Below are positions 1 to 45,979 of a stretch of DNA of 45,979 nucleotides, piece after piece (the stretch's first letter is position 1; each line of letters opens with the position of its first letter). The notes below the pieces were generated by a model. That model had not been told where the DNA came from, ran no database searches, and was given only the letters and a program-made list of their open reading frames with translations. This stretch comes from a virus: IMG/VR virus record IMGVR_UViG_3300023094_000013, positions 1 through 45,979 of that record; one strand, given 5' to 3'. The translations under genes and the position numbers were made by a program.

Positions 1-50
1 TCGGTGATCATGTCTCCATAGCAGAAGAACCCGCACGCAGCGCACTTCAC
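1..50 (-). CDS. Start of a small Cys-rich (zinc-ribbon-like) protein, 3' truncated
   Basis: A GTG start overlaps the TGA of the upstream gene (GTGA) and has a strong GGAGGA ribosome-binding site 7-8 nt upstream. The 16 visible residues begin MKCAACGFFCYGDM, with CxxC followed by another Cys, as in small zinc-ribbon proteins. The rest lies beyond the window edge, so no family can be named. It continues the coupled minus-strand operon. Confidence 0.55.
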   Translation of the reverse strand, partial: MKCAACGFFCYGDMIT

Positions 51-394
51 AGGAGATCCTCCAGACGAGCCCTCTCACGACGGAGCTGAGCTTGAGCTTC
101 CTGTCGAACCTCGGAATTGGTCTTCCAGGTGCCGTCCGAGTTGCGGAGGGCGATTCGAGCTCCTCCGTCTGGCTTGGAGATGGCCTTGACTGCGGCTATG
201 TGGGCGCTCAGCCAGTTAGCGAGCTCGATCTGCTCATCGGTACTGAGCGTCGCGTCAAACGGCGCTACGCGGAAGACTACGACCTCCTCGCGCTTCTCCC
301 AGTTGTCGCTGGGGCGGTGCACCTTGGCCTCGATCATGTGGTTCACGCCCATGATGCGGATCTGGTCAGGCGTGTTGATTACGACAGTCATCAT
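47..394 (-). CDS. Hypothetical protein, 115 aa
   Basis: I do not recognise this protein. It is soluble, with a beta-like N-terminal half (MMTVVINTPDQ, then VVVFRVAPFDA) and a charged helical C-terminus rich in Arg, Glu and Gln. The start overlaps the TGA of the upstream gene by 4 nt (ATGA), so translation is probably coupled; the second Met is an alternative start. It sits near the end of a run of small accessory genes driven from the promoter at 2450-2478. Confidence 0.7.
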   Translation of the reverse strand: MMTVVINTPDQIRIMGVNHMIEAKVHRPSDNWEKREEVVVFRVAPFDATLSTDEQIELANWLSAHIAAVKAISKPDGGARIALRNSDGTWKTNSEVRQEAQAQLRRERARLEDLL

Positions 395-948
395 AGACCG
401 CCTTCGTAGAAGTCATCTGCTCCGAGACGATGGCGCGGCTCTCCGATGAAGACATGATCTGCGATCGCCGCGTCACGACGCTCCTTGTCCACGGCGTTGT
501 GTATCCAACGCCCCATCAAGAAGATCATCGGACATCCGCAAATCATGCAAGTTGTCACCGACCTATCCAATATCTCGTCTCCGGAGTGAAAGCTACCGAC
601 CGAGTCGTCCTCGATAACCGGATCTGGCATCGGAACGCCGTGGATGAGGCCGATCGACCCGTCAGCCCGCACGATCTGCGTGTTGTTCGGGACGGGAGGG
701 TCGCCCAGCACCTGGATCAGCTTCTGCCCGTGCAGGGCGTCCCACGTCTGTCCGTGATGCGCCATGAGCTCCTTCGCGTAGACTCGGATCGACTCGAGAG
801 CTTCGGCCCGAACCTCGGCGTCGTGCTTCAGCAGCCAACGATCGAAGGCAGCAGCGGGATCGGGGTCTTGCGACCCTGTGTTCGCGGCGTCACGCCGATA
901 CCGATCCCGAACGCGCTCTGTCGTCGGCGTGTACTCGATATCAGACAT
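391..948 (-). CDS. Hypothetical protein with CxxxC/CxxC-type motif, 185 aa
   Basis: Unknown function. The start at MSDIEYTPTTERV is chosen because GGGAGAAGG precedes it, while a longer reading would overlap the neighbour by about 180 nt. The middle is helical (FDRWLLKHDAEVRAEALESI). Near residue 140 there is a CMICGCPM motif that could hold a metal ion, followed by WIHNAVDKERRD. It overlaps both neighbours by 4-8 nt. Confidence 0.7.
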   Translation of the reverse strand: MSDIEYTPTTERVRDRYRRDAANTGSQDPDPAAAFDRWLLKHDAEVRAEALESIRVYAKELMAHHGQTWDALHGQKLIQVLGDPPVPNNTQIVRADGSIGLIHGVPMPDPVIEDDSVGSFHSGDEILDRSVTTCMICGCPMIFLMGRWIHNAVDKERRDAAIADHVFIGEPRHRLGADDFYEGGL

Positions 949-1306
949 GCGCCTTCTCCCATTCTTCCTGCTGACGGCGGACTGCCTGAACGGATTCCGG
1001 CATGGCCTCTGGACCGATGAAGCCGGGCTCCTCGTAGTCTCGAGACCAAGGCGACCCCGGCATGCCGTGGACCTCGCAAGGTCGCTCGGCTGCGAAGCCA
1101 TGATTGCGGCACGCGGCGTCACCTCCCGGTCGGTCGTCTCGACAGCTGCAGCACCAGCAGTTCAGGCGTTCGCGCTTGACGACGGTGACGACGTGGAGCC
1201 GAGTGATGATCTCTCCGTATCCGGGATCGATCCGCTCCAGGAACGTCTCCTCGCCCGTGGACGAGCCTTCGTGGTCGGAGGTCGACCGGCTCTCATAGAT
1301 TCCCAT
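941..1306 (-). CDS. Hypothetical Cys/His-rich protein, 121 aa
   Basis: Unknown function. The start at MGIYESR shares its A with the stop of the upstream gene (TGATG). A Cys-rich segment in the middle (CWCCSCRD, then CRNHGFAAERPCEVHG) could bind one or two zinc ions. The C-terminus is a charged helix. The spacing of Cys and His matches no family I can name. Confidence 0.65.
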   Translation of the reverse strand: MGIYESRSTSDHEGSSTGEETFLERIDPGYGEIITRLHVVTVVKRERLNCWCCSCRDDRPGGDAACRNHGFAAERPCEVHGMPGSPWSRDYEEPGFIGPEAMPESVQAVRRQQEEWEKAHV

Positions 1307-1770
1307 CAGAAGCCCTCTCGGTTTTCCCAAGCCTCCAGCTGCTTGGCGTGATGATCGACCTTACGCTGCATCTCGTCGATCGACGCGACCCACGCAGTCG
1401 CCACGGACAACACGTCGATCAGCTCGTTCCGGAGATTGTAGGTCGCGTCGTAGGTCTCGTCATGGGCGACCCGGCCGATGGCCTTGGCGAGGATCGCCCC
1501 TCGGAACATGTCGACCAAGACCTCCGCGACTTCGCCGCCCTCCTCGCCGAGGATCGGCAGCCACATCCGGCTCTCCGAGTCGAGCGACTCGATGGAGTTG
1601 TCGGAGTGCTTCTCGTGAGCCTTCATCCGAGCCTCGGCGAGCTCGTCGGTCAGAGCCTCGGTCGAACGCAGAATCCGCTGGAAGCCGATACGGTGCTGAC
1701 CTTCGCCGGGCATGTCGTCGCATCGACCGCAGAAGCCCGAACCGGACTCGGAGTACTCGTGCGCCTTCAT
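1306..1770 (-). CDS. MazG-like NTP pyrophosphohydrolase, 154 aa
   Basis: Likely hydrolyses (d)NTPs to monophosphates or otherwise trims the nucleotide pool. The C-terminal two thirds have the all-alpha MazG layout: an acidic GEEGGEVAEVL helix (ExxE-type magnesium ligands) followed about 40 residues later by LRNELIDVLSVATAW (ExxD). The N-terminus has a CGRC pair and a His that may bind zinc. The start MKAHEYSE shares its A with the upstream stop (TGATG). Together with ThyX and the Nmad1-like gene it points to active management of nucleotides. Family fold is fairly sure, substrate unknown. Confidence 0.65.
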   Translation of the reverse strand: MKAHEYSESGSGFCGRCDDMPGEGQHRIGFQRILRSTEALTDELAEARMKAHEKHSDNSIESLDSESRMWLPILGEEGGEVAEVLVDMFRGAILAKAIGRVAHDETYDATYNLRNELIDVLSVATAWVASIDEMQRKVDHHAKQLEAWENREGF

Positions 1771-2360
1771 CAGAGTCGCCCGGTGCGAATAGCGCGGGCG
1801 ATCGACAGCGCCGTGTGAGCGGCCACGTCGTCTTCCTGTCCGAGAGCGTCGTTGGTGAGCTGGCGGGCGATCGACTCGCGGACCCCGCCCATGGCCTCTG
1901 CCATCGCAGCCTGGATGTCTTCCTCGCTGCGGAGCATGATGCCCGAGATGGCGCCGACATGGATGCGGTGGCGGAAGCGGTCGACGATCTCGTTGATCTT
2001 CTCCACCTCCTTGGCCGTGAAGATCCGAGTCGGATTCGCCGTCCGCATGGCTCCCATCAGCGCGTCGTGAAGGGCGCGATCCCACTCCATCGGCTTAGGT
2101 GTGTCGTCTTCGGGAAGATCGAAGTCCTCGTCTTCCTCGTCCTCGAACGTGTCGTCCTCCTCGAGAAGCTCGTCCTGCTCGACCATCGCGAGCCGCTCGC
2201 GCTCACGGCGCTCTTCTTCGAGAAGCTCATTGTCACGGATGCGCTTGCGCTCTGTCGCCTCCTCTTCGGTGATGTCGTGAGCGACCTCCTCGCGAGTCTC
2301 CGGGAAGGCGTCTTCCAGCCGGACGCCTTGGTGGTTGGTCTCTTCGTTCTGCTTGCTCAT
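1770..2360 (-). CDS. Hypothetical acidic coiled protein, 196 aa
   Basis: First full-size gene after the promoter at 2450-2478, with AAAGGAG upstream of the ATG. The N-terminal half is extremely charged and probably helical (EEATERKRIRDNELL, then a long Asp/Glu tract). The C-terminal half looks globular and helical (AKEVEKINEIVDRF, AHTALSIARAIRTGRL). No known domain recognised. The acidic region suggests a protein-binding or DNA-mimic role, but that is speculation. Confidence 0.7.
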   Translation of the reverse strand: MSKQNEETNHQGVRLEDAFPETREEVAHDITEEEATERKRIRDNELLEEERRERERLAMVEQDELLEEDDTFEDEEDEDFDLPEDDTPKPMEWDRALHDALMGAMRTANPTRIFTAKEVEKINEIVDRFRHRIHVGAISGIMLRSEEDIQAAMAEAMGGVRESIARQLTNDALGQEDDVAAHTALSIARAIRTGRL

Positions 2361-2404
2361 TCGTGCTCTCCTTTGCTATTGTGATACGCGATGTGTTCCT
2401 GCAT
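2357..2404 (-). CDS. Possible 15-codon leader peptide
   Basis: An ATG with a GGAG motif at proper spacing opens MQEHIAYHNSKGEHE, whose TGA overlaps the ATG of the 1770-2360 gene (ATGA). Position between promoter and first gene, own ribosome-binding site and exact stop/start overlap suggest a leader peptide coupling translation. Composition gives no clue, and chance cannot be excluded. Confidence 0.3.
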   Translation of the reverse strand: MQEHIAYHNSKGEHE

Positions 2405-2449
2405 GTTGACTCCAAGAACCTGGACCCAACAGATGGTGCATGTAACCAA

Positions 2450-2478
2450 ACCTTACGCTCCTTATTCGAGATTCACTA
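2450..2478 (-). promoter_or_regulatory. Consensus phage promoter P1
   Basis: Minus-strand -35 TAGTGA (2473-2478), 17-bp spacer starting ATCTCGAAT, -10 TAAGGT (2450-2455). Shares the extended GTAGTGA box and the TCGA-containing spacer with eleven other sites. Drives the leftmost operon. Confidence 0.7.
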
Positions 2479-2486
2479 CTCGGATG

Positions 2487-3191
2487 TTACTGCCACCATC
2501 CCTCGTCGTCTCCGTGCGCCGCCCGGAAAGCCTCCGGACCAGCCTTGCCGATCTTGCGAATCCACAACAGCGCGTGCTTCTTGGCGTCGTTGACGTGGTC
2601 TGGGCCCGGTCGGTACATCCGCAGCGCCTTGAGCCGATCATTCGTGAATGCATTCTTGGCGTCCGAGGGCGACTGCGCATGCAGCGGGGTGCCTCCATTA
2701 AACCGTACACGCCCCATCTCGTCGAGGTCGTGCGGGTTCGGCGGGAGCATCGACAGCCGGTTGCTGATGGCTGCTCGTAGCCGAACCGGACTCAGGAACT
2801 CCCAGTCCATGTTCGCGCTACGGACGACGAACGACTCGATGCCGGTGGCGAGGCCGGGCTCCTGATTGAGAGTGCGCTGCATCCTCAGAAAGCGGTTCAC
2901 TTGTCCGTTGGGGCCGTCCTCAGGGCCGTCGAGGAAGATCTCGCTATAGGCGAGGATCGTCTTCGCGGTGGTCTTGTTCTCGAACAGCGCCCAAGGGTCA
3001 AACCAGACCACAGCCACTCCCGACACCGTTCCCGGGTCGATCCACAACACTCTCGGCCAGAACAGCCACTCGTCTTCGGTTGTCGTGTCCCAGCGGTCTT
3101 CTGTGTCGAGAATCTTGTAATCCGGCAACTTGCCTCTCCTGTTCGGTCGAGGTCGCCGTCTTGCGCCCCTCGTGGTCTTTACGGCGCTCAC
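2487..3191 (-). CDS. RuvC-like Holliday-junction resolvase, 234 aa
   Basis: Probably cuts branched DNA before packaging or during recombination. RNase-H/RuvC fold motifs are in order: VLWIDPGTVSGVAVV with Asp52, a following acidic strand with Glu119 (GIESFVV), and the C-terminal HVNDAKKHALLW with Asp202 and His206, typical of the RuvC DAxxHA helix. The N-terminus is a basic tail (RGARRRPRPNRRG). The start is GTG, overlapping the stop of the small upstream gene (GTGA). Length is somewhat above the 170-190 aa of cellular RuvC, as in other actinophage resolvases. Confidence 0.8.
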   Translation of the reverse strand: MSAVKTTRGARRRPRPNRRGKLPDYKILDTEDRWDTTTEDEWLFWPRVLWIDPGTVSGVAVVWFDPWALFENKTTAKTILAYSEIFLDGPEDGPNGQVNRFLRMQRTLNQEPGLATGIESFVVRSANMDWEFLSPVRLRAAISNRLSMLPPNPHDLDEMGRVRFNGGTPLHAQSPSDAKNAFTNDRLKALRMYRPGPDHVNDAKKHALLWIRKIGKAGPEAFRAAHGDDEGWWQ

Positions 3192-3322
3192 GAGGACGCG
3201 CCCCTACGGGTTTTCAAGGACCAGATCAGCCCTACTACTGCCCCGGCGATCCCGAGGCCGCTAACGCCCAGCAGAGCGAACGCTAGCGGCATCGGGATGA
3301 CCGGCAGGATCTCAGAGAGCAC
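3188..3322 (-). CDS. Small single-pass membrane protein, 44 aa
   Basis: A GTG-started reading frame fills the gap between its neighbours, overlapping upstream by 11 nt and downstream by 4 nt (GTGA). The product is mostly one hydrophobic helix (PLAFALLGVSGLGIAGAVVG) with a basic KTRRG end, so a cytoplasmic C-terminus is expected. The ribosome-binding site is weak, so the exact start is uncertain. Role unknown. Confidence 0.5.
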   Translation of the reverse strand: MLSEILPVIPMPLAFALLGVSGLGIAGAVVGLIWSLKTRRGASS

Positions 3323-3551
3323 GATGGTCCGGTGCGTCGAGCATCTTGAGCAGATCCTCGTACACCTCGATCTTGGCCCTGACGCCGCTCACGTCGACAT
3401 AGCCCGCTTCGAGATTGACGGATTTCAGGTCGAGGATCTGAGCCTTGACGTGATCGCGGATCTTGAGGTGCTTCGCGACGAGGAACTCGTTCTGGCGTTC
3501 CTTGCGGTCGATCTCGGACTGCGCAGCCGCCGCGTTGGTTGCTCTAGACAT
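3312..3551 (-). CDS. Hypothetical helical protein, 79 aa
   Basis: Short, probably all-helical protein (NAAAAQSEIDRKERQNEF, VRAKIEVYEDLLKML), possibly a coiled coil. Its ATG shares the base at 3551 with the stop of the preceding gene. No function can be assigned. Confidence 0.7.
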   Translation of the reverse strand: MSRATNAAAAQSEIDRKERQNEFLVAKHLKIRDHVKAQILDLKSVNLEAGYVDVSGVRAKIEVYEDLLKMLDAPDHRAL

Positions 3552-3919
3552 TACAGCCTCCCTCCTTGGAAGCCATCGGCTCCCGGTTTGAATTTGAATA
3601 TGCGGCGGCTCCCTCGAATCTGGGAGCCGTCCTCGGAATACTCATTGACCGTGTAGCAGTCTCGAGCACCTCCGAGGATCTCTGCGAGCGAGCTCAGGGC
3701 GAACGTAACGCCCGCCCAGCTGGCGACGACGAGGCGCTCCTCAGACCAAGGCTCACCGGGCTGCTCGCGCCAGTCGACCTCGTAGCTCGGAGACTCGAAC
3801 GGGCTCAGCGGCTCGTCCTCCTCGATCTCCTCGCGTTCGCCAGCGCCGAGGACTCCGAGAACCCAGTCCTCGTCGAGCTTGAGCTCGTGAATCTCGGCGT
3901 CGAAGAGCAGCTGGCTCAT
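3551..3919 (-). CDS. Hypothetical protein, 122 aa
   Basis: Unknown. Start at MSQLLFDAEIHELK chosen because it gives the usual ATGA overlap with the upstream gene; seven in-frame residues further up are less likely. Contains an acidic N-terminal third and a more hydrophobic segment (ERLVVASWAGVTFALSSL). No motif recognised. Confidence 0.7.
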   Translation of the reverse strand: MSQLLFDAEIHELKLDEDWVLGVLGAGEREEIEEDEPLSPFESPSYEVDWREQPGEPWSEERLVVASWAGVTFALSSLAEILGGARDCYTVNEYSEDGSQIRGSRRIFKFKPGADGFQGGRL

Positions 3920-4191
3920 AGCCCGATCGCCCACTTCCACAAAGCGACTGCGAACGGCCCGGTGAACGTGAGGAAGATCGCAACAAACACCGAAGTGCCC
4001 ACGACGTTCCAGAAGACCTTCTTCTGAGCCGCGACGGGCTCTCGATCTTCGTCGTCTCCTTCGAGCTCGACCGTCACGTCGTCATACCACTCCTCTTCGG
4101 AGCAGACCGGGCAAACCTCCTTGGAGGCCGTGCCCGAAACAACCCTCTGGATACACTGAGGATCCATCCTATTGTGGAGGAGGGTGCTCAC
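3916..4191 (-). CDS. Hypothetical tail-anchored membrane protein, 91 aa
   Basis: The N-terminal part has a single CPVC knuckle plus an earlier Cys, too few ligands for a full zinc ribbon. An acidic linker (VELEGDDEDREP) leads to one C-terminal transmembrane helix (GTSVFVAIFLTFTGPFAVAL). Overlaps the ThyX gene by 4 nt. Function unknown. Confidence 0.7.
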   Translation of the reverse strand: MSTLLHNRMDPQCIQRVVSGTASKEVCPVCSEEEWYDDVTVELEGDDEDREPVAAQKKVFWNVVGTSVFVAIFLTFTGPFAVALWKWAIGL

Positions 4192-5471
4192 GAGAAGTCC
4201 TTCGGCCAGATGGCCACTTCGTAGCCGTCGGTGAGGAAGCCGGTCATCGTCGGCCTCCCGGTGGTCTCGTCCTCGGGACCTTCGGCCTCCCAGTGCCAGC
4301 CGGTGCCCTTGGGAACACGGTTACCGAAGATATCGAACTCGAGGTCTGCGGTGAGGCGAGCGCTGTTCGGGTCGAGCAGCCACTCCTCCGGATGGATCGG
4401 AGGGATGCCGTGCTCAACAGAGCCGGTAGTCCACTCGCTCGAAGGGATGCCCTTCTTCGCGAAGGCGTCGACGCGCTCGCCGATCCGGCTGGGGCGGTCG
4501 AAGCTGGCGTTGAACGCTCGGCGACCGAGCTTGAACTCGATCGGCTGGAGAGCCTCCGTCAGAGCCTCGTACTGCCACGCAGACGAGAGTCGCACCTGGA
4601 TCGTCTTCTCGTTGCCGATGCGGCGCTCGAGGATTGGGTTGCCGGGGTTCTGGTGATCCCAGGACTCGTACTGCTCGCGAGTGATCGTCGCCCAGTAGGA
4701 CTGCTTCGCTCCGTAGGCACGCATCGCGAGCGCCATGTGCATGGCGACCTTGCGCCACTCGAACTGAGCCTGATCCGAGACGCGCACCGCCATGGTGTCG
4801 TACCAGTTGCGCAGATTCGTGATGTAGTTCAGACGCGTCGTGATGTTCGAAGGCAGGAGCCCACGGGCGTCTTCTGCAGGGATGCCGTAGTTGACGAGAT
4901 CGAGATAGGCGTCTCCGAGATAGTCCACGGCCTGGTCCCAGCGGAAGCGGCTGCGCTGAAGATCGTTGGCCTTCTCCCAGACGGATGACTCGGCGTCGTT
5001 CCACGAGATCTCCATCCCGCGCGCTTGCATATCGACTATGTAGACATTGACCGCTTGCTTCAATGAGAGCGTGTCCGCCAGCGACGGCGGCAGGGCGACA
5101 GCGGTCTTCATGTCCTCCTTGACGGCGAACCGCAACGATTCCTGCGCATAGGCGGCAGTGCGCTGGCGAACCATCTGGTGCGTGAACGAACGCGTCACGC
5201 CTTCGATCATGAAGTGGAGATGGACGCCTTCCAGCGGCATCGTGAGCACGGTCTGAAGGATGTCCTTCAATACGAGCCGACGGTCGTCGTCGGTGATCTC
5301 TGCGAGGTCGCGAATGACGCGACCCTTGTACATGGCCGCCGAAGCGAACACCTGTCCGAGAGGGTCAACAGGCCCACCCAACAGGATCGCGCTCGGGCCG
5401 TCCGTAGCGGTCGACTTCTCCGCCGTGAACATGAACTCGTCTGCCCACTTGGCTACTTCTTTGCTGGTCAT
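4188..5471 (-). CDS. thyX: FAD-dependent thymidylate synthase ThyX, 427 aa
   Basis: Makes dTMP from dUMP using methylene-tetrahydrofolate, FAD and NADPH. The signature RHRx7S appears as RQR-x7-S (residues 102-104 and 112) after FTHQMV, and the second conserved block EDARGLLPSNITTRL...NLRNW...AQ.EWR is present. ThyX enzymes are usually 220-260 aa. This one has a roughly 150-residue C-terminal extension (from about NPILERRIGNEK) and a longer N-terminus that I do not recognise. GAGGAAG precedes the ATG. Supplies thymidylate for phage replication; a modified-pyrimidine role is possible but not shown. Confidence 0.88.
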   Translation of the reverse strand: MTSKEVAKWADEFMFTAEKSTATDGPSAILLGGPVDPLGQVFASAAMYKGRVIRDLAEITDDDRRLVLKDILQTVLTMPLEGVHLHFMIEGVTRSFTHQMVRQRTAAYAQESLRFAVKEDMKTAVALPPSLADTLSLKQAVNVYIVDMQARGMEISWNDAESSVWEKANDLQRSRFRWDQAVDYLGDAYLDLVNYGIPAEDARGLLPSNITTRLNYITNLRNWYDTMAVRVSDQAQFEWRKVAMHMALAMRAYGAKQSYWATITREQYESWDHQNPGNPILERRIGNEKTIQVRLSSAWQYEALTEALQPIEFKLGRRAFNASFDRPSRIGERVDAFAKKGIPSSEWTTGSVEHGIPPIHPEEWLLDPNSARLTADLEFDIFGNRVPKGTGWHWEAEGPEDETTGRPTMTGFLTDGYEVAIWPKDFS

Positions 5472-5479
5472 TACTTCCT

Positions 5480-5746
5480 CTACTCTTCGATGACTTGGAT
5501 CAGGAGATCCCCAGCGAATTGCTGGTTGTCGTAGAACACCTCGGCTGCGAAGTCCGCAGAGCCGGGGATGAGATCGATGTAGGCCACCGAACCTCGGTCA
5601 TGTATGATCTTGCCGATGGCCTTGGAGACCACGACCTTGAGCTGGTCGAGATCGGTCGGCAGAGCCTTGGTCTCGACTTCGAACGGTTCGATCTGGCGAA
5701 CCTTGCCGCACCGCCCGTTCTTCGCAGTCACCTGATACTTGGCCAC
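5480..5746 (-). CDS. Hypothetical protein, 88 aa
   Basis: GTG start directly after the stop of the upstream gene, with an AGGAGG ribosome-binding site. The sequence alternates strands and helices (MAKYQVTAKNGRCGKV, LDQLKVVVSKAIGKII) and looks like a small alpha/beta fold. No family recognised. Confidence 0.7.
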   Translation of the reverse strand: MAKYQVTAKNGRCGKVRQIEPFEVETKALPTDLDQLKVVVSKAIGKIIHDRGSVAYIDLIPGSADFAAEVFYDNQQFAGDLLIQVIEE

Positions 5747-5962
5747 CTAGTTGTCCTCCTGGTTGTCGTCCTGATCGTAGACCGGGCGTCCACGATTGGC
5801 TTCGCGCATGGCTACGAGCTCAGCCATGACTTGCTCCTTCATGCGGGCGATCCTACGCTCACGACGGCGCTGTCGCAAAACGGAGATGTACACCCATCCC
5901 AGGAACGCCCAGAGCACAGCTGCGAACGCCCACACCACCCACTCGGGCACAGGAGCGCCCAT
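5747..5962 (-). CDS. Small membrane protein, 71 aa
   Basis: The start MGAPVPEWVVWAF overlaps the upstream stop (TGATG). One transmembrane helix (VVWAFAAVLWAFLGWVYISV) is followed by a strongly basic stretch (RQRRRERRIARMK), giving N-out/C-in topology, and an acidic tail. Function unknown. Confidence 0.7.
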   Translation of the reverse strand: MGAPVPEWVVWAFAAVLWAFLGWVYISVLRQRRRERRIARMKEQVMAELVAMREANRGRPVYDQDDNQEDN

Positions 5963-6228
5963 CAGCGGAGTTCCCACTTGAAGTGCAGGAAGGTCACACC
6001 GTCTTCGGAGCGGACTGCGGACATGTGGAGCCAACCCAGCTGAGTCAGCTTGCGGAGACGCTCTTCGGTCTCCGACTCGCCCAGTCCCAGAGCGGCCGAT
6101 GCCGAGCTCTTGGTGATGGTGACGCCGTCTCCGACGATGTCTCGGAGAGTGTCGACGGACTTCACGATCCACGACAGATCGGTGGATTCGCTCTTGAGAG
6201 CCTTAGCTCGCTGCTTCGGTAGTGCCAT
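5962..6228 (-). CDS. Hypothetical winged-helix-like protein, 88 aa
   Basis: First gene after promoter 6281-6310. The order KSSASAALGLGESETEERLRKLTQLGWLH, then a beta hairpin, resembles a small winged helix-turn-helix, so a DNA-binding regulator is possible; this is inference from secondary-structure pattern only. A GGGGAGGATCC ribosome-binding site lies just upstream of the ATG, behind the leader hairpin at 6252-6271. Confidence 0.6.
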   Translation of the reverse strand: MALPKQRAKALKSESTDLSWIVKSVDTLRDIVGDGVTITKSSASAALGLGESETEERLRKLTQLGWLHMSAVRSEDGVTFLHFKWELR

Positions 6229-6251
6229 GATCCGGGATCCTCCCCAGTCGG

Positions 6252-6271
6252 AGCCGGTGTCCTTACCGGCT
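6252..6271 (-). promoter_or_regulatory. Leader hairpin, SD-like AAGGAC in loop
   Basis: In the mRNA a 7-bp stem AGCCGGT/ACCGGCT presents AAGGAC in a six-base loop, between promoter P2 and the start codon at 6228. The true ribosome-binding site lies downstream of it. One of six such leaders. Confidence 0.6.
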
Positions 6272-6280
6272 GATGAACTT

Positions 6281-6310
6281 ACTCTACGCCATGGATTGCG
6301 AGATTCGCTA
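6281..6310 (-). promoter_or_regulatory. Consensus phage promoter P2
   Basis: -35 TAGCGA (6305-6310), 18-bp spacer beginning ATCTCG and ending CATGGCG, -10 TAGAGT (6281-6286). Drives the gene starting at 6228 and the coupled genes through ThyX and the resolvase. Confidence 0.75.
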
Positions 6311-6333
6311 CTTTCTCGACAACCTTTCTTGAA

Positions 6334-7410
6334 TTATTTTCCGAGTGCGCCGCGCTCAGCTGCAGCCTCGGTACGCCCCTTGGAGCGGTTCAGGTTGACG
6401 CTCTCAGCGGCGCTACGCCCGCGACCCGCAGCCGAGTCGTCAAGGTCGTAGTAGCGGATGCCCTTCTGGCGGCGACGGCTGTCGCGCTCTTCCTTCTCCA
6501 GGAACTTCGCTCGCTGAGTCGGCGTCATCGCGTTCAGCATGTCGGCGCGATCCTGACGAGCCTTCTCGCGCTGGCGACGCTGCTCCTCCGGGTCGAGATC
6601 GGGGTGCTCAGAGTAGAACATCGACTTGATTTCCTCGGCCATCGAGCTCAAGGCAAGCGCTGCTCCAGGAATCGTGTCGGCTTCCGAGCGAGCGTCCCGC
6701 GCCAAGTCGCGAATGCGGTTGACGAGACGGCGCTTGAAGCCTTCGATAAAAGACAGTTTGTACACCTGATGAGACTGCGTGGCAACCGGGTTGGTGTCGC
6801 CAACGAGCTTCGCGTGACGCTTGTACGCGCCGATCATGGAGCCCTTGATCTTGCCGGTCGGAACCATGCGCCCGGCGAAGTTCTCTTCGAAGACGCGGGC
6901 GTCCGGCCCGCCGTTGATGACCGAGTAGTTGTTGATCTCGACCCACTTGAATCCGGCGACCTTGAAGTTGTAGACGTTCTCGTCGTAGGACTTATCGGTG
7001 TCCCACTTGGGGTTGATCTTCGACACGAGCTCGTAGCTGACCGACATGAAGAGCATCTCGACCCACGACACGTCTTCCGCAGCGCCGTAGACTTCAGCGT
7101 CCCACTCCAGCGCGACCGAGCAGCGGTTCGCTTCAGCGATGTCGACTAGGATCGTACGGAGAGCCGGAGCGACCGTGTACGACAGCCCCGACATCTTGAT
7201 GGTGCGCTTCTCGGGAGCGCGTCGCTGCTCTTCCGTCTGGTCCATGCGGAGGATGGCTTCGTCGATCGCGTGCTTCGTGATCAGGCGGTTCGCCATGTTC
7301 AGCGCAGTGTCGGCTTCGTGCGCCGGGGTTCCGGGGTGTTCTGCGATCGCCAGAAGGTCGCGAACGCGGTCCATGATCTTCTCTGATGCGGTGTTGGTCG
7401 TGGTGTCCAT
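6334..7410 (-). CDS. DUF2786-domain protein, 358 aa
   Basis: The N-terminus matches the DUF2786 pattern: IMDRVRDLLAIAEHPGTPAHEADTAL... with an AxxLI helix (residues about 12-60). The remainder is a mixed domain ending in a long charged helical tail (EEQRRQREKARQDRADML). DUF2786 proteins are common in actinobacteria and their phages; their role is not established. The gene is a one-gene unit with its own promoter (7467-7495), leader hairpin and GGGAAGGACCCC ribosome-binding region. Confidence 0.8.
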   Translation of the reverse strand: MDTTTNTASEKIMDRVRDLLAIAEHPGTPAHEADTALNMANRLITKHAIDEAILRMDQTEEQRRAPEKRTIKMSGLSYTVAPALRTILVDIAEANRCSVALEWDAEVYGAAEDVSWVEMLFMSVSYELVSKINPKWDTDKSYDENVYNFKVAGFKWVEINNYSVINGGPDARVFEENFAGRMVPTGKIKGSMIGAYKRHAKLVGDTNPVATQSHQVYKLSFIEGFKRRLVNRIRDLARDARSEADTIPGAALALSSMAEEIKSMFYSEHPDLDPEEQRRQREKARQDRADMLNAMTPTQRAKFLEKEERDSRRRQKGIRYYDLDDSAAGRGRSAAESVNLNRSKGRTEAAAERGALGK

Positions 7411-7437
7411 TTTGGGGTCCTTCCCAGTTGGGCTTCC

Positions 7438-7455
7438 GGCCGGATCCTCCCGGCC
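7438..7455 (-). promoter_or_regulatory. Leader hairpin, SD-like GAGGAT in loop
   Basis: Stem GGCCGG/CCGGCC (6 bp) with GAGGAT as loop, between P3 and the start codon at 7410. A separate GGGAAGGACCCC lies next to the ATG. Confidence 0.6.
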
Positions 7456-7466
7456 TCTTGATTACT

Positions 7467-7495
7467 ACTCTACGCCATGAATCTCGAATTGCAAA
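7467..7495 (-). promoter_or_regulatory. Consensus-like phage promoter P3
   Basis: -10 TAGAGT (7467-7472) and 17-bp spacer ATTCGAGAT...CATGGCG, identical in style to the other sites; the -35 position here reads TTTGCA (7490-7495) instead of TAGTGA. Confidence 0.65.
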
Positions 7496-7505
7496 ATCGG
7501 ATCTT

Positions 7506-7529
7506 GCCGGGGCACTCTCGCGCCCCGGC
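7506..7529 (-). terminator. Intrinsic-type terminator hairpin
   Basis: Perfect 8-bp stem GCCGGGGC/GCCCCGGC with an 8-nt loop, just after the stop of the gene at 7538. The downstream transcript (AAGATCCGATTTTGC) is only mildly U-rich. Confidence 0.6.
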
Positions 7530-7537
7530 TGACCGTG

Positions 7538-7960
7538 TTACGCGTTAGCCGCCATCCACCTGTCGATGGCTTCCTTCGCTGCCAGCATCTCTTCCATCTG
7601 CGGGACGCGTCGGGCGGCAGCTTTGTCGAGGATAAGCTTAGTCTCGATCCAGAGATCGTGCTGCATGTTTGCGAGACGGGCGCTCTCTACGCGGGGTGCG
7701 TATGCTGGATAGAAGTGGTCCGAGTAGTACTTGGACGACCCTTCTTCGTTCTGAACGTCTCCGTACTTGTCGACTATGAAGCGACGCTCATTGACGAGAG
7801 TGCCGTCCTCTTTGGCGCGAGCGATCACGACACGGGTCTTCAGCAGCTTCACGATCTTGTAGTTCTCGTAGATCGTTGCGGTGTTCGCGAAGTCGTGGAA
7901 GCGGACAGTCACTGCTTCATCTCCGACAGACAGATCCTTGACGTTGATCGCGTTCGACAT
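7538..7960 (-). CDS. Hypothetical protein, 140 aa
   Basis: Unknown. The start MSNAINVKDLSVGDEAV is preferred over an in-frame ATG six codons upstream because AAAGGAATCAAA-ATG matches the ribosome-binding site of the next unit (GAAGGAAACAAA-ATG). The N-terminal part is beta-rich (VGDEAVTVRFHDF, VVIARAKEDG), reminiscent of a small barrel, and the C-terminus is helical. Single-gene unit with promoter 8011-8039 and terminator 7506-7529. Confidence 0.7.
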   Translation of the reverse strand: MSNAINVKDLSVGDEAVTVRFHDFANTATIYENYKIVKLLKTRVVIARAKEDGTLVNERRFIVDKYGDVQNEEGSSKYYSDHFYPAYAPRVESARLANMQHDLWIETKLILDKAAARRVPQMEEMLAAKEAIDRWMAANA

Positions 7961-8010
7961 TTTGATTCCTTTGCTCATGGGCCGGGATCCTCCCCTGCCT
8001 TCTAGATTCA

Positions 8011-8039
8011 ACTATACTCCAGAAGTCGAGTATTCACTA
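8011..8039 (-). promoter_or_regulatory. Consensus phage promoter P4
   Basis: -35 TAGTGA (8034-8039), 17-bp spacer with ACTCGA, -10 TATAGT (8011-8016). ATACTC and GAGTAT within it form an inverted repeat across the spacer. Confidence 0.75.
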
Positions 8040-8058
8040 CTCTATTCTGGAATTGTTT

Positions 8059-8454
8059 TCAGTTGTGGGCGGTGACCGCGTGCGGCGTGCGGTCCATGAA
8101 GGAGTCGAGTGCCTTGCGGGTCTTGAAGCGCTTGATGTCCTTGCCACCCTTGGCGGTGCGGATGTAAGCGTAGAACGGCTTCTCGGCGACGACATCGGCG
8201 TAGGTCGGCTGCGTGCGGCGCGTGTCGGGCACGAGCGTCGCTACGGCTTCGGACGGGCGACCCGTGGCGGCGATGCGCTCGTTGCGGGCAGTCTCGGTGT
8301 CGTGAAGCTGGATGGCCCAGGTGATTGCGTTCATCTCGGTGATGCGACCGTCGCTGGGGCCGATCTCGGCGTTCAGCTTGTAGAGCTCCAGGTAGCGGGC
8401 CTGTGCGGCTTCAACGGTCTCGTAGCTGACGCCCTGTGCGGAGATGTTCGACAT
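8059..8454 (-). CDS. Hypothetical protein, 131 aa
   Basis: Unknown. Start MSNISAQGVSYETV is supported by GAAGGAAACAAA directly upstream. The N-terminal half is helical (VEAAQARYLELYKLN) and the C-terminus contains KGGKDIKRFKTRKALDSF, basic and possibly nucleic-acid binding. Its N-terminal MSN and ribosome-binding site resemble those of the 7538-7960 gene, but the proteins are not otherwise alike. Confidence 0.7.
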   Translation of the reverse strand: MSNISAQGVSYETVEAAQARYLELYKLNAEIGPSDGRITEMNAITWAIQLHDTETARNERIAATGRPSEAVATLVPDTRRTQPTYADVVAEKPFYAYIRTAKGGKDIKRFKTRKALDSFMDRTPHAVTAHN

Positions 8455-8505
8455 TTTGTTTCCTTCGGTCTCTGGCTCGGGGTCCTTCCCTTGCCTTATA
8501 ACTCT

Positions 8506-8535
8506 ATCATACTCCATGATTGTCGAGTTCCGCTA
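8506..8535 (-). promoter_or_regulatory. Consensus phage promoter P5
   Basis: -35 TAGCGG (8530-8535), 18-bp spacer AACTCGAC...CATGGAG, -10 TATGAT (8506-8511). Lies just downstream of the tRNA gene and drives the gene starting at 8454, whose leader contains GGGAAGGACCCC. Confidence 0.75.
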
Positions 8536-8565
8536 CTTATTCTCGAAAATACTTTGGATTACTTT

Positions 8566-8641
8566 TGGTACACCCGGTGGGACTCGAACCCACACTGAAC
8601 GGAGTTTAAACCCGTCGCCTCTGCCATTGGGCTACGAGTGC
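8566..8641 (-). tRNA. tRNA with anticodon UAA (Leu codon UUA), class I shape
   Basis: A 76-nt cloverleaf with encoded CCA: acceptor GCACTCG/CGGGTGT, D arm GCC/GGC, anticodon stem ACGGG/TCCGT with loop TTTAAAC (U33, anticodon UAA, A37), T arm GTGGG-TTCGAGT-CCCAC, discriminator A. UAA reads UUA, a codon rare in this GC-rich genome. Bacterial leucine tRNAs are class II with a long variable arm, whereas this one has only 5 nt (TCAGT), so the amino acid it carries is uncertain. Confidence 0.85.
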
Positions 8642-8669
8642 TGACCGGGACGCTTTCACGCCCCGGTCA
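8642..8669 (-). terminator. Hairpin abutting the tRNA 5' end
   Basis: Stem TGACCGGG/CCCGGTCA (8 bp) follows the stop of the gene at 8680 and ends exactly where the tRNA begins. It may terminate transcription or help 5' processing of the tRNA. Confidence 0.5.
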
Positions 8670-8679
8670 AGTTTACCCG

Positions 8680-9030
8680 CTAGACCAGCAGCGAGTAGCG
8701 GGCGTCGTCCGGGAAGGACGACCAGCTCAGCGCCGAGTGCCACTCGTCGTTGTAGTAGGTGTACCAGACATCGGACTCGATTCCACGGTACGACACGTAC
8801 TTGATGCAGACGAGCACCGCGACGACGGGGCTGCTGCCCGCCTGAACGTGCGTTACGACCTTGTACTTGCGACTGCGGTTGATCGTGGTGCCGACGAAGT
8901 CTTCCGGCGCATCGTCGTCTGCCAGACGGACGGTGGCGCCTTCGTCCAGACCCTTGGCGAAGGCGTGGTCCAGAGCCGCAGCCTGGAACTTCGCGATGTC
9001 GTTGATGGTGGGGATGGAGAACTTGGACAT
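8680..9030 (-). CDS. Hypothetical protein, 116 aa
   Basis: Unknown. Start MSKFSIPTINDIAKF follows GAGAGGCAAAC. The N-terminal helix (AKFQAAALDHAFAKGLDEGA) precedes a beta-rich domain (RKYKVVTHVQAG, VAVLVCIKYVSY). Driven by promoter 9076-9104 and transcribed just ahead of the tRNA, so the two may share a transcript. Confidence 0.7.
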   Translation of the reverse strand: MSKFSIPTINDIAKFQAAALDHAFAKGLDEGATVRLADDDAPEDFVGTTINRSRKYKVVTHVQAGSSPVVAVLVCIKYVSYRGIESDVWYTYYNDEWHSALSWSSFPDDARYSLLV

Positions 9031-9047
9031 GTTTGCCTCTCGTTTGG

Positions 9048-9067
9048 GAGCCGGATCCTCCCGGCTC
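9048..9067 (-). promoter_or_regulatory. Leader hairpin, SD-like GAGGAT in loop
   Basis: Perfect 7-bp stem GAGCCGG/CCGGCTC with loop GAGGAT, 17 nt upstream of the start codon at 9030, in addition to the proximal GAGAGG. Confidence 0.65.
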
Positions 9068-9075
9068 ATAAGACT

Positions 9076-9104
9076 AGTATACTCCAGATCTCGAGTTTTC
9101 GCTA
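9076..9104 (-). promoter_or_regulatory. Consensus phage promoter P6
   Basis: -35 TAGCGA (9099-9104), 17-bp spacer AAACTCGAGATCTGGAG, -10 TATACT (9076-9081). It lies within a larger inverted repeat (9079-9121). Confidence 0.8.
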
Positions 9105-9121
9105 CCCGAGATCTGGAGTAT
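9079..9121. repeat. 15-bp inverted repeat overlapping promoter P6
   Basis: Arms ATACTCCAGATCTCG and CGAGATCTGGAGTAT are perfectly complementary, with a 13-nt loop that carries the -35 box. The structure starts right after the stop of the upstream gene (9125), so as RNA it could end that transcript while as DNA it is the next promoter. Confidence 0.75.
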
Positions 9122-9124
9122 TTA

Positions 9125-9784
9125 TTACTTGGCTTCGGGCTTGTGCTTCGGGATTCGGAAAGCGCTGTTCGAGACGCCGGTGCGCTTCCCGCAGTCCTCG
9201 CAGGTCGCGTAGTTGCCCGAGTAGTATCCGCTGCGACGCGGCAGGTCGGAGCGGATGGCCTTGCCGGAGCCGGAGCAGACGTTCGGGTCGTTGACGGTTC
9301 CGTTGGTCCACTCGATCGGAGCCGACGGGAAGCAGATCGTGCAGAGGATCGATCCGTGCTCAGCGACTGCTTCGGCTTCGGTCAGGCCGGAAACCTTCGG
9401 GAGCCATCCGATGCGGGTTGTCGGGCGGAAGGACGAGCAGTGCTGACTACGGTGGATGTGCTCGACCATGAAGAAGCGGTTCCAGCCGGTGTACTCGTCT
9501 TTGTCGATCTGGACTGCGATATCGGCCAGCGGGCGGGCCGCAGCGGTGATCTCGATGATGCGAGCTTCGGCCTTCTCGATCTTGTTGGTGTAGTAGTCGA
9601 AGTCGACGCTGCCTTCGAAGTTCTTGTCGTAAGACGCGCGGCGCTTCATGGCCTTCTTGGACTCGGCGATGATCTTCTTCTCGGCCTTGGTCTCGTCCAT
9701 GGCAACGTGGTAGGCTTCCCAAGCAGCGGCGATGCGGGTGTCGATCTCGCGAGCGGTAGCGATCTCAGAGGCGCGGTTCGTCAT
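9125..9784 (-). CDS. Hypothetical zinc-finger protein, 219 aa
   Basis: The N-terminal half is a long charged helix, probably coiled coil (DETKAEKKIIAESKKAMKRR; IEKAEARIIEITAAARPL). The C-terminal half has paired Cys knuckles: CTIC (about residue 148), Cys near 168 and CEDC (about 196), the layout of a zinc-binding module. Possibly DNA- or RNA-binding; no named family. GAAGGA lies 7 nt before the ATG, behind the leader hairpin, with two tandem promoters upstream. Confidence 0.7.
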   Translation of the reverse strand: MTNRASEIATAREIDTRIAAAWEAYHVAMDETKAEKKIIAESKKAMKRRASYDKNFEGSVDFDYYTNKIEKAEARIIEITAAARPLADIAVQIDKDEYTGWNRFFMVEHIHRSQHCSSFRPTTRIGWLPKVSGLTEAEAVAEHGSILCTICFPSAPIEWTNGTVNDPNVCSGSGKAIRSDLPRRSGYYSGNYATCEDCGKRTGVSNSAFRIPKHKPEAK

Positions 9785-9802
9785 GATAAGTCCTTCGGTC
9801 GG

Positions 9803-9820
9803 AGCCGGATCCTCCCGGCT
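9803..9820 (-). promoter_or_regulatory. Leader hairpin, SD-like GAGGAT in loop
   Basis: Stem AGCCGG/CCGGCT with loop GAGGAT, 18 nt upstream of the start codon at 9784; the regular GAAGGA site follows it. Confidence 0.6.
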
Positions 9821-9829
9821 GATATAAGA

Positions 9830-9859
9830 ACTCTACTCCATGAGTGTCCAGTTTCACTA
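9830..9859 (-). promoter_or_regulatory. Consensus phage promoter P7
   Basis: -35 TAGTGA (9854-9859), 18-bp spacer ending CATGGAG, -10 TAGAGT (9830-9835). Downstream member of a tandem pair for the gene at 9784. Confidence 0.75.
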
Positions 9860-9916
9860 CTCCATTCTGAAAGTATTTTGGAAATCTTTTTAAATTGGAT
9901 TTTGGGCACCAGGCTC

Positions 9917-9945
9917 ATTCTACTCTGAATCTCGAGTTTCCGCTA
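9917..9945 (-). promoter_or_regulatory. Consensus phage promoter P8
   Basis: -35 TAGCGG (9940-9945), 17-bp spacer AAACTCGAGATTCAGAG, -10 TAGAAT (9917-9922). Begins immediately after the stop of the 9946 gene. The roughly 55-nt stretch to P7 is AT-rich and has no reading frame. Confidence 0.7.
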
Positions 9946-10191
9946 CTACCAATTCTCAAGCTCGATATCAGGATGCTCGTAGCTGGTTACTATTGTGCCT
10001 CCGACCGTGACGATACCAACGTCGGGCCAATCATGCAAAGTGCCAGGAGTCATAGCTACACTGCTCGAGTTGCGACGCTCGGCTTCTACTCGCAGTTCTT
10101 CCTGGATGGCTGCGAACGGACGCATGGCCACCTTGATCTCTGATGTCTGCCGACTGCGGATGACGCCAGTCAGGTAAAGTCGTCTTGCCAT
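9946..10191 (-). CDS. Hypothetical protein, 81 aa
   Basis: Unknown. Start MARRLYLTGVIRSRQ is preceded by AGAGGAGATC. Mostly beta-like with one charged helix (PFAAIQEELRVEAERR) and a VGIVTVGGTIVTSY strand pair. It lies 18 nt downstream of the tRNA-like element, which is therefore its 5' leader unless it is processed out. Confidence 0.65.
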   Translation of the reverse strand: MARRLYLTGVIRSRQTSEIKVAMRPFAAIQEELRVEAERRNSSSVAMTPGTLHDWPDVGIVTVGGTIVTSYEHPDIELENW

Positions 10192-10209
10192 GATCTCCTC
10201 TTTCTCTTG

Positions 10210-10319
10210 TGGAAACGGTTGGACTTGAACCAACGCACTAGGCTCTGTGCTTCGGGGTCTTGACCTCGCCTCTCAGCGACGCGACCACGCCTATGCTCTA
10301 CCATCTGAGCTACGTTCCC
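10210..10319 (-). tRNA. tRNA-like element with 45-nt anticodon loop
   Basis: Acceptor GGGAACG/CGTTTCC, D arm GCTC/GAGC with AGATGGTA loop, T arm GTTGG-TTCAAGT-CCAAC and discriminator A all form properly. The only matching anticodon stem is TAGGC/GCCTA, which encloses 45 nt instead of 7, so about 38 nt are inserted. No CCA is encoded (ACAAG follows). It may be a decayed tRNA, an intron-bearing one, or a tRNA-like leader of the gene at 9946. The amino acid cannot be assigned. Confidence 0.55.
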
Positions 10320-10492
10320 GTGCGACCCGTTTACTGCACGGAGGGTCAGACCGCCTAGATGATCTTCGAGGATCGCCGGGTGGTCCCAGCTTCTCTAGGT
10401 ATTCAGTTGGATGCTCCGTCGCCGGTGTCCCGTCGTGGACCCTCGCGTCTTATGGCTTCGGAGCGAATCCTCGATATAGGAGGACTCGTGAG
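10320..10492 (-). other. Gene-free spacer
   Basis: About 170 bp between the terminator of the surface-protein operon and the tRNA-like element. I see no convincing reading frame, no consensus promoter and no second cloverleaf in it. Confidence 0.4.
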
Positions 10493-10518
10493 CGGCGGGG
10501 TTATGACGCCCCGCCGCC
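10493..10518 (-). terminator. Terminator hairpin after surface-protein gene
   Basis: Perfect 9-bp stem GCGGCGGGG/CCCCGCCGC with an 8-nt loop, 8 nt beyond the TAG of the surface-protein gene. No U-tract follows, which is common for actinobacterial terminators. Confidence 0.65.
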
Positions 10519-10526
10519 CTGTGGTG

Positions 10527-11969
10527 CTAGTTGTTGCGGTTCAGGCGGCGAGCGACGAAGACGGAACCCGTCCCGAGGCTCAGGAAACCGAACACGGCCC
10601 AGAGAAGGCCGGTGATGTCAGCGCCGGTGCTGGCGAGACGCTCCGGAGCCGCTACGCGGGCCGCTACGGGCGGCGGCGTGACCGGCGTGGTGAGCGCTAC
10701 CGGGGTGACCGGCGTCAGAGGCGTGGTCGTGTCGACCGGGGTAACGGGCGTCACGGGCGTCGTCGGGGTGGTCGGAGTCGTGGGAGTGGTGGGCGTCGTC
10801 GGCTCCTCCGGCGTCGTGCACTCCAGTCCGGCGAAGTCTGCCTCGGTCAGCGCTCGAACGTAGGAGCTCGTCGTGATGACGGGCGTGCCTTCGCTGTAGG
10901 TGCCGCTCTCGGCGTCGAATGACTTCGGAGTCGTGGTCGTCGTGGTGGTGTGCAGCGTTGCAGTGTCATCGCAGTCGAAGTCTTCTTCGCTCTCGACGAC
11001 GGTCACGATGTCCGACTGCGGTTCAACGAAGCATGGTGCCTCGCTGTCGCCGTTCTGGAATCCGGTTGCCGGCAGAACGACGATCGTCTGAGAGACGTTG
11101 CCTCCGGTGATCTTCGTTCCGTACGGGAACGCCGGGTCGAATCCAGCGCCGATCTTCTGGGTCGTGTACACATAGCTGCCGGCACCGTTGGGCGTCGGAG
11201 AGATGTAGATCCGAGTTCCGTTGGACTGCTCGTAGCCGTTCGCGTTCTGAGCCGGTCGCGACATGTCGATGCCGAAGCCACCGGGCTCCGTGCAGGTCGG
11301 CGGTGTCGGCGAGTAGTTCGGTACGGTCACGCCGACGGGCGGGCATGCGGTCGTCTTGCCGTTGATGGTGCGGTCGTAGGCGGTGCCGATGGCGTCGATG
11401 ACGACCGAGTAGGTGTGGTTCTTGGCGCCATCGATCTGCTTCGTTCCGGAGTACGAGCTACCGAAGTGGATGACGTCGGTCGTAGCTCCGTCCAGGATCA
11501 GCGTGATGGTGTTGTCCTGAGCCGACACGGCGGGGCTGGTCTCGACCTTGGCCGTGACCTCGGCCGATCCGGGAACAGCGACGATCTCGGCGCTGATGAG
11601 CTCTCCGGGCTTCGTTACGCCGGTCGGAACCCAGCCCTTGCCGTTGTCTCCGGCGTTCCAGCCTTCGACTTCGAACCGGGTCTTGTCGGAGTTGCCGTTG
11701 CCCTGATCGGCGTGGGCGTACTCGAACAGCGTCGGTCCGTAGACGGCGGGAACTCCGACGACTGCTTCGACTGCCGGAGTTACGACGACCGTCTTGAACT
11801 CTGCAGGCTTGCCGGCAACGAACTCGTAGTTGGACAGGTTTGCCGTGATGGACGAACAGGTCGACGTAACCTCGGGCGTGTGCGCCGATGCGGGAGCGGC
11901 CAACACGACCGCACCTCCCAGACCGAGCGCGACTGCGGCAATCGCAGCCGAGATGGATTTGAATTTCAT
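10527..11969 (-). CDS. Secreted, sortase-anchored cell-surface protein, 480 aa
   Basis: Predicted to be exported and fixed covalently to the host wall. There is a classic Sec signal ([19 protein letters not shown], cleavage after ASA at about residue 29), a beta-rich extracellular region of about 350 residues with several Cys, a Thr/Pro repeat stalk ([11 protein letters not shown]..., about 390-430), then an LASTG sortase motif (residue 445), a hydrophobic helix and an RRLNRNN tail. This is the full layout of an LPXTG-type wall protein, unlike a virion gene. It may alter the infected or lysogenic cell surface (superinfection exclusion, adhesion), or be a host-derived cargo gene. Follows three tiny coupled genes; ends at a terminator. 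Confidence 0.8.
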
Positions 11970-12106
11970 GCTGTCTTCTCCTCTTGTGGAACCTGAACCA
12001 CGACCGTGTGGCCGTGGGTTGTTGCGTGATGCTCTGCGTGATAGAAGTCGCTCGTTCCGTAGCCGCAGTCACTACAGTCGAAAGGAAGCCCGCTATCCAC
12101 GCCCAT
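11966..12106 (-). CDS. Small C2H2-type zinc-finger protein, 46 aa
   Basis: Begins MGVDSGLPFDCSDCGYG. CxxC is followed by several His (YHAEHHATTHGH), the spacing of a C2H2 finger. Its TGA overlaps the ATG of the surface-protein gene (ATGA) and its start lies inside the preceding gene, so it is embedded in a coupled operon. Possibly a regulator; DNA binding is inferred from the finger only. Confidence 0.6.
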   Translation of the reverse strand: MGVDSGLPFDCSDCGYGTSDFYHAEHHATTHGHTVVVQVPQEEKTA

Positions 12107-12317
12107 GCTCTTTCAGATAGGCCTGAGCCTTCTCGACTAGAACTTCGAGCTCGTTGAGATTCATCTGGAGCGAAAGGGTCGAGTACTCGTGCATCCGAAG
12201 CTGGATGATCAAGTTGTTCTCGACGTGCTCGGTCTCTTCTTCGATCAAGATCTCGCGAACGTCTTCAGCTTGACGGCGACGAACTTCTCGTATGATGGAG
12301 TCGTTTGCTTCGCTCAT
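12093..12317 (-). CDS. Hypothetical helical protein, 74 aa
   Basis: Unknown, all-helical and charged (SIIREVRRRQAEDVREIL; LNELEVLVEKAQAYLKEHG). The ATG shares its A with the stop of the upstream 50-aa gene (TGATG). Second gene of the operon from promoter 12514-12542. Confidence 0.65.
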   Translation of the reverse strand: MSEANDSIIREVRRRQAEDVREILIEEETEHVENNLIIQLRMHEYSTLSLQMNLNELEVLVEKAQAYLKEHGRG

Positions 12318-12469
12318 CAGAGCACCGCCCCGGTGTTCTCGTCCTTGATCGCAACCTCAAGATCAGTTGCGTTGGCTTCGAGAAGCTGTGCGAACTCAAC
12401 AGCCTTACGAACGTCGTCGAGGGTGCCGAGAGGGGCGCCTGTCGCGGCGTTGAACAATTTGTAACGCAT
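12317..12469 (-). CDS. Hypothetical protein, 50 aa
   Basis: Begins MRYKLFNAATGAPLGTL and ends ENTGAVL. A short alpha/beta sequence with a helix VRKAVEFAQLLEAN. GAAAGGACTCC lies before the ATG. First gene after promoter P9; the exact overlap with the next gene and the ribosome-binding site support it being real. Function unknown. Confidence 0.65.
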   Translation of the reverse strand: MRYKLFNAATGAPLGTLDDVRKAVEFAQLLEANATDLEVAIKDENTGAVL

Positions 12470-12488
12470 TATGGAGTCCTTTCCATTT

Positions 12489-12504
12489 CCGGTGTCCTTA
12501 CCGG
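12489..12504 (-). promoter_or_regulatory. Leader hairpin, SD-like AAGGAC in loop
   Basis: Stem CCGGT/ACCGG with loop AAGGAC between P9 and the start codon at 12469. The proximal site is GAAAGGACTCC. Confidence 0.55.
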
Positions 12505-12513
12505 GCTAAGACA

Positions 12514-12542
12514 AGTATGCCCCAACCCGGCCCATTTCACTA
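12514..12542 (-). promoter_or_regulatory. Consensus phage promoter P9
   Basis: -35 TAGTGA (12537-12542), 17-bp GC-rich spacer, -10 CATACT (12514-12519). Drives the operon ending with the surface protein. Confidence 0.65.
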
Positions 12543-12557
12543 CACTATTTCGAATAT

Positions 12558-14879
12558 TTATTCATCGGACTTTACAACCCACAGTTTGTTGGTGTGGATT
12601 GTCTTCCCGAGGAACTCGTAGGTGAACGCCGAGACGATGATGTAGTCGTGCCCGATCTTCGCATCCCAGAGCTGAGACTTGAACTCTGGATACTTGAACC
12701 GGGGCACCTTCACAGTCATGAGCCCCTGCGCGTCCTCCAAGTACAACGTCATGGAATCCTTCAGGTGTGGATCCTTGACGGTCTCCGGATCCAGATCCTC
12801 ACCTGTGCGCGAACGATGGTTCTCGAACAAATCCTGCAAGTTCCGATTCTTCAGAAGCCCGACGATGACGCCCTTCCACTTGACAGCTTCGTAGGGCACA
12901 TCGTCGCTGTTCTGGCCGGGGTACGGCGCGCCTTGAAGATCTCCGTCCAGGACGGCCTTCTTGATGGCTGCGATGTCGCGCTCGACCTTGTTGATGCCGA
13001 AGGGGTCGTCCTCCGAGGAGAACTCCTCGATCTTCTCGATCGTCTTCGGGCCGACGCCCTTGATGCTGAGCATGTCCTTCCACTCGCGGATGCCGACCTC
13101 GCGCTCAAACTCGCCAATGAGCGCCGCAGTCTTGTCGCCCACGCCGGGGATCTGTAGGAAGCCCGCTCGCACACCCTCCGGCGTCGGAGCCCACGTGTGC
13201 TTCGATTCTCCAGCCTTCGGAGGGAGCACCTGATAGTTCCGCTTGAAGCGTTTGTCCTTCATGTCACGCATCAGGAGGACTTGCTTGTTGACGTCCTTCG
13301 TCTTGTGGAGCTGAGCTGCGTAGAACTCCAGCGGGTGGTGCACCTTCAGCCACATGGCCCAGAACCCCAGCATCGAGTAGCTGACACAGTGTGCGATGTT
13401 GAAGGCGTATGTTCCAGCCGTAGCCATGCGCTTCCAGATCTCACGGGCGACCGGCTCGGTCATCCCGTCCACCTGCATAGCTCCGACGAGGAAGTCGTCC
13501 CACATGGCGTTGAACGCCGACTCGCCCTGCTTCGAGGAGATGATCTTGCGGATCTTCGATGCATGAGTCCACGGGAACTTACCGATGTCGCGGGTGATCT
13601 GAAGGATCTGCTCCTGATAGATGATCTGGCCTTCGGTGGCTGCGCAGATGCGCTCCACGACCGGGTGCAACGGAACGTGCTTCTGGCGACCGTGCCGGAT
13701 GGCGATGTAGTCTCCGGTCGACCCGGAATGCAAGGGGCCAGGACGAGCCAGCGCGTTCACCGCAGCGAGGTCCATGAAGGTCTTCGGCTTGAGCTCCTGC
13801 GTCACCATCTTCATCGTGCGACCTTCGAACTGGAAGATGCCGACCACGTCTCCGACCTCGAACGCGGCGAGCGTCTTCGGGTCGTCCATCGGAATGTCGT
13901 AGAGGTCGTCAAGGTCCATTCCGAGGAACTCAAGCGCGATCCGGATCATGCCCATCGTCGTCAGGCCCAGCGCGTCCAGCTTCATCAGACCCAGATACTC
14001 GCCGTCGTACTTGTCGACCGAGAGCACCTGAACCGAGTTGTTGTTCGCGCCGACGTTGTCCTTGCCGTAGGTGGCGACGTACTTCCAGAGCGGCTCCGCC
14101 CCAATCACCAGCCCAGCTGCGTGGACACCGAACGACTTGTAGTTACCTTCGAGCTCCATCGACCTGTACATGACGGGGTGGCGCTCGAAGAACTCCTTCA
14201 CTTGCGGGAACATCTCCACGGTGTCCTCGATGCCCGCGTCGAACCGGCTGTCACCGCCTGAGCGCTCGACGAGAAATTCCTTCGCCGCCTCGACCTCGAA
14301 CTTCGGCACCTCGTAGACGCGAGCCACGTCGTCCATGGCGTTCTTGCCTCGATAGCGTGTGAAGGTGCCGATGTTGCCGACGCGGTCAGCGCCGTACTTC
14401 CGGATCATGATCTGGCGGACGCCGTCTCGCATGTCGTCGTCGAAGTCGAGGTCGATGTCGGGAAGGTCATTACGATTCGGGTCGATGAAACGTTCGAACA
14501 GCATGAGCGGATACTCGAGAGGATTGACCTCGGTGATCCTGAGCAGATAACAGACGAGCGACGCCGCTGCGGAACCACGCGCCGGGCCCACGCCAATGCC
14601 CTCGTCCTTGGCCTGTCTGACCACATCCGACAGCACGGCGAAGTAGTCGCCGAAGTCCTTCAGAAGGATGAGCTCCATCTCGTACTTGACGCGCTCGCCG
14701 TAGCGCTTCTGCTCGGAGCGCGAGAGCGACTTATCGAAGCCGCGATACTTCCAGCCCTCACGCAGCCAGTGCCACAAGATCTCCTCGGTGGAGACCGGGG
14801 TGTCTAGCGGGATTGAAACATCGACGGATCCCGACGCGGTCGACGAGGCGGCCACGGCGCGAGGTCGGCGCGTGTGCCG
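12558..14879 (-). CDS. dnaE: DNA polymerase III alpha subunit, polymerase core (second reading frame)
   Basis: About 774 residues with the complete DnaE catalytic region: VGPARGSAAASLVCY, LFERFIDPNRNDLPDIDLDF (the active-site Asp pair), the fingers, a helix-hairpin-helix pair (IPGVGDKTAALIGEF, IKGVGPKTIEKIEEF) and an OB-like C-terminus. There is no ATG with a ribosome-binding site at its start, and the open frame runs back under the PHP part in the -1 frame. It is best explained as the continuation of the PHP gene by a -1 shift, for example at CCCC (14879-14882), or by an assembly error. A rare TTG start near 14779 preceded by GAGGAG is a weak alternative. This would be the phage's own replicative polymerase. 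Confidence 0.85.
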   Translation of the reverse strand, partial: RHTRRPRAVAASSTASGSVDVSIPLDTPVSTEEILWHWLREGWKYRGFDKSLSRSEQKRYGERVKYEMELILLKDFGDYFAVLSDVVRQAKDEGIGVGPARGSAAASLVCYLLRITEVNPLEYPLMLFERFIDPNRNDLPDIDLDFDDDMRDGVRQIMIRKYGADRVGNIGTFTRYRGKNAMDDVARVYEVPKFEVEAAKEFLVERSGGDSRFDAGIEDTVEMFPQVKEFFERHPVMYRSMELEGNYKSFGVHAAGLVIGAEPLWKYVATYGKDNVGANNNSVQVLSVDKYDGEYLGLMKLDALGLTTMGMIRIALEFLGMDLDDLYDIPMDDPKTLAAFEVGDVVGIFQFEGRTMKMVTQELKPKTFMDLAAVNALARPGPLHSGSTGDYIAIRHGRQKHVPLHPVVERICAATEGQIIYQEQILQITRDIGKFPWTHASKIRKIISSKQGESAFNAMWDDFLVGAMQVDGMTEPVAREIWKRMATAGTYAFNIAHCVSYSMLGFWAMWLKVHHPLEFYAAQLHKTKDVNKQVLLMRDMKDKRFKRNYQVLPPKAGESKHTWAPTPEGVRAGFLQIPGVGDKTAALIGEFEREVGIREWKDMLSIKGVGPKTIEKIEEFSSEDDPFGINKVERDIAAIKKAVLDGDLQGAPYPGQNSDDVPYEAVKWKGVIVGLLKNRNLQDLFENHRSRTGEDLDPETVKDPHLKDSMTLYLEDAQGLMTVKVPRFKYPEFKSQLWDAKIGHDYIIVSAFTYEFLGKTIHTNKLWVVKSDE

Positions 14880-15766
14880 GGGTAGCGGATGCGATCCATC
14901 TTGGGCAAGGTTACGTTGCATCGTTCTGCAATCTTCTCGGTGTTGAGTACTGCGGTCTGGGCCTCGCCACGAGTGAGGCCGGTCTTGATGAGGTCGTTGA
15001 TGATCTCGTCGTCGGACAGCGGATAGGTCAGAAGGATGTTGTACTCCCACTCGGCCTCCGTCTGAGCGACGGTGCTGCCTCCGCGCGACGCCGTGTGCAG
15101 AATCTTCTGCATCTCGTTCTGCTCGGGACGAGGATAGTGCACGTCCGCAGTCGCCACGAGCGGGATGTCGAATTCCTTCGACCATGCGGCGTACTGCTTG
15201 TTGATGATGCAGGTGCGCGGCAGCCCCGGGAAGCGCTGGACCTCGAGATAGTAGCGGTCGCCGAGGAGACGCTTGTATCCGAGCATCACCTTCACGGCTT
15301 CGTCGTAGTCGCCCTCCTCGATGCCCTTGCCTCCGAGGAGCGTGCACGCGAGATGGCTGTCGGAGCAACCCGATGTGACGATGAGTCCCTTGGAGTTCTT
15401 CTGGAACTCACCGCCGAGCACCGTCGGATAGCGGTAGAAGTTCGAGTTCCAGGCGACGGTGGTGAGCTTGTTCAGATTCTGATAGCCCTCCTGATCCATG
15501 GCGAGGACGGTCATGTGCCACTTGCGCATGTTGTTGACTTCGCGCATGTCCGACGGAGCCGTGTAGACCTCCTGTCCGAAGATGGGCTTGATGCCCGCCT
15601 CGAGACAGGCGATCTCCCACTTGACGTGAGCCGAGACGTTGCCGTGGTCTGTGATCGCCCCGGCCTTCATGCCGAGCTCCTTGATGCGCGCTACGTGGTC
15701 TACAGGGAGGCCGAAGCCATCCCCGTAGGAGTAGGTGCAGTGCGTGTGAAGAGAGACGTAGTGCAT
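14804..15766 (-). CDS. dnaE: DNA polymerase III alpha subunit, PHP domain (first reading frame)
   Basis: Start at MHYVSLHTHCTYSYGDG, sharing its A with the upstream stop (TAATG). The PHP domain has metal-binding His/Asp motifs in order: LHTHC, TDHGNVSAH, DVHYPRPEQNEMQK. The similarity to DnaE continues to LPKMDRIRYP (about residue 295). After this the frame turns into an Arg/Pro-rich, unrelated tail and stops at 14804, while the expected next DnaE segment (DTPVSTEEILWHWL) is in the -1 frame. Both parts together would be about 1,070 aa, close to full-length DnaE. Confidence 0.85.
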   Translation of the reverse strand: MHYVSLHTHCTYSYGDGFGLPVDHVARIKELGMKAGAITDHGNVSAHVKWEIACLEAGIKPIFGQEVYTAPSDMREVNNMRKWHMTVLAMDQEGYQNLNKLTTVAWNSNFYRYPTVLGGEFQKNSKGLIVTSGCSDSHLACTLLGGKGIEEGDYDEAVKVMLGYKRLLGDRYYLEVQRFPGLPRTCIINKQYAAWSKEFDIPLVATADVHYPRPEQNEMQKILHTASRGGSTVAQTEAEWEYNILLTYPLSDDEIINDLIKTGLTRGEAQTAVLNTEKIAERCNVTLPKMDRIRYPGTRADLAPWPPRRPRRDPSMFQSR

Positions 15767-16428
15767 TAGACCTTCTCGAGCCACTCCGGGTTGGTCCAGA
15801 ACACTCTTCTCAGGTCAAGAGGATCTACGCAGAGCGCTGACATGCCATCTGTCTTCGAGCGACTCTGATCGATGTCGAGGAGAGTGTAATCGGATCCCTT
15901 CTCGAGATGTTGCTTGAGGCGAACCGAATCTCCAATCGTCAGCTTCGTCCCGTCTTCTCTCTGATATGTTCTGGTCTGGACGGGATGGAGCGTGATAGCC
16001 TGACCGTCGGCGATCAGTTCTACGCTGTCGTGGCCCTCGGCAACCCCGGCCATGTTCTCGTCTGCGGCGGCGCGGTCACGTCGGCGCATCTCCAGCGTCA
16101 GGAAGCAGTGACCGATGAGATCGTTGATGATCTCGTCGACGCCTTCGGTCTTCAGCACCGACTCGTCTGCGTCCCACATAGCTCGCTTGAGCTTGATCAT
16201 CTTCCGATACATGTCGGAGAACTGCCCTCGCGCGCCGAGCTCGAAGGCCGCGCCCGATCCGTATTCCGAGTTCTTCGACGAGAAGAGCTCGAGCCATGCC
16301 GGAAGGTGCTCGGAGACGATCGTCACGAGCTCGGGTGAGTCTCCCGGCTCAGTCGTGAGCGAGATGTGCATCTCCTCTCCGGTGTACATGTTGGACTGCG
16401 AGACAGACGGTCGGACGACGATGTTCAT
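15766..16428 (-). CDS. Nmad1-like (DUF1599) nucleotide-modification-associated protein, 220 aa
   Basis: The N-terminal about 120 residues have the MazG-related Nmad1 pattern: ELFSSKNSEYGSGAAFELG, GQFSDMYRKMIKLKRAMWD, then an EG.DEIINDLIGHCFLTLEM helix. Nmad1 is found in phage DNA-modification and nucleotide clusters. The C-terminal part (REDGTKLTIGDSVRLKQHL) looks like a small beta barrel that I cannot name. Overlaps the HAD gene by 4 nt and DnaE by 1 nt, so it is translated together with the polymerase. Confidence 0.65.
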   Translation of the reverse strand: MNIVVRPSVSQSNMYTGEEMHISLTTEPGDSPELVTIVSEHLPAWLELFSSKNSEYGSGAAFELGARGQFSDMYRKMIKLKRAMWDADESVLKTEGVDEIINDLIGHCFLTLEMRRRDRAAADENMAGVAEGHDSVELIADGQAITLHPVQTRTYQREDGTKLTIGDSVRLKQHLEKGSDYTLLDIDQSRSKTDGMSALCVDPLDLRRVFWTNPEWLEKV

Positions 16429-17087
16429 TTCTGATGCTCCTTGTATACTTCAAGCTGGATTCTGACGTGGTTGTAGATCTCGACCGAATGAGTCGCGACG
16501 AGAGTCTCAGGGCGCATCTCCCGGAACTGCCGGTTGTGGGCGCCATGCCGCATGATCGCGGCGAGGTCGAGCTCAGAAGCTCGGAGGATGTTCTCCGGAA
16601 GGTCGTCGACCAGTCCGAGGATGCGATCGCGCCCGACGATGTCGATCAGGTCGAGATACTTGTCCTCGCCGTAGATGACGCCGTCAACCTTGCCGACGAT
16701 GTGGTTGATCCAGAACTGAGTATCCGGATCGATGTTGTCGAGACGCTGCCACGGGCGAGTAGTCGTGATCCATGCCTGAACGCCAAGACCGCGCACCGAC
16801 TGGATCAGGTCGCTCACGCCGTCGTCCAGCGGAGGCAGCGAGCGCTTCATACCACCCTGACGATAGGCGAGCTTGATGTCGCGATAGAGCTCCTTGTCGA
16901 GCCCGAGGGCATCGGAGAACTCGCCGCTGAACCGAGCCCGACTCCAGTCGGCGACGACCGGCTTCTGAAGGTACAACTGGGCAAACCAGCGGAAGTGCTC
17001 ATAGTAGTCGCCGAGCGTGCCGTCGATGTCGAAGGCATAGACCGGGGCGAGCGGGTGGACGCGGATCTTGGGTGCGTGGTCGATCAT
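16425..17087 (-). CDS. HAD-family phosphatase (5'-nucleotidase-like), 220 aa
   Basis: Motif I is VYAFDIDGTLGDYY with nucleophile Asp20 and Asp22; a TTTRPW stretch matches motif II, and ILGLVDDLPENILRA matches the acidic motif IV. The helical cap between motifs I and II fits NT5C-type deoxynucleotidases or polynucleotide 3'-phosphatases. The start MIDHAPK gives the ATGA overlap with the upstream gene. Probably dephosphorylates nucleotides or DNA ends; substrate inferred from context only. Confidence 0.7.
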   Translation of the reverse strand: MIDHAPKIRVHPLAPVYAFDIDGTLGDYYEHFRWFAQLYLQKPVVADWSRARFSGEFSDALGLDKELYRDIKLAYRQGGMKRSLPPLDDGVSDLIQSVRGLGVQAWITTTRPWQRLDNIDPDTQFWINHIVGKVDGVIYGEDKYLDLIDIVGRDRILGLVDDLPENILRASELDLAAIMRHGAHNRQFREMRPETLVATHSVEIYNHVRIQLEVYKEHQK

Positions 17088-17875
17088 GAGAGACGAGCCT
17101 CCACGTCGTAGAATGCTGCGTCGGACAGGACGCCCTTCTTCCACGCGCCGTAGCGCCCAACCCGCATTAGACGCTGGATCGGAACCGGGCTGCAGGTGCA
17201 GTCGGTCATGATCGGCTTGCGCACCTTCCAGACATGGCCAGGGGCGTTGGGTCGGTGGTCGAGAGGATACTCGGTGTTCTCCCAGCCGTGGATCCGACTC
17301 GCCCGATACCACCAGTCGTCCGGCTCGCCTGAGCAGACGACGAGATTGTCGATCGCAGCGCCGTCCTCTTCAGCAGTGAACGCGCCCTTGTATCGGATGA
17401 AGTCCGTGACGTACACATCCTGAGAGTCGAAGGTGTGTCGCATGTTCGTGCAGAGAGCCTCGGCCGGGATCGTCGAGACGACGAGCTCCATACCGCGAAG
17501 CACGTCGTTGTTGCGGAGCACCTCTGAGCTCGCATCCCACGGCTTGATCAGACCGTGATACTCCGACCATGCGCGGTCGTACGCCTCGCGGATGTCCCAT
17601 GCGTCGTGCACTCCGACCAGCGTCTCAGGCGAGACCTGCAGGTCGTGGTCGTCGCCGTAGACCTTCTGACGATAGCCCTCCACGGTGCCCTCGAGCTCGT
17701 AGGTGATCTTGAACGAGTCACCGGACAGACCGGGGATCGGGCGGTGCAGATACTGAGCGCCACGCATGAACGACTTGCGCGGCTTCGACAGGATGGTCAC
17801 GTCGTGACCATGTCCGACGGCTGCATGTGCTGCGAACAGACCGGCTGGACCAGCACCCAGGATTGCGACTTTCAC
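17084..17875 (-). CDS. FAD/NAD(P)-binding oxidoreductase-like protein, 263 aa
   Basis: Begins with a textbook Rossmann dinucleotide site, MKVAILGAGPAGLFAAHAA (GxGxxG) followed by HDVTIL. The rest is shorter than typical flavin oxidases and ends with a Cys pair (TDCTCSP) and a RVGRYGAWKKG block like the C-terminal substrate region of UDP-galactopyranose-mutase or amine-oxidase-type enzymes. Located between a DNA-glycosylase-like gene and the HAD/Nmad1 pair, a role in base or nucleotide chemistry is possible, but the substrate is unknown. Confidence 0.65.
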   Translation of the reverse strand: MKVAILGAGPAGLFAAHAAVGHGHDVTILSKPRKSFMRGAQYLHRPIPGLSGDSFKITYELEGTVEGYRQKVYGDDHDLQVSPETLVGVHDAWDIREAYDRAWSEYHGLIKPWDASSEVLRNNDVLRGMELVVSTIPAEALCTNMRHTFDSQDVYVTDFIRYKGAFTAEEDGAAIDNLVVCSGEPDDWWYRASRIHGWENTEYPLDHRPNAPGHVWKVRKPIMTDCTCSPVPIQRLMRVGRYGAWKKGVLSDAAFYDVEARLS

Positions 17876-18414
17876 TAGAGATTCTCGATTCGTTTCTTGA
17901 TGGATGCGGGCAGGACACGCTCGCCACTGGCGAGAAGATCTCGGTCGTACTTCGAGACGAACAGGCCGTAGCCGCCGTCCTCGTCGACGAACGGCCAGAC
18001 GTAGGGCATGCGGGCGGGCGTCTGTGCCCAGAGCTCAGAGTACTGCTCGGGCCAGCGCCGGGCGAGATTGCTCCGGTGCGACCGCAGCACGTCTGCATCT
18101 CCGAGCCACGGCGGCAGCATAAACTCGTCGTCGCCCAGCGCGTTCGCCACGGATTTCGCAGTCAGATGCTGCTGCCCAGCTACGCCACGAGTATGGAGCT
18201 CGAACGAGATCGCAGCTGCGTATGCGGCGAGCGACTTCTCGTAGCCCATCCACATCTTCGAGACCGGATGAGCGAGCGTCTCTTCGCGGGTGTCCGACTC
18301 GTACACGAGATCGGTCAGCAACACGATCGACTCTTCCATTGTCTGGAAGAGCAGGTCGGTCTCCAAGTCGGAAGCCGTGTCGAGCAGAGACGCCCGCGTC
18401 AGCCAAGTCATCAT
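17875..18414 (-). CDS. MSMEG_6728-like / pyrimidine-dimer-glycosylase-like protein, 179 aa
   Basis: Matches the small actinobacterial family related to T4 endonuclease V: MMTWLTRASLLDTA at the N-terminus, HPVSKMWMGYEKSLAAYAAA, LPPWLGDADVLRSHRSNL and MPYVWPFVDEDGGYG at the expected spacing. Members are predicted to act on UV-damaged pyrimidines; activity here is inferred. Two adjacent ATGs; the start overlaps the TGA of the 40-aa upstream gene. Confidence 0.72.
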   Translation of the reverse strand: MMTWLTRASLLDTASDLETDLLFQTMEESIVLLTDLVYESDTREETLAHPVSKMWMGYEKSLAAYAAAISFELHTRGVAGQQHLTAKSVANALGDDEFMLPPWLGDADVLRSHRSNLARRWPEQYSELWAQTPARMPYVWPFVDEDGGYGLFVSKYDRDLLASGERVLPASIKKRIENL

Positions 18415-18533
18415 CGCTTCGGCCCAGCCGTCATGTACACGCCCTGCGCCCAGAAGGCGATCGCTCGACCAAGCGACCAGATCATGTAGTCTTCGGTCTT
18501 CTTGGCTGAGATGAATGTGCTACGGCGCTTCAC
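18411..18533 (-). CDS. Small basic protein, 40 aa
   Basis: GTG start overlapping the upstream TGA (GTGA) and TGA overlapping the next ATG: a fully coupled micro-gene. Product KRRSTFISAKKTEDYMIWSL... is basic with an aromatic, amphipathic middle (IWSLGRAIAFWAQGVYM). Function unknown. Confidence 0.55.
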   Translation of the reverse strand: MKRRSTFISAKKTEDYMIWSLGRAIAFWAQGVYMTAGPKR

Positions 18534-18667
18534 GCGCTCAGTCCATTGTACAGACGGGCGCACATGGAGCACCAGTAGTCGTCTTCTCCCATGGGAGCAG
18601 AGAGCGCGTGCGACTCTCCGGGCATGTTGCAGAGATTGCCATCACCTTGATCAATGTGGTATCGCAT
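18530..18667 (-). CDS. Small Cys-containing protein, 45 aa
   Basis: First gene after promoter P10, with GGGAAGGACCCCGAA-ATG. The sequence begins MRYHIDQGDGNLCNMPGES and ends with WCSMCARLYNG. The C/H pattern (C13, CxxC at 33-36) suggests a mini zinc site. Overlap with the following gene and a complete promoter-leader unit support it being real. Confidence 0.65.
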   Translation of the reverse strand: MRYHIDQGDGNLCNMPGESHALSAPMGEDDYWCSMCARLYNGLSA

Positions 18668-18688
18668 TTCGGGGTCCTTCCCGGTTGG

Positions 18689-18708
18689 GCGCCAGATCCT
18701 CCTGGCGC
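18689..18708 (-). promoter_or_regulatory. Leader hairpin, SD-like GAGGAT in loop
   Basis: Perfect 7-bp stem GCGCCAG/CTGGCGC with loop GAGGAT, 21 nt upstream of the start codon. The stem differs in sequence from other copies but is compensated on both sides, so pairing is conserved rather than sequence. Confidence 0.7.
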
Positions 18709-18717
18709 GATCCTTCT

Positions 18718-18747
18718 ACCTTACCCCGTAATTGGGATTCGGCGCTA
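18718..18747 (-). promoter_or_regulatory. Consensus phage promoter P10
   Basis: -35 TAGCGC (18742-18747, overlapping the stop of the upstream gene), 18-bp spacer, -10 TAAGGT (18718-18723). Drives the nucleotide-metabolism/polymerase operon. Confidence 0.65.
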
Positions 18748-18984
18748 CTTCGTAATCTGGACGTGAGTGTAGCCGTTGTCTCCGATGAACTCTTCTACGA
18801 TCTCCGCATCCAGAAGCTCAGTTACGGCGTTGTCGTAATCGAGTTCGATCCGGTCGGTGACATATCCGACGTAGTTGGCTGCGACCATTGTTGGCAGGTC
18901 GTCTGCCATGGTCGCGCCTGACGCTTCGAGATACTTGACAACCCGCTTGGCTCGGATGCTGAGGGTCTTGCCGTTGATGTCCAT
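18745..18984 (-). CDS. Hypothetical protein, 79 aa, leaderless
   Basis: Unknown helical protein (SIRAKRVVKYLEASG; DYDNAVTELLDAEIVEEF) with a possible small winged-helix pattern. There is no ribosome-binding site: the -10 box TAGAGT of promoter P11 ends 6 nt before the ATG, so transcription should begin at or next to the A of the ATG. Confidence 0.65.
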   Translation of the reverse strand: MDINGKTLSIRAKRVVKYLEASGATMADDLPTMVAANYVGYVTDRIELDYDNAVTELLDAEIVEEFIGDNGYTHVQITK

Positions 18985-18990
18985 AAGAGA

Positions 18991-19019
18991 ACTCTACGCC
19001 ATCAATCTCGAATTCACTA
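18991..19019 (-). promoter_or_regulatory. Consensus phage promoter P11 (leaderless output)
   Basis: -35 TAGTGA (19014-19019), 17-bp spacer ATTCGAGAT...GATGGCG, -10 TAGAGT (18991-18996). Only TCTCTT separates the -10 box from the ATG at 18984. Confidence 0.8.
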
Positions 19020-19026
19020 CTCCATT

Positions 19027-21924
19027 TCACGCTACTTCGTCCTCGTCCTCGAGCTCGCGGAGAACCGAGATCAGCACTGGGTCCATGGCGATGTCACCTC
19101 GTGACTTGAGCTTGATCACCTGCCACTTGAGGAGCGTGTGCACGATGGCCTTGGCTTCAGCCTTGTCCATGTTGCCGTGATCCTCGAAGTCGCGGAGCTT
19201 GAAGGTGTTCCCTCCGACCATCCGCAGCGTCATCAGCACGTCATCCGGGTGCTCCTTCAGGAAGTTGAGGACATTGATGCGCTTCTCCTTGGCGCGGGCC
19301 GTGGCTGCGACAGTGCGGCGGGACATGCGCGCATAACCCATCGACTCCTGCTCGTAGATCATGTCCAAGAACTTGACCGCGTCGCGCACGTGCTCAGCGT
19401 TGACGAGAAGCTTCCCGCGCGCCGAGATCGAGAAGGTTCGGGCTGCCAATGCGGCCGCAATGCGGAGCACCTTGAATCGAACGTTCTCAGACTGGATCAG
19501 CGGCGGGTCGGACACGTAACGGTCGCCCAGATCCAGAGCGGCTGCTACGGCCTCCTCAGCAGCCTTCGCCGAGACGACCACGTCATCGCGACCCAACGAC
19601 CAGACCCACTTGATGAGGGCTTCGCTCGCCGCCGTCGAGTAGCTCGGCGAGTGCTGCTCGCCGAAGCCCGAGTTGATGAGCTTGGTGTCTACGTCGTCCT
19701 TCTTCGTCGCCATGACGAAGTCGAATCGAGCGATGTCCTCGTTGGCAGGGACGATGGTGCGGAGCGCGCCCATGCCCGCGTCGTTGAAGGAATCCAAGCT
19801 GGCTCCTCCGGCGGGGTTGGTGATCCAGATGAGGCGGGTGCGAGCCGACGTGGACTCCGATGCGATCTTGGTGATCTGCGCGATACCGGAGGAGCGGATG
19901 GACGACATCTGTTCCACGACGCCAGACTCCTTCAACCCCGACACCTCGTCCAGGACGCACAGACGACGGTCGTTCATCGGCACGACGCCCCATGTCATGT
20001 GCCAGCGCCCGTCAATCTGCTGGACGCCTCCGACGATTCCCGGGAACGACATCCCCTCGCACGACACGAGCTGACCGCTGCGGTAATGCTGGATGAGCCG
20101 GGTGGCCACCTCAGACTTGCCGGTACGGGTGTCCCCGACGACTGCCATCTCGAGCCAGCCCTTGGCGACGAGCATGTCGTAGACCTTGAACGAGAGCACC
20201 GAGTGCCAGACGAGGTCGTACGCGACGTGCAGCAGGTCGCGCCCGTAGATGTGCGTGACGTTCTCCGCCATGTCAGCGGCGATCTCGAGAGACTTGTCTA
20301 GGGCGGATTGCCCCGGCTCCGGCTGGAACTGCTTCAGCTCCTCGCGCAGCTCAGGCGTCATCTCGAACCTATCGATGTCCATCTCGACCGGCTTGTTCGC
20401 CCATGCCATGAACCGGAGCTTGCTCGTCTTCGGGTCGACAACGTTCCGGCCGATAAGCTCGACCTTGTTGTTGACGGTTGACTGCTCTGAGCTGACCGAG
20501 AAGGCTGTGCGCTTGACGGGCTGCTGAGTCTCGTCGTCCTTGCGGTCGTCGACGGACGGCTGGACGAGAAGCTCCTCGATGTGGTAGTTCTCCTCGACCT
20601 CGAACTCGACGCGATCGGTGCAGCGCGCCCCGGTCATCTCCTTCATGAGGATCTTGCGGCGCTGCTCCGGCACATCCACGAACCGGAACAGCTGCTCGTC
20701 GTCGGCGCGGATCTCGACCTGAGCCTGTCCGTTCTTCGCAGACAACGGGCAGGACTGGCACACGACGCCCTTCGACTGGTCGCAGGTGGCTGTTATGAGC
20801 CTTGGGGCGGTATACGGCTCCTGCTGCTTCCCTGCGATGGACACGGTGAGCTGAATCGTCTTGGACTGGTTCTTCACGTCCATGCTCGCGTTCAGCGACA
20901 TGTGCTCACCGGTCGTCGCCACGGGCAGATCTGCCTTACGCGGGATGCCCTTGGTCTCCCGAGAGATCGCCATCAGCTCCAGGAAGTCGTTCTTCGAGTG
21001 CCCTTCGAGATGGATGTAGTCGGTGATGTCCGCACCCTTGGTGGTCTCTGGCATATCGATGATATAGACGTTGGCTGCGAATGCACGCAGCGTCGATTCG
21101 ACCTTCTTGGATCCCTTGCGACCGGCGTCGTCGGCGTCGTACGCGACATAGACGTTCTTCCCGGCGAACAGCGGTGCCCATGCTGGGCGGAAGGTCTGAG
21201 CGCCAGCCGTGTGCGTGACGGCGGGGATGCCCTCCTGATTGAGGAGAATGCAGTCTGTCTCGCCTTCCGTGAGGACGATGTCGTCCGAGGTCGCGATGAT
21301 CTCCGGGTGGAAGATCTGAGCCGTGCCGTGACCTGTCCAGTTGAGCATCTTGTCGGGGCCAGCCCCGCCCATCCGATATCGGCGAACGTTCAGCAGCTGT
21401 CCACCTGCGTCGCGCACCGGGAGAGTGTAGCGCGAGCCGTCCCATCCGATCTCAAACGTGATGATGGTGCGCTTGTCGATGCCGCGCTTCTCAGTGAAGG
21501 CGTTCAGGGCTGTCTTGTTGGCGAGGAGCGCCTCGGCCCAACCGGACACCTGATCCTCGCTCGGCAGCGGCGGGCCTGAGTTAGCTCGACCCGCGTTCAG
21601 CGCATCCGTCTGGGCTGCGTGGTAGGCCGGGTCGGCGTGCTTGCCCTTCATGTATTCGGCTCGAATGTCAAAGCCTGTGTTCTTCTTCAAGTCCTGCACG
21701 AGATCGTAGATCGATCCGCCGTGCGCGTTCTTCAAGCAGTTCCACAATCCTGAATCGTGGTTCATGCTTGCGCTGGGGCTCTGGCTCGTGTTCGGGTCTT
21801 CACAGATCGGGCAGAATACCCTCTGTTCACCTTCTGGAGATTCGTCTCCCACATTCCGGCTGCGGAAAGCAGCGCGGGTGTAATCGGGCTTGTAGCGTTT
21901 CTTGGTGGTGGTGCCAGTAGCCAT
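19027..21924 (-). CDS. Toprim primase fused to MCM-like helicase, 965 aa
   Basis: Probable replication initiator/primase-helicase. Order: N-terminal zinc finger (C38, C41, C63, H68) as in DnaG/gp4 primases; Toprim domain with EGE (220-222) and DADDAG (263-268); a middle region with a Cys cluster (CDQSKGVVCQSC) of OB/zinc type; then an AAA+ domain with MCM traits: Walker A GDTRTGKSE (about 595), Walker B LCVLDEVSGL (about 658), a SSGIAQITKIAS insert resembling the MCM pre-sensor hairpin, sensor NPAGG and RFDF arginine-finger region. Phage primase-helicases usually carry a RecA-type helicase (T7 gp4), so an MCM-type motor is notable. It lies beside the candidate origin. Confidence 0.82.
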   Translation of the reverse strand: MATGTTTKKRYKPDYTRAAFRSRNVGDESPEGEQRVFCPICEDPNTSQSPSASMNHDSGLWNCLKNAHGGSIYDLVQDLKKNTGFDIRAEYMKGKHADPAYHAAQTDALNAGRANSGPPLPSEDQVSGWAEALLANKTALNAFTEKRGIDKRTIITFEIGWDGSRYTLPVRDAGGQLLNVRRYRMGGAGPDKMLNWTGHGTAQIFHPEIIATSDDIVLTEGETDCILLNQEGIPAVTHTAGAQTFRPAWAPLFAGKNVYVAYDADDAGRKGSKKVESTLRAFAANVYIIDMPETTKGADITDYIHLEGHSKNDFLELMAISRETKGIPRKADLPVATTGEHMSLNASMDVKNQSKTIQLTVSIAGKQQEPYTAPRLITATCDQSKGVVCQSCPLSAKNGQAQVEIRADDEQLFRFVDVPEQRRKILMKEMTGARCTDRVEFEVEENYHIEELLVQPSVDDRKDDETQQPVKRTAFSVSSEQSTVNNKVELIGRNVVDPKTSKLRFMAWANKPVEMDIDRFEMTPELREELKQFQPEPGQSALDKSLEIAADMAENVTHIYGRDLLHVAYDLVWHSVLSFKVYDMLVAKGWLEMAVVGDTRTGKSEVATRLIQHYRSGQLVSCEGMSFPGIVGGVQQIDGRWHMTWGVVPMNDRRLCVLDEVSGLKESGVVEQMSSIRSSGIAQITKIASESTSARTRLIWITNPAGGASLDSFNDAGMGALRTIVPANEDIARFDFVMATKKDDVDTKLINSGFGEQHSPSYSTAASEALIKWVWSLGRDDVVVSAKAAEEAVAAALDLGDRYVSDPPLIQSENVRFKVLRIAAALAARTFSISARGKLLVNAEHVRDAVKFLDMIYEQESMGYARMSRRTVAATARAKEKRINVLNFLKEHPDDVLMTLRMVGGNTFKLRDFEDHGNMDKAEAKAIVHTLLKWQVIKLKSRGDIAMDPVLISVLRELEDEDEVA

Positions 21925-22102
21925 CCTCGACCTTTACTTCTGGGGTGTCATGGAGACGCTCTACACTGTAGAATGCCTATAGGAGAAGAGAGAAAGAAAT
22001 CTCTTTCCAGTTATCTAGTTATTGAATTACCTTGTGAGCGAGGCTGTTTTAGAAACGACCGAGCCGACGGACAACTCTACGCCAGCCGAAGCAGCGACGC
22101 CC

Positions 22103-22220
22103 CTCAGTCCCCTCAGTCGCTCCCTCAGTTATGCTCATTCGCCTCATTCTCGGCCTCAGTTTACTCAGTCGCTCAGTCTGGGATTTCGACTCCGACTGAG
22201 GGATTATTGAGGAAACTGAG
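22103..22220. other. Candidate replication origin: clustered CTCAGT repeats
   Basis: Six direct CTCAGT (22103, 22112, 22124, 22155, 22164, 22172), two CTCATT variants, and inverted ACTGAG (22195, 22215) and ATTGAG (22206) in 118 bp. Spacings of 8-12 bp are close to a helical turn. An AT-rich tract lies 70-120 bp away and the primase-helicase gene starts 180 bp away. Iteron-type origin is an inference. Confidence 0.5.
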
Positions 22221-22302
22221 GGAGCAATATACCGGGAGGGGTTCTGCGGCGGCGCGTCGTCTCGGCTGACTGAAGCCGTAGGCGCCATCCTAAGGAACGA
22301 AA

Positions 22303-22338
22303 AGAGGCCGCCTGAGGGTTTCTACCCAGACGACCTCT
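22303..22338 (-). terminator. Strong intrinsic terminator of the recombination operon
   Basis: In the mRNA, AGAGGTCGTCTG pairs with CAGGCGGCCTCT (12 bp with two G-U), extended by GGT/ACC, and is followed by TTTTCGTT. It lies about 55 nt beyond the stop of the gene at 22392. Confidence 0.8.
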
Positions 22339-22391
22339 CTCGCTCGTTACGCGCAGTCCTGCTGAGCGCGGGTGTTTACGCCGGTCTGGGG

Positions 22392-23399
22392 TTAGAAGGG
22401 CGTCTCGCCGAATTCAGCGGCGAGGATCTGTGCGACGAGGTCTTCGTCCGTCGTGGACTTGAAGACCTTGGCGGTCGGGACGACCTCTTTGAGAGCGGCC
22501 TTGAGCGCGGGGCGGTCGAAGGTCGCGAGCTCTGCAGCGCGCTCGGCTTCGGGGTCTTCCTCCTCGGCCTCCTCTTCTTCCTCTTCGGCTTCTTCCTCGT
22601 CCTCCTCGACCTCGACTTCTTCCTCGTCCTCTTCGGGCTCCTCTTCGTCACCCTCGGGGATCGATTCGAACTCGGCGTCCAGGATGGCCTGGACGAGCTC
22701 GGGCTTCTTGAGGCCCGGCGTCTTCACGCCGAGCGGCTTGGCGATGGTGCGGAGGTTGGGGAGCGTGTCGGCGTTGAGTTCGGCCTCGCGCTCCGTGTAC
22801 TCGTCGTCGGCCGGATCGCCATCGGCGTCGACCTCCTCATCGATCTCTTCCTCGATGTCCTCGTCTTCGGGCTCTTCGTCGACGGGAGTTGCCTCGCCGC
22901 CGACTCCGCCGTTGAACTTGAAGACGCCGTTCGAGGACGGACGCGTGCCGTCTCCGTACGCCTCCATGCCGAGGTCGATGTTGACGACGGTGCCGATAGG
23001 GTTCTTGCCGCCGATCTTGGTGATGACGAGGTTGCCCTCCTTCTTACCGGGGGCGGTGACGACGGTGGGCTCGTCCGGGACGCCCAGTGCGAACATCAGG
23101 TTCGAGAGGTTGGCTTCCGAGCCCTCCTTCAGCGGCGAGCCGTCGGCGGTCTCCGTGATAATGGAGGAGATGAACAGCGGGAAGCCGTCGAACTTGGCGT
23201 GGTTCTTCGGGTCGCCCTTCTCGGCCTCGAGCTCAGCGAGGATCCAGAAGCCCTTGGATCCGCTGTTGTTGCTACGGAACTCCATCTTGGCGATCTTGGC
23301 GCGGTAGAAGCCGGTTGCCGTGGGGGTCGGGCCGTCGTACGACTCGAAGCCCGACTTGACTTCCTTGGACTTTACTCCGACCAGTTTGAATGAGACCAT
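22392..23399 (-). CDS. Candidate ssDNA-binding protein with acidic tract and SAP-like repeats, 335 aa
   Basis: The N-terminal about 165 residues form a beta-rich domain (GFYRAKIAKMEFRSNNSGSKG; PIGTVVNIDLGMEAYG) in the position where phage SSB-like proteins accompany Sak4. Then come a long Asp/Glu tract and two helix-extended-helix modules (LPNLRTIAKPLGVKTPGLKK near 215 and FDRPALKAALKEV near the C-terminus) resembling SAP/HeH domains. An acidic tail recruiting partners would fit SSB behaviour. Follows the Sak4-like gene by 3 nt; role inferred from context. Confidence 0.55.
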   Translation of the reverse strand: MVSFKLVGVKSKEVKSGFESYDGPTPTATGFYRAKIAKMEFRSNNSGSKGFWILAELEAEKGDPKNHAKFDGFPLFISSIITETADGSPLKEGSEANLSNLMFALGVPDEPTVVTAPGKKEGNLVITKIGGKNPIGTVVNIDLGMEAYGDGTRPSSNGVFKFNGGVGGEATPVDEEPEDEDIEEEIDEEVDADGDPADDEYTEREAELNADTLPNLRTIAKPLGVKTPGLKKPELVQAILDAEFESIPEGDEEEPEEDEEEVEVEEDEEEAEEEEEEAEEEDPEAERAAELATFDRPALKAALKEVVPTAKVFKSTTDEDLVAQILAAEFGETPF

Positions 23400-23402
23400 G
23401 GG

Positions 23403-24254
23403 TTATACCTTTCTCGTCCGGCGGACTGCCGGGGTCTTGGTGGGTGTTGCGGTTGCGGTGCGAGCTCGGGCAGGTGCCCCGCCCGGCTTGGTTGTAGCGG
23501 CCCGCTCAGCGAGTCGCTTCTTGACGGCAACGTCGATGATCTGAACCATCTTCGGAACTGTCAGGTCGTCACGCTTACGCCCGAGGGCGATGTAGCGATC
23601 CTTCCCACGGTATGGGCCGTGGTGCGTGAACCAGATGCGTCGGATCTCCTGGTCGCCGTTCTCGATGACCTCGCCGTATCCGACGATGTTCATCAGCCCG
23701 GCGAACTGCTGAGCGAGAGCGCCCTGCTGACCGTGGACGGCGGGAGCGAAGTACGTCTCGCCATTCTCGTCCTCCTCCGACTTGATCCACGCAGTCCATC
23801 CCACGTTCACCGGAAGGTCGTGCAGCTTGCGCACCATCGTCAGGAACATGTTCTGGCTGCGCTGGTACGCGGCCTGAGTTGGGATGAACTCGTCGAGCTT
23901 GGCGTTGTTGGCGCGTTCGCCCTTCATCGAAGCTGCCATGCCGAAGGACTGCGTCTCAGACGCGTTGTCTACGACAATCCAGCTACCCGGCTTGTCGAGA
24001 CCCTCTTTGACGAGACCGCCGTCGCGGAAGTAGATGTACGCCTCGTCCATGTCGGCCCAAGAGTTGATCTCCCACTCACGCGACTTCGACCCCATGGCCC
24101 ATGCGGACACGGTGCCTTCGGGGTCGGTCGTCAGGAAGACGACCTGAGGAGAAGTTCCCCAGAACACCGTCTTGCCGAAGCCGGGCCCAGCCACGATCAG
24201 CGTGTGCTGATAGCGGTCGGTGACTCCAACCGGATGGATCTTCGGATGCCCCAT
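23403..24254 (-). CDS. Sak4-like RecA-family ATPase, 283 aa
   Basis: Walker A IVAGPGFGKT (residues 20-29) directly after the N-terminus, a Walker B-like SWIVVDNASE strand, and a compact RecA core without the LexA/RecA C-terminal domain fit Sak4-type phage recombinases. These promote single-strand annealing with an SSB. Neighbours are the candidate SSB downstream and a Cas4-like exonuclease upstream. The basic C-terminal tail is Arg/Thr/Pro-rich. Start shares its A with the upstream stop (TAATG). Confidence 0.75.
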   Translation of the reverse strand: MGHPKIHPVGVTDRYQHTLIVAGPGFGKTVFWGTSPQVVFLTTDPEGTVSAWAMGSKSREWEINSWADMDEAYIYFRDGGLVKEGLDKPGSWIVVDNASETQSFGMAASMKGERANNAKLDEFIPTQAAYQRSQNMFLTMVRKLHDLPVNVGWTAWIKSEEDENGETYFAPAVHGQQGALAQQFAGLMNIVGYGEVIENGDQEIRRIWFTHHGPYRGKDRYIALGRKRDDLTVPKMVQIIDVAVKKRLAERAATTKPGGAPARARTATATPTKTPAVRRTRKV

Positions 24255-24466
24255 TACGCGTTCTCGCTCTCCCGAGCCTTCGCTTCGGCAAGCACGCGAA
24301 GCTGAGCCTCGCGCTTCTTGACGAGCTTGAGCGAGTAGGACGGGAGCCGATGATCCGTTCGGAACACCTGCGGAAGAACCCGCTGCTCGATCGGAGTGCC
24401 GACTTTGAACTTCGGCTCGATCTTGATACCGGCGCGCTTCCGCGCCTTCCGGGCAGCTGTGCCCAT
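24254..24466 (-). CDS. Small basic protein, 70 aa
   Basis: Strongly basic (AARKARKRAGIKIEPKFKVG; LVKKREAQLRVLAEAKARE), without Cys or membrane segments. Between recombination genes, so a DNA- or partner-binding accessory is plausible, but no family is recognised. GAAGGAG precedes the ATG. Confidence 0.65.
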   Translation of the reverse strand: MGTAARKARKRAGIKIEPKFKVGTPIEQRVLPQVFRTDHRLPSYSLKLVKKREAQLRVLAEAKARESENA

Positions 24467-24468
24467 GA

Positions 24469-24633
24469 TTACTCCTTCTCTTCTATATGAGCAATTGTCT
24501 GCTCAAGTTGTTCAATCTGATGCAGGACTCGAGTCGAATCAGGAGTGCTGATCCTTCCCATAGCAACCTGCTTGTGAGTGCGAGCCTTGAGCTCGGCCGT
24601 CTGTCGCAGCCCGATCTCCTTCAAACCCTTCAT
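24469..24633 (-). CDS. Small helical protein, 54 aa
   Basis: Starts MKGLKEIGLRQTAELKAR with an ATGA overlap to the nuclease gene and ends 2 nt before the next ATG. Helical with a C-terminal coiled-coil stretch (VLHQIEQLEQTIAHIEEKE). Fits the tight operon spacing; function unknown. Confidence 0.6.
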   Translation of the reverse strand: MKGLKEIGLRQTAELKARTHKQVAMGRISTPDSTRVLHQIEQLEQTIAHIEEKE

Positions 24634-25781
24634 TCTGCACTCTTCTTCTCGTGGTCGGCGTAGTTGTTACGCACGATGAACTGGTTCTCCTTGAACTCAG
24701 CTACCGCCGCGTCGTCACCTTGCTCGTCGAGCTGGCACATCCGCAGGAACGGGCACCATGAGCAGTCCTTCGAGGTCGTCTTGGTGATCGGGAGATCACC
24801 CTTCCGATAGGCCTCTGCGAAGATCGCTTCGTCCTGGATTCGACGGACCATCTTCGCCCGCTCACCCCGACTGCGGTACACAGGCCAGCGCTCGAAGAAC
24901 TTTGGAGGCTGGGTCTTCGACACGTCGCCGAGCACGATGAGCGCCTTGTCCCATGTTCCGTCGCCATCGTGCTGAGCGTTGATATCGTCCACGAGCTCTT
25001 CAAGCGTCGCTATCGTCTCCTTGCCGGTGAGCTCGTAGAACGGCTCCAGCGCGTCGAGATAGTGCTGCTTGTTGGGCTTGTTCGTGCGGAGACCTTCCGC
25101 ATTGACCGGGCGAGGATCCGCCATGGCCTTCCGCAGAAAGTTGTACATGATCCCTGCGATCTCCTCATTGGGTCCGAGGATGCCGCGCTTCCGCAGGACG
25201 ATGGTAGCGAAGGCCCAGTAGCTGCCCGCCTGATCGTCGAGAGGAAGGTGATCGATGCGGATGCCCGCCGCCGTCTTGTGCTCCATCAACCAGATCTCTC
25301 CGGTCGACAGGTCGCGATAGACGCCGTCCCACGTGCCCACATACCGCAGCCAGCGCGGCACCTTCAGGAACTTGATCCCGAAGAGCGTGATGGCGGGGCG
25401 CGGTATCCAGACCTGGAACTTCTCCTCGGTCGCGATCACGTCCCAGTTCTCATCCCGTCCGAAGTGCTCGACGTAACGATTGAGCATGTCGATTCCGAGA
25501 GCACGAGCGGATACGTACTCCGCTGCGGCCTCCGCGTCCTCAGGGTCGAAGATCGCCGCTTGACGATCATCGTCTCCGAGTGCACGATCGAAGTACACGG
25601 CGGGGTGCTCTCCGCGTGTGGTGCCGATGCCGTACCACTGCGCGAGCGCGTCGTGCACGAGCGATCCGAACCAGAGCGGAGTGGCCACGCGCTTCGGGGC
25701 AAGCCCTTCCACAGATGACCAGTACCACTGTTGGGCGCAACGCTTGAGCGAGTTGCGTTCGCTTGTTCGCATCTCTAGCAT
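24630..25781 (-). CDS. Cas4-like PD-(D/E)xK exonuclease, 383 aa
   Basis: Predicted DNA-end-processing nuclease of the Cas4/RecB family. Motifs in order: Cys15 in an N-terminal helix, GSLVHDAL (His43, Asp44), the metal Asp in TWDGVY (152), IWLMEHKTAAG with Glu167-x-Lys169, and a C-terminal Cys cluster CSWCPFLRMC which with Cys15 gives the four ligands of a 4Fe-4S cluster. Works with the Sak4-like ATPase and the SSB candidate in recombination. AAGGAG lies before the ATG at 25781. Confidence 0.8.
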   Translation of the reverse strand: MLEMRTSERNSLKRCAQQWYWSSVEGLAPKRVATPLWFGSLVHDALAQWYGIGTTRGEHPAVYFDRALGDDDRQAAIFDPEDAEAAAEYVSARALGIDMLNRYVEHFGRDENWDVIATEEKFQVWIPRPAITLFGIKFLKVPRWLRYVGTWDGVYRDLSTGEIWLMEHKTAAGIRIDHLPLDDQAGSYWAFATIVLRKRGILGPNEEIAGIMYNFLRKAMADPRPVNAEGLRTNKPNKQHYLDALEPFYELTGKETIATLEELVDDINAQHDGDGTWDKALIVLGDVSKTQPPKFFERWPVYRSRGERAKMVRRIQDEAIFAEAYRKGDLPITKTTSKDCSWCPFLRMCQLDEQGDDAAVAEFKENQFIVRNNYADHEKKSAE

Positions 25782-25804
25782 GTGTTCTCCTTGTGAGAAT
25801 TGGA

Positions 25805-25841
25805 GAAGGGATGAACTGCGCGATGGTCAGTTCATCCCTTC
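25805..25841. terminator. 14-bp perfect hairpin between operon genes
   Basis: GAAGGGATGAACTG and CAGTTCATCCCTTC pair perfectly around a 9-nt loop, 3 nt beyond the TAG of the 25845 gene and 20-odd nt before the nuclease gene. No U-tract follows, so it may be an attenuator or RNA-processing/stability element more than a full stop. Confidence 0.6.
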
Positions 25842-25844
25842 ATG

Positions 25845-26369
25845 CTAGAAATCCTTCTGCTCGCCAGCCGGACGGACGGGGCGACGACGGGCGGCGGGAG
25901 CAGCGGCAGCGGCCTTGGCGACCGGCTTCGCTGCAGCCTTGGCGACGGGCTTCTTGCCGGCAACGGCGGTGGCCTTGGCAGCGGGCTTGGCGGCGGGTGC
26001 CTTGGCGACCTTCTCGGCCTTGGGCTCTGCAGCCTTCGCGGCACGAGCAGCGGCACGCGCTTCCTTCGCTGCGGCACGGTCGATGGCGCGCTGGGCGCGA
26101 GCCTCGGCTTCGGCTTCGAGCTCGAGCTTGCGCTGGGCGATACGGGTCTGGTTGCCTTCGGACTTCTGGAAGTCGCCACGGAGGACGGAGCCGAGCTGGA
26201 CCGACATGGGGTCTGCCTCGTAGCCGGTCTGCTCCTTGATGTAGGCGACGAGATCATCGATGACCGGGGTCACGATCTTGTCGGCGAGGTTCGCCTTCGG
26301 CGCTTCGCCCTTCTTCGGGATTCGACGACCGGCGATGTCCTGGTCGGCGCGAGTGGTCTTGGTAGCCAT
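25845..26369 (-). CDS. Histone-H1-like basic protein, 174 aa
   Basis: The N-terminal about 85 residues look globular (ADKIVTPVIDDLVAYIKEQTGY). The remainder is a Lys/Ala/Pro-rich tail (KAPAAKPAAKATAVAGKK, AKPVAKAAAAAPAARRRP) like eukaryotic H1 and actinobacterial HU (HupB) tails. It should bind DNA electrostatically, perhaps organising the phage genome or loading recombination proteins. First gene of the recombination operon, with AAGGAGTACCA before the ATG. No relation to HU in its N-terminus is evident to me. Confidence 0.65.
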   Translation of the reverse strand: MATKTTRADQDIAGRRIPKKGEAPKANLADKIVTPVIDDLVAYIKEQTGYEADPMSVQLGSVLRGDFQKSEGNQTRIAQRKLELEAEAEARAQRAIDRAAAKEARAAARAAKAAEPKAEKVAKAPAAKPAAKATAVAGKKPVAKAAAKPVAKAAAAAPAARRRPVRPAGEQKDF

Positions 26370-26424
26370 TTGGTACTCCTTGGTTATTTGGATTTCGTCT
26401 TACTCGGTCGAGCTGACGAGATTT

Positions 26425-26453
26425 ACTTTACCCCATGCATTGTCAGAACGGGG
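26425..26453 (-). promoter_or_regulatory. Possible promoter P13 for the recombination operon
   Basis: -10 TAAAGT (26425-26430) preceded by CATGGGG, the conserved 3' end of the spacer seen at the other sites, but the -35 position reads CCCCGT, not TAGYGA. It may need an activator, perhaps at the adjoining inverted repeats. Confidence 0.4.
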
Positions 26454-26487
26454 ACTTTCTTCGAAGAAAGTTGGAACTTTCTTTCGA
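26454..26487. repeat. Overlapping inverted repeats upstream of the recombination operon
   Basis: ACTTTCTTC/GAAGAAAGT forms a perfect 18-bp palindrome (26454-26471). Its right half also pairs with a third half-site (AGAAAGTT-GG-AACTTTCT, from 26464). Three half-sites thus give two mutually exclusive hairpins, or an operator array next to P13. It also follows the stops at 26488 and 26516 and may end transcription there. Confidence 0.7.
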
Positions 26488-26727
26488 TTATCTACGCATG
26501 TCCCATCCGCGCCCGTCAGATACTCGGGTTTGGCTTTCGGACTCGTCTGCGATGGACGACTCGGTTGCTATCCGATCCGGGTCGGGCTCCTGTGGTGGCT
26601 GCGTCGACCGGCCGAACTGCAACTCTTCGAACCTTTTTCGTGCGACGCGGTTCCGACGGCTCTGCACGACTGCGTACGTCGAGAGCAGAAGCGACAGGCT
26701 CGCTATCCACAAACTGATTGATTCCAT
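26488..26727 (-). CDS. Possible nested membrane protein, 79 aa
   Basis: Lies out of frame inside the 3' end of the helicase gene (212-nt overlap) and extends 28 nt past it. It has its own GAGGAG ribosome-binding site 6 nt before the ATG. It starts with a clear transmembrane helix (MESISLWIASLSLLLSTYAV) followed by basic residues (QSRRNRVARKRF). In the same stretch the helicase tail is low-complexity. Real gene likely but unproven. Confidence 0.5.
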   Translation of the reverse strand: MESISLWIASLSLLLSTYAVVQSRRNRVARKRFEELQFGRSTQPPQEPDPDRIATESSIADESESQTRVSDGRGWDMRR

Positions 26728-28657
26728 CTGTGTCTCCTCGTAGAAGGTGAAGCGCCAACTCTACTCCGCGTCGTCCGTCAAGCATCTCAAACTGAGCGCG
26801 ATTCTGAGATAGGTTAGACTCGAACACGGTCTCCTCGATTGTGTCACGAGTGATCGCATACCAGAAGGTGCGCGGCGCCACTCGGCCAGATCGGTTGTCA
26901 ATGCGGCCTTCGGCCTGCCGCTGGTCGTCCGCAGTCCACGTCTCGTCGATGATGTAGATCTCGTCACACCACGCGTCCAGCTCGATAGACATACCTCCCG
27001 CCGTCGTGCTCAGCAGCAGCACGCGTACCGGATCGTCTGCGGACTGGAACCGGGCCATGACGTCGTTGCGAGCGCGGCCCGTCACCTTGCCCGTGATCGC
27101 CATCGTCGGGATCTTCTTCCGATTGAGCTCGCGCTCGAGAGCGTCGAGCGTCTCCGTCCATTGGCTGGCGAACACATACTTGAATCCTGAGCCCGGCTCT
27201 GGGAGCCAGTCCTGCGTCGCCTTGCCGGTAATGCCGCGCTCTCGGAGGAACTCGACGATGTCGACGATCTTCGGGCTGTCTGCGGTCGGCACAAGACGCC
27301 CGTTGCCGTGAGGGTCGTCCCAGACGCCGAACGCCATCTGCTTCAGGCGCGTCAGCTCGGACAGCGTTCCCAGCGTGGCGATCGAGCCAGACTCCAACTC
27401 GACCTCGCCGTCCTTCTTGAAGGTCTCGTACTGCTTGCGGTGCTTCGGCGACATCTCCAGGAGGCGATACTGTCGCTGTCCGAGCGGGAGATCTTTGCGG
27501 ACTTCAGCCCGCGTCCTGCGCAGCACGTTGCGGTCGATGAGCTCGTAGAAGTCCTTCTTCATCTCGGGCCGGAGACCTCCGACGCTCAAACCGAAGCCGT
27601 TGTCGAGCGTCTCGAAGTAATTCGAAACGAAGCCCCAGTAGCCGCCCGTGTTCATACCGAACCAGTCGAGATGGCCCCAGATCTTCTTCTCGTGACCGCG
27701 CAACGGTGTTCCGGTCAGGGCGATCTTGTGCTGTGTCTTCAAGTCCAGAAGCCCTGCGACTGCGAATGGCACGTTGGCGGGCGTGTAGGCAGCCAACAGG
27801 TCATGGCTCTCATCGACGATGACGGTGTCCCACTTGTGGTCGATGATCTCTGGATACTCGGTCTGAGACATCGGGCGGATCGTGCGGTTGACGACGTGCG
27901 AGCCGACCTTGTGCTCAGCGGGCCAGTGGGCCTTACCAGCCTTGACGTCCTCCTGCCAGATGTTGCACTTCTTGCACTTGTGCTCGTACTTGCGAGAGAG
28001 CATCTCTGGATTCACCACGAGGAAGCGCGGCGCGTCGTCGCTCTTCGGCAGCGCCCAGAACTCCTTCAGGGCGGCGGCTCGCTTGGCCGCTCCGTCCGGC
28101 ATCGACACGACGCGGGCATTCGGAGCCCAGAGACGGATCTGGCGCTCCCAGACCGACTGCAGCGAGACCTTCGGGGCGGTGATCAGATGGTCGCCCTTCC
28201 AGAGATCCATCTCCATCACCGTGGCGAGAGCTACGACGGTCTTGCCCAGCCCCGGCTCGTCGGCGAGGAGGAAGCTTCCGGCGTGTCGACCGAACACAGC
28301 ACCCGAACGCTGATAGGTTCGCCCGGCCATTGCCGCAGCCATCGTCGGAGAGCATCTCGGCACGTGCTTCAGGTCTGCGTCGTGGACGGAGGCGAGTGAG
28401 CGGAGTTTGCGCAGACGGCGCATCTCAACGCGATACCACTCGGCGAGGTTCGGCCCGATCTCGAGCCGGTCTCCGAACACGCGACGGAGTTGCTTGCAAG
28501 AGCTGATCGAGAGCGGATACGACCACGTGGTCGTCTTCTTCGAGAAGTACCAGCCGATGATAGACTTGCAGTCGTCCTGGACTCCTGGATACCAAGGTGA
28601 CTGTAGGACGATCTTCCCGCCCTTGTAGTTTGCCTTGAACTCGATCTTGACTTTCAC
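26516..28657 (-). CDS. SNF2-type superfamily 2 DNA helicase/translocase, 713 aa
   Basis: Motif I LLADEPGLGKT (131-140), motif II VIVDESHD (about 278), motif III IALTGTP, then the second RecA lobe with FASQWTETLDALEREL, motif V LLLSTTAGGMSIEL and motif VI QAEGRIDNRSG. A zinc-like insert (HKCKKCNIWQ) lies between motifs Ia and II. An N-terminal HARP/SMARCAL1-like segment (YFSKKTTTWSYPLS) suggests branch-migration or annealing activity; this is inference. The C-terminal about 60 residues are basic and low-complexity and overlap a nested gene. GTG start with GTGA overlap. Confidence 0.85.
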   Translation of the reverse strand: MKVKIEFKANYKGGKIVLQSPWYPGVQDDCKSIIGWYFSKKTTTWSYPLSISSCKQLRRVFGDRLEIGPNLAEWYRVEMRRLRKLRSLASVHDADLKHVPRCSPTMAAAMAGRTYQRSGAVFGRHAGSFLLADEPGLGKTVVALATVMEMDLWKGDHLITAPKVSLQSVWERQIRLWAPNARVVSMPDGAAKRAAALKEFWALPKSDDAPRFLVVNPEMLSRKYEHKCKKCNIWQEDVKAGKAHWPAEHKVGSHVVNRTIRPMSQTEYPEIIDHKWDTVIVDESHDLLAAYTPANVPFAVAGLLDLKTQHKIALTGTPLRGHEKKIWGHLDWFGMNTGGYWGFVSNYFETLDNGFGLSVGGLRPEMKKDFYELIDRNVLRRTRAEVRKDLPLGQRQYRLLEMSPKHRKQYETFKKDGEVELESGSIATLGTLSELTRLKQMAFGVWDDPHGNGRLVPTADSPKIVDIVEFLRERGITGKATQDWLPEPGSGFKYVFASQWTETLDALERELNRKKIPTMAITGKVTGRARNDVMARFQSADDPVRVLLLSTTAGGMSIELDAWCDEIYIIDETWTADDQRQAEGRIDNRSGRVAPRTFWYAITRDTIEETVFESNLSQNRAQFEMLDGRRGVELALHLLRGDTDGINQFVDSEPVASALDVRSRAEPSEPRRTKKVRRVAVRPVDAATTGARPGSDSNRVVHRRRVRKPNPSI

Positions 28658-28833
28658 TGAGCCTTCTTCGGTGGTCTACGGAATCGAACCTGACTGCGTG
28701 AACAGTAGATGCGCTCGTCGGAATTGTTCGGCAGGAAGAACAGGAACTTGCTGTTGTCGAGATCAGTGAAGATCCGACCCTGTCCTTTCCCGGAAACATA
28801 TCCTACTCCGACGAGCACACCCAGCGTAGCCAT
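28654..28833 (-). CDS. Hypothetical small protein, 59 aa
   Basis: Start MATLGVLVGVGYVSGKG chosen for the TAATG overlap with the upstream gene. Short hydrophobic N-terminus, then polar with a basic C-terminus (SQVRFRRPPKKAQ). Function unknown. Confidence 0.6.
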   Translation of the reverse strand: MATLGVLVGVGYVSGKGQGRIFTDLDNSKFLFFLPNNSDERIYCSRSQVRFRRPPKKAQ

Positions 28834-28964
28834 TACCGCACGACCCATCGGACAAACATGCCCGCGACGCTCAGCAGGGCTGGCCGTAGCGCCACGAGAA
28901 GCTCGGCGGCTACGCGGGCCTGAGCTACGGCTTCCGCGTCCTCCTGCCAGCGCGTAGCGGCCAT
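28833..28964 (-). CDS. Hypothetical small protein, 43 aa
   Basis: Start MAATRWQEDAEAVAQ overlaps the upstream TGA (TGATG); the stop overlaps the next ATG. The C-terminal half is hydrophobic and basic (LRPALLSVAGMFVRWVVR), perhaps membrane-associated. Support comes from exact coupling on both sides. Confidence 0.6.
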   Translation of the reverse strand: MAATRWQEDAEAVAQARVAAELLVALRPALLSVAGMFVRWVVR

Positions 28965-29359
28965 CAGCGCTGCACCATCTCGACGGTGACGCCGTGGCGG
29001 GCGATGCGGTTCGCGATCCACTCGGCGGTGCGACCTTCTCCGACGCGACGGGTCAGCTCCTGGCTGTAGAGAGCGACAGTGTTGATCGCCCAGACCGCAC
29101 GGGCGTGTGCGGAAAGGAACTCTTCCGTCTGAGTGGCGTCGATCTCGGCCTTGATCTGCTCGCCGGATTTGCCGAAGGTGTTCGCGAAGACTTCGTCCAC
29201 AGCGTCGTGTCCTGCAGTGTAAGCGTCCTGGATCTCGGCGAAGCCCTGAACAGCCATGTCGATCATGTGAGCGGGGCTGTCCGACATCGACATGTGCGAC
29301 GGGATTACGAAGAGCGAGACCGGGTACTTCGACTCGGTGGTCTTGGTGGTTGCGTTCAT
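28964..29359 (-). CDS. Hypothetical helical protein, 131 aa
   Basis: Unknown, mainly helical (MIDMAVQGFAEIQDAYTAGH; FLSAHARAVWAINTVALYSQ). Start supported by GGGAAGGACCCCAGATC-ATG. First gene of the operon leading to the SNF2-type helicase, under promoter 29403-29431. Confidence 0.7.
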   Translation of the reverse strand: MNATTKTTESKYPVSLFVIPSHMSMSDSPAHMIDMAVQGFAEIQDAYTAGHDAVDEVFANTFGKSGEQIKAEIDATQTEEFLSAHARAVWAINTVALYSQELTRRVGEGRTAEWIANRIARHGVTVEMVQR

Positions 29360-29402
29360 GATCTGGGGTCCTTCCCATTCAGTGGACTTGCTTACAAGAA
29401 GA

Positions 29403-29431
29403 ACTCTACGCCACAATTCGAGATTTCACTA
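29403..29431 (-). promoter_or_regulatory. Consensus phage promoter P14
   Basis: -35 TAGTGA (29426-29431), 17-bp spacer AATCTCGAATTGTGGCG, -10 TAGAGT (29403-29408). Sits 14 bp beyond the late-operon terminator, so it restarts transcription for the helicase operon. Confidence 0.8.
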
Positions 29432-29444
29432 CTCCATACGCAAA

Positions 29445-29496
29445 AGATCCCCGAACCAAGATCGCGGAGTAGGTTGCAACCTTGGTGCGGGGATCT
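29445..29496 (-). terminator. Late-operon terminator
   Basis: Long hairpin: AGATCCCCG and ACCAAG pair with CTTGGT and CGGGGATCT across one mismatch, followed by TTTTGCG. It closes the structural/lysis operon. Confidence 0.85.
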
Positions 29497-29518
29497 CTAG
29501 ACGAGGATCACCTCCGAG

Positions 29519-29611
29519 CTACTGGCAGGAGTCACACTGGAGAAGATCCATAGGATCGACGGGGACGGCATAGCCGCCAGCGTTGTCTGTCTGGTTGTTG
29601 TCGCCGTCCAT
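29519..29611 (-). CDS. Possible 30-aa micro-protein after holin
   Basis: ATG shares its A with the holin stop (TGATGG). The product MDGDNNQTDNAGGYAVPVDP... ends CDSCQ, acidic with a terminal CxxC. Short, so the evidence is mainly the stop/start overlap and its place before the terminator. Confidence 0.4.
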   Translation of the reverse strand: MDGDNNQTDNAGGYAVPVDPMDLLQCDSCQ

Positions 29612-29925
29612 CAGCTGGTCTGCTTTCCGACGCCGACCGCACGAGCGGTAGCGTCAGCTGTGTTCTTCGTGACGAGGGCGTAGCTGGCCTGAGACACGAC
29701 GACTGCGAGAAGCAGCAGGGCGGGCCACGCCGGGATCGGCAAGCCGAATCCGAGGAAGGCCACCAGCAGCACTGCAGCCGCCAGCACGAGCGACACGACG
29801 ATCGCTACGACCTTCTTCTGAGCGGCGGGCCAGCGCGGGTTCGTCACAACTGCAATCGCGTAAGGCGCGAAGAAGTTGAGCAGAACCAGCACGCCAACCG
29901 GCACAGCTGGGATTTCGATATCCAT
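29611..29925 (-). CDS. Holin-like membrane protein, 104 aa
   Basis: Two to three transmembrane helices: VPVGVLVLLNFFAPYAIAVV, VVAIVVSLVLAAAVLLVAFL and WPALLLLAVVVSQASYALV, with a short polar C-terminus. It lies 27 nt after the endolysin gene with AAGGAGA before the ATG. Size, topology and position fit a holin that opens the membrane for lysis. Confidence 0.7.
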   Translation of the reverse strand: MDIEIPAVPVGVLVLLNFFAPYAIAVVTNPRWPAAQKKVVAIVVSLVLAAAVLLVAFLGFGLPIPAWPALLLLAVVVSQASYALVTKNTADATARAVGVGKQTS

Positions 29926-29952
29926 ATTCTCTCCTTGTTTTCTTGGGGTGGT

Positions 29953-30804
29953 CTAGAAGCCGATGTCGCGACCCTTGGCGTCCTCGGCATACGGCCAGTG
30001 GGCCTGGATGGTGCCCCGCTGGTTGAGGACGGTGGCGTTGCCGCCGATGCGCTCGCCGGTCATGCCGAGCGGCCCGGTCGCGGCGCTTCCGGTGAACTTC
30101 ATCAGGCCGTAGGTCTTGGCGTGCTCGCTGAGCGTGTCGCCGCCCCAGACCGCGCACTGGAAGCCGGGGTGCGTTGCCTTGAAGGCCTCCCACGACGCCG
30201 AGGTCATCGGACGGAGGCAACCGTCGTCCATCTCCTTGTAGCGCCATCCCTTGAAGATGCCCGGGAATGCACCGTCGCTGTTGGCTTCGTAGATCTGAGT
30301 CATGTCTTCGTCCTTCTGGTCGAGCTCCTGAGGGAGCGGGCCTGTTGATGCCGGGTACAGGGCTGCACCGGCTGTGATGATCGGCACGAGAGTGTAGCCC
30401 CAGTGCCAGTTCTCTCCAGAAGCCGCACCCTCAGTGTTCGAGAATCCGTACTTCCACGCGTTCTTGCGGAGCCAGTTCAGCACCGCGACGATGATGAAGT
30501 AGTCGATGGTCGTGCCGAGACGGTGGTTGGACTTTCCCGGAACGGCTGCGACGGGCACGCCGGGTCGCTTCTTCCAGTAGGTTCCATTCCACCAGATGCC
30601 GGTGTTGTAGCTCACCGGCAGATATCGAGCGCGGAAGATGATCTCCTGCTCGGCGTCCGTGCGTAGGGCGTCGCCCCAGCGAAGGACGATGTTGAGATCC
30701 TTGTACATCGCAGCGGCCATGAGTGCGTTCTGACGTGCCACGTCGTCTCGCAGCTGCTGCATCGTTCCGTCATAGACCGACGGTCCAATGTTGACGAATG
30801 CCAT
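29953..30804 (-). CDS. Endolysin, M15 (VanY-type) peptidase, 283 aa
   Basis: Zinc peptidase that would cut peptidoglycan stem peptides. Motifs: SNHRLGTTIDY with His94 and Asp101, and GENWHWGY with Glu131 and His134. The C-terminal about 120 residues (from IYEANSDGAFPGIFKGWRY) are probably a separate wall-binding or second domain that I cannot name. No signal peptide, consistent with release through the holin. GGAGAGGAAG precedes the ATG. Confidence 0.85.
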   Translation of the reverse strand: MAFVNIGPSVYDGTMQQLRDDVARQNALMAAAMYKDLNIVLRWGDALRTDAEQEIIFRARYLPVSYNTGIWWNGTYWKKRPGVPVAAVPGKSNHRLGTTIDYFIIVAVLNWLRKNAWKYGFSNTEGAASGENWHWGYTLVPIITAGAALYPASTGPLPQELDQKDEDMTQIYEANSDGAFPGIFKGWRYKEMDDGCLRPMTSASWEAFKATHPGFQCAVWGGDTLSEHAKTYGLMKFTGSAATGPLGMTGERIGGNATVLNQRGTIQAHWPYAEDAKGRDIGF

Positions 30805-30808
30805 GCGG

Positions 30809-31261
30809 TTACTTCCTCTCCTTGGTTGGACCCGGCTGGGTCTGTTCGAGGTCGAAATCCAAGTTTAGGCCATGGGTGTGCTCGTCCGGCATCGGCTGCT
30901 TCTGCACGTGTCGAAGGTTGCGGAACAGCTGCCAGAACAGGATCACGATGCCGATGTAGATGACTGCGCGGATCGGGAGGCGACCGAACTCCCAGTCAGA
31001 CCAGATCAGGCTCGCCGCGATGAACGAGAGATAGGCGAACCATCCTGCAGTCTGGAACATCAGCGTCTTGCCGATCTGGGTCTGGCGCCAGCGGTTCGAG
31101 TAGCGACGACGGTTCTTCCGGAGGAAGTTGACGAGGCGATACTTGGACTGTCTGTACTTCACCGGGCGGGTGCCGTAGAAGTAGATGAACAGCACGATCG
31201 GGATGATCGCGCTGTAAGCGAGTAAGTCGATGACCGTGTTAGCGATCTCTTCGAAGTTCAT
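30809..31261 (-). CDS. Membrane protein of the lysis/tail border, 150 aa
   Basis: Three hydrophobic helices: VIDLLAYSAIIPIVLFIYFY near the N-terminus, MFQTAGWFAYLSFIAASLIW and AVIYIGIVILFWQLF, with basic loops (RPVKYRQSKYR). Length and position before the endolysin allow a second holin or lysis regulator, but the sequence is not diagnostic. Start overlaps the upstream stop (TAATG). Confidence 0.65.
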   Translation of the reverse strand: MNFEEIANTVIDLLAYSAIIPIVLFIYFYGTRPVKYRQSKYRLVNFLRKNRRRYSNRWRQTQIGKTLMFQTAGWFAYLSFIAASLIWSDWEFGRLPIRAVIYIGIVILFWQLFRNLRHVQKQPMPDEHTHGLNLDFDLEQTQPGPTKERK

Positions 31262-31500
31262 TAGCCGTTGCCTCTCATTGTATGACTCTCGATAAGATAG
31301 CCGAAGTGGTTGTTGTCGTCTTCGTCTCGGAGCTTGACGACGGTCTGAGTTACTTTCTCGGTCGTGCGAGAGACCTCCTGGAGCATGAGCTCAGCAGACA
31401 GCACCTGCGCGGTTGCCTCCTGCTGGGAGCGCTCGGTCGAGGCGAGAGGAGTGATCTCTTGCGGGTGCAACTTGGAATAGAGTCGTGCGATCCACTTCAT
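31261..31500 (-). CDS. Hypothetical protein, 79 aa
   Basis: Soluble and helical (LSAELMLQEVSRTTEKVTQT), no Cys, no membrane segment. ATGA overlap with the gene above and coupled to the gene below. Function unknown. Confidence 0.65.
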   Translation of the reverse strand: MKWIARLYSKLHPQEITPLASTERSQQEATAQVLSAELMLQEVSRTTEKVTQTVVKLRDEDDNNHFGYLIESHTMRGNG

Positions 31501-31862
31501 AGCGGGGTGCTCTCAATCTCACGTCGTGAGTCTCCGGCTCCGTAGTTGCGGTTGGCGAGACGATCTGAGTTCTCGCGAAGAGTGTCGATGAGTCGGTTGG
31601 TGGTGTCGCCGCTGTTGACGAGCTTGGTCTGGTTATCGAGGAGGATCCGGTTGGCCTCGGTGAGAGCGGCGTTCGCCTCGCGGAGATTGTTCCGCTCCTC
31701 GATCAGAGAGGCGATCTGTGCATTGAATCGAGCGATCAGATCCGTGACGACCTGCTTGGGGACAATCCAACCTCGGAGGATAGAAACGACGCCAAACGTC
31801 ACAATTGCCCCAAGGGCCACCTGATCGACCTTGAGGGTTGCGAAGAATGCGAGAGCGTCCAA
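31497..31862 (-). CDS. Membrane-anchored coiled-coil protein, 121 aa
   Basis: One N-terminal transmembrane helix (VALGAIVTFGVVSILRGWIV) followed by a long coiled coil (LIEERNNLREANAALTEAN). This layout resembles phage spanin- or holin-associated membrane proteins. The first codon is TTG, 2 nt after the fiber-gene stop; no ATG or GTG start fits better. Confidence 0.6.
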   Translation of the reverse strand: MDALAFFATLKVDQVALGAIVTFGVVSILRGWIVPKQVVTDLIARFNAQIASLIEERNNLREANAALTEANRILLDNQTKLVNSGDTTNRLIDTLRENSDRLANRNYGAGDSRREIESTPL

Positions 31863-31864
31863 GG

Positions 31865-33337
31865 CTACGCCCCCATGAGTTCTGCGACCTGCGCCTCGAG
31901 TTGCTTGATTTGGCGGTTCATACGCGACGCAGCCATCTGCAGCGGCACCACCATCAGCTCGTACCGGATCGAGATCGGCTCGTTGTAGTGCTCCGACTCG
32001 GGATCCACGTCGAGCGGTACGAGCTCCTCGAACCCAGCCGCGACTACGTCCTCGGCGATGAATCCGATCATGACCTCGCTGTCCGGGCCGTTCGCCTTGA
32101 GCTGGTACTTCTTCGAGTCAAGATCGAGGAAGGCGTCGAGGTTCGCGTCCGACTCCTTCCAGGAGACGATGTTCTTCTTGAACCGACGCGCCGAGGGGTT
32201 GATGCCGAGGCGACCATCACCGTTAATCGCAGCCGACACGTATGCCGAGTTGACTGCGTTGTTGCGGCCGTATGCCGTGTAGATCGGGGTTCCAGCCCCG
32301 AAGTCACCGTTGCCGATACCGCGCTTGTTCGCGATCTCCGGCGATCCCGAGTCGACCTTGTTGTTGACGACGGCGGTCAGATTGTACCCGAGGATCGTGA
32401 TCTGGTCGGACGTGTGACCGTGGCTGACATTGGCCTTGCCAGCGAGGAGGTCGTTGTCCTGCCCCTTCGTGTAGAAGTTGTTCAGCGACCACTGCGTGAT
32501 CGTGACGCCGTCGGCGAAGAGCTCCGAGTACTGGTGCGTGTGCACCTTCGAGGCGTACATCTGGCTCGTCCAGTCGGTGAGCAGGACGCCGCCCGTTCCA
32601 GGCACGATGATGTCGTAGCTCTGGTGCGTGTGCAGCGTCGCTGCAGTGCCAAGGCTCGTGCGAGCTTCGGCTGCTGTCGTGCCTCCGGTGCCGCCCTTGT
32701 TGACGGGAAGCGTTCCGGTGAGGTTGGCCACGGGAACGGTCGCCGGGGCGAAGTCTGTCCAGCCCGTGCCGTTGTAGATCTCGGGGCGGAGAGTGGTCGA
32801 GTTGAATCCTGCGGTGCCCTGTCGAAGCGGAGGCACGGAGTTGCCGTCGGGACGAGTGTCGTTCGTCCATAAGCCGAACACCTGCCCGGCGAACTGGCGC
32901 GCGTCCGTCACCGCCGCTGGAGCGATTGTGGCCGCTCCAGCGACGATGGCCAGACGAGCCAGCGGCACGTCGTACAGCCCGGCGTCCGTCTTGTTCAGGG
33001 GCTGTGCCGCCGAGTTTCCCGAGACACCCTTGACGATGGCCGGGAGGATGGTGTTGGCGGTCGGGTCGAGCCGCAGCACGACCACGTCCGTCCGAGCGCC
33101 AACGTCTCCCACCGGGACGGCCAGAGTCAGCACGTCGGAGTTGTAGTACATGTGTCCACGGACGAAGGCATAGCCCGCCGCGATCTTCACGTTCATGCCG
33201 GTTGAGTCCGCAGTCACCTTGACTGCGGTGTCGCCGGGAGCACCCCAGACTCCATCCATCTGCATGCGACGGAAGAGCTGAGAGTACTGAGTCTCAGTTG
33301 TATCAATGCCGTCGAACGGCCAGCTGGTCTGGGTCAT
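31865..33337 (-). CDS. Tail fiber/baseplate protein with S74 chaperone, 490 aa
   Basis: The N-terminus (MTQTSWPFDGIDTTETQYSQ) is like actinophage minor tail proteins that attach to the baseplate. The middle has repetitive beta segments. The C-terminus is an intramolecular chaperone of the Peptidase_S74 type: INPSARRFKKNIV begins it, IGFIAEDVVAAGFEELV and a terminal coiled coil (MNRQIKQLEAQVAELMG) follow. S74 domains trimerise the fiber and cut themselves off near the SxR site. Host receptor binding is the likely role. Confidence 0.75.
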   Translation of the reverse strand: MTQTSWPFDGIDTTETQYSQLFRRMQMDGVWGAPGDTAVKVTADSTGMNVKIAAGYAFVRGHMYYNSDVLTLAVPVGDVGARTDVVVLRLDPTANTILPAIVKGVSGNSAAQPLNKTDAGLYDVPLARLAIVAGAATIAPAAVTDARQFAGQVFGLWTNDTRPDGNSVPPLRQGTAGFNSTTLRPEIYNGTGWTDFAPATVPVANLTGTLPVNKGGTGGTTAAEARTSLGTAATLHTHQSYDIIVPGTGGVLLTDWTSQMYASKVHTHQYSELFADGVTITQWSLNNFYTKGQDNDLLAGKANVSHGHTSDQITILGYNLTAVVNNKVDSGSPEIANKRGIGNGDFGAGTPIYTAYGRNNAVNSAYVSAAINGDGRLGINPSARRFKKNIVSWKESDANLDAFLDLDSKKYQLKANGPDSEVMIGFIAEDVVAAGFEELVPLDVDPESEHYNEPISIRYELMVVPLQMAASRMNRQIKQLEAQVAELMGA

Positions 33338-33366
33338 CTGGGGTCTCCTTGTTTGCCTGAGTAATC

Positions 33367-33639
33367 TTACTCGGTCGGGTCTTCGGCGGGGCTGTTGAGG
33401 AAGGGCTCGTCCTCAATCCAGGCTTCCACCTGCTCGATGTTGATTTTGAAGTATTCCTTGGTGTGCGGAGTGACCATCATGTTCTTCATGATGAGGTCGA
33501 TGGTGGTGTCGCTCGTGCGCTTGATCGAGAGCATGCGGTGGTTTCCGAGCATCGGCATCCCGATGTTGGCGCCGTCGAACGCCGTGATGAAGTCGTTGAC
33601 GCGGCGAGGACCGTCGAGGGCTGGCATTTCGAATGTCAT
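33367..33639 (-). CDS. Small minor-tail-associated protein, 90 aa
   Basis: Alpha/beta sequence (MTFEMPALDGPRRVNDFITA; TIDLIMKNMMVTPHTKEYF) without a recognised domain. Between two tail genes, with AGGAGA before the ATG, so probably a tail component or assembly factor. Confidence 0.6.
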   Translation of the reverse strand: MTFEMPALDGPRRVNDFITAFDGANIGMPMLGNHRMLSIKRTSDTTIDLIMKNMMVTPHTKEYFKINIEQVEAWIEDEPFLNSPAEDPTE

Positions 33640-33647
33640 GATGTCTC

Positions 33648-35543
33648 CTAGTTGTCAGATGTTTCATAGGTGCAACGAACCGTTACCGAGTCTCCAGAGG
33701 TCCAAACGAACGGGGTAGTCGCACTGACTGCGCCGAGCACCTGCGCGTTGTTCGCTCCGAAGCTCTGGTGATAGTACAGCGTGATGTATGTACTCGACAG
33801 GAGGCCTGATCCTACGTAGTAAGCCGATCCGCTGTCGAGCATCTCTGTCTGAAGCGAGATCGGGTTGCCGGGCGAGGCTGCGGTGAAGGGCAGTCCGAAG
33901 ATCGGGTTGCTCCCGATCGCGGATCCACCGGCCAGAGTGAATCGGCTGTAAAGCTCGACGGTCTTACCGTCGCGACGATAGCGTCCGGTGACGGTTCCAC
34001 TACCGACCGTCATGTTCGATACAGATGGCGTCCAGGATCGCCATCCGCTGTCCTGAACCGTCCATGCTGTCCATGTAGTACCGCTGTGGCGATATCGAAC
34101 ATAGGTCGCCTGGATAGACGGGTCGATCGAAGTCATTCGCTGGAGGATCCAGTCGGGGCTGTACTGTACGACTTCCAGCGTGGCGATGCCGATATCGAAT
34201 CCGCCCGCCCATGCGTAACCGGCGTACCAGCCGCTCTCGGTGAACTCTGTCGGGTTGCGACCGGGGCCAACGGGGTTGACAGAGCGGAGGCGCGGAGGCA
34301 GCTGCATCCCGCCGATCGTGCCAGTGATCGTGCTGAAGGGCTGCTCGTGCGGAGCGACGGTGCCCGAGTCGAACTCGGCGTTCTTCTCGATGAAGGCGAG
34401 CCGCTTGGCGAGGTCTTGCTGAGAGGCGATCATGCGCGACTCGAAGTCGAACCCCACAACGTCGCCCACGGTGGCCGCAGTCCGAACGCCCTTCGTGTCC
34501 ATGGTGATGATCGCCTGTGTCACGACTGCGGACAACTCGGACTGGTCGACGACTACGCCAACGATGTCTCCAACGTACCAGTCCTTGCCATAGACCATCG
34601 TCATCTCGTCGGACGGCGTCACGGAGAGCGTCTTCGACTTCACGCCATTGACGACTACGTCGTCCAGCCCGGCCTGAGTCAGCTCGGCCGGAACGTTGGT
34701 GTCGCGACGGTCTCGGAAGTACTCGATCTTGCGACCCCACTCGGCCTCGGATGCGAGAGACTCGGGCGTGGTCACCTTGACTATGTTTCGGTCGGCACCC
34801 TCGCCCTGTCCGGCGACGAGCGACCGAGTCATGGTCGGAGCGCCCGCGCCGTACTTCGACGAGTCCAGCAGGTCGTTGTACACGTCCATGCGGATCTTCT
34901 TCGACAGGTCGCGCGGTTCGTAGATCTGAAGCTGCTTCGTCAGGCCGATCTGGACAATCTCGAATCCGAGACCGCCAGCGACAGCGAGGTCAGACAGCAC
35001 CGTGCCGAGAGAGTCGAATCGAGCTCGACCCGTCACTACCAGACCGCGACCCTGAGAAGGCTGAAGCGCGAGTCCAGGGACTGCGCGGTCAGCCGGGGCG
35101 ATTCCGGGTACGATGTTGGCGCCGACGTATCCACGCATGACATTCTCGCACAGCCCGGTGCGCACGTCGTACGCCTCAGTCTGGGTCGCCACGTCTGGAT
35201 TGGACGGTTGAGGCCACGCCTTGCCGTCGGAGAGATGGATGTTGTCGTCGACGCCGTTGAAGTAGAGTTTGCCGATCGTGTTGGTTCGGGTAGTCTCCTT
35301 GGTGAAATTGATCATCGGCCCGCTCAGTAGGACGCGATTAGCCGGGCCTACGGCGATGATCCCTCGCCCGGGCTTGGCGAGCTCAATTGCTAGCGGCAAA
35401 TCGGCCGGTAGCGAAAGCGACCAGGAGCCAACCCCTCGGAAGATCTTGATGAGCTTGACGTCTGTCCAGTACTCGTCCGAGATCTGCCCCAGACGGCCCA
35501 GAGCCTCTGAGCGAACCTCGAGAGTTATATCCTCGGTTCTCAT
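33648..35543 (-). CDS. Minor tail protein, Gp37-like with C-terminal fiber region, 631 aa
   Basis: The N-terminal about 380 residues match the siphovirus ReqiPepy6 Gp37-like family: EALGRLGQISDEYWTDVKL, FRGVGSWSLSLPADLP, NRVLLSGPMINFTKE. This is a baseplate hub protein of tail-associated-lysin type. The C-terminal part is beta-rich with repeated WT...W patterns (TTWTAWTVQDSGWRSWTPS), like pyocin-knob or fiber domains, probably host-contacting. ATGA overlap with the distal tail gene. Confidence 0.78.
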   Translation of the reverse strand: MRTEDITLEVRSEALGRLGQISDEYWTDVKLIKIFRGVGSWSLSLPADLPLAIELAKPGRGIIAVGPANRVLLSGPMINFTKETTRTNTIGKLYFNGVDDNIHLSDGKAWPQPSNPDVATQTEAYDVRTGLCENVMRGYVGANIVPGIAPADRAVPGLALQPSQGRGLVVTGRARFDSLGTVLSDLAVAGGLGFEIVQIGLTKQLQIYEPRDLSKKIRMDVYNDLLDSSKYGAGAPTMTRSLVAGQGEGADRNIVKVTTPESLASEAEWGRKIEYFRDRRDTNVPAELTQAGLDDVVVNGVKSKTLSVTPSDEMTMVYGKDWYVGDIVGVVVDQSELSAVVTQAIITMDTKGVRTAATVGDVVGFDFESRMIASQQDLAKRLAFIEKNAEFDSGTVAPHEQPFSTITGTIGGMQLPPRLRSVNPVGPGRNPTEFTESGWYAGYAWAGGFDIGIATLEVVQYSPDWILQRMTSIDPSIQATYVRYRHSGTTWTAWTVQDSGWRSWTPSVSNMTVGSGTVTGRYRRDGKTVELYSRFTLAGGSAIGSNPIFGLPFTAASPGNPISLQTEMLDSGSAYYVGSGLLSSTYITLYYHQSFGANNAQVLGAVSATTPFVWTSGDSVTVRCTYETSDN

Positions 35544-36424
35544 CCGAACACCAGCTCACGCCTCGGCAGGAAGTACAGCGACACGATCGAGGCCGTGGTC
35601 GCGTTCGACATCACGACGTTGATCGTAGAGTCTCCCTGCGGGATGGCGAAGAGCTTCGGGGCGAATCCGAGATCACCATACCGATTCTCGCCCAGCTGAT
35701 CAGTGACCAGTTTGGTCTGGGTGTCGATGGTGATCGTCTCGTTCGCCTCGATGCCGTTCTCAAACTCCCAGCTGGCGCCGTCGCGCACGCGGGTCGCGAT
35801 GAACCCGTCGCTCGGCCCAACCAGCGTCCAGATGGCGGGCGACTCCACGTCTCCGGGATTCTCGACAGAGAACACGCCGACTGCTTGCGACGACGACAGC
35901 CGCAGTCGGGTCAGACCGCCGTTGCCAGTACGGATGAGACCTCGACCGGCGTTAGCCGCGCGCAGCGAGAGCTGAACCGGCTCGCGTGCGATGAAGTACG
36001 GGCGGGGCGCCACGAACACCATCGGCCACTTCGCATAGTCACGACCGTTGGTGTCGATGCCGGAGCTGAGGTCGCCACCGTTCTTGTAGTGAACTTCGAT
36101 CTCGAACTCAGAGCCGTCCGGATACTCGGCGACGAGCTTCGGCGAGGTGTACGTGTCGTTGAGCAGACGCACCAGACGGCGCATCTTGTCCTCGATCTCC
36201 TGCCCGGTCGTCCCGAAGAAGTACATCGGGATCGTCATCTCTCGCGCCTCACGACGAGACCCGCCGAAGCGGGATCCCTCGCGAGCACCTTGCTGAAGGT
36301 CGATGGTCGTCGGTGCGATACCGAATCCCGAAGCTCCTACTGCCTTGGTGTAATCCGTAGCTGAGTTGTTGTCGAGGACGATTGTGTCGCCGTTGTTCTC
36401 GAACCTGTATGTTATTCGACCCAT
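35540..36424 (-). CDS. Distal tail (Dit-like) minor tail protein, 294 aa
   Basis: Directly follows the tape measure, the usual place for Dit. SGFGIAPTTIDLQQGAREGS near the start and EMTIPMYFFGTTGQEIEDKM fit the Dit N-terminal domain; the C-terminal half is a galectin-like beta region (SPAIWTLVGPSDGFIATRV). It would form the ring joining tail tube and baseplate. Overlaps the tape-measure gene by 13 nt. Confidence 0.75.
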   Translation of the reverse strand: MGRITYRFENNGDTIVLDNNSATDYTKAVGASGFGIAPTTIDLQQGAREGSRFGGSRREAREMTIPMYFFGTTGQEIEDKMRRLVRLLNDTYTSPKLVAEYPDGSEFEIEVHYKNGGDLSSGIDTNGRDYAKWPMVFVAPRPYFIAREPVQLSLRAANAGRGLIRTGNGGLTRLRLSSSQAVGVFSVENPGDVESPAIWTLVGPSDGFIATRVRDGASWEFENGIEANETITIDTQTKLVTDQLGENRYGDLGFAPKLFAIPQGDSTINVVMSNATTASIVSLYFLPRRELVFG

Positions 36425-39378
36425 CCTGGAGCCACCACCCTCGCGCGCCGCAGCGCTTGTTCTAGTTCCTCTTCACCGGACAGCTGTTCTGTTCCCGGGG
36501 CGGCATGATAATGGAATTGCCTGTTGTCAACCATACTTGTATTCCCGGCTGCGAGGGCGGAGACCGGCTGGAGCTCGTTCTCGAACGTCGGAGCGATCTG
36601 CATCGACAGGTCGGTCAGGAGCGACTTGAGCGCGCCGGTCTTCGACGCGATACCCCGGATGAGACCGTCCATGATGGACTCACCGGCTGGCGTCAGGAGG
36701 ATCTTGTCCTTCTCGGGTGGACCCTTGGTCTTCGGGATCATCGCAGTGATTCCGTTGAGCAGGTCGGTCAGACCGCCGAGCGCGTCCTCGATACCCTTCT
36801 TCAGACCCTTGATAATGTTCTTACCGGCGTCGACGAGCCACTTGCCCGCGTTCGAGAAGATGTTCATCACGGTGTCCTTGAAGCCCATGATGAAATCGAT
36901 CGCGTTCTGGATCGGATCCTTGATGGCGTTGTACACACCCATGAAGATGCCGGAGACCGTGCCTACGAGGCCACCCCAGACGCCCGTGACGAAGCTGACC
37001 ACGTTCGCCACGATACCCGAGACGAAGTTGTAGATGTTGGTGAAGATTCCAGAGATGAACGTGAAGATCGGCGTGATCACCGGCATGATCTGCGCGAGCC
37101 AGCCTCGGAAGACGCCGACGACGAAGTTCACGATGTTGGTGACGACGCCGGTCACGAAGCTGACGATGTTATTCCAGATCGTCGTGAAGAAGTTGCCGAT
37201 GTTCGTGAGCACGTCGGACACGGTGCTGCGGACAGCCTCGAACGCCACCGCGATCACCATCTGCATCGTCTTGACTACGTCGGTGACGAAGTCGACCATC
37301 GCTTGCCAGCGCTCCGTGAAGAAGGTGACAACCGCATCGACGACCGTCCCGATGAACGACTGGATCTGTCCGAAGACGAACAGGATCGTCTGCCACAGGA
37401 AGTTCATGATCGCCGCGACGAGATTCACCGCAGCCACGATCAGCGGAACTACGAACTCTCCAAACCACGAGACGAACGGCGCGATGAAGGCCATGATGGC
37501 TGCGAACACGGTGCCCACGAAGGACATGAATCCGTTGAACGCATCGACGATCATCCCAACGAAGTTGAGTACTGGCTGGACGAAGACTGCGAAGAGCGCG
37601 GCTCCGACGGCGGAGAAGATCGCTACGATCCCGTTCCACAGACCGGTGAAGAAGTCCCGGAGCGCGTTGAACCGCTCCACGACGAAGTCTACGACGCCCC
37701 ATTCGATCAGCGCGTTGGTGATGTTCTCGACAGCGTCTTCGAAGAAGCTGACAATGTTGTCCCACACGTCCTTGAAGAACTGTACGACGCCATCCCAGTT
37801 CTGGACGAGCCAGACGATACCAGCGACGAGGGCGATCACCGCTGCGATGATGGCGGCGATCGCCAGCACGACGAGGCCGATTGGGTTCGCGAGCATCGCC
37901 GCGTTCCAAGCCCACTGTGCAGCCGTGATGACCGCCATGACTGCCGTGGTGGCTGCTTGCGCAGCCTTCATGGCGATGAGAGCGGCCTTGGCTCGGATCT
38001 GGGTAGCGATGCCGACTTCCATAGCCGTGTTCTGGGCTACGGTGGCGCCGGTCTCAGCGAGGCGGGCGGCAGTGTTCTCGCGCAAAGCCTTGCGGGTGGC
38101 GAAGGCCGACGCGAGCTCGGCATATCTCAGCGGGATGGACGCGGCGATCTGAGCGTTGTTGACGGCGGTCGCGACCTGTGCGATGGCCATTGCGGCTGCG
38201 ACTGCGATCAGGCCAGCGGCGAGGAGCGCAGGGTTATCTCCGAGGAACTGGAGAGCCTGTGCGAGGCCGTGAAGCAGCGGCACGAGCAGCGGCAGTCCAG
38301 CCGCGAGCACCTCTCCGAGCGAGCCCGAGATGTTGCCGAGACCGATCGCGAGCTCCTTGAACAGCGGCAGCAGGGGAGCCGCCACCGTGAGAACCTCGCC
38401 GAACGATCCGCCGACAGCGTCGAGGTCGCCGCTGGCGATCGAGGCGATCATGTCGCGGAAGGCGAGCGCCACGCGCGTGATGAACGCGATGAATGGCTCG
38501 AAGTCCAAGTTCGTGATCCACACGGCGAGCTTGCCGAAGACGACGCCCAGCTGTGCGCCGAGGTACGTCGCGATCGGCGCGATCGCCGTCGTGAGGCGGT
38601 CGAGCGCCCCGGCTACGGCCTGGAAGAGCGCCGGGGCAGCGTTCACTGAGGGCTGAACGAACGCCACGCCAAGGCGGCTCAGAGCCGCGCCTACGTTGTC
38701 TAGGGCGCCACGAGCGGTCTGTCCGGACTGAAGCGCCGCGCCGCCGATGTTCTTCTCGATGACGCGCTGGAAGGTAGCGGCGTCGACCTTGCCCTGAGAC
38801 ACCATCTTCGACAGCGCTTCGGCGGAGACGCCGTACTCCTCCTGGAGCCACTGGAAGATCGGGATGCCCCGGTCAGAGAGCTGGTTGAGGTTGTCCGTGG
38901 CGACTTTGCCAGAGGCGGACACCTTGTTGATAATGGAGCCCATCTCGCCGAGAGATGTTCCTGCGATTGTCGCAGCGTCGGCGGTGAGCTTGAGGTACTT
39001 CGCTAACTGCTCTCCAGGCTTGATACCGGCTGCGACTGCGGAGGCCGCGACGGTGGCAGCCTCATCCAGCCCGAAGGCCGTGCCTCGTACAGCCGATAAC
39101 GCGTCCTGCATGATCTGGGTCACAGATTCAGCGCTGTGACCCAGACCGATTAACTTCGCCTGTGCATCCTGGATGTTGAGGGCGCGGTCGAGGCCACCCT
39201 TCAGCGCTAACCCAGCGACGCCCGCAGCGACTGCGGCTAACCCAGCGACTCCAACGCCAACGAACTTGCCGATGGAGGAGGCTACTGACTTCAGCCCCGA
39301 GTCTGCCTCTTCAACGCCCTTGCCGTTGTAGTCAAGCTCGATTGTTCCTCGGGCAGACCCGAGACTGTAGTCAGACAT
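36412..39378 (-). CDS. Tape measure protein, 988 aa
   Basis: Sets tail length and is carried inside the tail tube. The N-terminal region has the usual tape-measure block (ISDRG-type LNQLSDRGIPIFQWLQ, then TARGALDNVGAALSRLGVAF). The middle holds several long hydrophobic segments (VLAIAAIIAAVIALVAGIVW) and more than 300 residues of periodic Trp/Phe repeats (FFTTIWNNIVSFVTGVVTNI). At about 0.15 nm per residue the tail would be near 150 nm. The ATG overlaps the stop of the chaperone extension (TAATG). Confidence 0.92.
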   Translation of the reverse strand: MSDYSLGSARGTIELDYNGKGVEEADSGLKSVASSIGKFVGVGVAGLAAVAAGVAGLALKGGLDRALNIQDAQAKLIGLGHSAESVTQIMQDALSAVRGTAFGLDEAATVAASAVAAGIKPGEQLAKYLKLTADAATIAGTSLGEMGSIINKVSASGKVATDNLNQLSDRGIPIFQWLQEEYGVSAEALSKMVSQGKVDAATFQRVIEKNIGGAALQSGQTARGALDNVGAALSRLGVAFVQPSVNAAPALFQAVAGALDRLTTAIAPIATYLGAQLGVVFGKLAVWITNLDFEPFIAFITRVALAFRDMIASIASGDLDAVGGSFGEVLTVAAPLLPLFKELAIGLGNISGSLGEVLAAGLPLLVPLLHGLAQALQFLGDNPALLAAGLIAVAAAMAIAQVATAVNNAQIAASIPLRYAELASAFATRKALRENTAARLAETGATVAQNTAMEVGIATQIRAKAALIAMKAAQAATTAVMAVITAAQWAWNAAMLANPIGLVVLAIAAIIAAVIALVAGIVWLVQNWDGVVQFFKDVWDNIVSFFEDAVENITNALIEWGVVDFVVERFNALRDFFTGLWNGIVAIFSAVGAALFAVFVQPVLNFVGMIVDAFNGFMSFVGTVFAAIMAFIAPFVSWFGEFVVPLIVAAVNLVAAIMNFLWQTILFVFGQIQSFIGTVVDAVVTFFTERWQAMVDFVTDVVKTMQMVIAVAFEAVRSTVSDVLTNIGNFFTTIWNNIVSFVTGVVTNIVNFVVGVFRGWLAQIMPVITPIFTFISGIFTNIYNFVSGIVANVVSFVTGVWGGLVGTVSGIFMGVYNAIKDPIQNAIDFIMGFKDTVMNIFSNAGKWLVDAGKNIIKGLKKGIEDALGGLTDLLNGITAMIPKTKGPPEKDKILLTPAGESIMDGLIRGIASKTGALKSLLTDLSMQIAPTFENELQPVSALAAGNTSMVDNRQFHYHAAPGTEQLSGEEELEQALRRARVVAPGWVE

Positions 39379-40191
39379 TACATGCTCGCCATCGGATCGC
39401 GGAATCGACCCTTGTGGCGAGTCTCTTCGGGGTCATTAGAGGAGAGCCAACGTAGTAGTTCACTGTGTGCCTTCCTCTCGGCCTCTGCTGGGTTCTTGAT
39501 CTTCTCGGTTACCTTCCGGATGTGATTCTCCAGAGCTAGGCCGAATGAAACAACTGCTTTGTCGAAGCTATACTGGGCGACGCTTCCCTCGACTTCGTAA
39601 ACTACACTAGGTCGAGTTCCGAGCTCTTTGCCGAGGCGGTATGCCTCCCAGAGCTTCCGTGGATCACGGACGAAACGCGTCGAAGTCGCTGAGTCCGAGA
39701 CTTCCCACCGCCTCCTCCATGATCGCAGCCTTGTCCTGGAAGTCGACGTAGCTGAGGTAGATGTCGCCTTCGACTCGATCCATGTCGTCGGCGGGATCGG
39801 TGTGAAGAATCGGGTCGACGACGACGTACTGGACGATCTTGTCGACCAGCTCGAGCATCTTCTTCATCTGCTCGGGATCCTTGCGGACTGCGGCGATGTC
39901 GATGGCAGCGGCGCCACCCTCGGCCTTCTTGATGGTCTCGAGGTTGACGGTCGAGCTGAGCTGGTCGAACGAGTCGAGCAGACCGGCCTCGACCAGCGTC
40001 TGGAGCGAGGGCTTGCGCAGGGCGCAGGTGGTTCCCGAAGGCGTCGTGAACACGTAGCTCTGAGCGTTCTGGAGCCAGCCAGCGCCCATTGAGGCGGCAG
40101 GTGCGGCCTTGGGCGTGGGAGCCTTGCGGGTGGTGGGAGCTTTGCGGTCGGTGGGGGTGCGACGGGCGGGGGTGCTGGCAGGAGATGACAT
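39378..40191 (-). CDS. Tail assembly chaperone, +1 frameshift fusion (G-T), about 270 aa
   Basis: The first frame reads to its TGA at 39664. A second open frame continues without a start of its own, in the +1 frame, to TAA at 39378, overlapping the tape-measure ATG. At TTT CGT CCG TGA (39675-39664) a Phe tRNA can slip +1 from UUU to UUC with full pairing, skipping C39672 and giving DAF-VRDPRKLWEAYRLGKELG. The extension is about 97 aa. Such G/G-T pairs are standard in long-tailed phages, usually by -1; +1 is the less common form. The exact slip point is inferred. Confidence 0.75.
39664..40191 (-). CDS. Tail assembly chaperone (unshifted product), 175 aa
   Basis: Position between the major tail protein and the tape measure identifies it. 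N-terminal Ala/Pro/Thr/Lys-rich segment (ARRTPTDRKAPTTRKAPTPK), then a helical domain with ALRKPSLQTLVEAGLLDSFD, and an acidic C-terminus ending SDFDAFRP. It binds the tape measure during tail assembly; the longer +1 product is made from the same start. Confidence 0.85.
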   Translation of the reverse strand: MSSPASTPARRTPTDRKAPTTRKAPTPKAAPAASMGAGWLQNAQSYVFTTPSGTTCALRKPSLQTLVEAGLLDSFDQLSSTVNLETIKKAEGGAAAIDIAAVRKDPEQMKKMLELVDKIVQYVVVDPILHTDPADDMDRVEGDIYLSYVDFQDKAAIMEEAVGSLGLSDFDAFRP

Positions 40192-40219
40192 CCTAGTGTT
40201 CCTTATCTCGAGGGTTGGG

Positions 40220-40783
40220 TTAAACGACTACGCCGGGCTCGACGAATGCCGTGACCGATGCGTTGTTGACGAACTCGTAAAGCACGTCAGCGTGTGCTCC
40301 GGACGCCGGTGCGATACCGATGCCCGAGGCTGCGAGGAGCGTGAACGCTCCGTCGGCGAACGAACCGGAGAGGTCTCCGGTGCACTTCGCCTTGTGGATG
40401 ATGGTGTGAACATCTCCGCCCGAGTCCGAGATGGACTGGCCTTCGATGCGGAAGTACGGACGCTGGTCCGTGACCTTCTTGGCGTAGACGGACTTGGAGG
40501 TGTTTCCAGAACCAGACTCGGTAATGGTACCACCCGCCATCACCTTGAAGGCCGCGTAGGGCAGACCGCCGGACTCGAACTCGAACGACAGCGACGCACC
40601 CTTACCGTGAGCGGCGACATCTCGGTCGTCTCCTCGAAGTGTCTCGAAGTCTTCCGTCTCGGTCCAGCTCAGCGTGCGAGCGTAGGGCAGGTCGACGGAG
40701 GTCGTTGCGAGGGTGGTGGCTGCCGCGTCGGTGTACGGCGTGAGCTTGATATCGCGGATACCAAACGGTAATGCAGTTTCCAT
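40220..40783 (-). CDS. Major tail tube protein, 187 aa
   Basis: Beta-rich protein just upstream of the chaperones: METALPFGIRDIKLTPYTD, ...VDLPYARTLSWTETEDFETLRG, FESGGLPYAAFKVMAGGTI. This pattern is typical of actinophage tail tube subunits. Abundant structural protein expected. GAAGGGAAG lies before the ATG and the start overlaps the upstream stop (TAATG). Confidence 0.8.
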   Translation of the reverse strand: METALPFGIRDIKLTPYTDAAATTLATTSVDLPYARTLSWTETEDFETLRGDDRDVAAHGKGASLSFEFESGGLPYAAFKVMAGGTITESGSGNTSKSVYAKKVTDQRPYFRIEGQSISDSGGDVHTIIHKAKCTGDLSGSFADGAFTLLAASGIGIAPASGAHADVLYEFVNNASVTAFVEPGVVV

Positions 40784-40977
40784 TATTGCTTCCCTTCTTC
40801 CGGCTCAGCGAACCGAAGTGTTTTGACGAGCTGTCCAGAGGCCAGATCGAAGCGATGAAGGACGACCGTCCCGCGCCGGTGACCGCAGAAGCGAGAGTTG
40901 CACTTAATCTCGACCGTGTGGTCGTCGACTAGGAGCAGCGCATGCTTCTTGCTGTCGCAGCGGAGGTCGATGTCCAT
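40783..40977 (-). CDS. Com-like small zinc-finger protein, 64 aa
   Basis: DLRCDSKKHALLLVDDH, then IEIKC-like VEIKCNSRFCGHRRG: spacing C6...C28, C33 resembles the Mu Com family (C-x-C knuckle followed by K C.x.C). Com is a translational activator in Mu. An unexpected regulator-type gene inside the tail operon; it may bind late mRNA. One ligand would be His. Confidence 0.5.
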   Translation of the reverse strand: MDIDLRCDSKKHALLLVDDHTVEIKCNSRFCGHRRGTVVLHRFDLASGQLVKTLRFAEPEEGKQ

Positions 40978-40981
40978 GGGA

Positions 40982-41290
40982 TCAGGCGACCGAGAACTCG
41001 GGCAGCTTGATCAGAGCGTCAACGGTCGAGGCGTTGAGCTCTTCCTTGGGAACGACGAAGCCGTTGTCGGACGACCACACGAGGTCTCCGATGGGGTCGA
41101 CGGCGCCAAGCGAGATGAGGTCGAGGCGGTTGAACGACTTGCGGTCGATCATCGGAGAGGTGTACCGAACGCCCGAGATCTCTCGCATGGGCGGACGACC
41201 TTCGTCGGTCTCGAGAGTCTGGATCTCTTCGCCCTGAGCAGCGCTCTCGGTCGAGATCTCCAGAGCCGTTTCTGGATCGTTCTTGGCCAT
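40982..41290 (-). CDS. Hypothetical protein in the tail operon, 102 aa
   Basis: Acidic N-terminus (ALEISTESAAQGEEIQ) followed by a compact domain (VRYTSPMIDRKSFNRLDLIS; FVVPKEELNASTVDALIKLP). A strong AAAGGAGG ribosome-binding site suggests high expression. Tail accessory by position; unknown family. Confidence 0.65.
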   Translation of the reverse strand: MAKNDPETALEISTESAAQGEEIQTLETDEGRPPMREISGVRYTSPMIDRKSFNRLDLISLGAVDPIGDLVWSSDNGFVVPKEELNASTVDALIKLPEFSVA

Positions 41291-41346
41291 GACGGCCTCC
41301 TTTACGTTGTGGGTTCGTTTCCAGCAAGAAGTCTACCGGATTCGCC

Positions 41347-41769
41347 TCAAATGCCGCTGGCCACAACCTCAAGGTCGTAGGGCACGACGGCCTTCTGATA
41401 GCCGTTGTCTCGGGCGTCCGGGCCGCGCTGAAGATCACGGATTTGGGTGATCCATCCGCCCTCCTTCTCGATGGGATCGTTCCCGGTCAGGACTGCGACG
41501 GCAGCCGAGGCGATCCGGTCAAGCTTCGTGTAGTTTCCGATCGGGCCGTAGCACCAGATCGTGAGAGGGTTGAAGTTGCTCCGACCCATGCCAGCGCGAG
41601 CCTTGCCCCAGCGCAAAACGAGGAAGAACTCCTCCTGTGGAGAGTCGGAGGTGTCGGCCTGATAGACGGCGTTGTAGTCGTCCGAGTGCTGCGACGCAGA
41701 CAGCCCGGCGTTGCGCAGATCCGTCGACTCGGCAAGCATGTCCGCGATGGTCTCTCTTGTGGTGGGCAT
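41347..41769 (-). CDS. Tail terminator protein, 140 aa
   Basis: Located after the neck genes and before the tail tube gene, the standard place of the terminator (gpU-like). MPTTRETIADMLAESTDLRN is the N-terminal helix, followed by FFLVLRWGKARAG and LTIWCYGPIGNYTKLDRIAS, an alpha/beta pattern seen in such proteins. Start chosen at MPTTRET with GGAG upstream; a longer frame would overlap the previous gene. Confidence 0.65.
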   Translation of the reverse strand: MPTTRETIADMLAESTDLRNAGLSASQHSDDYNAVYQADTSDSPQEEFFLVLRWGKARAGMGRSNFNPLTIWCYGPIGNYTKLDRIASAAVAVLTGNDPIEKEGGWITQIRDLQRGPDARDNGYQKAVVPYDLEVVASGI

Positions 41770-41770
41770 T

Positions 41771-42148
41771 CTAGACTCCAAACATCTCGTTGTATAGCCT
41801 TCCGGCATCTCGAACATACTGAGGTCCGATGACCTCCATGGTGGGGACGATGATCGCGTATCGCCCGGCGAAGCGCGTCTCAAGCCAGATACCGTAGTTG
41901 ACGGAATGACCGATGTCGATATGCCAGTGTCCGGTCGCCGCCTGAGAGTTGTCTCCGATGGCCACGAGGCCGGTTCGAGCGTTCGCCGTGCGGTCGGTCC
42001 ATGCGGCGTTGTTCTTAGCGTAGGTCTCGGCTTGCAGGGCGTAGTACGTCGTCATCTTCGAGATGTACGCCCGCGCCCGGATGTGAGCACCGAGCAGCTT
42101 CGGACTGATCTCATCTCGAGTGAAGTGGAAGCTGCTGCTACTTGCCAT
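41771..42148 (-). CDS. HK97 gp10-like neck/tail-completion protein, 125 aa
   Basis: N-terminal helix followed by the gp10-type YYALQAETYAKNNAAWTDRTANARTGL and SVNYGIWLETRFAGRYAII patterns (NA.WTDRTG..R.gl...Y..yLE.g....A.i.p). Joins head connector and tail. Overlaps upstream by 11 nt. Confidence 0.72.
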   Translation of the reverse strand: MASSSSFHFTRDEISPKLLGAHIRARAYISKMTTYYALQAETYAKNNAAWTDRTANARTGLVAIGDNSQAATGHWHIDIGHSVNYGIWLETRFAGRYAIIVPTMEVIGPQYVRDAGRLYNEMFGV

Positions 42149-42509
42149 ACTCGGTCACCAGACCACGCTGCTCGTAGTCGTTGTCGCGCATCATGTCGCC
42201 GATGGTCCACTCGCGTCCGTCTTCGGCGACCCAGTGGTCGCCCGGCTCCATCTTCGAATTCCACTCGCCGAGGAGCTCGTACGCTACGCGGCGCACCTGC
42301 CCATCCGCAGTCGTAACCGTGGCGTCTGTCGATCGACCGAACTCAATGATCCGGAACGTCTGCGGCTCCCGAGGCGGAAGGTCAACCCAGTCGTACTGGG
42401 CGCCAGCCGTGCGCTGCTTCTCCACCGGAGTCAGAGTGATCACCGTCGAGCGCGCGTCGATGAACGCCTTCGTGTTGAGGCGGTGGATCTTCTTCTCCAT
42501 GGCGTCCAT
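42138..42509 (-). CDS. Head-to-tail stopper-like protein, 123 aa
   Basis: Small beta-barrel-like protein (STVITLTPVEKQRT; PQTFRIIEFGRSTDATV; GDHWVAEDGREWTIG) in the place of the stopper that closes the portal channel. Start shares its A with the upstream stop (TGATG). Identified mainly by synteny. Confidence 0.6.
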   Translation of the reverse strand: MDAMEKKIHRLNTKAFIDARSTVITLTPVEKQRTAGAQYDWVDLPPREPQTFRIIEFGRSTDATVTTADGQVRRVAYELLGEWNSKMEPGDHWVAEDGREWTIGDMMRDNDYEQRGLVTEYGK

Positions 42510-42823
42510 CAGCGATCGATCTCGATGAGGCGCGTGGTGCTGGCTGCGGAGGACGCGGTGGCGACGGAGTCGTCGTTGAACACCTCGGCCATGGCGAGTG
42601 CATTCTTGTACAGGTCGCCCATGCTTCGGGACGAACCAGCCTCGGAGATGTTCACGAGGTGCGCGAAGTGAGCGGCTTTGGACTGCCAGACAGACCGGGC
42701 GGCAGCACGCAGGGTCGGCTTGCCGTCGATGAGAGCGCCGAGATAGTCGTCGGTGTATGGAGCTTCGTTGTCCGGCTCGGCTACGAGAGCTCGGAGCTCG
42801 GCGATCAGTTCTGGCGAGGCCAT
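42509..42823 (-). CDS. Head-to-tail adaptor-like protein, 104 aa
   Basis: All-helical (PELIAELRALVAEPDNEAPY; DDYLGALIDGKPTLRAAARS), typical of gp6-type adaptors docking on the portal. AAGGGA precedes the ATG; a strong hairpin lies just upstream (42848-42883). Confidence 0.65.
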   Translation of the reverse strand: MASPELIAELRALVAEPDNEAPYTDDYLGALIDGKPTLRAAARSVWQSKAAHFAHLVNISEAGSSRSMGDLYKNALAMAEVFNDDSVATASSAASTTRLIEIDR

Positions 42824-42847
42824 GAGTTGTCCCTTCGAGGAATGAGA

Positions 42848-42883
42848 AGAGGCCCCAGCACTCGGTTGAATGCTGAGGCCTCT
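42848..42883 (-). terminator. Hairpin between head genes
   Basis: AGAGGCC...CAGCA pairs with TGCTG...GGCCTCT across one mismatch, and TTCTC follows in the mRNA. It may be a partial terminator reducing connector expression. Confidence 0.65.
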
Positions 42884-42901
42884 CGGTCTACTTTACCGGA
42901 G

Positions 42902-42918
42902 AGCGGCTGGTGGCCGCT
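42902..42918 (-). terminator. Short hairpin overlapping a stop codon
   Basis: AGCGGC-CACCA-GCCGCT (6-bp perfect stem) directly after the TAA of the gene at 42918; first of two hairpins in 70 bp. Confidence 0.5.
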
Positions 42919-43223
42919 TACTCTTCGGGCTCCTCCGCCGTCGCGTGGAATTCGACAAGGCGAGCCTTGATGTCTTCCTTCTTGCCGGTGGCGTCGAGAC
43001 CGCGCTCGGTCGCCGCAGCCTTGAGGTCGGGATACTCGAGAGCATCCCAGTCGAGCGCCTCGAAGGTCTGCTCTTCCTCTTCGTCGGTCTCCTCTTCGAG
43101 GTCGGACTCGAACGTGAGCTCGATGCCCGACATCTCGAGATCCTGCACGATCCAGGGGCGGTCGGCGATGTACAGCACCTCGTCCTCGGTCAGCGGCTTG
43201 CTGAAGTCGATCTTCTTCGACAT
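42918..43223 (-). CDS. SAP-domain protein of the head module, 101 aa
   Basis: The C-terminus EYPDLKAAATERGLDATGKK-EDIKARLVEF is a clear SAP/HeH motif, preceded by an acidic stretch (EEETDEEEEQTF). It resembles small proteins next to actinophage capsid genes. It may touch packaged DNA or be a connector; role uncertain. GAGAGG precedes the ATG. Confidence 0.65.
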   Translation of the reverse strand: MSKKIDFSKPLTEDEVLYIADRPWIVQDLEMSGIELTFESDLEEETDEEEEQTFEALDWDALEYPDLKAAATERGLDATGKKEDIKARLVEFHATAEEPEE

Positions 43224-43245
43224 TGTCTTGCCTCTCTGCTAGAGA

Positions 43246-43280
43246 CAGAGGCCGATCCCACCAAGAAGGATCGGCCTCTG
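43246..43280 (-). terminator. Hairpin after the major capsid gene
   Basis: Perfect 13-bp stem CAGAGGCCGATCC/GGATCGGCCTCTG with a 9-nt loop, 11 nt after the capsid stop. No U-tract. Probably an attenuator that keeps capsid mRNA in excess, or a stabiliser. Confidence 0.7.
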
Positions 43281-43290
43281 CCGGCTTGGG

Positions 43291-44514
43291 TTAGAACGTG
43301 TACTGCGTGGGCGCGGTGTAGGTGGCGGAAGCGGTGATCTTCATCACTGCGGCTCCACCGCGCTGGCGGATACCCGTTCCGATGCCGCGCTGGTAGAACG
43401 AGTCGATCAGCGGGTAGTCGGGAACTGCACCCTTGACGAGACGCAGACCACGGAGACCGGGGTTCGTGTGCTCGCGGACGCCGACCGGGTTGACGAGGTT
43501 GTCTCGTCCGCCCGAGCCGATGTTGGCGACGTACCCAGCCGGGAAGAGGTCGTCCTCGATGATGATCTGGTTGCCGTAGGCACCGATCACGTTGAGACCC
43601 TGGTAGGTCGAGGCGACCTGCTGGCCGGAGATCGACTGACCCTGATCGAGGATGAGCGCCGTCGGCTGTCCCGCAGCGGGGATGAAGTCGTACGTCGATC
43701 CGGTGTCGATGCGGAAGGTGCGGATGACCTTGCCCTCGCGGGAGTTCACCGCCACGATCTGCTGGACGCCGTTCTCGGCTCCGTAGCCGTGGTGACGCAG
43801 GTGCTCGTAGAGAGCATCCAGGTCGCCGGAGTCGATCGTCGTGGCACCCGAGGTCAGGTAGTGCGTGTGGGTGTTGTCGAAGACGTTCGACTTGTACGTC
43901 GGAGGAACGACGCCGTCGGTGCCGTTGTACAGCGAGTATACGTTGACCTCGCGGCCATCGATCTCGGCCTCGCGGTTCGTCTTGTTGTACAGCGCCTCGA
44001 GAACCTTGGTGAAGACGAGACGGTTGTCCGCGTCGAGCGCCGAGGCGTGAAGCGAGTCGACCTGCGGCTGGGTGGCGTCCGCGAGGAACATCCACGTGTA
44101 GCGGATCGCGAGGTCGTACCAGTCGAAGTCGTAGCCGAGCCACCACGACGTGGGCTTCTGGCGGATACCACGCGGCTCACCGAACTGCGTAGCGCGCTCG
44201 AAGTTGTTGCTCGAGAGCTGAGCGACGGACTCGCTGGCTGCCGTCACCGAGAAGGTGAGGAAGTCGACGATGGCCTGACGCTCGCGGTTCTGGAGGGCGA
44301 TGCTCTCCTGGTACTCCGTGAACATCGTGTTGTAGTCGACGCCATCGACCGTCTGGTAGACGAGAACGTCGTCGGAGGCGTTGTAGCCACCGTCGTGTCC
44401 ACCGAATTCACGGTAGATGCCGAACGACTCGAGATTGACGAGGCGGTGGTTGGGCTTCGGCGAGAATGCCGCAGCGAAGGCCGGAATGGAACGTAATGCG
44501 AGGGTGTTGCTCAT
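43291..44514 (-). CDS. Major capsid protein, 407 aa
   Basis: Follows scaffold and decoration genes. Start MSNTLALRSIPAFAAAF has AAAGGAC upstream; longer frames would run over the decoration gene. Regions FERATQFGEPRGIRQ, VFTKVLEALYNKTNREAEID and IIIEDDLFPAGYVANIGSGG fit an HK97-fold capsid with E-loop, spine helix and A domain. Size is typical for actinophages. Confidence 0.85.
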   Translation of the reverse strand: MSNTLALRSIPAFAAAFSPKPNHRLVNLESFGIYREFGGHDGGYNASDDVLVYQTVDGVDYNTMFTEYQESIALQNRERQAIVDFLTFSVTAASESVAQLSSNNFERATQFGEPRGIRQKPTSWWLGYDFDWYDLAIRYTWMFLADATQPQVDSLHASALDADNRLVFTKVLEALYNKTNREAEIDGREVNVYSLYNGTDGVVPPTYKSNVFDNTHTHYLTSGATTIDSGDLDALYEHLRHHGYGAENGVQQIVAVNSREGKVIRTFRIDTGSTYDFIPAAGQPTALILDQGQSISGQQVASTYQGLNVIGAYGNQIIIEDDLFPAGYVANIGSGGRDNLVNPVGVREHTNPGLRGLRLVKGAVPDYPLIDSFYQRGIGTGIRQRGGAAVMKITASATYTAPTQYTF

Positions 44515-44533
44515 GGCTCTTGTCCTTTCCGAC

Positions 44534-44923
44534 TTAGAGGCGAACGATGAGGCGGTCTGCCTCAACGGTGAAGCCGACGGCGGTGACGGTGGTGAGGTCG
44601 CCGGGCGCGGTCGTGGTGATGACGCCGGTGGTGTTGGAGGCGTAGGCCTTCTTGCCGGGCACGAGAGTCGGGTCGTTGGCGGAGTCGCCCACGTCCACGA
44701 TGTCGGCGAGCACGAACAGGTCGACGGGTCGACCGGCCTTCGAAGCCGACTTGAGCGGGTTGACGACCGCGATGACGCCGGTGGTGCCGGCACCCTTCAC
44801 GACGAGGCCCGATGCGTTGAGTCCAACGCCGAAGATGCCGTCGATGTCGCCGGGCACGTAGTCGGCTGCGAGAACAGCACGGACGACGCCCACGGCGGAC
44901 TCGGTCTTGTCTACACGAGACAT
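44534..44923 (-). CDS. Capsid decoration-like protein, 129 aa
   Basis: Small beta-rich, Gly/Val/Thr-rich protein (GIFGVGLNASGLVVKGAGTT; AYASNTTGVITTTAPGDLTT) immediately before the capsid gene, like decoration/stabilisation proteins of the DUF2190 or gpD type. AGGAAGGA site suggests strong translation. Assigned by position and composition. Confidence 0.6.
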   Translation of the reverse strand: MSRVDKTESAVGVVRAVLAADYVPGDIDGIFGVGLNASGLVVKGAGTTGVIAVVNPLKSASKAGRPVDLFVLADIVDVGDSANDPTLVPGKKAYASNTTGVITTTAPGDLTTVTAVGFTVEADRLIVRL

Positions 44924-44956
44924 GGGATTCCTTCCTGAGGATTTGAGTGATTCGAG

Positions 44957-45676
44957 TTAGCGGCGGATGCCGAACTTCTTCTTGAGCTGTGCTTCGCGAG
45001 CCTGCACGGACGCCTCTTCCGTCGACTTGGTCTTCTTGACCGGCTCGCCCGACTTCTTGGGTGCGGGCTTCTTGGTCTTGTCGTCCTTGTCTTCCTCGTC
45101 GTCCTTGTCGGTGACGAGCAGGAAGGGGTTCTCCTCGGCGAGCTTATCGAGAGCGGCCTTCAGTCCGGTAACCGTCACGGCTCCGGTCGTCTTGTTCTTC
45201 TCGATCTTCACGTCGGTGAGATCCGCCAGCTTGCGAGCAGCCTTGGGAGACTGCCAGTTGTAGTGCTTGTCGTCGCCGAATGCGAGATCGATCGAGAGGC
45301 TGTCGATCTTGGACTCGAGAGAGGCGACCAGCGACGTGAGTCGGGTGATCTCCTTCTTCGCGTCCTCGTCGGTCGCTCCGGCCTTCTTGAGCTCGGCAAC
45401 TTCCGTCTTCAGAGCATCACGCTCGTCCTCGGCGTCTTTGCGCCCGCGCTGATTGCGGTCGCGGTCTTCGGTAAGGTTGTCGATGGTCCGCTGGAGCTTG
45501 ACCGGATCCTTCTCCGGCTCCTTCTCCTTGGACTTATCTTCGTCCTCGTCCTTCTTTTTGTCCTCTTCCGACTTTTCCGAATCACTCTTCTTGTCGTCGT
45601 CAGCACCGATCAGGACCAGGAGGTCCATCGGTAGTGCAAGAAGCTCATCCAGCATCACGCCGTTTGTGCTTTTCAT
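44957..45676 (-). CDS. Scaffolding protein, 239 aa
   Basis: Highly charged coiled coil: acidic/lysine tract (SEKSEEDKKKDEDEDKSKE), heptad-rich helix (IDNLTEDRDRNQRGRKDAED ... LTSLVASLESKIDSL) and a basic C-terminal helix (AREAQLKKKFGIRR) of the kind that binds the capsid protein. Position between the MuF-like gene and the capsid genes fits. AGGAGG before the ATG. Confidence 0.8.
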   Translation of the reverse strand: MKSTNGVMLDELLALPMDLLVLIGADDDKKSDSEKSEEDKKKDEDEDKSKEKEPEKDPVKLQRTIDNLTEDRDRNQRGRKDAEDERDALKTEVAELKKAGATDEDAKKEITRLTSLVASLESKIDSLSIDLAFGDDKHYNWQSPKAARKLADLTDVKIEKNKTTGAVTVTGLKAALDKLAEENPFLLVTDKDDEEDKDDKTKKPAPKKSGEPVKKTKSTEEASVQAREAQLKKKFGIRR

Positions 45677-45742
45677 TTGTCGTTCCTCCTGTTGGTGTCC
45701 TTGGTGAGAGAAACTCTACCTGAAGGGACAACAGCGCCGCTT

Positions 45743-45979
45743 TTAGGCTCCGAGGACGGCCTGTCGACCCTCGGTCGCCAGCTTGCTGAAGAAGTCATCC
45801 GTCGTCACCATACGCGGCACCGTGTAGCACAGGCACTGAGGGTGCGGCTTCTCGGGGACGGCGTCGACCGGATACGGACTGTCGCGCTCGTAGTCGTCGC
45901 ACTCGTCGTTCTCGGGGTGCGACTTGGACTTGTGCCACTCGACCTCATCGACGAGGCCTGAGTCTCGGTAGCGCTTGTT
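45743..45979 (-). CDS. MuF-like minor head protein, C-terminal fragment
   Basis: 5' end lies outside the window. The visible 78 residues include HPENDECDDYERDSPYPVD and EKPHPQCLCYTV, the conserved C-terminal His/Cys/Asp block of Mu F-type minor head proteins (SPP1 gp7 family), which enter the capsid near the portal. The scaffold follows after about 65 nt that contain a -10-like TAGAGT (45713-45718). Confidence 0.75.
   Translation of the reverse strand, partial: NKRYRDSGLVDEVEWHKSKSHPENDECDDYERDSPYPVDAVPEKPHPQCLCYTVPRMVTTDDFFSKLATEGRQAVLGA

Follow-up and report, generated by a model that had tools for sequence, protein, structure and literature searches.

About a dozen times along its genome, a virus of soil bacteria repeats one control unit, which likely combines a promoter for the host SigA-type RNA polymerase, palindromic operators for a dimeric phage protein and leaders that form hairpins. 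The identity of the promoters is the firmest part of this reading and the hairpins come second; the regulator we infer. The window, that is, the whole stretch of 45,979 nucleotides analysed here, is a 46-kb viral record related to the cluster EF phages of Microbacterium (genus Krampusvirus). Its closest DNA matches are ~74% identical across 13% of a 12-kb query, the set of DnaE, primase, ThyX and RuvC genes is common to the window and Krampus, and in the DnaE tree it falls into a nine-row clade with Krampus, Aesir and TinyMiny (support 100/100). The genes are oriented on the minus strand, with structural genes at ~30–46 kb and DNA-metabolism and small unknown genes at 0.4–29 kb. The DnaE-like polymerase is split over two overlapping ORFs, 14804–15784 and 12558–15368 (12558–15784 of the window, minus strand), and is annotated as two separate genes in the relatives.

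A first-pass annotation had proposed a family of twelve minus-strand promoters, and all twelve sites are present and lie outside genes. A two-block PWM trained solely on the sites of relatives (Krampus, TinyMiny, L013, L015 and L018) was used to scan both strands of the window and recovered 10 of the 12 at 21.8–31.5 bits, all intergenic and on the minus strand. This is far above background: the best non-site score anywhere in the window is 16.5 bits, and first-order Markov sequence yields ~0.4 matches per window above 14 bits. The pattern GTAGYG-N14-22-TAnnnT gave 11 matches on the minus strand of the window and none on the plus strand; one of these, at 34003, is a chance match inside a gene. 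An exact full-motif scan of viral contigs returned chance matches alone (L009–L011). The first coordinate given for each site below (e.g. 2450–2479 or 29403–29432) is the last base of the minus-strand -10 hexamer.

2450–2479, minus strand: promoter (ESAS-type), 24.2 bits, upstream of ORF 1770–2360; no leader hairpin found
6281–6311, minus strand: promoter, 27.9 bits, upstream of the winged-helix gene 5962–6228
7467–7496, minus strand: promoter with -35 TTTTGCA, below the PWM threshold, upstream of the DUF2786 gene 6334–7410
8011–8040, minus strand: promoter, from 28.1 bits and leader length; likely start codon 7960
8506–8536, minus strand: promoter, 26.2 bits; likely start codon 8454
9076–9105, minus strand: promoter, 29.7 bits; likely start codon 9030
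9830–9860, minus strand: promoter of gene 9125–9784, 31.5 bits; the orthologous Krampus gene has a site at L021:27131
9917–9946, minus strand: tandem upstream promoter of gene 9125–9784, 27.0 bits, without a hairpin of its own
12514–12543, minus strand: promoter downstream of the DnaE gene, 21.8 bits; likely start codon 12469; Krampus counterpart L021:23602
18718–18748, minus strand: weak promoter match, 13.8 bits, followed by two leader hairpins; likely start codon 18667
18991–19020, minus strand: promoter, 26.9 bits; +1 falls on ATG 18984, 6 nt past the -10 box
29403–29432, minus strand: promoter heading the DNA-metabolism operon, 30.0 bits; SAS-coupled start codon 29359; Krampus L021:5294 in the same place

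The -35 box GTAGYGA and -10 box TAnnnT originally described hold at most sites, the exceptions being TTTTGCA at 7467–7496 and CATACT in place of TAnnnT at 12514–12543. All spacers are 17–18 bp long, as claimed, and of the motifs ascribed to the spacer, CTCGA is present in 6 of the 12 and ATGGMG in 5; TCGA or TCGC occurs in 9, and TGGMG, which includes ATGGMG, in 8. At most sites the -10 region reads GTAGAG or a close variant. Sites 18718–18748 and 7467–7496 were accepted on context because leader hairpins follow both, and the latter also because it lies upstream of the DUF2786 gene, the orthologue of which in TinyMiny has a TTTGC-type site (L023:26315) that agrees with it in place and in the type of -35 box. 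The transcript from site 18991–19020 is probably leaderless. ORF 28833–29378, initially taken as the gene behind site 29403–29432, was replaced by the SAS-coupled start at 29359. Syntenic copies of the sites are present in Krampus, Aesir and TinyMiny, and pattern searches of the whole Krampus and Aesir records gave 12 sites each, all on the coding strand, including one in the structural arm at around 7.7–7.9 kb. The statement that the late operon lacks the motif applies to the window, whose structural operon contains no scoring site, but not to the complete relatives, which carry one further copy in the structural arm, near 7.2–7.9 kb. Directly upstream of promoter 8506–8536 lies a tRNA-Leu (taa) gene (8566–8641, minus strand). 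A second tRNA-like gene at 10210–10319 (minus strand) scores 53 bits against the Rfam tRNA model and was not called by ARAGORN; its anticodon arm has a 45-nt stretch in place of the usual 7 nt, and the ~38 nt inserted in the anticodon loop resemble an intron or a degenerate tRNA.

Judged by their sequence, the window promoters are ESAS/SAS elements of the cluster EF type, a precedent that the first-pass annotation had missed together with the hairpin leaders; its proposal of a promoter family is supported. In cluster EF phages, the SAS GGGAAAGGACCCC and an ESAS centred around GTAGAG have been likened to those of cluster K, with their roles unknown (PMC7302621); the word promoter is absent from the main text of that paper. 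As in AnnaSerena and Krampus (PMC7302621), a GTAGAG-centred motif precedes a start-codon motif, GGGAAAGGACCCC in those phages, the elements are intergenic and confined to one strand, and the phages are homologous with several syntenic genes. The window differs in its -35 box, mostly TAGTGA, in its operator core, TCGA versus TGCA or CGCA, and in the 5'-end hairpins with variable stems that it adds. A search for the 13-bp SAS GGGAAAGGACCCC with up to one mismatch found the sequence GGGAAGGACCCC, with one A fewer, four times in the window, three of them just before start codons; the other leaders keep the hairpin form only. The ESAS centred on GTAGAG lies immediately upstream of the SAS, and the PWM trained on relatives transfers to the window. 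The -35 TAGYGA, the spacer of 17–18 bp and the -10 TAnnnT indicate that the ESAS would serve as a promoter.

Compared with sigma-70-type promoters, which have a TTGnnn-like -35 box at 16–19 bp, the window sites share the -10 box TAnnnT and the spacing, and their -35 box is TAGYGA. The box is TAGTGA or TAGCGA in the window and TAGCGA in Krampus, and equivalent positions carry TTGCGA in the sister phage TinyMiny and TTTGCC or TTTGCG in L012. The difference from TTGACA would be accounted for if GTAGYGA were read by a phage sigma-like factor, as the first-pass annotation had suggested, or by an activator that substitutes for -35 recognition, and the distribution of one promoter-linked gene points the same way.

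5962–6228, minus strand: gene for an 88-aa winged-helix protein, candidate regulator, behind promoter site 6281–6311

Orthologues of this gene occur in all five EF-type GTAGYGA phages (the window, Krampus, with L021:28750–29097, Aesir, L015 and L018), and it is absent from both fully searched TTTGC-type records, L012 and TinyMiny. However, searches of seven phages (the window and six related ones) revealed neither region 2 nor region 4 of Sigma70, TTGCGA occupies equivalent sites, and TAGCG promoters occur in the more distant contigs G009, G011 and G012 with no detectable winged-helix gene, which weakens the case that this protein specifically reads GTAGYGA. We regard a phage-encoded sigma factor or such an activator as quite unlikely. 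Because TTGCGA is close to TTGACA and none of the seven phages encodes a Sigma70 region, the host SigA-type polymerase appears to be the simpler reader. The winged-helix protein is no more than a candidate for the regulator of the promoters: AlphaFold predicts a winged helix (pLDDT 84–89 over the fold), and Foldseek matches it to winged-helix regulators with weak E-values (best 0.005). Searches of PHROGs, Pfam and NCBIfam revealed no regulator among the tested promoter-linked proteins. The gene at 17875–18414, downstream of site 18718–18748, had been a candidate because it is common to SAS-bearing phages; it was rejected on account of its match to the MSMEG_6728 / pyrimidine-dimer glycosylase type.

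The conserved spacer had been taken to bind a second protein, and the idea of a DNA-bound regulator is sustained by a palindromic spacer consensus and by an upstream copy at about half of the sites. When ten window spacers were aligned by hand on TCGA, their consensus GAAACTCGAnATTC (O2) proved symmetric (r 0.85; p 2e-4 with all columns permuted, p 0.003 with the core fixed). The spacers of TinyMiny (p 0.02) yield a related but different palindrome, as do those of Krampus (p 0.04 over all columns), the Krampus consensus being less symmetric than that of the window. A matrix made from the window spacers and symmetrised finds a second copy (O1) upstream of the -35 box (z 4.9, p 0.001), and the Krampus spacers find O1 in Krampus (z 5.1, p 0.001); the combined Krampus and TinyMiny spacers do not find the upstream copies of the window (p 0.44). 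High-scoring O1 copies are mostly centred 9–11 bp before the -35 box. In the mean profile, peaks at +11/+12 and -10/-11 lie ~22 bp or about two helical turns apart, and secondary ones coincide with the -35 and -10 boxes. About half of the sites have a clear O1, and the palindrome takes a different form in each phage. The clearest cases are the following.

9079–9121, minus strand: 15-bp perfect inverted repeat ATACTCCAGATCTCG-N13-CGAGATCTGGAGTAT around the -35 box, spanning both operators, read from the sequence
9927–9940, minus strand: clearest copy of operator O2, GAAACTCGAGATTC, from the palindrome test

Could these motifs merely set promoter strength, as a UP element or an extended -10, with no regulator involved? 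Scored site by site, the spacer palindromes of the window are no better than shuffled ones (p 0.43), although they are significant in Krampus (p 5e-4), TinyMiny (p 0.01) and L015 (p 0.04), and many upstream regions are A+T-rich. Such an explanation is nevertheless unlikely, given that the motifs have a specific sequence and a symmetric consensus, occur twice with similar spacing, and vary between phages yet keep their symmetry. These observations support the view that the conserved spacer is, as a consensus, one copy of a palindromic operator, and the paired palindromes flanking the -35 box would fit a dimeric phage regulator.

At nine sites the likely start codon, picked partly from the SAS itself, lies 43–56 nt past the -10 box, giving uniform leaders of 37–50 nt if transcription starts 7 nt after the -10 box. 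Each of these leaders contains one or two hairpins with a 6-nt loop, RAGGAY, that carries the Shine-Dalgarno core; hairpins of the 5'-end type occur in eight leaders and start-proximal ones in five, with both in four. No hairpins were found at sites 2450–2479, 9917–9946 and 18991–19020.

6251–6272, minus strand: leader hairpin AGCCGGT(AAGGAC)ACCGGCT, from stem/covariation analysis and covariance model
6229–6250, minus strand: AUG-proximal SAS hairpin, from folding, covariance model and leader layout
7436–7457, minus strand: leader hairpin, from folding and covariance model
7409–7430, minus strand: AUG-proximal SAS hairpin TGGG(AAGGAC)CCCA, from folding and covariance model
7979–8000, minus strand: leader hairpin, from covariance model
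8474–8495, minus strand: leader hairpin, from covariance model
9047–9068, minus strand: leader hairpin GAGCCGG(GAGGAT)CCGGCTC, from folding and covariance model
9801–9822, minus strand: leader hairpin, from folding and covariance model
12486–12507, minus strand: leader hairpin CCGGT(AAGGAC)ACCGG, from sequence and folding
12468–12489, minus strand: AUG-proximal SAS hairpin ATGGA(AAGGAC)TCCAT, a compensatory variant, from folding and covariance model
18688–18709, minus strand: leader hairpin GCGCCAG(GAGGAT)CTGGCGC, from folding and covariance model
18666–18687, minus strand: AUG-proximal SAS hairpin, from folding and covariance model
29360–29381, minus strand: AUG-proximal SAS hairpin, from covariance model

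Stems around AGGA are longer in the leaders of the window and of its relatives than they are in coding sequence (mean 3.6 versus 2.1 pairs, p 4e-6). Covariation was assessed on 17 window sequences with no selection for stems, leaving out two AGGAs that overlap the hairpin at 18700: 77.6% of cells are paired versus 51.8% after shuffling (0 of 500 shuffles), there are 20 double-sided changes versus 6.5 in shuffled sequence, and the signal is lost on a one-base slide. A covariance model built from 13 of the 17 hairpin sequences, i.e. from the hairpins it is asked to find, recovers 12 of its 13 at 23.2–27.6 bits, with a sole other window match at 17.0. By folding energy, most leaders are overall no better than shuffled sequence. 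The leader elements are palindromic in DNA and close to the transcription start, and might hence be regarded as DNA operators, terminators or protective 5' hairpins and not as translational elements. We consider this very unlikely, since the stems vary from site to site with compensatory changes around a fixed RAGGAY loop, the opposite of what a DNA-binding site would show, the hairpins that were read are not followed by a T-run, and the loop is the ribosome-binding core.

ESAS and SAS were described in cluster K mycobacteriophages with their role left open (PMC3203893), and for Adephagia, a phage of that cluster, later work interpreted the ESAS as a SigA-like promoter that contains an imperfect inverted repeat of 15 bp (PMC11373665). 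In the window as in cluster K, a dyad lies within a SigA-like promoter, and after the promoter comes an SAS that contains the SD and is bounded by GGG...CCC (PMC3203893; PMC11373665). In Adephagia, however, the arms of the inverted repeat overlap TTGACA and the -10 box, whereas in the window the -35 box sits between two operators, and the sequences differ. The cluster K arrangement of 17-bp imperfect inverted repeats with a 4–13 bp spacer and the SAS GGGATAGGAGCCC is not present in the window; site 9076–9105 is the sole one with a comparable 15-bp repeat, and the consensus and geometry differ from cluster K. SAS motifs of the form GGGAAGGA..CC are absent from Wollypog and contigs L029, L031 and L064. 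In the distant viral contigs L107, L108 and L109 the TAGCG promoter recurs, in several cases together with a CTGCAG-type core; downstream of it the contigs have a TTACTGTA-like sequence in common, but no GGGAAGGA..CC motif. Regulation of the CsrA/RsmA type uses GGA-loop hairpins in leaders, one of them at the ribosome-binding site, and the window leaders share this layout. No CsrA protein, which a CsrA regulon would require in phage or host, was detected in the seven phages; the Corynebacterium glutamicum control gave none either.

In the mechanism that we propose, host SigA-type RNA polymerase would read each promoter and start ~7 nt downstream of the -10 box. Up to two operators per site, O1 centred 9–11 bp upstream of the -35 box and O2 in the spacer, would be bound by a dimeric phage DNA-binding protein that jointly times the early and middle genes; repression is slightly favoured because O2 sits between the -35 and -10 boxes. 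In five leaders, the folded AUG-proximal ribosome-binding site may couple translation to opening of the hairpin or to an RNA-binding factor. A more speculative and rather unlikely reading is a regulon with two layers, in which a phage protein at paired operators would control transcription and a second factor on the RAGGAY-loop hairpins would control translation of many of the same genes; this would be CsrA-like logic in phages without CsrA.

SAS and ESAS elements, known since 2011 from Mycobacterium and then from Microbacterium phages, have no established function. New here are the site-to-site variation, which provides covariation evidence for the SAS as an RNA hairpin, the indication that the ESAS combines a promoter and paired operators, and a named candidate gene for the regulator. 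The best-supported reading is that these elements form a coordinated early/middle regulon, in which polymerase and a phage dimer would act together with hairpin-gated translation in many of the leaders.
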